IMG/VR virus record: IMGVR_UViG_3300025151_000265
Coordinates: 1-25,667 of that record
Source of the DNA: a virus
Direction: 5' to 3' (one strand)
Length of the DNA: 25,667 nt
Every line of letters starts with the position of its first letter. Within the stretch, counting starts at the first letter, position 1. The notes under the pieces are model-generated. The model saw only the letters and a program-made list of their open reading frames with translations. It was not told where the DNA came from and did not search any database. Both the position numbers and the translations under genes were made by a program. Positions 1 through 25,667 of the stretch are shown here, one piece after another.

Positions 1-4
1 TAAC

Positions 5-304
5 ATGACATGGAACTATTACGAAGATTCGACAATTAGCAAATTCAGAGTACCTAACAAGAATTCTAAGATTGTACGGGAAGGAGAAACTACCGGTCCG
101 TCAGTTAAGGAATCTGTGCTGAAGGTAATTCCACCGAGTTACAACATAGATAAGTTTGCCGTGTTGGTAGCAGATATTTTAAACGAAGAATATGGCGAGC
201 ATAATTTCGATTCTTTTATGGAAATATTACATGATAAAATTGCATATGAGGCTCCAAAAAAGAAACAGCCTAAGAAAAGAAGTGCATTTACAGCGAGGGA
301 TTAA
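5..304 (+). CDS. Small protein with variant N-terminal W tag (MTWNYYEDS)
   Basis: 99 aa, function not recognised. It opens with MTWNYYEDSTISKF, related to the MTW-D/N-YY form of the tag found again on three genes near 19.1-19.8 kb. The middle (residues about 50-80) is a mixed acidic and hydrophobic stretch that could be helical. The C terminus is strongly basic (KKKQPKKR), suggesting contact with nucleic acid or an acidic partner. A stop codon lies at positions 1-3, so the start is the first available ATG, but the upstream ribosome-binding site is outside the window. The next gene starts one base after the stop, and its Shine-Dalgarno (GCGAGGG) lies in this gene's 3' end. No membrane segment or signal peptide is visible. 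The tag assignment is weaker than for the MSWxxILK genes. Confidence 0.75.
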   Translation: MTWNYYEDSTISKFRVPNKNSKIVREGETTGPSVKESVLKVIPPSYNIDKFAVLVADILNEEYGEHNFDSFMEILHDKIAYEAPKKKQPKKRSAFTARD

Positions 305-305
305 T

Positions 306-575
306 ATGACATGGAAAGATGAGATAAAGAAAGAAATAGATGATAGGGAAAACTATAATTTAATCGCTATTAATGAGGCTATTCAAATAGCGATGAGAAC
401 TAATAAAATGATTAGAAATTCTAAATCTTCTGAAATAAGTAAAGCAGACAGAAACCTTCTTGAAGGCAGTAGTGTTGAATTAAAGAGGGCTAAGGCTAGG
501 CTTGATAAAATGATGAGGCTTCCTTCTAAAGAACCAATTACTGAAACAAGGGCTGACCCTGAATATAGAGATTAG
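306..575 (+). CDS. Small charged helical protein with N-terminal tag (MTWKDEIKKE)
   Basis: 89 aa, no family recognised. The ATG at 306 is chosen over an in-frame ATG at 192 because it follows the GCGAGGG ribosome-binding site, avoids a long overlap with the preceding gene, and gives a product starting MTWKDEIKKE, a variant of the tag with Glu at the position normally Ile. The rest is Lys/Glu/Arg-rich and probably helical (NEAIQIAMRTNKMIRN, then a repeated KRAKARLDKMM stretch). It is soluble, with no Cys pairs or membrane segments. It sits in a run of tagged small genes that appear co-transcribed. Confidence 0.75.
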   Translation: MTWKDEIKKEIDDRENYNLIAINEAIQIAMRTNKMIRNSKSSEISKADRNLLEGSSVELKRAKARLDKMMRLPSKEPITETRADPEYRD

Positions 576-583
576 TGATTAAT

Positions 584-751
584 ATGACACGCTGTAATTA
601 TTTAGAAGGCTGGTTCGATAATGAATCTGCTAAATTAGACAAAGTTGAGAATAACTATGGCCGTGATTTAATTACAGGTCAAAAGAAAAAGACTACTACT
701 TTAACTAAGGCACAAGCATGGGCTAAAGTATTCAGGAGGAATAAAGAATGA
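584..751 (+). CDS. 55-aa basic protein with possible C-terminal tag (AWAKVFRR)
   Basis: Short gene read directly from the sequence: ATG at 584, stop TGA at 749-751, overlapping the next start codon by ATGA. The product begins MTRCNYLEGWFDN and ends KAQAWAKVFRRNKE. The ending fits W-x-x-V-[LF]-[KR], the C-terminal form of the tag also seen at 9610 and 11862. The AGG AGG Arg codons of this tail also serve as the Shine-Dalgarno of the following gene, so part of the tail may be fixed by translation signals rather than protein function. Upstream GTGATTA is a weak ribosome-binding site. Coding is supported by the tight spacing on both sides and matching codon style. Function unknown. Confidence 0.6.
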   Translation: MTRCNYLEGWFDNESAKLDKVENNYGRDLITGQKKKTTTLTKAQAWAKVFRRNKE

Positions 752-1020
752 GTTGGCAAGATATACTAAAGGGTTCAGATAATGAACGGAATATAAGTGC
801 AGATTCTTTTAGAGAATACGGTTCAAAGGCTTCAAAGGAAAACCCTACATCTGCAAAAGATGATATTTCAACCCGTTCTTCTGAATTACAAACGGGCGCA
901 CGAACATATCAACAAGGTATTGATAAATTAGGAAAGTTATTTTCTAAAGGAAAAATAGACGAGAAGAGATATACAGAACTTCGTAGAGAATTAATGGAAA
1001 TATTTGGAAAGGAGGAATAA
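748..1020 (+). CDS. Tagged small protein (MSWQDILK) with SHOCT-like tail
   Basis: 90 aa. Residues 1-8 are the canonical tag MSWQDILK. A polar, Ser/Asp-rich linker follows (about 9-50), then a compact C-terminal segment, YQQGIDKLGKLFSKGKIDEK and RELMEIFGKEE. This resembles the short SHOCT type of helical hairpin (hydrophobic-x-x-L-x-x-L-x-x-x-G-x-I-x-x-x-x-[FY]) found at the ends of many small proteins; the resemblance is my own reading, not a search. The start is fixed by AGGAGGAATAAAGAATG. The same ribosome-binding-site-plus-tag sequence recurs before the next gene. The design (tag, flexible linker, small domain) suggests a cargo protein whose N terminus acts as an address. Function otherwise unknown. 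Confidence 0.8.
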   Translation: MSWQDILKGSDNERNISADSFREYGSKASKENPTSAKDDISTRSSELQTGARTYQQGIDKLGKLFSKGKIDEKRYTELRRELMEIFGKEE

Positions 1021-1023
1021 AGA

Positions 1024-1542
1024 ATGAGTTGGAAAAATATATTAAAACGGCAAACTAGTCTAAGGGAATTTGGCAACAGGCAGACTTCATTAGAGGAATT
1101 TGGCAACAGGCAGACTTCATTAGAGGACTTAGAAAATACAAAACCAAAGAAAGAGTTACCGTATAAACAGTTTAGAAGAACACCTAAACCTAAACCTAAA
1201 CCTAAACCTAAACCTAAACCTAAACCTAAACCGGAACCAAAATTAAGTGATGACGAACTACTTAGAAAATTATATTCTAATTTCCTTTATGATGCAGAGG
1301 ATTTTGCCGGTGCAAGGGAAGGATATTCTGATGGTAGCGACTCCCGTTTTGTAAAATCATATTATGTTATTTTAGAAAAACTCCGTAAATTAGATGTAGT
1401 TAAAGATGCAAGTAAAATAGAAAAATTGCTTGATGAATTAGAAAACCATCCTTTTATGCCATTTGAAACTATTAAATATCCTTACTTACCCGATGACTAT
1501 GAAGAAGGGGAATTGCAAGGATATTATGATAAGGTGATGTAA
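1024..1542 (+). CDS. Tagged repeat protein (MSWKNILK) with decapeptide repeats and (PK)n linker
   Basis: 172 aa. Residues 1-8 are the tag MSWKNILK. Three decapeptide repeats follow (RQTSLREFGN, RQTSLEEFGN, RQTSLEDLEN; about 9-38), then a Pro-Lys alternating linker at about 56-73, then a 100-residue acidic globular-looking domain (LSDDELLRKLYSNFLYDAED onward). The PK run is the kind of extended, basic linker that spaces a domain away from a surface. The first repeat begins directly after the tag Lys (K-RQTS); the 660-aa tagged protein at 4796 also has KRQT after its tag. The start follows AAGGAGGAATAAAGA. The stop precedes the next ATG by one base. No known family recognised. The repeats suggest recent DNA slippage. 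Confidence 0.82.
   Translation: MSWKNILKRQTSLREFGNRQTSLEEFGNRQTSLEDLENTKPKKELPYKQFRRTPKPKPKPKPKPKPKPKPEPKLSDDELLRKLYSNFLYDAEDFAGAREGYSDGSDSRFVKSYYVILEKLRKLDVVKDASKIEKLLDELENHPFMPFETIKYPYLPDDYEEGELQGYYDKVM
1066..1125 (+). repeat. Two perfect 30-bp tandem repeats plus a diverged upstream partial copy
   Basis: The 30-base unit at 1066-1095 is repeated exactly at 1096-1125. It encodes the decapeptide EFGNRQTSLE in phase. A diverged partial copy precedes it (about 1048-1065, encoding RQTSLR with different codons), and a degenerate end follows (DLEN). The perfect identity of the two central copies beside a diverged one points to a recent duplication of an older repeat. Ten codons per unit keeps frame. 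Confidence 0.9.
1183..1230 (+). repeat. Eight tandem CCTAAA hexamers encoding (Pro-Lys)8
   Basis: Positions 1183-1230 are eight uninterrupted copies of CCTAAA, read in frame as Pro-Lys, followed by a degenerate copy (CCGGAA, CCAAAA). No synonymous change occurs in the run, which is typical of replication slippage. It is likely to vary in copy number between related genomes without breaking the frame. Confidence 0.95.
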
Positions 1543-1543
1543 A

Positions 1544-1909
1544 ATGGGTTGGGAAGATGTACTAAAGGTGCTTACACCTAGAATGTTTTTAGAAAATATT
1601 CAGAACATAATAGGAGGAGAAATTACCGGTACTAGTAGTAGGGGTTCAGATAAATATACTTTACATTCTGACAAAGGAAAGATAACTGTTGCTAGAAAGG
1701 GTTCATCAGAATATAATGTTAGTTCCGGATTCTTTAACGAAAATTCTTATAATCTAACTACACTACTTCCTAGGCTTCTAGATTCTCTTAATGGGGAAAT
1801 GGAAAAAATGCCCGGAGCAGTAGTTACAAGTAGTGCGGCGCATACACCTCTCTTTAGCGAAGGCAGAATGGGAGGTCGAAGAAATGCCAAGGATGAAGAA
1901 AAAGACTAA
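1544..1909 (+). CDS. Tagged small protein (MGWEDVLK)
   Basis: 121 aa. The N terminus MGWEDVLKVLTP is the tag with Gly at position 2 and Val in the Ile position. Residues 25-65 (GGEITGTSSRGSDKYTLHS, then KGKITVARKGS) look like a small beta-rich unit, followed by a Leu-rich helix (LTTLLPRLLDSLNGEMEKM) and a basic/acidic tail. Its 3' end overlaps the following gene by 26 bases, and the downstream ribosome-binding site GGAGGT is inside its last codons. The ribosome-binding site for this gene is GATAAGGTGATG, close upstream. Family not recognised. Confidence 0.78.
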   Translation: MGWEDVLKVLTPRMFLENIQNIIGGEITGTSSRGSDKYTLHSDKGKITVARKGSSEYNVSSGFFNENSYNLTTLLPRLLDSLNGEMEKMPGAVVTSSAAHTPLFSEGRMGGRRNAKDEEKD

Positions 1910-3107
1910 GACCAAGAACGGCAATACTGCTGAACAGGAATTGAAGTCTACTAACTTTTTCAAAGAGTTTCAGGAATGGAAGGAATTAGAAGGGGTAGGT
2001 TTTATTCTAAGACACGGAATCAAGGCCCCTAATACTGTTACAAGAAGAACAGGCATGGAAACAGTCGAAGGTTCTTCTAGAGGACACCGTGACCATTTGC
2101 CAAGACTTATGGAAATTATGGACTATGATGATTTCATAGGAGATAAAGAAATAGAGTACATTGAAGCCTATGTGAAATTTATTGATGCGGCAAAGGGGAC
2201 TAAGGCAGACCCCGCCATGATACCTTACCATACTAATATTTACGACAAAGCAGGAAAACTAGTCGGTAAGAAAAAAGTCTACGGGCATTGGAAAACTGCG
2301 GAGTTTGTAAAATATAGTAAGAAGTTTAAAGGCGACTCTCCGGTTCCTTCCTCTTGGTATAGTTACGATATAAATAAACCACCCACTCCTCCACCCCATC
2401 AGGTAATATATTCTAAACAGAACCCAAAGGGATTGAAATATATTTTAGAAGATGCACTTGAGGAATTGGGAGATGCAGACCTTAAATTTGAAATTACTAG
2501 AGTTTCTAATCCTAAAGAATTGTATAAGTTGTCTCAGGTTAAGCAATTCTTAGAAAGCCAATTAACTCCGGCTTTAGTTAAAGAGGGAGTAATTAATGCT
2601 AAGGCTATTGCTGGAAAATTAGCAAGTCAAAAGTTTGGAGTTACCGGCGAAGCAGAAGAAGCAATCGTTAGAAGATTAAGCGGTTTTTCTGAAGAAGAAG
2701 TTGCTGGAGATGTAGAGGAATTTACTATTAAGGTTTCAGCCACAGTTGTAGAAAGAGCCTATCTTGCTTCTACTAAGAAGAAGGTAGGGGGATTCTATCT
2801 ACATGGTAAGGTCTTGGACAAGAGGCCTAGAAAGGAAGGAGTACCGGTTGCTAAATCTTGGGAGGATTGGTTGAAGGTGGATAAATCTCCTGTTGCAATG
2901 TTTAATAGGTTGGCAGAAAATCTAAAACAAGAAGTAAGAAACTTAGTGAACACAGGAATGAGTCTTAATGATGCGGTTCTAAGAGTCTATAAGAAAATGA
3001 CAAAAAAGCCAAAATCTGAAACTAAACCTAAACCTTTTGCTAGTCCGAAACGGCCAACACCTTTGCGTGGACAGTCTGATAATAGTGATAGGAGAACTAG
3101 ATTTTAA
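1884..3107 (+). CDS. 407-aa protein of unknown function with internal tag-like motif
   Basis: The ATG at 1884 (MPRMKKKTKTKNG) follows GGAGGT with 7-base spacing; an earlier in-frame ATG at 1833 lacks such a site. No family recognised. The N terminus is basic, and the middle has a Pro-rich loop (KPPTPPPHQ, around residue 155). Residues 324-332 read AKSWEDWLK, an exact match to the tag core W-x-x-[IVLW]-L-K, 82 residues from the C terminus and immediately after a Lys/Arg-rich segment. The tail from about residue 370 is basic and Pro-rich (KKPKSETKPKPFASPKRP). It is the only protein here with the strict motif inside the chain; cleavage near it would release the C-terminal piece with the motif at its N-side. 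It is followed 11 bases later by the TerS candidate. It could be a virion structural or internal protein. Confidence 0.8.
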   Translation: MPRMKKKTKTKNGNTAEQELKSTNFFKEFQEWKELEGVGFILRHGIKAPNTVTRRTGMETVEGSSRGHRDHLPRLMEIMDYDDFIGDKEIEYIEAYVKFIDAAKGTKADPAMIPYHTNIYDKAGKLVGKKKVYGHWKTAEFVKYSKKFKGDSPVPSSWYSYDINKPPTPPPHQVIYSKQNPKGLKYILEDALEELGDADLKFEITRVSNPKELYKLSQVKQFLESQLTPALVKEGVINAKAIAGKLASQKFGVTGEAEEAIVRRLSGFSEEEVAGDVEEFTIKVSATVVERAYLASTKKKVGGFYLHGKVLDKRPRKEGVPVAKSWEDWLKVDKSPVAMFNRLAENLKQEVRNLVNTGMSLNDAVLRVYKKMTKKPKSETKPKPFASPKRPTPLRGQSDNSDRRTRF

Positions 3108-3118
3108 GAGGTGAGTAA

Positions 3119-3778
3119 ATGACAGTAACTCGCAAGCGTTGTAAGTTTTGCCAACATGAGGCAAGAGATGAATTGGAATCTGAAATAGATTCTATGCAAA
3201 TCTCATGTGATGATTTGGATAAGAGAGAAGGTTGGAGAAGCGGTACTGCCGCCCAACATCAAAGAAACCACATGGGAGATTATGAAAATAGTAGCAATCC
3301 CAAGTGTAAGTTCTGCACAGACCCTATGCGAAGCCACTACGAAAAGGCATTGAGTTCCGGAGAGGTTACTTCAGAAGCCATTGCTGAAACCCTAGGTATT
3401 TCTAAAGCACAAGTACAAAGACACATGAAACATCACTTGGCTCCTCTAGTACAGAAGTCTGCGGCTAATATCATAGCAAAGAAAGAAGTCAATGAAATCG
3501 AGATGCTAAGTCAAAATGTTCAAAGATTGGATGCCAAGGTAAATAGCCTATTTAACGAAGATGATTTAAGCGTTAAGGAAATTGATGCGTTAGTTAAATT
3601 GGCTAGAGAAGTCCGTGAAAGTTTGAAATACATAATGGAGTTTAAGGGCAAGTTGGTTCATCGTAGACAAGACACAATTATCGTTCACCAAATGCAAGTC
3701 GTACAAAAGGTATTGGCACAAAACCATCCCGAAGTTTGGCTCGATGTAAAGAAGCAAATGCAGGAGGAATTACAATGA
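3119..3778 (+). CDS. terS: Putative terminase small subunit with duplicated CxxC/helix-turn-helix/HxxxH modules
   Basis: 219 aa. Two tandem N-terminal modules each pair a CKFC with a downstream His cluster: C8/C11 with H47/H51, and C63/C66 with H102/H105/H106. Between these lies a helix-turn-helix-like segment, clearest in the second copy (SEAIAETLGISKAQVQRHMK, residues 85-104). This looks like a Zn-stabilised DNA-binding unit used twice. The C-terminal half is helical (about 124-180, ending DALVKLAREVRESLKYIMEF), like the oligomerising helices of small terminases, which bind the packaging site and hand DNA to TerL. The assignment rests on this architecture and on the head/packaging context; TerL is 8 kb downstream, which is unusual. 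A virus-encoded regulator is the alternative. Start set by AAGAGGTGAGTAAATG. Confidence 0.6.
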   Translation: MTVTRKRCKFCQHEARDELESEIDSMQISCDDLDKREGWRSGTAAQHQRNHMGDYENSSNPKCKFCTDPMRSHYEKALSSGEVTSEAIAETLGISKAQVQRHMKHHLAPLVQKSAANIIAKKEVNEIEMLSQNVQRLDAKVNSLFNEDDLSVKEIDALVKLAREVRESLKYIMEFKGKLVHRRQDTIIVHQMQVVQKVLAQNHPEVWLDVKKQMQEELQ

Positions 3779-3990
3779 GCGATATTAGTAAGAGATACCC
3801 GATGAAGCAAAATCGAAAGAAAAAACTAACAAGAGAAAAAGTATTTGAACGCGTTAGAGAACTAAAAGCAGGTATTAAAATGATTAAATTACTCCAACGA
3901 AAAGACCCTGCTTATCGTAATAAAGAAATAAATAAATTTCTTGATGTTTTAGAAGACTCAATTAAAGAAATGCAGGAGCAATTACAATGA
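3775..3990 (+). CDS. Small basic helical protein, untagged
   Basis: 71 aa beginning MSDISKRYPMKQNRKKKL. The ATG at 3775 overlaps the previous stop (ATGA) and is preceded by AGGAGGAATTACA; an in-frame ATG at 3736 inside the TerS gene is not supported. The product is basic at the N terminus, then helical (REKVFERVRELKAGIKMI and a second helix near the C terminus). No W tag. Its last codons (MQEQLQ) resemble those of the preceding gene (MQEELQ), because both encode the Shine-Dalgarno of the next gene. Function unknown; the size and charge would suit a DNA-binding or bridging protein. Confidence 0.75.
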   Translation: MSDISKRYPMKQNRKKKLTREKVFERVRELKAGIKMIKLLQRKDPAYRNKEINKFLDVLEDSIKEMQEQLQ

Positions 3991-4232
3991 GTTGGGAAAA
4001 TATAATAAAAGCAAAAAAATATCCGAATGTGGAGAGGATGATAGATTATCAAATTTCAAACCATTCAAAAAAACCCATGTCAAGTATTCCTAAATTAGTG
4101 AGTGAAGCAATTAAATTATTTGGAGAAGAATTGGAACAAGATATAGAAGACTCGTTTATTGATGATATTTCATATCCGGAGAACCATACGCCAAGACATA
4201 AAAAATTCAACAATTGGGTAGAAACACTTTGA
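3987..4232 (+). CDS. Tagged small protein (MSWENIIK)
   Basis: 81 aa. The tag MSWENIIK has Ile in place of the usual Leu. The remainder is a mixed helical domain (SIPKLVSEAIKLFGEELEQD) with an acidic patch and ends NNWVETL. The start overlaps the previous stop and has the recurrent upstream sequence AGGAGCAATTACA. A potential helix-breaking stretch (YPENHTPRHKK) precedes the C-terminal Trp. No known family recognised. Confidence 0.8.
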   Translation: MSWENIIKAKKYPNVERMIDYQISNHSKKPMSSIPKLVSEAIKLFGEELEQDIEDSFIDDISYPENHTPRHKKFNNWVETL

Positions 4233-4233
4233 A

Positions 4234-4478
4234 GGAGGAATTACAATGAGTTGGAAAAATATATTGAAAGAAGAATTGGTTTTAATCTATGATGATGGTT
4301 CTTCTGTTGAAGGTGTTGCCGGCACTTTAGCCACTGAAGACACTAAGGATGTAGTTGCTTTAGTATTAGATGGAAAAATTAAGAAATTGATTGGTAAAAC
4401 AATAACAATTGATGCGACAGACCAAAGTTTAGATTGATGCAGGAGTAATTACAATGAGTTGGAAAGATATTTTGAAAG
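4234..4478 (+). repeat. Recurring ribosome-binding-site-plus-tag leader (two adjacent copies; others elsewhere)
   Basis: The stretch GGAGGAATTACAATGAG reads into the tag codons at 4234-4268, and a near copy (AGGAGTAATTACAATGAG) at 4441-4478. Related copies lie at 3762-3779, 3972-3995 and 4782-4800. A sister version, AGGAGGAATAAAGAATGAG, lies at 734-752 and 1010-1028. The likeness covers ribosome-binding site, spacer and start, so tag and translation signal may move or duplicate together. The upstream genes differ, so this is not duplication of whole genes. Confidence 0.75.
4246..4437 (+). CDS. Tagged small beta-rich protein (MSWKNILK)
   Basis: 63 aa, among the shortest tagged proteins: MSWKNILK followed directly by a compact, probably beta-rich domain (ELVLIYDDGSSVEGVAG, then VVALVLDGKIKKLIGKTITI). 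With so little protein beyond the tag, the tag is about one eighth of the chain. Start preceded by GGAGGAATTACA, the cleanest copy of the recurring leader. Family not recognised. Confidence 0.8.
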   Translation: MSWKNILKEELVLIYDDGSSVEGVAGTLATEDTKDVVALVLDGKIKKLIGKTITIDATDQSLD

Positions 4479-4783
4479 AAGATAAATTTCAAACAGTCCA
4501 TGTCCCATACATTCTTGAAAAATTAAACGAATTACAATCTTTACGAGAACTCATAGATTTGGTGGATGAATTAGATGTTGTATCAGAAGAAGGATGGACT
4601 TTACATGTTCTAAGTCAAGAGCCGAACATTGAACCCTACCAATCTAATCATAGAAATAGAAGAGAATTGTTGGAAGAATTGAACTTTATGAATCGAGGAC
4701 ATGAAGGCACAATGGATTTAGAAGTGTATGTGAAACCTATCGGTGATAATTTTAGTTATTCTGACGACTTTTTATTTAGTTAA
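4454..4783 (+). CDS. Tagged acidic protein (MSWKDILK)
   Basis: 109 aa. MSWKDILKEDKF is the near-perfect tag consensus. The body is acidic and helical (EKLNELQSLRELIDLVDELD, residues about 22-41), followed by a segment with Trp and His (EGWTLHVLSQEPNIEP) and an Arg-rich patch (NHRNRREL). The start has the AGGAGTAATTACA leader. The stop lies 12 bases before the next start. Not recognised. Confidence 0.8.
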   Translation: MSWKDILKEDKFQTVHVPYILEKLNELQSLRELIDLVDELDVVSEEGWTLHVLSQEPNIEPYQSNHRNRRELLEELNFMNRGHEGTMDLEVYVKPIGDNFSYSDDFLFS

Positions 4784-4795
4784 GGAGAAATTACA

Positions 4796-6778
4796 ATGAG
4801 TTTCATGTGGACCGAGTTATTGAAGAGGCAAACTGCCATAGATTTAGTCCAAGAGATGCTTTCTCCTGTATTTTCTTTAGATGTTTTCGAAACTCAGTTG
4901 CCAATTCTTGATGATATGCGGGATTCTGGACTAAAAACTCAGAAAAAAGCAGATTTTAACAAATTAATCGAAGCATTGGATAAATATTCTAAGGATAAGG
5001 ACGGATTTGTTAGAGAATTCAATCCAAGGTTCAGAGAAAGCATGGATATTGCGCCAATGAAGCAAAAAATGGACCTACTTGTAGAAAGATATGGCACAAA
5101 AAAGAGACAAAGTGCAGATAATCCTAGAGCAAAACTGAATTCTCTCGCTCAAGAGATAAAAGAGGGCGGAAATACCCATAAAATTGACGAATTTTTGAAA
5201 TTGGCGCAAAAACATTCAGAAATAGTCAGATTAACTGAAGATTTACGGCAATTACAGAGAGATTTGCAGAAACTAGATACTGGAAGCGTACTATATTTCG
5301 AAGCAGGTATGAAAAATAAGCCCTTAGCAGACGCATTTGCTAAGATAATACAGGGTGAAGCCAAATGGGTAGGTAGTGGTTCTCCTACTTATGGAAATTA
5401 TGTCATACATTATCCCAATCTATCGGTAGGAGAATGGATGAAACAGTGGAATTTTTTCTTTGATACTCTATCTAAAAAGCCAGAATCGCTTAAAATAATC
5501 GCCCCTATCTTATCCGAAATCAAAGAAAGGAAGCCAATTATTACTCAAGGAGGGGTAAAAAGAAAGGTTGCTGTTAGGTCTAACTTAAAATTCTATGAAG
5601 TAAATCAATTCGATGACCGAATGCTTACAGAATTCCTAAAAACTGTTAGTAATACCAAAGGTGTCAAGTCTTCTATATTCATTCCACAGGGAGTTAATAT
5701 GACCATTACAGAAGGGGGAGAAGAAGTTACTTTATCTTCCTCTTTGTTACAGGACTTAATATTCCCTACAAAAACAGGAGGAAATATACGAACAAACCCC
5801 TATTTGAGCCTATTACTTACTGCCATTGATGGACCTAATTGGTTCGATACTTTATTGAAACAAACTAAAAAGTTGGAGATTATTGATGCTGGTAAATTAA
5901 GGCCTCTACTATTAGAAGATGCTATGAAGGCTTTTGAAAGTGGAGAAAGCCCCACTCCTTTGTTTGGGATAGAGATTAATTTTGAGTCTGATGAAGTTCC
6001 TGAAGAACCGGAACCTTTCAAGAGATGGTTCATGAAAGAAGTAGATGTAGGCGATATAAGTGAAGCGAATGCGGAAGAGATGTCTACTACTGTATCTCCT
6101 AAAATGAAAAGAGTATTAGACGAGGCAATAGAAAATATAGGAGTTAAGGAATTATTAGTGGGAGATATTTTAGAGGATAAAACTACTATAGATTTCGAAG
6201 AAGTCATGATAGGCTCACTTAGAAGATTCAAAATAGTCGGAGAAGAGGATGGAGAAATAGAAGAGTTTGTGCCGTCTGAAATTAAAGACTTACTTAGTAA
6301 CTTAAAAGGTAATTTACCGGAAGAAGAATTGACTCGTCTTGAGATTTCTTCATCGGTTGCTTCTTTATTATCAGAGACAGGGTTTAGACAACTAATGCTT
6401 TCTTATCCTCTAGTAAAAACGGCTAAAGAACCCCTAGGAGGTTCCCTTACATTATCTTCACTAAGTCCTAAAAAACTAATTCCATTTTTTGCTAGGTTAG
6501 ATTCTTTACTAGGAAGTACAGGAAGTGATTCTGTTTTAGGATTCTATGAGAGGATAGATAAGGCAACCCATAAAGATAAAAAGAAACTAATTGATGAATT
6601 AGAATCAACTATACAGGGAAGAATACTTGCCTACAGAAACGCCCTAATATATTTCTTTGAAGAGAACCTTCGCAAGATAATAAACTCTAAGGGAGTCGGT
6701 GACGGTAAGGGGCAACTTCCGAAGAAGTTATTAAATAAACTAGTAGACAAGAATATTGTTACGGAGGTCGAATCATGA
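4796..6778 (+). CDS. 660-aa protein with tag variant (MSFMWTELLKRQ), unknown function
   Basis: The first residues MSFMWTELLKRQT give W-x-x-L-L-K, the tag core displaced by two residues. A second in-frame ATG at 4805 would give MWTELLKRQ; the ATG at 4796 has the AAGGAGAAATTACA leader and is preferred. No family recognised. Residues 90-180 are helical and charged; about residues 390-420 are acidic (ESDEVPEEPEPF). No membrane segments or Cys motifs are visible. It overlaps the 768-aa gene by four bases (ATGA), so the two are probably translationally coupled. If the tag is a packaging signal, this is the largest cargo in the window and might be an internal or ejected virion protein. Other possibilities remain open. 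Confidence 0.8.
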   Translation: MSFMWTELLKRQTAIDLVQEMLSPVFSLDVFETQLPILDDMRDSGLKTQKKADFNKLIEALDKYSKDKDGFVREFNPRFRESMDIAPMKQKMDLLVERYGTKKRQSADNPRAKLNSLAQEIKEGGNTHKIDEFLKLAQKHSEIVRLTEDLRQLQRDLQKLDTGSVLYFEAGMKNKPLADAFAKIIQGEAKWVGSGSPTYGNYVIHYPNLSVGEWMKQWNFFFDTLSKKPESLKIIAPILSEIKERKPIITQGGVKRKVAVRSNLKFYEVNQFDDRMLTEFLKTVSNTKGVKSSIFIPQGVNMTITEGGEEVTLSSSLLQDLIFPTKTGGNIRTNPYLSLLLTAIDGPNWFDTLLKQTKKLEIIDAGKLRPLLLEDAMKAFESGESPTPLFGIEINFESDEVPEEPEPFKRWFMKEVDVGDISEANAEEMSTTVSPKMKRVLDEAIENIGVKELLVGDILEDKTTIDFEEVMIGSLRRFKIVGEEDGEIEEFVPSEIKDLLSNLKGNLPEEELTRLEISSSVASLLSETGFRQLMLSYPLVKTAKEPLGGSLTLSSLSPKKLIPFFARLDSLLGSTGSDSVLGFYERIDKATHKDKKKLIDELESTIQGRILAYRNALIYFFEENLRKIINSKGVGDGKGQLPKKLLNKLVDKNIVTEVES

Positions 6779-9081
6779 ATATTGACGAATTGGCAGACAA
6801 ATTATCTAGACTTCCTAAAAGCGAAAGGAAGGTCGAACAGGCAGAAATTTTTGCTGAAATGAGAGAAGAGTTTGGAGAAGAAGCAAATGCTAAAATCCAA
6901 GAGTTAAAGGACAAAATGGCACTTTCTACTAGCCCCTTTCAAGCATTTGAAAAGGCATTGAAGAGTGTAACAATCAAAACAAAATCCAATAAGACTATCA
7001 CTAAAAGCACCGCACTAAAAAGCAAACTACCTGCAAACATTAGATTATTTTCCAGCACACAAAACCCTCAAAAGGATATACCTGCATTAGAAAGAAACTT
7101 AGAAGTTATACAAGCGGGACTTAGAAGTGTTCCACCTACTACACCTGCCGATACTATAATTCAGCACAATGTAGATGTTCTTCTAGATGCAATAGATGAA
7201 ACCAAAGCCTATGCAATTACGGGACAGGGTAGAGCCAAGGCTATCAAAATAGATAGTTTGCTTGGAGGCATACCATTAGGCCCAGTAGAAAATAGAGATG
7301 TCATTTACAAATATTGGGAAGAGGTTGCTGGAAAATATAAGAGGGTACAAGATACCTTGGATTTTTTCTTAGGGGAACCGATGATAGCGCAACTAGAACA
7401 GATATTTGATGGTAAAAATGTAGATGTTGAATGGGATGACATATCATCCAATCTCCTAGAATTCAAAGGAAAAGATTTGAGTTATGTTCATAGATTTGAT
7501 GCTCCCGAAGTAGATATGGAAGAACCTTTGGGAATGGCTTATTCATACATAGTATCGTTGGAAACTATTTACAATCTACATAAAGAAGTGCTAGAGGAAG
7601 AAAAAAGAGAGACAGGAGAAATAGCGGGTGACATTAATTCACAAATGCAAATGGAATTAAGAACCGCTTCAAAGGTTTCCTATGGTCAAGACCTTTCTAT
7701 GTTAGACCCTACCTTAACTAATACTAGTGATGACGACGATTTAAAAAATCTCTTAGAAACTAAAGTGAATGAAGTAGACCCACTATTAGCATACTATTAC
7801 AATAGCCCTAAGTCAAACCTATCTAAGAAAATAGTGGCAGTAACTAGAAAGGGATTCGAAGATATTTCTGATTTTATTACAGGATTTGTAGAAAACGCTA
7901 ATGCGCAGTATTCAGACATGGGAGTTGTTATGGCCCCTAAAATAAAAAAGGATATTAAAGAATTTACAGATACTTTGCGTTCTAATAGAGATGAGTTTTA
8001 TCTTCCTCACTCTGTAATAGATGTTTTACCAAAGGGTTCTAAAGTAGACGGTAAGGATAACATTGGGGACATTTTAGAATTTTTAAATGCGGTAGGAGAC
8101 TTGCTATTCGAATTCCCTCCTATGCTGCCTAGTAAAACTGCTAGAAGGCAATTCGGAGTAGATACAGAAGGATTACCTTCTGACGCTCCTATGACTCCAG
8201 CACATAAAGGTAAAATGAAAAAGGTTAGAGAAGCATTTAAGGATTTATTAGAGGCTATTGATGACTATTATATCTCTCCTAGTTATAGTGGAAAACTACC
8301 GATAGCAGAAGTCGATTTCTTAAAATCTGCTGGAGCGTTTAAAATTTCAGCAGGGTCTTCTAATCTAGGAGTTCAGTCTCTATCAGGAACAGCATATGCT
8401 GGAATTCTTAACAATAGATTCAATGTTAAGAAGAGACATATTGAAGCAATATACAATTTCTTAAACTCTGTAGTTAGTGGAGATAGTGATTTAGACATGA
8501 AACTGACTCAAATGGGAGAAGATGCGGCGAAAGCACTTACAGAACTATTTGATTTAGAAGAACAGAATAATAATCATATGGCCGCAATAATTAGTTATGT
8601 ATATGGAGAAATGGGACAGGAAGTTGGAGATAGGAAATTCGACAAGAAGTTAATTAGCGAAAGGACCACACAATACGAAAAGGATTATGCTTCAGGAAAA
8701 CCTTTCCCTCTATTCATCTTACCTTCCTATCTGATGAAACATAAAGGACTCATAGAAAGAAGCGGAATGAGGAATGCGGTAGGTAGGCTAAAGGATTTGT
8801 TAAGAAGGGTAGAGGACTTACCAGTTATTCTCAAATCTTTACTAAAGGCGCACGACATCGTTAGGGAAATAAAAGGGTTGAAGCCTGTTTATGCTTTCCG
8901 ACCATTAACACTTAATCATTCTGAAGAAGTCATCAATAAGATGTATGCTGAATTCAATGTAGATTTGTCTTATTCAGAAGTAGATAAAATAGTAACTGAA
9001 GTCAATTCATTTTCAAACATTGCTAAATCTCTAGGAGTATCTGAAGAAATTGTATATCAAGTAAAGGCACAGTTTAGGTGA
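6775..9081 (+). CDS. 768-aa protein, unknown, coupled to the 660-aa gene
   Basis: Largely helical-looking soluble protein with no W tag at either end. The N terminus is charged (MNIDELADKLSRLPKSERKV), followed by a Lys/Thr/Ser-rich stretch (residues about 60-85). The C-terminal part (about 740-768) ends in a helical segment, NIAKSLGVSEEIVYQVKAQF, with a helix-turn-helix flavour. No catalytic motif recognised. The start overlaps the previous stop and is preceded by GGAGGTCGAATC. Because it is coupled to the tagged 660-aa gene, the two products may form a complex, with only one needing the tag. It might be a structural or internal virion protein, but nothing in the sequence proves this. Confidence 0.8.
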   Translation: MNIDELADKLSRLPKSERKVEQAEIFAEMREEFGEEANAKIQELKDKMALSTSPFQAFEKALKSVTIKTKSNKTITKSTALKSKLPANIRLFSSTQNPQKDIPALERNLEVIQAGLRSVPPTTPADTIIQHNVDVLLDAIDETKAYAITGQGRAKAIKIDSLLGGIPLGPVENRDVIYKYWEEVAGKYKRVQDTLDFFLGEPMIAQLEQIFDGKNVDVEWDDISSNLLEFKGKDLSYVHRFDAPEVDMEEPLGMAYSYIVSLETIYNLHKEVLEEEKRETGEIAGDINSQMQMELRTASKVSYGQDLSMLDPTLTNTSDDDDLKNLLETKVNEVDPLLAYYYNSPKSNLSKKIVAVTRKGFEDISDFITGFVENANAQYSDMGVVMAPKIKKDIKEFTDTLRSNRDEFYLPHSVIDVLPKGSKVDGKDNIGDILEFLNAVGDLLFEFPPMLPSKTARRQFGVDTEGLPSDAPMTPAHKGKMKKVREAFKDLLEAIDDYYISPSYSGKLPIAEVDFLKSAGAFKISAGSSNLGVQSLSGTAYAGILNNRFNVKKRHIEAIYNFLNSVVSGDSDLDMKLTQMGEDAAKALTELFDLEEQNNNHMAAIISYVYGEMGQEVGDRKFDKKLISERTTQYEKDYASGKPFPLFILPSYLMKHKGLIERSGMRNAVGRLKDLLRRVEDLPVILKSLLKAHDIVREIKGLKPVYAFRPLTLNHSEEVINKMYAEFNVDLSYSEVDKIVTEVNSFSNIAKSLGVSEEIVYQVKAQFR

Positions 9082-9085
9082 GGGC

Positions 9086-9610
9086 ATGGCTGAAAAAATA
9101 ACTGCTGGTGAAATTACTTTTGAACAAATGTCAGAAGAACAAGCGGTGAAAACTTTCCAAGAAGATGGCTATTTTGAGTACAATAAAAGAAGGGTGAGGT
9201 ATGGAGATTCTTTACCACCTAATTCTATTTGGGCTACTATCCCCGCTACTATGTTTGTTGCTTTTTACAAAGGTACTCCAGTAGGAATTGTAGGTTTTTC
9301 TAGATATAAGGGAGTTTTACTAGGGGCTGGAGTTCATACTAGAAGAGAGTATAGAGGAAGAGGATTGTTAGATATTTTAATAGATAAGGCAATAAAGGAA
9401 AAGCGTTCTAGGACACTTTATATCAATATTGCTAATCCGAGAATAGCGAATAATTATAGGGCAAAGGGATTCAAAGACATGAATAAAGATGAGTTGCCGG
9501 AAGATGTTAAGCAAGAATTAGGCGATATTAGATACACTGACCAAGTTCAAAAACTACTAAGTCATTTTTCCCCTAAGTGGCAACAAGTTCTTAAAAGAAG
9601 GAGAGGTTAA
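9086..9610 (+). CDS. GNAT-family N-acetyltransferase with C-terminal W tag
   Basis: 174 aa. GNAT enzymes transfer the acetyl group of acetyl-CoA to an amine. The acetyl-CoA-binding motif A is clear: GAGVHTRREYRGRGLLDIL (residues about 80-98), with the R-x-x-G-x-G-type loop (YRGRGL) after a beta strand. The following strand and helix (TLYINIANPRIANNYRAKGF, 110-129) carry the usual Asn/Tyr and an aromatic-Gly-Phe turn. Length is normal for a single GNAT domain. The extra C terminus, SPKWQQVLKRRRG, matches W-x-x-V-L-K and mirrors the N-terminal tag of neighbours. Substrate unknown; a capsid, packaged or host protein are all possible. The start follows AGGTGAGGGC. The stop is one base from the next tagged gene. 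Confidence 0.85.
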   Translation: MAEKITAGEITFEQMSEEQAVKTFQEDGYFEYNKRRVRYGDSLPPNSIWATIPATMFVAFYKGTPVGIVGFSRYKGVLLGAGVHTRREYRGRGLLDILIDKAIKEKRSRTLYINIANPRIANNYRAKGFKDMNKDELPEDVKQELGDIRYTDQVQKLLSHFSPKWQQVLKRRRG

Positions 9611-9611
9611 A

Positions 9612-9977
9612 ATGAATTGGAAAAACATATTAAAAGCAGATTGTGGGACAACAGAAAAGATTCTGTATGGCAATCAAAAGAAACTAGACAGAAACAAAAA
9701 CAATAAAATAGATTCAGAAGATTTTAAACATCTACGGGCGAATAAGTCTGAAGGTGCAGAAGAAACAATAGTTTCTACTTTGGAAAAGGAAGGAGGGGCT
9801 TCGGGTCTAGAACCACTAGAAGAAGCAACTAAGATGTCCGGAGAAGAATTAGAAGGGCTGTTGAACTCTATGGAAAATGTTGTTCAGCATAAGAGTGGAG
9901 ATTATATTCTTTTAGATGGGCTACCGCTTCCTGAAGAAGAGGAAGAAGAGGAAGAAGAGGATGAGCAAGATGAGTAA
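9612..9977 (+). CDS. Tagged EF-hand-like protein (MNWKNILK) with poly-Glu tail
   Basis: 121 aa. The tag is MNWKNILK. Residues 26-37 (DRNKNNKIDSED) fit an EF-hand Ca-binding loop: D at 1, N at 3, N at 5, Ile at 8 and D at 12, flanked by KKL and FKHL helical ends. Position 6 is Asn instead of Gly, and position 12 is Asp instead of the usual Glu. A Gly/Glu/Leu-rich segment follows, and the protein ends in a run of Glu with Asp (residues about 109-121). The strongly acidic tail could mimic DNA or bind cations. The ribosome-binding site is GGAGAGG before 9612. The last codons overlap the next gene by 8 bases. Confidence 0.8.
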   Translation: MNWKNILKADCGTTEKILYGNQKKLDRNKNNKIDSEDFKHLRANKSEGAEETIVSTLEKEGGASGLEPLEEATKMSGEELEGLLNSMENVVQHKSGDYILLDGLPLPEEEEEEEEEDEQDE

Positions 9978-10197
9978 TTGGAAAAATATTCTGAAAATGA
10001 ATCCTAGTCTAGTAGTAGACCAAATCGGAGAACATAAAGATATTTTAGCAGATATTGAAGAAACTATAAGATTATATTCAGATAATAAAATGATGGACAG
10101 AGAAGGAATTGTAAAATTGTTCGATGATTATAATGTTTCTCACCACCAAATCCATAATGCCTTAAAAGTAATTATAGAAAAGATAACGAGGTCTTGA
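9970..10197 (+). CDS. Tagged small acidic protein (MSNWKNILK)
   Basis: 75 aa. I take the ATG at 9970 (MSNWKNILKMNPS); an in-frame ATG at 9961 would add MSK and is less well placed relative to the GAAGAGG upstream. The tag has one extra residue (Asn) before Trp. The rest is acidic and helical (QIGEHKDILADIEETIRLYS, then HHQIHNALKVIIEKITRS). The gene starts inside the poly-Glu coding end of its neighbour, so a Glu-rich (GAA/GAG) tail doubles as ribosome-binding site. Family not recognised. Confidence 0.78.
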   Translation: MSNWKNILKMNPSLVVDQIGEHKDILADIEETIRLYSDNKMMDREGIVKLFDDYNVSHHQIHNALKVIIEKITRS

Positions 10198-10198
10198 T

Positions 10199-10573
10199 AT
10201 GTCTTGGCAAGATATTCTTAAAGTAAAGGCTACTGCTACTCATAACAGTAAAGGTGAGAAAAAGGATTCTTGCGAATTATCTGCTGATGAATCCTATGGA
10301 ATGAAAAGTTCAGCATATAGGTCAGGAAATATTACCCAATGCAGAAAGAAAAAAGGGATTAAAAAAGCCAATGACGGATTACATCAATGGTTTAACAGAA
10401 GAGGCGGAGATGGTCAGAAAGGCTGGGTTTCCTGTCAATCATGTGAAGATGATAAGAAAGGGACAAAACCTTGTGGAAGACAAGATGCTTCTAAAGGAAC
10501 TAAACAAAGATGTAGGCCGACTTGTTCTGCATGTAAAGACTATCCAAGAAGAAAAGGGAGGAAAGGAAGATGA
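10199..10573 (+). CDS. Tagged Cys-rich basic protein resembling the DUF5872 family (MSWQDILK)
   Basis: 124 aa. The tag MSWQDILKVKATA precedes a low-complexity linker. A Cys-rich, strongly basic domain follows: GLHQWFNRRGGDGQKGWVSC (about residues 60-79), then SCEDDKKG, PCGR and QRCRPTCSACKDYPRR. The W-F-x-R-x-G-G-x-G-x-x-x-G-W-V-x-C and P-C-G-R ... C-R-P-T-x-x-x-C pattern matches my memory of DUF5872, a small domain known from viruses and some cells; this was not checked by search. The Cys set could bind zinc, and the basic tail suggests nucleic-acid binding. As I recall the domain occurs without such a tag elsewhere, which would make this a tag-plus-domain fusion. Start preceded by GAGGTCTTGAT. 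Confidence 0.8.
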   Translation: MSWQDILKVKATATHNSKGEKKDSCELSADESYGMKSSAYRSGNITQCRKKKGIKKANDGLHQWFNRRGGDGQKGWVSCQSCEDDKKGTKPCGRQDASKGTKQRCRPTCSACKDYPRRKGRKGR

Positions 10574-10977
10574 ATGATTGGCAAATCTTATTGAAGCAAT
10601 TAACTTGCCCTCCGGCAACTAAGAATCTCAAACTTAATACCAAGAATAGAGATGCCGCTATCAAAGATGAAGATATAAAATACGGTCCTTTGAATATAGA
10701 TGAACCTGCTGATTATTGGGAGAAGGTAGCGGAACATTGGGACACATCCGTTGAAGCCGCTAAGAAATCTAAATGTTCTAATTGTATTGCTTTTGATATT
10801 AGTCCAAGGATGAAAGATTGTATGCCTATCGTAGATGTAAAAGGTGGATTAGGATATTGTTGGATGCACGATTTCAAGTGTCACGAAGATAGAACCTGTT
10901 ACACTTGGGCCAAGGGTGGTCCTATTAAAGACGATAAGAAGTCTAAGAAAAATCAACTGAAGAGGGAAGAATCATGA
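10570..10977 (+). CDS. Tagged Cys-cluster protein (MNDWQILLK)
   Basis: 135 aa. The tag is MNDWQILLKQ (W-x-x-L-L-K, with an extra residue before Trp). The C-terminal half carries six Cys: CSNC at about residues 73-76, C at 88, then GYCWMHDFKCHEDRTCYTWA with three more (about 95-114), with nearby His. The spacing suggests a metal site (Zn or Fe-S). I have an impression of similar small C-x-x-C ... YC ... F-x-C-H-x-x-R-T-C-x-x-W proteins in marine viruses, but could not check it. The protein ends in a basic tail (KKSKKNQLKREE). Its start overlaps the preceding stop by four bases and is preceded by GGGAGGAAAGG. Confidence 0.78.
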   Translation: MNDWQILLKQLTCPPATKNLKLNTKNRDAAIKDEDIKYGPLNIDEPADYWEKVAEHWDTSVEAAKKSKCSNCIAFDISPRMKDCMPIVDVKGGLGYCWMHDFKCHEDRTCYTWAKGGPIKDDKKSKKNQLKREES

Positions 10978-11303
10978 GTTGGAAAGAAGTTCTAAAAATA
11001 GATGAGATAGATATTCAATCTTCTATCAACATGGCTAGAAAATACTTAGATGAAATAGAGGAATATGTTTCGTATTATTATGGTGCTGGCTACTCTCCGG
11101 ATTTTGACGATGAGGGGGAGGCTGATGCTTTTCAAGACCAAACCTACAAAGATATTGAAACCATGAATAAATTATTCAAAAATCCTACTAAAGAAAATTT
11201 AGAAAAAATAGAAACGATGTCGAATAGGTTAGCCCAAGATATTGAATTTGAACATAGCCCATTAGAAATAATTCCTTCTTTTGATATTCAGTATAGGGAG
11301 TGA
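10974..11303 (+). CDS. Tagged acidic small protein (MSWKEVLK)
   Basis: 109 aa starting MSWKEVLKIDEIDIQSS (tag with Val). The body is acidic, with Tyr-rich and Asp/Glu-rich stretches (EEYVSYYYGAGYSPDFDDEG, residues about 31-50) and two helices towards the C terminus. It overlaps the previous gene by ATGA and is preceded by GAGGGAAGA. No family recognised. Confidence 0.78.
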   Translation: MSWKEVLKIDEIDIQSSINMARKYLDEIEEYVSYYYGAGYSPDFDDEGEADAFQDQTYKDIETMNKLFKNPTKENLEKIETMSNRLAQDIEFEHSPLEIIPSFDIQYRE

Positions 11304-11307
11304 TAGA

Positions 11308-11661
11308 ATGTCTTGGCAAACTATCCTCAAAAAGAAACCTAAGAGTGCTAGGTCAAGAGCATTAGAGAGAGCCAAAAAGAAAGGACTTAAAGGATTAAAT
11401 AAGCCTCAAAGACTAAACGATAATTCCGGAAAGTCGCATCATGTAATGGCTTTTGAAGGTAAGAAAGCCAAGTACATTAAATTCGGACAAAAGGGAGTTA
11501 AGACAAATCAAACTGCTGGACAAAGAAAGGCTTTCAAATCTCGCCATGCTAAGAACATCAAGCGTGGGAAAATGTCTGCTGCATATTGGGCTAATAAAGT
11601 AAAGTGGAGTGCAAGTAAAACCAAAGAGAAGAAGAATAAGAAATGGAGGAAGGGGAGTTAG
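11308..11661 (+). CDS. Tagged highly basic protein (MSWQTILK) of a phage-associated family
   Basis: 117 aa. The ATG at 11308 (MSWQTILKKKP) follows TAGGGAGTGATAGA; an in-frame TTG at 11281 is not supported. After the tag comes a Lys/Arg-rich body with a conserved-looking core: GKSHHVMAFEGKKAKYIKFG, then QRKAFKSRHAKNIKRGKMSA and AYWANKVKW. The F-K-x-R-H-x-K-N-I-x-x-G-K-M-S-A-A-Y-W-A pattern is one I recall from small basic proteins of many phages; its role is not established to my knowledge. The composition suggests DNA binding. Fusion of the tag to such a domain fits delivery of a DNA-condensing or DNA-binding protein into the capsid. The stop abuts the next ATG. Confidence 0.82.
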   Translation: MSWQTILKKKPKSARSRALERAKKKGLKGLNKPQRLNDNSGKSHHVMAFEGKKAKYIKFGQKGVKTNQTAGQRKAFKSRHAKNIKRGKMSAAYWANKVKWSASKTKEKKNKKWRKGS

Positions 11662-11862
11662 ATGCCATTTAAGTCTTTAGAGCAAGCCTACTTCTTGTAT
11701 AATTACAAGCGAGTCGTATTTAATCAAATTGCTGGAGTATATGGCGTTCCGTTTCTTTGGCACGAATACAGAGACTTGAGAGATAGAGGTATTACTGCTA
11801 AAGATGCAGACAAGATGATTCATGACCCAAGATTAAAAAAGTGGCAAAGGGTGTTGAAATAA
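11662..11862 (+). CDS. 66-aa protein with C-terminal W tag (KWQRVLK)
   Basis: 66 aa. MPFKSLEQAYFLYNYKRVVF leads into a Gly/Val/Tyr-rich part and ends DPRLKKWQRVLK, where the last six residues are exactly W-x-x-V-L-K. Unlike most tagged genes it lacks the motif at the start. The first 50 residues (aromatic, Tyr-rich, with AGVYGVPFLWHEYRDL) look like a small helical domain. Its stop overlaps the terminase start (TAATG), which suggests translational coupling with the packaging motor. Ribosome-binding site: AAGGGGAGTT. Function unknown. Confidence 0.75.
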   Translation: MPFKSLEQAYFLYNYKRVVFNQIAGVYGVPFLWHEYRDLRDRGITAKDADKMIHDPRLKKWQRVLK

Positions 11863-13316
11863 TGGAAATTGAAGCATTTAATCTAGAACATCAGATGGAT
11901 TTCGAACTATCTAGAAACTCCTTCCCTTATTTCTTTCAACATGTTTGTGGCCCTGCTATGGGAATTGACCAATACTTCTATCCCCATTATATGGAAGAGT
12001 GGTTAGAATTAATGAATAGCACTCAGCGCACAGTTTTAATTTGTAGTCGTGACCACGGAAAATCTGTATTCATGCACTGTTGGGTAATATGGAATTTAGT
12101 TTTTCAACCTAAAGGCTACCAAATGCTTTACATCTCTTCTAACCAAAAGCAGACTCTAGTACACATGCGAGAGATTGATAAATACTTTAGCCACCCAATG
12201 CTACAAAAATTCAAACCTATTAGGGGCTGGTCAGTAGGACATATCCGATTAACTAACGGCAATGAATTACTAGCAAGGTCTGTAGGCTCACAGATTCGTG
12301 GACTTCACCCAAATGAAATAGTTATTGACGACCCTCTGAAAGAATTCTCAATGTCTGCTATACAGAAAGTCACTGATTGGTTTTACAGCGATATGATTCC
12401 TACTCTTCACCATTCTGCATCCCTAAGAGTAATCGGTACTCCATTTAGTTATACAGATATTTATGCTCAACTTGCAGAGAATGAAGTCTATGAAGTTAGA
12501 ACCTATCCCTGCTTAAATGCACTTAACGAACCGCTTTGGCCCGATAGATGGGATTACAATTCCCTAATGTTAAGAAAGGGAGAGATTGGTACAATTGCAT
12601 TCACTAGAGAATATCTTTGTGTTCCTATGTCTACAGGTACTTCTCTCTTTAACCCTGAGTACTTAGATAATGCTAAGTCAAAGGACTACATACTAAAACC
12701 ACATAGAAGAAAGGACTTCAGATATTATGTAGGTGTGGACCCTGCTATTTCTACTGATGGAGACTACAATGTTATTACTGTATTAGAAGTAGACGAAAAC
12801 GATAATAAAACTGTAGTTTTTGTTGATAGGGCTAAGAATGTAGAGTTTAGGCAGAACATAGAGAAGGTGAAGATGATAGGTAAAATTTTCAATCCTGAAG
12901 TAGTTTTATTCGAAACCAATACCTTCGCAAAATCATTTACTCAAGAATTAAAACATGTATCTGATATTAATGTCCACGACTTCACAACTACTAGAAAGAA
13001 AAAGCAAGAGATTATTCTTAACCTACAAATGAATTTCGAGAATGGTAAGATGATACTCCCTTATGGCAATGAAGAAAGTAGGCGAGTTACTTCTACTTTG
13101 ATAGAAGAATTGTCCATGTTTGCTATTACTGAAGGGGGCAAGTTTGAAGGCATAGGGGCGCACGACGACATGGTAATGAGTTTAGCCTTGGCCAATGCCG
13201 CCACTTATACTATGAGCGAGAAGTTTATTCATTTAGATGACTTGGGCATATTTGATGATAGGCCAACTGCACCTAAACCCTTTGCTGGAAAAGGCATTAT
13301 GGGGCTAAACTTTTGA
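11862..13316 (+). CDS. terL: Terminase large subunit (packaging ATPase/nuclease)
   Basis: 484 aa; pumps DNA into the prohead and cuts the concatemer. Walker A CSRDHGKS is at residues 61-68, Walker B IVIDDP at 153-158, and a coupling-type motif IGTP at 191-194. The C-terminal RNase H-like nuclease has its acidic residues in GVDPA (D293), LFETN (E351) and AHDD (D435/D436), in the expected order. Length is typical. The ATG at 11862 overlaps the upstream stop (TAATG); an ATG at 11841 lies inside the previous gene and is not needed. The protein lacks the W tag, as expected for a motor that acts outside the capsid and leaves after packaging. ILK occurs at about residues 277-279 but without the W context. 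Confidence 0.95.
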   Translation: MEIEAFNLEHQMDFELSRNSFPYFFQHVCGPAMGIDQYFYPHYMEEWLELMNSTQRTVLICSRDHGKSVFMHCWVIWNLVFQPKGYQMLYISSNQKQTLVHMREIDKYFSHPMLQKFKPIRGWSVGHIRLTNGNELLARSVGSQIRGLHPNEIVIDDPLKEFSMSAIQKVTDWFYSDMIPTLHHSASLRVIGTPFSYTDIYAQLAENEVYEVRTYPCLNALNEPLWPDRWDYNSLMLRKGEIGTIAFTREYLCVPMSTGTSLFNPEYLDNAKSKDYILKPHRRKDFRYYVGVDPAISTDGDYNVITVLEVDENDNKTVVFVDRAKNVEFRQNIEKVKMIGKIFNPEVVLFETNTFAKSFTQELKHVSDINVHDFTTTRKKKQEIILNLQMNFENGKMILPYGNEESRRVTSTLIEELSMFAITEGGKFEGIGAHDDMVMSLALANAATYTMSEKFIHLDDLGIFDDRPTAPKPFAGKGIMGLNF

Positions 13317-13325
13317 GGTGATATT

Positions 13326-14681
13326 ATGGCAACTCCGGATGAAAAAAGAGAAGCGGCCCAAAGACTAGAACAGGTGGCCGATTTAGAAGAAGAGGCTGAA
13401 GATGCTAAATCTGAAATTGAGCAATCCCTAGATATTAAACTAACTAGTTTTATTCAAGGGTTGAGCATAGTAGATGAATCTGAAGCCATTACCAAAATAA
13501 GTCAAGAGTTTAGAATCAATGCTTCCCAAGCAAGAAAACACTTAGATGTTTTTCCTGATAAATATTTAGTTCAAGATACCTATGTCCCTGATATTATCAA
13601 GACTATGCGTAGAGAAAGAAGAAAATTAAAGGGAGAATATAGGACTAAGATGACCAAAGCCATTGATACATTAATTGATGGATATTCTGACCACTTGGAT
13701 AAGTGCGTCAATAGCATTTATTGGCTCAGGCCATACAAACCCGCACTACAACAAATGCGCTATACCGAAGGCGACCTTCTAAAAATCCACGGAATTAAAG
13801 ATATAGAAAATAGAAGAAGTATGATTGATTCTATTTGTAAATATTGGGAAGCGCAGTTAGAACAGAAAGGGATGGTTTATGGCAAGGAATATTCTTCATT
13901 GCAAAAGACTATGAATACTGCTAAGAGAGAATTTAGAAAGCAGGTTAATGACCTATCTAAAATCCGTAAGACTGTAAAAGAAGAAACCAATGATTTTATT
14001 CTAAAGGCGGTTTGTAATCAGCAAGGAATTAGTGCAAGAGAAATTTTAGATAGTATGCCTACTAGACTCTATAAAAGGAATACAATGAAAATAATTCCCC
14101 AACTTATTAAGAAGTTAGACATAACTGATGTTGATGGTTCATATTATAAATTAGATAATGAAATTAAAAAGAACATCTATGCTTATACTGCGGCCTTTAT
14201 TGATTCTGATGGCTACATTACAGTAGATAGGAATATGAATCCTAGGGTTGGTTTGGTTGCTACTGGAGATAGAGGTAAGGCTTTTATGCTTGAGATTCAT
14301 AAAGCATTAGGAATTGGCCGACTACACTTAGACCAAAAATCTCCACAAAATACTAGACCTGTCAATAGGCTAAATTTTTACTCTCAGGCAGATGTTGGGG
14401 AATTATTGACTAAGTGCCTACCCCATTTTAGAATGAAGGGTAAAAATGCAGAATTGCTTTTAGAACTAATTCGTATGAAAAAATCCTACAAGAAGGCCGA
14501 TTGGTATAGGGACAGATGTGATGAAATTTTCAAACTAATGAAGTATGAAAACCATAAAGACCATGTTGGTTTTGATTTTACCAAAGACGGTATAGATATA
14601 GAAACTGTAGCAAAGTTACATGATAATTGTAAGATGAGTGTAATGGATGAAATGGAAAATATAGGTACTTTGGTGGTTTGA
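13326..14681 (+). CDS. LAGLIDADG-type endonuclease domain fused to a helical/HTH N-terminal region
   Basis: 451 aa. Residues about 287-302 (YTAAFIDSDGYITVDR) are a LAGLIDADG-like motif (A-F-I-D-S-D-G-Y), followed by a beta-strand pattern and a helix (AFMLEIHKALGIGRLHLDQK, then ADVGELLTKCLPHFRMKGKN) as in single-motif homing endonucleases, which dimerise and cut long sites. The first 280 residues are not part of the usual enzyme. They hold a helix-turn-helix-like stretch (AITKISQEFRINASQARKHL, about 55-74) and a second winged-helix-like segment before the nuclease (DFILKAVCNQQGISAREILD). It sits between TerL and portal, where tailed viruses often carry an HNH nuclease needed for packaging. It may be a packaging-associated nuclease or a mobile homing gene. 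Ribosome-binding site GAGGTGATATT. Confidence 0.8.
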   Translation: MATPDEKREAAQRLEQVADLEEEAEDAKSEIEQSLDIKLTSFIQGLSIVDESEAITKISQEFRINASQARKHLDVFPDKYLVQDTYVPDIIKTMRRERRKLKGEYRTKMTKAIDTLIDGYSDHLDKCVNSIYWLRPYKPALQQMRYTEGDLLKIHGIKDIENRRSMIDSICKYWEAQLEQKGMVYGKEYSSLQKTMNTAKREFRKQVNDLSKIRKTVKEETNDFILKAVCNQQGISAREILDSMPTRLYKRNTMKIIPQLIKKLDITDVDGSYYKLDNEIKKNIYAYTAAFIDSDGYITVDRNMNPRVGLVATGDRGKAFMLEIHKALGIGRLHLDQKSPQNTRPVNRLNFYSQADVGELLTKCLPHFRMKGKNAELLLELIRMKKSYKKADWYRDRCDEIFKLMKYENHKDHVGFDFTKDGIDIETVAKLHDNCKMSVMDEMENIGTLVV

Positions 14682-14685
14682 TAGT

Positions 14686-14814
14686 ATGGCATCCTATTGT
14701 GGCGTTTGTTATGCTGTTAAGCAGACTAATCCATTTGGGTTTTGTGACAGTTGTTGGATAAACGCAGGTAAGCCAACAAAGAAAAACCCTCAAGGAAGCA
14801 TTGATAAAAGATAG
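14686..14814 (+). CDS. 42-aa zinc-ribbon miniprotein
   Basis: Short gene read by hand: ATG 14686, TAG 14812-14814. Product MASYCGVCYAVKQTNPFGFC, then DSCWINAG and a basic tail (KPTKKNPQG), with the pairs C5-x-x-C8 and C20-x-x-C23. This is a minimal four-Cys zinc ribbon. Similar Cys pairs appear in the adjacent portal, and the gene lies between the LAGLIDADG gene and portal, four bases after the former. No strong ribosome-binding site is visible (GGTTTGATAGT). Coding is supported by the Cys pattern, the fit into the gap and codon style. Function unknown; could bind the portal or DNA. Confidence 0.6.
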   Translation: MASYCGVCYAVKQTNPFGFCDSCWINAGKPTKKNPQGSIDKR

Positions 14815-14840
14815 GCGGGTCGTAAGGATAGGGTGTAAGT

Positions 14841-16481
14841 ATGGCGGGAAAGCGAAGATTCTCTTTAACAAATTTATTTAGGAAGACTACTCCTACTCCT
14901 ACGGATAGGGAAATCTACAATATTGGCATACAGGAAAAGTCCCCTGCACAAATGCTAAACGGGCCACTAATCTACAATATAGTACAAAACTCTGTAATTA
15001 CTAGAACCTGTTTAACTCAATTAAAACAGGAAGTATTTCGTAGAGGATATACTTGGGAGAAAGCATACGAAGCAAGATGTCAAGATTGTGGCAAGGAACA
15101 CCAAAGGCCCGTTAAGGAATGCTCTAGATGTGAAAGCACTAATTTGAAACTTCCTGATGTTAAGCAATTAGAGTATGCAGAGAAGTTTTTAGAAGGATAT
15201 GTTAATTCTTCAGAGCAATTGTTTATTGATGTGTTAAAGGAATTAGAAGATGATTTGAATATCATGGATGATGCCTACATTGTATTCGTAAAGGAATATT
15301 ATATTGATGGTAATGGTAAAATCCGAATGCACAGAATAAAGGAAATTTTTAGAGGCGACCCTGTATCAATGCACATCTATGCAGATGAAGAAGGAGTAAG
15401 AGGGACTAAAGGATTTACATGTATTCACCATAGAGAATTTATGGCTTCGGAACCTCATGATAGTTGTGAAGTTTGTGGGGATTCTCTTTACCCTGTTCAC
15501 TATGTAAATAGGGCAAAGGGAGATGACCAATACTTTATCAAGGGAGAAGTCTTACACTTTAGTAAATATAGTCCTAGTAGATTATATGGGCTTTCTCCTA
15601 TACTCACTTTATACAATCATATTATGACACTTATTGCTATGGAAAATTATGTTAATGCTTCCTATACTAAGAGCAGAATGCCTAGAGGAATGTTAGCCGT
15701 CCAAACTAGAAATATGGACTCCATGATGAGTTTTTGGCGTGGGGTTAAAGAAAGGATGGAGCAAGACCCCCACTACATTCCTGTAATGGGAATAGAAGCA
15801 GAAGGTGGCAAGGGTTCTATTGAATGGATTAAGTTTATGGATAGTCTGAAAGAGATGGAATATACTGCGGTCAAGGACGATTTAAGAGATAGGGTTTCTG
15901 CCTTTTATGGAGTTAGTAAAATTTTCATGGCAGATTCTACTGCTAGTGGAGGACTAAATAATGAAGGTATGCAGATTCTTGTAACTAATCGAGCAGTACA
16001 AATGGCGCAAACAGTCTACAACAATTATGTATTCCCATTCTTAACTACTCAGTTTGGAATTACTGATTGGGATTTGAAACTACCGCCGTCAGAAGAAGAA
16101 GATGAAATTGCCGCTCTCCGTAAAAGAGAGATAGAAGTTAATATTGCCGCCTCTACTAAGAATTTAGGATTTGAGATTGAAATGGATGAAGATGGAAACT
16201 TTACCTTTACTAAACCCGAACCCAAAGAAAATGAAATGGGAGCAGAGGGTGGAGATGAGCCGGTGGAATTAGACCCTTATGCTGGAACTAATATTGATGC
16301 GTCACAGATGGGACAGATGATGGAACAACAGCAACAAAGCATGGCCAGCACTAACGAAAATGTTAAATCAACTAGAAATAAGCCAAGTATGGCCACAGGG
16401 CCGGATAAAAGGTTTAGTGGCCTACCAGCCGAAGCCGGAAATCAAAATGTAGACCAAAGAACAGAAAGAAGGGTTGGTTAA
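14841..16481 (+). CDS. Portal protein with two Zn-binding insertions
   Basis: 546 aa. Forms the dodecameric vertex through which DNA enters. Portal features include the N-terminal half with VITRTCLTQLKQEVFRRGYT, the segment GEVLHFSKYSPSRLYGLSPI (235-254) and a helical part (LTLYNHIMTLIAMENYVNAS). GVSKIFMADSTASGGLNNEG (about 353-372) belongs to the conserved C-half. Inserted Cys pairs C80/C83 with C94/C97 form a probable zinc ribbon; C194/H196 or H197 with C209/C212 a second one. The C terminus from about residue 470 is low complexity (MGQMMEQQQQSM). The gene is 26 bases after the zinc miniprotein, with weak ribosome-binding site GGATAGGGTG. The N terminus (MAGKRRFSLTNLFRKTT) carries NLFRK, only loosely like the tag. 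Confidence 0.9.
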   Translation: MAGKRRFSLTNLFRKTTPTPTDREIYNIGIQEKSPAQMLNGPLIYNIVQNSVITRTCLTQLKQEVFRRGYTWEKAYEARCQDCGKEHQRPVKECSRCESTNLKLPDVKQLEYAEKFLEGYVNSSEQLFIDVLKELEDDLNIMDDAYIVFVKEYYIDGNGKIRMHRIKEIFRGDPVSMHIYADEEGVRGTKGFTCIHHREFMASEPHDSCEVCGDSLYPVHYVNRAKGDDQYFIKGEVLHFSKYSPSRLYGLSPILTLYNHIMTLIAMENYVNASYTKSRMPRGMLAVQTRNMDSMMSFWRGVKERMEQDPHYIPVMGIEAEGGKGSIEWIKFMDSLKEMEYTAVKDDLRDRVSAFYGVSKIFMADSTASGGLNNEGMQILVTNRAVQMAQTVYNNYVFPFLTTQFGITDWDLKLPPSEEEDEIAALRKREIEVNIAASTKNLGFEIEMDEDGNFTFTKPEPKENEMGAEGGDEPVELDPYAGTNIDASQMGQMMEQQQQSMASTNENVKSTRNKPSMATGPDKRFSGLPAEAGNQNVDQRTERRVG

Positions 16482-16483
16482 TT

Positions 16484-16534
16484 ATGAAAGCAGATTTGAT
16501 AAAGGCCGGAAAAAAATCCCGCCGAATTTTTTGA
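16484..16534 (+). pseudogene. Short open stretch that may be the frameshifted 5' end of the next gene
   Basis: An ATG at 16484 opens a frame that stops after 16 codons (MKADLIKAGKKSRRIF). At 16510-16516 there is a run of seven A. If one A were removed, the reading would continue as MKADLIKAGKNPAEFFEKFK and then join VIKMEDTKQKEI, the start of the gene at 16554, without a stop. So the true protein may start at 16484 and be interrupted by a one-base insertion in the A run, a sequencing error, or a site needing +1 frameshifting. Alternatively the downstream ATG at 16554 with AAGGTGATT is the only start and this stretch is non-coding. Confidence 0.4.
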
Positions 16535-16553
16535 GAAATTTAAGGTGATTAAA

Positions 16554-16778
16554 ATGGAAGATACAAAACAAAAAGAAATACGACTAAGAAAGGAATTGGC
16601 TAAACTTAGAACGCAGAATGCGGCTGAGACTAGAACAGTTAAGAAAAATAGAGACTTTGATATTGCTGGAGTAGATACTAGAACATCACATAAGGCAACA
16701 CATGGTAACGCAGATGTTCCTGATGTAGTTCTATTGCCTAAGAGAAAGCGAAACCGAAAAGAAAACATTCCTTTCTGA
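16554..16778 (+). CDS. 74-aa Lys/Arg-rich protein, unknown
   Basis: Starts MEDTKQKEIRLRKELAKLRT (ATG 16554, AAGGTGATTAAA upstream; an in-frame GTG at 16545 would be less usual). The product is basic, with a charged helix of about 25 residues followed by THGNADVPDVVLLPKRKRNR near the C terminus. No W tag in this form, though an extended version starting at 16484 would begin MKADLIKAG, loosely similar to DILK. The next gene starts 11 bases after the stop. Function unknown; a nucleic-acid-binding or scaffold-associated protein would fit. Confidence 0.6.
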   Translation: MEDTKQKEIRLRKELAKLRTQNAAETRTVKKNRDFDIAGVDTRTSHKATHGNADVPDVVLLPKRKRNRKENIPF

Positions 16779-16788
16779 AGGTGGTATT

Positions 16789-18540
16789 GTGGTCGTTCTA
16801 AAGCAAGATAAATATTTAGAGTCGGCGCAGACCGCAAAGGAAAAGGCAGAAGAAGAATATCTTAAAACTCAAAATGCTAACTATAGAACATTTGTTCAAG
16901 CCCTAAAGATTTTAGAGAAAATGAAAAAGGATAAGACCTTTGAGGCTAGAAGTAAAAGACTGGGTAAATTGATTTCTGCTATTAGAGGGGCAGGTTCTCC
17001 CGAAGTAAAATTAGAAAAAATACTATTTAGTTTTAGAAAATTAAAAGAACGAGACTATATAGTAGCAGACATAAAAGATGCCGAAAATAAAAAGATAAGT
17101 GCAGAAGATGTTCAGTCAAGAATGAAGTCTGCCTTATTTGACGAAGAAGTAAAATCTACAGCACACGCTTCTATTTTTACAATTAATCAACCTATGGAAG
17201 AAGTACAAAAAAATAAAGCGTTAGATGTCTTAACAGAATATTTTAATCCCCCTCCTACTATAGAATACGAAGAAGTAGTTACTGAAGAGGAAAAGGTTTC
17301 TAAAATCGCAGTAATAACTCTAGATGATACAGATGTAGATAACATAACTGAATATATGAATGATGCGTTTGGGGAGAACTTGACAGACCTTACCGAACAA
17401 GACCATGAAATAAAAACCAATCTATATGAGATATTATTAGAATTATATGTTGATTCGTTTGGGGAATATCCTACCTTTTATGTTAAAAGTGGAAACATTG
17501 CTGGCTATCTCAAAAATTTAAAAAGTCAAGTTTTTAGAGAATTGCAACGCCGTTCCGGTGGAAAGAAGGATTCTTCTGAACGCACATCAAGTATGATTAT
17601 TTCTAAAGATAGTTTAGATAGAGCCTTTAATGGTATTGAAGGAGAAATACAACTACTAAATGAAAGGAAAAAGGAATTGAGTAAGCAATTAGAGAAACAT
17701 GTAGATATTGATATAGAAAAAGAAATAGTGAACTACCAAAATAAAATTGAAAACGAAATTTCAGAAATAAAACCAGAATTGAAAGAACTTAAGGAACGGT
17801 TTGATTCCGTTAAAACTAAGTTAAAATCATTAAAAGAAAAGGAAAGTTCTCTTGGGCAATTAACCGCAACAGAATATGTAGAAGGTAAAAAAGAATTGGA
17901 CCCCGAAATTAAAGAGGCTAATAAAATACTAAATATTATAATTAGAGAGGGAGACAAGGTAAAAAACAAATTAGCGATTCTAGAAAAAGCGGATTCTACT
18001 AGCATCAGAAGTACAATAGAAAGTGGTCTGATGGAGGAGCATCAGGCACAGGTAGATAACATAAAGGAACTAAACCAAAGAATAATTAGATTGAAACAGG
18101 AGATAACTTTACCTAAACCTGTAAAGAAAGAAATTAGAAAAATTATTAGAAGATTCGACCCAAGTAAGGAATTAGAGGGAGAAATGTATAGGGAATACAT
18201 AACCGCTCTTAATACATATGAGCGGATTTTAATGAGAGTAGGTAGGAAGATAGATTTGGAAATAACTCAAATGAAATCCTACATAAAGAAAAATTCTGAT
18301 GCTTTGCAGAATACTGCGGATTATTTCATAGGTTTAACTGAAAAGGAGTTTTCAGTGGAGAATCTAGATGAATTCGAAGACTTCGAAATAGTTCTAGCAA
18401 TGAATAAGCATAGTTTAACTGATTCGGATATGTCCGAATTGCAAACGGATATTATAGAAGCACTCAAACTAAGAAGAAAGGTTATCAAACTAACTGAGGT
18501 AGCAAAAGAAAAGGCGAAACAAAAGAGGGATGCAAAATGA
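16789..18540 (+). CDS. 583-aa coiled-coil protein, unknown
   Basis: GTG start (MVVLKQDKYLESAQ) with GAAGGTGG just upstream. No other start is better placed, and the previous gene ends at 16778. The protein is Lys/Glu-rich with long helical segments and a clear coiled-coil region (about residues 280-445; for example LLNERKKELSKQLEKHVDID and SEIKPELKELKERFDSVKTK). No Cys motif or W tag. It follows the portal and precedes a tagged gene. Possible roles are an internal scaffold or a tether, but no family is recognised. It overlaps the next gene by four bases (ATGA). Confidence 0.75.
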   Translation: MVVLKQDKYLESAQTAKEKAEEEYLKTQNANYRTFVQALKILEKMKKDKTFEARSKRLGKLISAIRGAGSPEVKLEKILFSFRKLKERDYIVADIKDAENKKISAEDVQSRMKSALFDEEVKSTAHASIFTINQPMEEVQKNKALDVLTEYFNPPPTIEYEEVVTEEEKVSKIAVITLDDTDVDNITEYMNDAFGENLTDLTEQDHEIKTNLYEILLELYVDSFGEYPTFYVKSGNIAGYLKNLKSQVFRELQRRSGGKKDSSERTSSMIISKDSLDRAFNGIEGEIQLLNERKKELSKQLEKHVDIDIEKEIVNYQNKIENEISEIKPELKELKERFDSVKTKLKSLKEKESSLGQLTATEYVEGKKELDPEIKEANKILNIIIREGDKVKNKLAILEKADSTSIRSTIESGLMEEHQAQVDNIKELNQRIIRLKQEITLPKPVKKEIRKIIRRFDPSKELEGEMYREYITALNTYERILMRVGRKIDLEITQMKSYIKKNSDALQNTADYFIGLTEKEFSVENLDEFEDFEIVLAMNKHSLTDSDMSELQTDIIEALKLRRKVIKLTEVAKEKAKQKRDAK

Positions 18541-18878
18541 CTTGGAATTGGTATAATGAAGATATTATTAAAGCCGAAGGAGATATTCTTTCGGCTTTGG
18601 ATAAGAAGCAAAAAAAGGCACTTAAGAAAACTCTGCAAGCCGCAGAACCAACAGAATATTTTGGACAGGATTTTACTAGATTGGGTGAGTTATTAGATAT
18701 GATGAAGGACTTGGATTTGATTAAATCTGATGAAAAATTATCTAAGAAGATGGAGACTATGGATGAGAGCAATCTAGATATATTAGCCACAGCCAGCAAA
18801 CTCCGTAAAGAGTACGAAACCCTCTACAGGCAGATTCGAAAATTAGTATATCCAAAGAAAGGAGGCGACTTAAGATGA
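18537..18878 (+). CDS. Tagged small helical protein (MTWNWYNEDIIKAE)
   Basis: 113 aa. The N terminus MTWNWYNEDIIKAEGD is a longer tag variant with DIIK in place of DILK. The remainder is a charged helical protein (ALDKKQKKALKKTLQAAEPT and further helices to the end). It starts on the previous stop (ATGA) and ends over the next start, within a block of coupled genes. The ribosome-binding site is AAAAGAGGGATGCAAA. Family not recognised. Confidence 0.75.
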   Translation: MTWNWYNEDIIKAEGDILSALDKKQKKALKKTLQAAEPTEYFGQDFTRLGELLDMMKDLDLIKSDEKLSKKMETMDESNLDILATASKLRKEYETLYRQIRKLVYPKKGGDLR

Positions 18879-19105
18879 CAGAACAAAACGAAGTATTACT
18901 CTTGCTAAAAGAATTAGTGAACCGAGTACAACAATTAGAAAGCGTAGCATACAATAAGGACAATGTTCTGATGAAATCAGGATTTGTCGTAACTAATAGC
19001 CCAACACCGTCAATGAATAATAAGATTGCATCTACCTTTAGTATGGATGATATAAGCGCAATGTCATTCGATGATATGGCTAAGATTATTCAGAAGATGG
19101 AGTGA
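18875..19105 (+). CDS. 76-aa scaffold-like protein whose C terminus matches the scaffold tail
   Basis: Begins MTEQNEVLLLLKELVNRVQQ, an amphipathic helix that could form a coiled coil. A flexible Ser/Pro/Asn segment follows, and the end is SMDDISAMSFDDMAKIIQKM-E (residues 56-76). The scaffold domain downstream ends SMDDVANMSWADLNRLAGN (23926-23979). The two tails share S-M-D-D-[IV]-x-x-M-S-[FW]-x-D-[LM]. This suggests that both contact the capsid protein by the same C-terminal helix, as known for scaffolds of several tailed phages, where a short C-terminal helix binds the coat protein. It overlaps the previous stop and is preceded by AAAGGAGGCGACTTAAG. Most likely a small accessory scaffold or head-assembly protein. 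Confidence 0.7.
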   Translation: MTEQNEVLLLLKELVNRVQQLESVAYNKDNVLMKSGFVVTNSPTPSMNNKIASTFSMDDISAMSFDDMAKIIQKME

Positions 19106-19110
19106 TTTAG

Positions 19111-19380
19111 ATGACTTGGGATTACTACGATATTAAAAAAGTAGAAATTAAAAAGGGAGATGACTACGATATGACTATGACGGTATCATGCGAGTTAGAA
19201 AAGGATGGAGAAACTATTCTTCCTGAAGATATTGGATTAAGTGAGAGAGAACTGCATTCTACTGTTCAAGATGTTTTACAGGAATTAGTTGGTAGGAAAG
19301 CCTCTTCTGCTATAGAAGATGAAGAGGGAAGCGAAATAGTAATAGATGTAGAAATCAAATCTGTTTCAGAAAATAGGTGA
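19111..19380 (+). CDS. Tagged small protein (MTWDYYDIKK), copy 1
   Basis: 89 aa. Starts MTWDYYDIKKVEIKKGDDYD, first of three consecutive proteins sharing MTWDYY[DN]IKK. The body contains two likely beta strands (MTMTVSCELEKDGETILPED), an acidic helix and a further strand near the C terminus. There is no obvious similarity to the next two proteins beyond the tag, so this looks like different domains with a common address. Ribosome-binding site TGGAGTGATTTAG. Confidence 0.8.
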   Translation: MTWDYYDIKKVEIKKGDDYDMTMTVSCELEKDGETILPEDIGLSERELHSTVQDVLQELVGRKASSAIEDEEGSEIVIDVEIKSVSENR

Positions 19381-19385
19381 GTAAA

Positions 19386-19586
19386 ATGACTTGGGATTAT
19401 TACGATATTAAGAAAAATTTTGAGTTTGTTGAAGGTCAGTTTAAAGACGAAACAGAGACTACAGATGCAGTTCTAGAGTTTAAGAAAGGGGCTATGAAGA
19501 TGTTGAAAGAGTTAAGCATAGATGCCGCCAACCTATCAAAAGCAAAGAAACTATTTGGTAAATTTTTAGATGAGGTGAAAGAATGA
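19386..19586 (+). CDS. Tagged small protein (MTWDYYDIKK), copy 2
   Basis: 66 aa. ATG 19386; an in-frame GTG at 19377 lies in the ribosome-binding site GGTGAGTAAA and is rejected. MTWDYYDIKKNFEFVEGQF continues into a charged helix (FKKGAMKMLKELSIDAANLS) and ends GKFLDEVKE. Beyond the tag it does not resemble its neighbours. It overlaps the next gene by ATGA. Confidence 0.78.
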   Translation: MTWDYYDIKKNFEFVEGQFKDETETTDAVLEFKKGAMKMLKELSIDAANLSKAKKLFGKFLDEVKE

Positions 19587-19789
19587 CTTGGGATTATTAC
19601 AACATTAAAAAATCAGAAGATAGGCCATTTAGGATTTCAAGAATAATGGGAGATGTTTGGAATACTATGCAAGTCGAATTACAAAGCCCTGCATTTGAAG
19701 ATAAGGCAAAAGAAGTAAGAAAGGCTCTGCAAGTATTGCATAGAGAATTAAAAGATGCACAAGAACGAATAGAAAAGGAGTATGAGTAA
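19583..19789 (+). CDS. Tagged small protein (MTWDYYNIKK), copy 3
   Basis: 68 aa. MTWDYYNIKKSEDRPF then a helical rest (RIMGDVWNTMQVELQSPAFE, and a charged helix of Lys/Glu/Arg at the end). Tag identical to the two upstream copies except Asn for Asp at position 7. Codons differ between the three copies (for example AAA/AAG and TAC/TAT), so they are not fresh duplicates. Ribosome-binding site GAGGTGAAAG. Family not recognised. Confidence 0.78.
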   Translation: MTWDYYNIKKSEDRPFRISRIMGDVWNTMQVELQSPAFEDKAKEVRKALQVLHRELKDAQERIEKEYE

Positions 19790-19790
19790 A

Positions 19791-20243
19791 ATGCCGGAAA
19801 GAATGACAAAAGAAGAAGCGAAAATTGAACAGGCTATTAGAGCCGCTAGAATTGCAAAGCAAACTTTACTAGAAGAAACTAGGAACAGTATGCCTTTGGT
19901 AGTAGATGAAGAAGAAGTAGATGTAGAAGATGGCATCGAAGAAAAACCTACTATTGAAGTACCTAACCAAGATAAAGAAGGCTATGGTCTTGCAGGTGTA
20001 GAGAATGAATATAAGATTAAGAAAGCAACGACCCCTACTTCATATGATGAAGTTATAGAAAGGATAGATAAAGAATTAGCAAGTGGTGATAGTCCTATTA
20101 AAGAAGTATTGTCGCTTGTAAGAAATATGGCATACACCAAAAAGAGAAACAATGAGCCATTTACTATAGACACATTCAAACAAATACTTGCAGAGGCCAA
20201 AAGGCAAGTAAATTGGATGCGATTTATGGGTATTAAGTTTTAG
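19791..20243 (+). CDS. 150-aa acidic protein, unknown, untagged
   Basis: I take ATG 19791 (MPERMTKEEAKIEQ), placed about ten bases after AGGAG. An ATG at 19782 sits too close to this site. No N-terminal tag. It contains a helix (EAKIEQAIRAARIAKQTLLE), an acidic linker (DEEEVDVEDGIEEKP), and a C-terminal helical domain starting SYDEVIERIDKELASGDSP. The end RQVNWMRFMGIKF holds a Trp followed by hydrophobic and basic residues, but it does not fit the strict W-x-x-[IVL]-L-K tag. Unknown function. The DNA ligase starts nine bases later. Confidence 0.72.
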   Translation: MPERMTKEEAKIEQAIRAARIAKQTLLEETRNSMPLVVDEEEVDVEDGIEEKPTIEVPNQDKEGYGLAGVENEYKIKKATTPTSYDEVIERIDKELASGDSPIKEVLSLVRNMAYTKKRNNEPFTIDTFKQILAEAKRQVNWMRFMGIKF

Positions 20244-20252
20244 TGATGCCTT

Positions 20253-22766
20253 ATGCCACTAACCGGCCTTCTATTTGAGAAGGAAACTGACTCTGTTTCT
20301 GATAAAATCCTCTCTCTCTTCGAAAAGACTAGAGTGGCTTACCTATCTGCTAAGAGTGATTCTAAAACCTATGGCTCTAGATGGAGAAAAACAGTAGAAG
20401 ACCTAAGAGATGAATACGATAATTTAGATTACTTAGGTGGACAACTAAAACAATACTTAGCAGAAGACATCTTACAATCTAAGGATGCAATGAATCCTGA
20501 AACTCCTACTGCTGAAAAAGTCTATAATGCAATTAAAATGCTACGCTTCGAATCAGACGAAGTGCAAGACCCATTTGCAAAACGCTTCAAAGGAAATGTT
20601 TTGGAAACATTAATGGAAGATAGCGGGGCTATGATTAAGTTTATTCATTATGCTTTACGAAGCGATGATGAGGTTTTACCCGATGAATTATATTCCATAA
20701 AAGATATAGATGCAGATGACATCACTATTGGTCTAAAAGGATTAGACTTAGACCCTAAAGATATTTCATTATATATTACAGAACATTATGGAGATGGAAA
20801 GGATTCTAAGAAAATAGAATCTAGAGTTAAAAATGGTCTTTCTATACTAAAACTATTCTTCCTATCTAAAAATACAGAAGAAGATTGGAATAGACTAGTA
20901 GGTGTTGAATTAAAGAAAGCGGAGAAATCCATAGAAGAAAAGGCTCAAGTAAATTTCATAATACCTAATAAGCCAATGTATAGGATATTTGAAATAGAGG
21001 ACATTAACGAACTACAAGGATTTAGCGGTGAATGGGTTGTTCAAGAAAAATATGACGGTATGAGAATACAGATTCATAAAATTGATAACAAGATAAAAAT
21101 ATATTCTTACAATGAAAAGGACATTACAGACAAATGTAAGAAACAAGTAGAAGTAATGAAAAAGAAACAGTTCGGCGACTGTATATTGGATGCTGAATTA
21201 ATTCTATTTGATGGTGATGAAGCACTACATAGGGCAGATACTATTTCCCATGTATTCAAAAACCAATACCAAGATGCAGAATTAAAGGCTCATGTGTTCG
21301 ATATTATGAGACACGAAGAAAGAAACATGGCTTCAGAAGAATTGTCCGAAAGGATAAATATTTTATTCAATAATTATTCTATGCACTCTGATGACCATTT
21401 ACAATTCCCTTCTAAAAAAGATACTAGAATTGCAGACAATCTAAAAGACATTGAAGAATATAGTGAGGCGATTATGGAAATGCCTACTGCTGAAGGTGTG
21501 GTAATAAAGGATAGTACTTCTACATATTACATAGGTACTAAGAAAAACCCTAAGTGGATTAAATGGAAGAAGTTTGTAGATTTAGATTTAATCGTTCTAG
21601 ATAAAAAGAAAACTAAATCTAATATGTTCTCCTACACTTTAGGTGCAGGGCCAGCAGAAGGCGAAGGAAAACATATCAAAGTATTAGATAAAATACAATA
21701 TATGAATGTAGGGAAGGCTAACAATACAAAGTTAGATGTAGATGTTGGAGATATTCTTAGAGTTAAAATAGATGAGGTGAAGTTCGATGGAACTAAATAT
21801 ACTATCTATGGTTCTAATGCAATAGAAATACCTGAAGTAGAATACCCTGAAAAGATAATAACATTAGAAATGTTATCTAAAGAAACTAAGAAGAGTTTAA
21901 AGTTTAAGGCTACAGCATTAGAAAAGGGAGTTTTAATTACAGACTATGTTCATGGAGAAGCAATACTAAAATCTATGGATGGTTTTACTTTGTATGAATT
22001 TGAAAAAGATAATTTAATGTCTAAACATGCTATGATGAATTTAGAATCTTGGAAGTCTGATGCAGAAAATATAATGAAAACCAAACAAAGCGAATTAACC
22101 GTGAGCGTATTTCAGCACTTAAAAACAAGAGGGCCGAAAACCGTAAAGGACTTACATAACTTCTTAGTTAAGGAAGTTGGCAGACTATATGATAGTGTAT
22201 TAGATAGCCAAATGTCTAAGTTAAAAGAGTGGTTCGATAGTAGAGATGGTATAACTTACAACAATAAAGAAAAGAAGTTTATGGCTGATTCAGATAAAAT
22301 TATGTTAAGTGAAAAGGAATACAAAACTCCTTCTGAATATAGAGAAGGAGAGTTCAAAGTATATTCTAGAAAAGATGACGACTTAACTTTTGCAATTAAA
22401 TTATCTGATGAAACAATGTATTGGACTATAGATATTAATTCCGATGATGATATATTTAACCTATTTGGGAAGGCTGGAAAATTTCCTGCGGAAGTAGCAA
22501 CCACAATTTCTTCTGATTCTAAGGTGATAGATGAAGGAGACATTACTTTAGGAGTACAGAGAGATGGCTACCATGAGTATTTCATAAATGGAAATAAGTT
22601 TGAGACTAAAGTACACTTTAGAGTAATACCGGTAGATGATAAAGAAAAGTGGTTAGTGTGGACCGGTTATAAGCAGGAACCGGCAGACATAGCAGGGGAT
22701 GAGGGAGTTTGGAATATTAATAATGATAAATATGTAAAGTTGCTAATAAATCCGGAAAAACCCTAA
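20253..22766 (+). CDS. ATP-dependent DNA ligase with long C-terminal extension
   Basis: 837 aa; seals nicks using ATP through a lysyl-AMP. Motif I is EKYDGM (K266 is the AMP-bearing Lys), followed by R271. ILDAEL is at 311-316, AHVFDIM at 346-352, EGVVIKD at 414-420 and KWIKWKK at 434-440, in the normal order of a ligase core. An OB-like segment follows up to about residue 530. The N-terminal 240 residues are helical and not recognised as a standard DNA-binding domain. The C-terminal 300 residues are unusual: a probable winged helix (VFQHLKTRGPKTVKDLHNFL, 619-638) and a beta-rich domain (about 695-837), remotely like the phosphoesterase-type domains attached to some ligases, though I cannot confirm this. 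No W tag. It lies between head genes instead of replication genes. Confidence 0.9.
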   Translation: MPLTGLLFEKETDSVSDKILSLFEKTRVAYLSAKSDSKTYGSRWRKTVEDLRDEYDNLDYLGGQLKQYLAEDILQSKDAMNPETPTAEKVYNAIKMLRFESDEVQDPFAKRFKGNVLETLMEDSGAMIKFIHYALRSDDEVLPDELYSIKDIDADDITIGLKGLDLDPKDISLYITEHYGDGKDSKKIESRVKNGLSILKLFFLSKNTEEDWNRLVGVELKKAEKSIEEKAQVNFIIPNKPMYRIFEIEDINELQGFSGEWVVQEKYDGMRIQIHKIDNKIKIYSYNEKDITDKCKKQVEVMKKKQFGDCILDAELILFDGDEALHRADTISHVFKNQYQDAELKAHVFDIMRHEERNMASEELSERINILFNNYSMHSDDHLQFPSKKDTRIADNLKDIEEYSEAIMEMPTAEGVVIKDSTSTYYIGTKKNPKWIKWKKFVDLDLIVLDKKKTKSNMFSYTLGAGPAEGEGKHIKVLDKIQYMNVGKANNTKLDVDVGDILRVKIDEVKFDGTKYTIYGSNAIEIPEVEYPEKIITLEMLSKETKKSLKFKATALEKGVLITDYVHGEAILKSMDGFTLYEFEKDNLMSKHAMMNLESWKSDAENIMKTKQSELTVSVFQHLKTRGPKTVKDLHNFLVKEVGRLYDSVLDSQMSKLKEWFDSRDGITYNNKEKKFMADSDKIMLSEKEYKTPSEYREGEFKVYSRKDDDLTFAIKLSDETMYWTIDINSDDDIFNLFGKAGKFPAEVATTISSDSKVIDEGDITLGVQRDGYHEYFINGNKFETKVHFRVIPVDDKEKWLVWTGYKQEPADIAGDEGVWNINNDKYVKLLINPEKP

Positions 22767-22767
22767 A

Positions 22768-22778
22768 CTATTAAATAC
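22768..22778 (+). promoter_or_regulatory. Possible TATA-like promoter element before the protease gene
   Basis: AACTATTAAATACC at about 22767-22780 lies in the 40-base gap between the ligase stop and the protease ATG, one of the larger gaps in the window. TATTAAATA resembles an archaeal TATA box. A start site about 25 bases downstream would be near 22800, close to the ATG at 22807. The protease/scaffold and capsid genes may need more expression than the upstream genes. Low certainty, since AT-rich DNA makes such matches common. Confidence 0.3.
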
Positions 22779-22806
22779 CTAATTGAAAAACGAAGAGTTG
22801 AGGAAA

Positions 22807-23982
22807 ATGGGAACTGCCGTTATGCAAACTAATGATTTCCAAATTCTCAAAAGCCAAGACGACTTGATGATTGGGGGATATGCAAGCATAGAAGTTGTCG
22901 ATAAGCAAAATGATTTAATCACACTCAAAGCACTAGAAGATGCAGTAGAAAAATACATGGAGAATGCAAAATTTAGAAATGTAATGACAAACCATTCAAA
23001 TGTCCAAGTAGGAGAAGTAGTAAAATCATATAGAGATAAAAATGGAAAAATATGGAAAACTGAAGTAGATGATGTGGGATTTTTTGTAGTAATAAAATTA
23101 AGAGATGACATCGAAAAAGCAAAAGAAATAAACAGAGGAATTCGCAAAGGAACATTAAGGTCTTTTAGTATAGGGGGACAAGCACTTCAGAAAGTTAAGA
23201 AGCAAAATTCGGAATTAGGCGAATACAGCGAAATTAGCAAACTAGAGTTACATGAAGTCACCATATGCGAAAAAGGAATTAATCCTGAAGCGAAATTCGA
23301 TATTTTAAAACAAGAAAAAGAGGGAACAAAAATGACCGATAAACTAGAAAAAGCACTTGAGGAACTTGACACTCTATTAGAGGAAGTCAATACTCTAAGG
23401 AAAGAAGAAGAGGAGAAATCCCCTGCGGCTGCCGCAGACTTAGAAATGAATGCGGCGGCTATGGACGAAGAATTGATGGATGCTGAAGTAGAGACTTCAG
23501 AATACATGGATGAAGAAACAAAAGCAGTTACTACACTAGATGCAGAAACCGGAGAACCGGCAAACCGCTTAGTAGTTAGTGGCGGAAGTCCTGTTGGAGA
23601 CAAGCAAGCAAAGGTCGTTAAGGCTTTTGACAATGGTGAAATTACTTCACTAAACCTTTCTCCTGATGTAATCGAGAAAGCATACTCGGAATACAAGTCA
23701 GAACAACTAGAAAAGATTGCTCTAAATAACTTAGAAAAGACTTTTGCAAACCGCTTTAAGTCTGAAGTTTCTGAAAGAAACAATATTATTTCAAAGGCTA
23801 ACTATGATGCAAAGTCTGAAGTTAGCGCACTAAAGGAAGAATTGGCAGACCTACGAAAGTCATTCTCTACCGGAAAATCCGAAATTCTCAAAGCACAGCA
23901 GACTGAATCTGTTAAACTACCGTCTATGGACGATGTAGCAAATATGTCATGGGCCGACTTAAACAGGCTCGCTGGAAATTGA
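22807..23982 (+). CDS. Prohead protease fused to scaffold domain
   Basis: 391 aa from ATG 22807 (MGTAVMQTNDFQILK); a TTG at 22783 and ATG at 22822 are alternatives. Residues about 14-165 form an HK97/U35-type prohead protease, which matures the capsid by trimming structural proteins. Catalytic residues inferred by order and spacing: His in VMTNHSNVQ (H63), Ser in RSFSIGG (S121) and Glu in LHEVTI (E150), near the HK97 positions. Scaffold from about residue 176 to the end: charged helical stretch (MTDKLEKALEELDTLLEEVN), an Ala-rich acidic linker and a C-terminal helix. It ends SMDDVANMSWADLNRLAGN. ILK tripeptides stand near the N terminus (FQILKS), at the protease/scaffold junction (FDILKQ) and before the tail (SEILKA), and may be autoprocessing sites. 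Confidence 0.88.
   Translation: MGTAVMQTNDFQILKSQDDLMIGGYASIEVVDKQNDLITLKALEDAVEKYMENAKFRNVMTNHSNVQVGEVVKSYRDKNGKIWKTEVDDVGFFVVIKLRDDIEKAKEINRGIRKGTLRSFSIGGQALQKVKKQNSELGEYSEISKLELHEVTICEKGINPEAKFDILKQEKEGTKMTDKLEKALEELDTLLEEVNTLRKEEEEKSPAAAADLEMNAAAMDEELMDAEVETSEYMDEETKAVTTLDAETGEPANRLVVSGGSPVGDKQAKVVKAFDNGEITSLNLSPDVIEKAYSEYKSEQLEKIALNNLEKTFANRFKSEVSERNNIISKANYDAKSEVSALKEELADLRKSFSTGKSEILKAQQTESVKLPSMDDVANMSWADLNRLAGN
23332..23982 (+). CDS. Possible separate scaffold protein from an internal start
   Basis: An in-frame ATG at 23332 (MTDKLEKALEELDTLLEE) inside the protease gene follows AAAGAGGGAACAAAA, with GAGG 8 bases before it: as good a ribosome-binding site as those of most genes here. 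Translation from it would give a 216-aa scaffold lacking the protease domain. Nested scaffold genes within protease genes are known in tailed phages (lambda C and Nu3). It would supply many scaffold copies and few proteases. Not proven; the ATG may be chance. Confidence 0.5.
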   Translation: MTDKLEKALEELDTLLEEVNTLRKEEEEKSPAAAADLEMNAAAMDEELMDAEVETSEYMDEETKAVTTLDAETGEPANRLVVSGGSPVGDKQAKVVKAFDNGEITSLNLSPDVIEKAYSEYKSEQLEKIALNNLEKTFANRFKSEVSERNNIISKANYDAKSEVSALKEELADLRKSFSTGKSEILKAQQTESVKLPSMDDVANMSWADLNRLAGN

Positions 23983-23995
23983 GGGGGAATAAAAT

Positions 23996-25360
23996 ATGTC
24001 AGGATATATTAACACAATTAGAGACTTAGAAGCACAGACCTACGGAATCTCCGGCGCATTTGGCGGCAACGATATTCTAAAGCAAGCGGGAGTAGTACAG
24101 GGATTACATACTGCTCACGATATTGCCGACGCAGCAGCATCGGGAGTTACTGGAATTAGCACATCAACCGGACTTTACAATGTTCTTTACGGACAGAAAG
24201 TTTGGTCAATGCTAAACCGTGAAGTAAATGCGCTTTCAATGATTTCAAAGCGTCCTTACTCTTCTTCGGGATGGAGAGTTCTAAAGAGCCGACCTTTCGG
24301 TGGCTCCGGAAACACACTAGCAGAAGCACTTGTAAATGATTCAGATACCGCAGACTCAGGAATTGGAGATGATGCTCCTTCTGCTGATTTAATTGGTGGC
24401 GTTCCAGAAAACGCTGGACTTTCTACTGCGGCAGATGGTCTAGGTTCTATGGCTCCTACCTACGCTCAACTATTTATGAGTCCTAAGACTGTTGCACATC
24501 AATTCGATTTCTCTGAATTGGCAATGGAAATGGCAAAGATTGACGATGGAATTGGAGATATTAGAGCGCAAATGCGTGAAGATATGGGAATTGCTCATGC
24601 AGAAGCACAAAACATGATGCTTCTTATGCCTCTAGAACATTATGGTGAATCAACAAACCAATCTACAGGCCGTCTAGAAAACATTGAGAGAAACTATACT
24701 TCTCTAAACAAGATTGTTACAAGTCGTGCAGAACTTTTGGCTATTGATGGTGGAGTTATTGCTACCGATACTACAAGTGCATCAAACAACTTGGGTAAGA
24801 TTTACGGAGATGAAAGATTTACTGCGGCTTCTTTCCTAGATTCTGAAGTAGACTTTGGAAGCGGATATGCTAGTGGAGATGTTCGTTCACTAACATTAAC
24901 TCTACTTAACAACATGATTCGTAACCTACGAATTGCTGGCGGTTCTCCAAAAGTAATTCTAACAGGATATGACACAATTCAGTCTATTGCAGACCTACTA
25001 CAAAGCCAAGAAAGATTCATGGACAGAAAGGAAATCGTTCCTACTGTAAATGGTGTTCGTGGAGTTAAGGGAGCAGAAGTTGGATTTAGAGTTGCAACAT
25101 ACTACGACATCCCGCTAATTCCTTGTAAGGATATGGCTTCCACAGGAAACGCAACTAGCAAACTAAGCGATTTGCTTTTCCTTGATACTGACCACATTTG
25201 GTTGGCTGTTATGAAACCTACACAATACTTCGAAGATGGTATTTCCAATGGAAACCCATTCGGTGTTGGTCGTCTAGGAAACCAAGCACTTTACCGCACA
25301 ATTGGTGAAGTTGGCTGTTCATTCTTTAAGGGACAAGGTAAGATTACCAACATTCAGTGA
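23996..25360 (+). CDS. Major capsid protein (probable HK97 fold)
   Basis: 454 aa. Identified by position directly after protease/scaffold and by composition and features: high Gly/Ala/Ser, a segment of short N-terminal arm, and typical coat-protein stretches (SPKTVAHQFDFSELAMEMAK, VRSLTLTLLNNMIRNLRIAG and a C-terminal EVGCSFFKGQGKITNIQ). No sequence family was searched. Codons look more uniform than in upstream genes, as expected for high expression. A strong ribosome-binding site, GAGGGGG, lies eight bases before ATG 23996. GGNDILKQAGVV at residues 23-34 holds the DILK core of the tag; cleavage after K29 would remove a short N-terminal arm. This position is unusually close to the start, so a full delta scaffold domain is absent, in line with the separate scaffold. 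Confidence 0.85.
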   Translation: MSGYINTIRDLEAQTYGISGAFGGNDILKQAGVVQGLHTAHDIADAAASGVTGISTSTGLYNVLYGQKVWSMLNREVNALSMISKRPYSSSGWRVLKSRPFGGSGNTLAEALVNDSDTADSGIGDDAPSADLIGGVPENAGLSTAADGLGSMAPTYAQLFMSPKTVAHQFDFSELAMEMAKIDDGIGDIRAQMREDMGIAHAEAQNMMLLMPLEHYGESTNQSTGRLENIERNYTSLNKIVTSRAELLAIDGGVIATDTTSASNNLGKIYGDERFTAASFLDSEVDFGSGYASGDVRSLTLTLLNNMIRNLRIAGGSPKVILTGYDTIQSIADLLQSQERFMDRKEIVPTVNGVRGVKGAEVGFRVATYYDIPLIPCKDMASTGNATSKLSDLLFLDTDHIWLAVMKPTQYFEDGISNGNPFGVGRLGNQALYRTIGEVGCSFFKGQGKITNIQ

Positions 25361-25370
25361 GGTGTTTTAA

Positions 25371-25667
25371 ATGGCACACACTATAACATTGTTGGCTGAC
25401 CATAAAGGACAGACAAGGCCGAAAGTTTCCGGCGACGAGTATTTTGTTGATGCAAACATTGAGATTACTTCATACACAGAAGATGGTGAAATAATCACTG
25501 CGTCTTCTCTCGGACTAAGCACAATTACTGCTGCTATGATTACCGGTGCTGAAACTGCATCCGGAGTCGCTCTTGAAAGATTCGTTGTAGAATTAAGCAC
25601 AGCAGGTGCTTATGAAAGTGCGAGTTCTTTTTCTCTAGTAGGAACAACTGCTAGTTCGGGTGCTGAA
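25371..25667 (+). CDS. Partial gene after the capsid gene, possible head decoration or completion protein
   Basis: ATG 25371, ten bases after the capsid stop with GAGGTG ribosome-binding site; open to the window end (99 codons seen). MAHTITLLADHKGQTRPKVS continues as a beta-rich, Gly/Ala/Ser/Thr-rich sequence (LGLSTITAAMITGAETASGV) with no charged clusters. Position and composition suit a small capsid-associated, decoration or completion protein, but no family is recognised and the C terminus is missing. No W tag. Confidence 0.7.
   Translation, partial: MAHTITLLADHKGQTRPKVSGDEYFVDANIEITSYTEDGEIITASSLGLSTITAAMITGAETASGVALERFVVELSTAGAYESASSFSLVGTTASSGAE

What the first reader, a model, noticed from the sequence alone, without database searches (positions are those of the whole stretch)
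5..19789. A recurring N-terminal peptide tag, M-x-W-x-x-[IVL]-L-K, on about nineteen unrelated proteins
Starts at 306, 748, 1024, 1544, 3987, 4246, 4454, 4796, 9612, 9970, 10199, 10570, 10974 and 11308 give MSWKDILK-like termini; 5, 18537, 19111, 19386 and 19583 give MTW..Y variants. The proteins differ in size (63 to 660 aa), charge and domain content beyond the first 8-12 residues, so the shared part is a module. No signal-peptide or membrane character is seen. All lie in the head/packaging region. TerL and portal lack the strict motif, and MCP has only its DILK half, internally. I infer a capsid-targeting sequence, like the N-terminal signal that sends T4 internal proteins into the prohead. 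The motif itself is seen; the function is inference.
Basis: partly seen in the sequence, partly recalled or inferred. Interest (0 to 1): 0.93.

Follow-up and report, generated by a model that had tools for sequence, protein, structure and literature searches.

The report
Archaeal virus capsid-cargo address tag
Viruses that appear to infect abundant marine archaea put the same eight-residue address label (M-x-W-x-x-I-L-K) on a dozen or more otherwise unrelated proteins per genome, and the sequence evidence says the label most likely loads these proteins into the forming virus head, to be clipped there and probably injected into the next host cell.

Summary
Thirteen late genes of the window begin with the strict tag (W within the first five residues, then x-x-[IVL]-[LI]-K), and six more carry spaced or altered versions. 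Shuffled proteins give about none. In 11 related 80-95 kb genomes, 158 of 747 late-strand genes carry the strict tag against 1 of 763 on the replication strand. With the window, the 170 tagged proteins fall into 105 non-homologous groups. Tags sit upstream of the capsid gene (146/429) and are almost absent from the tail side (1/181). Untagged homologues of cargo domains occur in bacteriophages. The second half of the tag, [IVL]-L-K, recurs as the only invariant Lys in a variable stretch of the major capsid protein and at three conserved places in the S78 protease-scaffold; these look like maturation cleavage sites, as in HK97 (K103/S104). The first half, M-x-W-x-[DE]-[IL], recurs at the C-termini of the scaffold and of a small putative core protein. 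Tags also occur at C-termini and inside proteins. Best reading: a two-part capsid-targeting sequence that works like T4's CTS, with a docking half and a cleavage half, in probable magroviruses. Packaging, docking and cutting are inferred; no virion data exist.

The parts
306..575 (+). variant tag MTWKDEIKK on an 89-aa protein
   Evidence: MTWKDEI[KR]K recurs on several late genes of relatives
5..304 (+). variant tag MTWNYY.. on a 99-aa protein
748..1020 (+). tag MSWQDILK, 90 aa
1024..1542 (+). tag MSWKNILK, 172 aa with RQTSLxEFGN and KP repeats
1544..1909 (+). tag MGWEDVLK, 121 aa
2856..2876 (+). inner copy KSWEDWLK in the 1833-3107 protein; homologues carry the motif at their extreme C-terminus (e.g. 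KSWLELLKDF*, KSWQEVIRA*)
3987..4232 (+). tag MSWENIIK, 81 aa
4246..4437 (+). tag MSWKNILK, 63 aa
4454..4783 (+). tag MSWKDILK, 109 aa
4796..6778 (+). tag MSFMWTELLK, 660 aa
9578..9595 (+). C-terminal copy KWQQVLK of the GNAT acetyltransferase 9086-9610
9612..9977 (+). tag MNWKNILK, EF-hand-like protein with acidic tail (family tagged in 9 of 12 genomes)
9970..10197 (+). tag MSNWKNILK, 75 aa
10199..10573 (+). tag MSWQDILK, 124-aa Cys-rich basic protein; Flavobacterium phage homologue lacks the tag
10570..10977 (+). tag MNDWQILLK; homologue in an actinobacterial phage lacks the tag
10974..11303 (+). tag MSWKEVLK, 109 aa
11308..11661 (+). tag MSWQTILK, 117-aa basic protein; Roseobacter phage CRP-13 homologue (63% identity) starts after the tag
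11842..11859 (+). C-terminal copy KKWQRVLK* of the 66-aa protein 11662-11862
18537..18878 (+). spaced tag MTWNWYNEDIIK; orthologues have MTWEDILK, MWELILK or MTWDYYDTGKEFILK
18875..19105 (+). small putative core protein; C-terminus MSFDDMAKI here, M[DS]W[SDE][DE][IL] in relatives, resembling the tag's first half
19111..19380 (+). variant tag MTWDYYDIKK
19386..19586 (+). variant tag MTWDYYDIKK
19583..19789 (+). variant tag MTWDYYNIKK
22807..23982 (+). S78 prohead protease fused to a helical scaffold (proposed processing enzyme and core)
22837..22851 (+). proposed cleavage site 1, FQILK; Lys invariant in 35 relatives
23296..23310 (+). proposed cleavage site 2, FDILK, at the protease/scaffold junction; Phe and Lys invariant
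23878..23892 (+). proposed cleavage site 3, SEILK, between the scaffold helix and the C-terminal docking segment
23944..23970 (+). scaffold C-terminus MSWADLNRL (relatives MDWSDIHKM, MSWDEIHxL); Trp invariant; proposed docking segment that the tag resembles
24071..24082 (+). DILK in the major capsid protein N-arm; K29 is the only invariant residue between 17 and 62

Best explanation
The tag is a capsid-targeting sequence made of two joined short linear motifs. The first half (M-x-W-x-[DNE]-[IV]) is a docking motif like that at the C-terminus of the virus's own scaffold; it would tether each tagged protein to the partner the scaffold uses (most likely the inner face of the major capsid protein, or the core), so that the protein is enclosed in the prohead. 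The second half ([DNE]-[IV]-[LI]-K) is the recognition site of the S78 prohead protease, which would cut after the Lys in the capsid protein arm, in its own chain and in the tags during maturation, freeing the cargo to lie with the packaged genome and probably to be ejected into the host. Shown: the tag, its distribution, its modularity, the conserved matching sites and the protease fold. Inferred: docking, cutting, packaging and ejection.
For: (1) Real and modular: 170 tagged proteins in 12 genomes form 105 non-homologous clusters; only M, W and K are invariant in 98 representatives. (2) Confined to late genes (158/747 vs 1/763, p ~ 5e-51) and to the capsid side of that strand: 146/429 within 30 kb upstream of MCP vs 1/181 at least 5 kb downstream, the tail side. 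(3) Second half matches head sites: MCP has exactly one [ILV]-[LMS]-K in its N-terminal region in 83/83 distinct sequences, and this Lys is the only invariant residue between 17 and 62; the protease-scaffold has three such sites, at its N-terminus, at the protease/scaffold junction and before its C-terminal segment, in disordered or inter-domain places of the model. HK97's MCP cleavage is at K103/S104 in an unstructured stretch (PMC10275583). (4) First half matches the scaffold and small core protein C-termini (scaffold Trp invariant); of 3141 non-N-terminal Trp sites scored by a tag profile without the LK part, the 12 scaffold C-termini rank 6-69. (5) The two halves separate in orthologues: MTWEDILK, MTWNWYNEDIIK and MTWDYYDTGKEFILK on one gene family. 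(6) C-terminal copies lack a strict Lys, as docking without cutting predicts. (7) Homologues of three cargo domains in bacteriophages lack the tag. (8) The protease model matches T4 gp21, the enzyme that cuts T4's CTS. (9) In T4 the targeting residues (4, 7) and processing residues (8, 10) of the 10-residue CTS are likewise separate (PMC9026906).
Against: No proteomics or binding data; the hosts are uncultivated as far as known. The P1' residue is Q/A/S/G in MCP but unrestricted in tags, so not every tag need be cut. MTW-YY variants lack a clear I-L-K. The scaffold C-terminus shares only W-x-[DE]-[IL] with the tag, so the resemblance could be coincidence of a short motif; in the window itself the small core protein has Phe instead of Trp. 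The MCP model was too poor (pLDDT 54) to place the site. About a tenth of genes just downstream of MCP are tagged, some of unknown role.
Confidence: 0.74

Rival explanations
1. The tag is only a substrate site for the prohead protease (or only a docking peptide), so one half has no role of its own.
For: I-L-K alone matches the MCP and protease-scaffold sites; C-terminal copies such as KKWQRVLK* could not be usefully cut.
Against: The Trp is invariant in tags but absent from the cleavage-like sites, and Trp appears without I-L-K at scaffold C-termini; both halves persist in orthologues with a longer spacer.
Confidence: 0.12
2. The tag binds something else in the infected cell, such as a chaperonin, the host membrane or DNA, rather than the capsid.
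For: A short amphipathic segment with Trp could bind many partners; many cargos are small and basic. [quoted passage not shown]
Against: Tags are confined to the capsid side of the late strand and nearly absent from tail and replication genes; a general chaperone or membrane signal would not match sites in MCP and scaffold.
Confidence: 0.08
3. The repeat is a nucleotide-level signal for late translation or transcription, or a remnant of gene shuffling, with no function as a peptide.
For: Upstream sequences of several tagged genes are also alike (AGGAGGAATTACA before 4246).
Against: All three Ile, all six Leu and both Lys codons are used at the conserved positions, broadly as elsewhere in these genes; copies at C-termini and inside proteins have no start codon; the motif persists across clades whose capsid proteins are only 43-60% identical to the L084 query.
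Confidence: 0.02

Closest known systems
T4 capsid targeting sequence (CTS) of internal proteins IPI-III, cut by gp21 (PMC9026906)
   Same: About 10 N-terminal residues shared by otherwise different small, often basic late proteins; separable targeting and processing halves; the protease belongs to the same fold (gp21 is the best structural match).
   Different: Different sequence and cut residue (Lys proposed here, acidic in T4 by general knowledge); 11-18 strictly tagged proteins per relative genome; also C-terminal and inner copies; a scaffold C-terminus of the same type; in probable archaeal viruses.
P1 DarB N-terminal packaging signal (PMC9024508)
   Same: An N-terminal stretch (30 residues) that suffices to direct a foreign protein to the capsid.
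   Different: Longer, one large protein, no short motif shared by many proteins in the genome in the passages read.
HK97 prohead protease and MCP scaffolding domain (PMC10275583)
   Same: Prohead protease that cuts after Lys (K103/S104) in an unstructured part of the MCP N-arm.
   Different: In HK97 the scaffold is part of MCP and no tagged cargo is described; here the scaffold is fused to the protease.
SPN3US / phiKZ-type ejection proteins (PMC10052503)
   Same: Many internal proteins, some with N-terminal propeptides removed by the prohead protease.
   Different: [quoted passage not shown] no shared eight-residue tag of this kind is described in the passages read.

Membership tests
T4-type capsid targeting sequence (functional class) | short N-terminal peptide shared by unrelated proteins of one virus | tested here: met
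T4-type capsid targeting sequence (functional class) | contains a site matching the prohead protease sites of the virus's own head proteins | tested here: met
   sequence match only; cleavage itself not shown
T4-type capsid targeting sequence (functional class) | sufficient to load a protein into the capsid | not testable with these tools
   needs co-expression or virion proteomics
T4-type capsid targeting sequence (functional class) | peptide removed during maturation | not testable with these tools
   needs mass spectrometry
T4 CTS as a sequence family | sequence homology to the T4 peptide and its cleavage rule | not tested
   no alignment to the T4 peptide was made; the proposed cut residue (Lys) differs from T4's by general knowledge, so it is not filed as a member by descent
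Peptidase S78 prohead protease | S78 domain above the curated cut-off and prohead-protease fold | tested here: met
   PF04586 38.1 bits vs cut-off 21; Foldseek to T4 gp21 E 4e-4
Magrovirales (Poseidoniales tailed viruses) | about 90 kb, morphogenesis and replication modules on opposite strands, PolB, ATP-dependent DNA ligase, MCP related to haloviruses | tested here: met
   relatives; window: ligase, MCP; description in PMC12999244 and PMC10160649
Magrovirales (Poseidoniales tailed viruses) | direct match to a named magrovirus genome, and host | tested here: inconclusive
   the magrovirus reference sought was not in the collections; host not shown

The most novel reading that the evidence does not exclude
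Probable magroviruses run a general protein-export programme through the virion: any late protein becomes cargo by acquiring, at either end or between domains, a peptide that copies the scaffold's own capsid-docking segment fused to the protease site, so that 11-22 diverse proteins per genome (acetyltransferase, zinc-finger, EF-hand, basic and unknown ones) would be delivered into the archaeal host with the DNA, and can be listed from sequence alone.
Probability: 0.5. Interest if true: 0.87.

Novelty: new variant of a known kind. Interest (0 to 1): 0.74.

Why it matters
These viruses appear to infect one of the most abundant groups of surface-ocean archaea, they are known only from metagenomes (PMC12999244), and most of their late proteins have no assigned function. 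If right, an eight-residue label lists which proteins enter the cell with the genome, gives the cleavage specificity and scaffold docking site of their heads, shows that signal-directed internal proteins are not confined to T4- and P1-like phages, and offers a compact cargo-loading peptide that can be tested in a recombinant prohead.

Tried and rejected
Looked for a clade whose MCP site lacks the Lys, to test whether tag and site change together: none of 83 distinct MCP N-terminal regions lacks it and a scan from a further clade returned only loci already held, so co-variation could not be tested. Structure prediction of MCP failed (pLDDT 54). Profiles of MCP and protease found no PDB sequence relatives. 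Pfam and PHROGs name very few of 98 cargo representatives. A nucleotide-level signal was rejected on codon usage and C-terminal copies. HCTV-1, an isolated relative by MCP, has no tagged gene in the two 50 kb stretches read. Paper searches found no report of such a tag in archaeal viruses, but the library holds open-licence papers only, and a key paper on Poseidoniales viruses (PMC11706807) was not held. The fetch of magrovirus_A_01 (OR863078) failed.
Full report
What the window is. The window is a 25.7 kb IMG/VR record. It encodes a terminase (11841-13316), a portal (14841-16481), an ATP-dependent DNA ligase (20253-22766), an S78 prohead protease fused to a scaffold-like part (22807-23982) and a major capsid protein (23996-25360). 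The capsid protein is about 25% identical to those of haloarchaeal tailed viruses such as HCTV-1 and has 575 matching stretches in IMG/VR. Eleven relatives of 80-95 kb (one read to 80.0 of its 80.7 kb; one is 78 kb) have two gene blocks on opposite strands and, in ten of eleven, family-B DNA polymerase. This fits the published description of magroviruses, which are associated with Poseidoniales (PMC12999244, PMC10160649). I could not compare with a named magrovirus genome, so the assignment and the host are probable, not proven.

All 19 starts translate as stated. Ten match M-x-W-x-x-[IVL]-[ILVM]-K exactly and three match with the Trp moved by one or two residues. Six are variants, of which 18537 keeps both halves with a longer spacer. 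A chance model predicts 0.0024 such proteins in the window. In the 12 genomes 170 late proteins match the tag pattern; shuffling their residues gives 0.2 on average.

It is a module. The 170 tagged proteins form 105 clusters with no detectable homology beyond the tag, from 40 to 994 residues long. In an alignment of 98 representatives only the Met, the Trp and the Lys are invariant (Trp and Lys were part of the selection rule, so the point is that nothing else is). Homologues of three tagged proteins occur in bacteriophages without the tag: the Roseobacter phage CRP-13 homologue of the 11308 protein is 63% identical over 84 residues and begins MSVPDRVK instead of MSWQTILKKKPKSARS; likewise for 10570 and 10199. 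The Ile, Leu and Lys of the tag use all their synonymous codons, so the peptide and not the DNA is conserved.

Where tags are. On the late strand of 11 relatives 158 of 747 genes are tagged; on the other strand 1 of 763 (Fisher p about 5e-51). Within the late strand 146 of 429 genes in the 30 kb upstream of the capsid gene are tagged, against 1 of 181 at 5 kb or more downstream, where tail genes are expected from gene order in tailed viruses. The halovirus HCTV-1 has none in the two 50 kb stretches read. A second set of relatives, found with a capsid protein only 47% identical to the window's, also has the tag: 153 plus-strand genes against 1120 plus-strand calls in all, and none of 92 minus-strand calls.

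Second half of the tag: a cleavage-like site. Every one of 83 distinct capsid-protein N-terminal regions has exactly one [ILV]-[LMS]-K, followed by Q, A, S or G. In a 40-sequence alignment its Lys (K29) is the only invariant residue between positions 17 and 62. The protease-scaffold has three conserved sites of the same type: FxI[LI]K before the protease domain, FDILK (FN[IL]IK in some) at the end of the protease domain, and I[LI]K between the long scaffold helix and the C-terminal segment. The Lys of the first two is invariant in 35 sequences; the third varies more in distant relatives. In a moderate-confidence model (mean pLDDT 61) sites 1 and 3 fall in low-confidence stretches and site 2 at the domain end. 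The protease part matches T4 gp21 (Foldseek E 4e-4, probability 1.0). HK97 cuts its capsid protein at K103/S104 in an unstructured stretch (PMC10275583), so cleavage after Lys has a precedent. Cleavage at these sites is my inference.

First half of the tag: a docking-like motif. The scaffold ends in [EAN]M[SDN]W[SADE][DE][IL][HN]xx (for example MSWADLNRL in the window, MDWSDIHKM and MSWDEIHxL in relatives); its Trp is invariant. A small protein encoded a little upstream (18875 in the window) ends the same way in most relatives (KMDWSELDELV, MDWKDIHKM), although in the window the Trp is a Phe. With a profile built from tags but without their Leu-Lys, the 12 scaffold C-termini rank 6 to 69 among 3141 Trp sites outside N-termini. 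The similarity is short, so I treat it as suggestive.

The halves are separable. Orthologues of the 18537 protein begin MTWEDILKEE, MWELILKEE, MTWNWYNEDIIKAE, MTWDYYDTGKEFILKEE or MTWEDMLIKEE: the Trp and the hydrophobic-hydrophobic-Lys are kept while the spacer changes. Tags also occur at C-termini (17 late-strand against 5 opposite-strand proteins by a loose pattern) and between domains. Homologues of the 1833-3107 protein carry it at the very C-terminus (KSWLELLKDF*, KSWQEVIRA*, KSWVDIVRV*), whereas in the window and its nearest relative it lies inside (KSWEDWLK, KSWLDIVK). At C-termini Lys is often Arg or missing, as expected if only docking is needed there.

Mechanism and certainty. I propose that tags dock cargo where the scaffold docks, are enclosed with the core, and are cut after Lys by the S78 protease. 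T4's CTS has the same division: residues 4 and 7 target, 8 and 10 are for processing (PMC9026906). What is shown is the motif, its distribution, its modularity, the conserved sites and the protease fold. What is inferred is docking, cutting, packaging and ejection into the host. The unrestricted residue after the Lys in tags and the lack of I-L-K in MTW-YY variants are unexplained and may mean that some tags are not cut.

Novelty. Capsid-targeting peptides are known from T4 and P1. This differs in sequence, in proposed cut residue, in number (11 to 18 strictly tagged proteins per relative genome, 14 to 22 with variants defined after the fact), in position (N-terminal, C-terminal, inner) and in occurring in probable archaeal viruses. 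I found no report of it, but the paper library is partial. I file it as a new variant of a known kind.

Noticed in passing
20253-22766: An ATP-dependent DNA ligase gene lies inside the head module, between the core genes and the protease, and most relatives encode a homologue (75 hits). Whether it is packaged is unknown; it has no tag.
   Followed up: no
13326-14681: The protein between terminase and portal contains a stretch (AYTAAFIDSDGYITVD...) that by eye resembles a LAGLIDADG homing endonuclease; Pfam does not confirm it.
   Followed up: partly
1024-1542: Tagged protein with three RQTSLxEFGN-like repeats followed by a long KP repeat.
   Followed up: no
G001-G013: Family-B DNA polymerase matches fall in two separate open frames in most relatives (about 540-590 and 300 aa), but in one 1003-aa frame in G013: a split gene, intron or intein is possible.
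   Followed up: no
L082, L083, L084: Contigs of these viruses sit in bacterial MAGs of GTDB (Maricaulis sp. IN14, Altibacter sp. EAC109), probably mis-binned.
   Followed up: no
10570-10977; L211: The 10570 family is annotated as 'high potential iron-sulfur protein' in several phages; in Actinomycetia phage DSL-LC01 its gene is directly upstream of a capsid maturation protease.
   Followed up: partly
9612-9977: Tagged protein with an EF-hand-like calcium site and a poly-Glu tail; its family is tagged in 9 of 12 genomes.
   Followed up: no

Follow-up and report, generated by a model that had tools for sequence, protein, structure and literature searches.

A shared end motif on the scaffold, a 76-residue protein and many other proteins of a marine archaeal virus: a candidate capsid-targeting signal

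The mechanism of the phage T4 capsid targeting sequence (CTS) is known in outline, and its targeting and cleavage residues are separable (PMC9026906). The scaffold of phage 80alpha and the 72-aa CpmB protein of SaPI1 have a common C-terminus, which binds the same site on the coat protein (PMC5644958). The C-terminus of the herpesvirus scaffold also binds the coat protein, and is removed by cleavage at the M site (PMC12474303). In phage P1, the N-terminal 30 residues of DarB send a reporter into the capsid (PMC9024508).

The window analysed in the current study is a stretch of viral DNA of 25,667 nt (IMG/VR record IMGVR_UViG_3300025151_000265). Its major capsid protein (MCP) and portal match those of HVTV-1/HCTV viruses at 23–31% identity, and relatives of the window have genomes of 84–97 kb. 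The Magrovirales, viruses of marine group II archaea, are marine kin of the haloarchaeal Druskaviridae, with genomes of about 90 kb. Halovirus HVTV-1 and methanogen-associated viruses were rejected as carriers of the motif described below, as their head-gene regions (L162–L164) are without tags or tails.

Tails of the scaffold and the 76-aa protein

The head-gene region contains the following features.

18875–19105, + strand: 76-aa protein, mini-scaffold candidate (helix 3–26, linker, tail)
18968–18976, + strand: LMK site (K34) of the 76-aa protein, candidate cleavage site (93 of 96 homologues)
19040–19102, + strand: tail of the 76-aa protein, aa 56–76 (core MSFDDMAK at 19061–19084)
22783–23982, + strand: prohead protease–scaffold fusion, 399 aa as called (Pfam, PHROG, alignments)
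22843–22851, + strand: ILK near the protease N-terminus (K23), candidate self-cleavage site
23302–23310, + strand: ILK at the protease/scaffold junction (K176), candidate release site (122 of 122 homologues)
23320–23334, + strand: Shine–Dalgarno sequence (GAGGG) and internal ATG (M184), candidate start of a free scaffold, aa 184–399
23884–23892, + strand: ILK preceding the scaffold tail (K370), candidate tail-freeing site (101 of 122 homologues)
23893–23979, + strand: scaffold C-terminal tail, aa 371–399 (29 aa; core MSWADLNR at 23944–23967)
23996–25360, + strand: MCP (PHROG major head protein, E=1.2e-19)
24074–24082, + strand: ILK of a candidate coat propeptide (aa 1–29, ending NDILK)

The protease–scaffold protein matches Peptidase_S78 in Pfam over aa 26–183 (E=2.2e-9) and a head maturation protease in PHROGs. 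Its relatives begin at MRKM, so the true start may lie a few codons downstream. The layout is herpesvirus-like, with an N-terminal maturation protease joined to a C-terminal scaffold. The internal ATG at M184 has a Shine–Dalgarno sequence of at least 4 nt in 72 of 75 distinct loci, compared with 263 of 1308 other internal ATGs in the same ORFs.

The scaffold is predicted to form a long helix (294–372), followed by two short tail helices (382–386 and 390–396; pLDDT about 70–77), with a cleavage-like ILK just upstream of the tail. In the 76-aa protein, tail helices are predicted at 57–61 and 65–75 (pLDDT 62–67). Overall confidence in both models is low. A fold search with the protease–scaffold model, which is poor except for the long helix, returned nothing significant, and searches of solved-structure sequences with scaffold and coat profiles gave no hits. 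The earlier note on this DNA had pointed to scaffold C-terminal helices that bind coat proteins in several tailed phages; the predicted layout is that of scaffolds with a coat-binding C-terminus. K370 is invariant in a 60-sequence scaffold alignment, and beyond it only M388 and W390 are; in 21 of 122 homologues the ILK-type site before the tail is absent or altered. The 76-aa protein has 126 homologues among the collected loci, with the tail residue M63 invariant in the alignment, but none in the phage collection, and no sequence match in Pfam or PHROGs.

Both ORFs and both tails lie where the earlier note had placed them, although its quotation of the 76-aa C-terminus omitted the final two residues, the true end being ...SMDDISAMSFDDMAKIIQKME. 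Local alignment of the scaffold tail (MSWADLNR) with the 76-aa tail (MSFDDMAK) scores 41 (BLOSUM62), a value matched by none of 20,000 shuffles. When 7,681 stretches of 23 residues from the proteins of the window were scanned without any prior information on tags, the 76-aa C-terminus was the top match to the scaffold tail, self excluded. The likeness recurs across the virus group: about 100 related viruses have a common core, M-x-[WF]-x-[DE]-[ILM]-x-[KR], at the C-terminus of both proteins, most often spelled MDWSDIHK or MDWSEIHK. By loci, scaffold tails read WSDIHK (83), WADLNR (19), WNDIHK (16) and WADIHK (14), and 76-aa tails WSDIHK (42), WSEIHK (29), WKDIHK (20) and FDDMAK (7).

Agreement between scaffold and 76-aa tails is 6.11 of 8 positions within the same genome, compared with 5.65 for permuted pairs (0 of 5000). 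In sister-pair tests, which reduce shared ancestry, co-variation of the two tails was weak (p=0.03–0.04 at two of eight positions), and their coupling is mostly a matter of shared ancestry.

N- and C-terminal tags

The runners-up in the scan for matches to the scaffold tail were the N-terminal tags MSWQDILK, MTWKDEIK and MSWKDILK, with scores of 27–28. The window contains the following tags.

748–771, + strand: N-terminal tag MSWQDILK (ORF list; class statistics)
1024–1047, + strand: N-terminal tag MSWKNILK
1544–1567, + strand: N-terminal tag MGWEDVLK
3987–4010, + strand: N-terminal tag MSWENIIK
4246–4269, + strand: N-terminal tag MSWKNILK
4454–4477, + strand: N-terminal tag MSWKDILK
9572–9607, + strand: C-terminal tag PKWQQVLKRRRG, ending a GNAT acetyltransferase (9086–9610)
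9612–9635, + strand: N-terminal tag MNWKNILK
9970–9996, + strand: N-terminal tag MSNWKNILK (start within ORF 9916–10197)
10199–10222, + strand: N-terminal tag MSWQDILK, absent from a Flavobacterium phage homologue
10570–10596, + strand: N-terminal tag MNDWQILLK of a HiPIP-like protein, absent from phage homologues
10974–10997, + strand: N-terminal tag MSWKEVLK
11308–11331, + strand: N-terminal tag MSWQTILK, absent from a Roseobacter phage homologue
11836–11859, + strand: C-terminal tag KKWQRVLK, ending a 66-aa protein (11662–11862)
18537–18572, + strand: long-spaced N-terminal tag MTWNWYNEDIIK (W and IIK site further apart)
19111–19140, + strand: long-spaced N-terminal tag MTWDYYDIKK (again at 19386; MTWDYYNIKK at 19583)

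Bacterial-phage homologues of three of the tagged proteins carry no tag, and the homology starts after it. On the coat-protein strand, N-terminal tags mark 157 of 489 protein clusters (157 non-redundant clusters), compared with 2 of 384 on the opposite strand. Near-complete genomes carry 7–17 strict tags each, with none on the other strand. The position of the tags at gene starts, and the alternative starts of several ORFs, could indicate an artefact of translation-start context or ORF calling. This is scarcely credible, given that the opposite strand of these genomes has no tags and that the motif recurs at C-termini and at the scaffold end. Moreover, one mature protein (KATxTHNSKGE) bears tags that differ by virus (MSWQDILK, MWFDILK and NWKEVLK).

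Read from the sequence, the tag is made up of two parts, a W-x-[DE]-I part common to the tails and an ILK part. The two are further apart in tags of the MTWDYY class, and this variable spacing indicates that they are separable. L, I or V precedes the K in 155 of the 157 N-terminal tags, and the last residue is K in 152 and another residue in five. In scaffold tails the residue before the terminal K/R is H, N or G in every case. The motif also closes some proteins, acetyltransferases among them; such C-terminal tags on other proteins are new relative to the earlier reading. They mostly end in R (R:K 8:3 without three doubtful hits, 9:5 with all), which is expected if only the N-terminal tags must be cut after K. 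Pfam searches with the tagged proteins gave no confident function, except for the GNATs with C-terminal tags. The coat protein N-terminus (MxGYINTI or MSYVNTI) bears a vague likeness to the tag, of which no claim is made.

A profile was built solely from the N-terminal tags of other genomes, with position 1 excluded. In the five genomes with IHK-type tails (G003–G007), it ranked the scaffold tail 2, 5, 7, 10 and 3, respectively, among 24,000–26,000 internal positions each. In the window's clade the ranks were 35 (G001), 46 (G002) and 13 (the window), and the 76-aa tail of this clade, with F replacing W, was not recovered by the profile alone. The two tails and the tags resemble one another far more than expected by chance, and the earlier note was right both in pairing the two tails and in comparing them with the N-terminal tags.

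The same note had expected tail and tag residues to co-vary in relatives. Strict co-variation is not supported, because the tags keep ILK across clades while the tails change (LNR/MAK versus IHK). Divergent tails beside fixed tags had also been named as grounds for abandoning the idea; the tails do diverge in part, between clades, but scaffold tails retain the W-x-[DE]-[IL] core. The failure of the tags to track the IHK and LNR clades could mean that only the two tails are homologous, and that the tags, as amphipathic helices of a generic N-capped type, have merely converged on them. A helix capping box fits positions −1 and +2, and would by itself favour S/T/D/N and D/E. However, such a box does not by itself require W, which is equally placed in tags and tails, and convergence sits poorly with ranks of 2–10 among about 25,000 positions in five genomes for a profile lacking position 1; it is considered improbable.

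Possible docking and release

ILK-type sites are conserved beyond the tags. In the coat protein, [IVL]LK is found at K29 in 110 of 110 homologues, and in the protease the K23 site, [ILVMF][LIMV]K, is found in 121 of 122 distinct homologues. The ILK of the tag matches the conserved [IL]LK of the coat propeptide, the protease, the junction and the pre-tail position, and is therefore probably a prohead-protease site. This part of the tag, which the tails lack and which is new relative to the earlier reading, is a probable point of cleavage.

Tags and tails both finish in a hydrophobic residue, one further residue and K/R, and the scaffold tail sits on the protease polypeptide itself. Both might then be merely substrates of the same protease, x-[DE]-[IL]-x-[KR], with no docking role. 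This is very improbable, since no W lies upstream of the cleavage-like sites in the coat protein, protease and scaffold, and the L/I that precedes K in these sites is missing from the tails. In addition, the MTWDYY class has its W at a distance from ILK, and C-terminal tags stand at the extreme protein end, where nothing is left to release.

The best reading, which is on balance held to be probable, is a T4-like capsid-targeting signal that copies the putative shell-binding tail of the scaffold, so that cargo docks with the scaffold and is freed by the protease. The scaffold and the 76-aa protein would share a short capped end helix, [S/T/D/N]-W-x-[D/E]-I-x-K, docking both on one common partner within the growing head. 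By analogy with the herpesvirus scaffold and SaPI1 CpmB/80alpha, this partner would most likely be the coat protein, at the inner face of the MCP. At least a dozen cargo proteins per genome would copy the docking helix, mostly at the N-terminus but in some cases at the C-terminus, and would therefore enter the head together with the scaffold. The docking half of an N-terminal tag would be fused to an ILK site. Once the head is assembled, the prohead protease would cut after ILK in the tags, the coat propeptide, its own N-terminus, the junction and the pre-tail site, which would release the cargo and dismantle the scaffold. As the L before K is replaced by H or N in the scaffold tail, the docking helix would escape cutting, and the site about 20 residues upstream would be cut. 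Tagged proteins are probably packaged in the head, and the supported reading is that tail and tag share one receptor.

The partner of the shared helix may instead belong to the core, as the coiled coil of the scaffold, the protease domain or the 76-aa protein, and cargo would thereby be brought to the core. The T4 internal proteins are stated to be recruited to the core, and the affinity described for the CTS is to the core and not to the shell, which counts against shell docking (PMC9026906). The tails of the scaffold and the 76-aa protein could also be self-association helices. Nevertheless, the order of long helix, cleavage-like site and motif tail is that of coat-binding herpesvirus scaffolds, and the common C-terminal motif of 80alpha and SaPI1 binds the coat protein; recruitment to the core is rather unlikely.

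Returning to docking on the shell, a broader proposition falls short of probable: the shell-binding tail of the scaffold would be a general address, a copy of which at either end of a protein leads to docking on the coat in the scaffold's place and then to release by the protease. A single motif would in that case link the building of the shell with the loading and later release of over a dozen proteins in each virus. The end motif of these marine archaeal tailed viruses is probably an address into the new head, and the protease would then cut most of its bearers loose. About 100 genomes allow the cargo tag and the tails of the scaffold and the mini-scaffold candidate to be read as a single motif, so that the receptor question becomes directly testable. 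The tag motif would also predict the packaged proteome from sequence alone in these uncultured viruses of marine archaea, a very common group. The predicted packaged proteins include acetyltransferases, which may reach the host at infection, and the tag, being short and portable, may serve as an address with which to load proteins into virus shells.

Comparison with described systems

The tags resemble the T4 CTS of IPI–III and Alt in being a short N-terminal peptide on several different proteins, and in a two-part make-up that would match the two separable functions of the CTS, with targeting residues first and cleavage residues last (PMC9026906). The processing of Alt at both of its ends is reminiscent of the tag positions at N- and C-termini described here. 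However, T4 gp21 cuts after L/I-x-E, whereas the conserved site here is [IL]LK, ending in K and not E; there are also far more tagged proteins per genome here, and the viruses are archaeal. No description of a likeness between the T4 CTS and the scaffold's own tail was found in the literature examined.

As in herpesvirus UL26/UL26.5, there is a protease–scaffold fusion with a candidate release site between the domains. A second candidate site shortly precedes the C-terminal tail, which is of 25 aa in HSV-1 and of 29 aa here, and a candidate nested start would yield the scaffold alone. The protease here belongs to the S78 family, in contrast, and the cleavage sites are candidates; cargo tagging of this kind was not found described for herpesviruses in PMC12474303. 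The N-termini of the P1 Dar proteins are without consensus (PMC9024508), whereas one consensus is found here in 157 clusters.

As in the 80alpha/CpmB pair, one C-terminal motif is shared by the scaffold and by a second protein that is small and helical (72 aa there, 76 aa here). The motif there is RIIK (helix and hook), whereas here it is M-x-W-x-[DE]-I-H-K, and the tails, WSDIHK, WADLNR and FDDMAK, lack RIIK. Unlike 80alpha and SaPI1, both proteins here come from one virus, and the motif is also carried by many other proteins.

Virus and relatives sampled

The window represents a genome fragment from a tailed archaeal virus. At 23-31% identity, coat protein and portal match those of the HVTV-1/HCTV group of haloarchaeal tailed viruses, and the contigs of close viral relatives reach 84-97 kb. 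Since magroviruses of marine group II archaea are near haloviruses and have genomes of about 90 kb (PMC10160649), the window virus is compatible with this group. About 160 related loci, partly overlapping, and seven near-complete genomes were compared; counts rest on regular expressions and simple ORF calls, in contigs that may be incomplete. In L135 (G008, a contig of 184,733 bases) a homologue of the 76-aa protein occurs twice, about 91 kb apart, which suggests a tandemly doubled assembly. L161 (NZMJ01000024.1), filed under a Maricaulis MAG, encodes the coat protein, protease and one tagged protein of this virus group; this placement is probably a binning error.

The scaffold and 76-aa tails

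18875-19105: 76-aa protein
22783-23982: protease-scaffold fusion
23320-23334: internal Shine-Dalgarno sequence and ATG, just past the protease/scaffold junction, conserved

An earlier note had proposed that the scaffold and the 76-aa protein end alike and that their tails resemble short N-terminal tags such as MSWKDILK. Both tails lie where it placed them, although the 76-aa protein runs two residues further (...IIQKME). None of 20,000 shuffles scored as high as their alignment. In a comparison of the scaffold tail with all 23-residue stretches of the window proteins, the 76-aa tail was best after self and N-terminal tags took the next four places, an unplanned confirmation of the likeness to tags.

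Homologues of the 76-aa protein were searched with its N-terminal part only, as circularity was to be avoided. Nearly all collected relatives carry M-[DSEN]-[WF]-x-[DE]-[ILM]-x-[KR] at both C-termini, the scaffold/76-aa pair being MSWADLNR/MSFDDMAK in the window's clade and mostly MDWSDIHK/MDWSEIHK outside it. Only M388 and W390 are invariant in the aligned scaffold tail; M63 is invariant in the 76-aa protein. The two tails match at 6.11 of 8 positions within genomes versus 5.65 of 8 in permuted pairs (0 of 5000 permutations). This coupling is weak in nearest-relative contrasts (best p = 0.03), and most of the within-genome likeness therefore reflects shared ancestry. Clade changes of the tails are not followed by the tags, which speaks against strict mimicry.

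In structure models, which have moderate or low confidence for the tails and predict the protease part poorly, a confident long scaffold helix (294-372) is followed by a break and short helices at 382-386 and 390-396; in the 76-aa protein, a linker separates a helix at 3-26 from helices at 57-61 and 65-75. A Shine-Dalgarno sequence precedes the junction ATG in 72 of 75 distinct loci, versus 263 of 1308 other internal ATGs. Because both elements are kept at the DNA level though the encoded amino acids differ, free scaffold is probably also made, from a nested scaffold-only gene. An 837-aa protein (20253-22766), in which long uncharacterised flanks enclose an ATP-dependent DNA ligase domain (aa 255-439), is encoded between scaffold-related genes.

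Tags at either end of proteins

The strict N-terminal pattern, M-x(1-2)-W-x-x-[IVLM][LIVF][KR], begins 7-17 genes in each of the seven genomes, all on the coat-protein strand and none on the opposite strand, and occurs inside proteins 0-2 times per genome. After clustering, which lowers relatedness among counted proteins but does not abolish it, W-motif tags were present in 157 of 489 coat-strand families versus 2 of 384 on the other strand. A profile built from the tags of other genomes, position 1 excluded, ranked the scaffold tail 2, 5, 7, 10 and 3 among 24,000-26,000 internal positions in G003-G007, and 35, 46 and 13 in the window's clade. As this clade's 76-aa tail has F instead of W, only its resemblance to the scaffold tail and its W-bearing homologues connect it to the tags.

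Three tagged window proteins (HiPIP-like 10570, 10199 and 11308) have bacterial-phage homologues; similarity starts past the tag, and the examined phage N-termini differ. One and the same mature protein carries various tag spellings across these viruses. The tags are add-ons. Three successive small genes (19111-19789) share a long-spaced tag, MTWDYY[DN]IKK, and little else; mainly the tag appears to be conserved between them. A search of a library of open-licence papers gave no account of tags of this kind from archaeal viruses.

The profile also finds other proteins that end in a copy: in the window KKWQRVLK and PKWQQVLKRRRG, each before the stop codon, and LKWDEVLRx and KSWQEVIRx, likewise before the stop, PEWKKILR.. 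and others in relatives. On the coat strand the last 16 residues contain 10 copies where the internal rate predicts about 1.7, a 5.8-fold excess; on the other strand there is no such rise. As copies thus occur at C-termini too, the motif is best read as an address able to sit at either protein end; in the scaffold and 76-aa protein it sits C-terminally. Three C-terminal tags, in three different viruses, sit on GNAT acetyltransferases, suggesting that these are packaged enzymes:

9086-9610: GNAT, window
L194:2930-3445: GNAT, related locus
L196:2152-2769: GNAT, related locus

In a fourth GNAT (L189:9374-10579), KGWWNIIK is internal, past the GNAT-like part.

Proposed docking and cleavage, and known systems

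Conserved [IL]LK-type sites lie close to the N-termini of the coat protein (K29, 110/110) and protease (K23, 121/122), where protease and scaffold join (K176, 122/122) and ahead of the scaffold tail (K370, 101/122); LMK34 is likewise conserved in the 76-aa protein (93/96). At these five sites prohead protease cutting would be expected. N-tags end with the same letters, while the common forms of the non-tag sites lack W. At the position of the L, N-tags have L, I or V in 155 of 157, and scaffold tails, W present, have H, N or G. The final residue of N-tags is K (152 versus 5) and that of C-terminal tags mostly R (8 versus 3 with three doubtful hits removed, 9 versus 5 in all; p = 1.5e-8 for the contrast, doubtful hits removed); no cut is needed after the latter. 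In the long-spaced class (MTWDYYDIKK, MTWDYYGEGEDFILK) W is distant from the candidate cut site. The simplest reading is that the tag would combine a docking half (W-x-[DE]-I) with a cleavage half (ILK). The start of the putative coat propeptide (23996-24082), M[ST]GYINTIRDLE or MSYVNTIADLE, is strongly conserved and slightly tag-like (M, aromatic, N, I), and is a possible additional copy of the docking motif.

We favour a mechanism in which scaffold, mini-scaffold (the 76-aa protein) and tagged cargo would dock on the coat protein as common receptor and then be freed by the prohead protease, with cleavage at ILK and packaging of the tagged proteins. The common motif, where it occurs and the conserved ILK sites are observed; cleavage, packaging and one receptor for all are inferred from them. 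The coat protein, already named as receptor in the earlier note, is proposed by analogy; the main rival, docking on the core, is still alive and draws on the T4 literature, where affinity is for the core.

Docking on the coat protein followed by release would resemble the working mode of the capsid targeting sequence and of shared scaffold C-termini. The tag is assigned to neither class: neither the T4 cleavage motif nor the RIIK motif (80alpha/CpmB type) was found when looked for. In the T4 capsid targeting sequence, mutation separates targeting (residues 4 and 7) from processing (8 and 10) (PMC9026906), the same split as proposed for the tag. The order of protease, candidate release site, scaffold, second candidate site and short tail in the fusion matches that of the herpesvirus protease-scaffold, whose tail binds coat protein (PMC12474303). 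A direct precedent for a second small protein with the scaffold's coat-binding C-terminal motif is SaPI1 CpmB, 72 aa, which ends in that of the 80alpha scaffold (PMC5644958).
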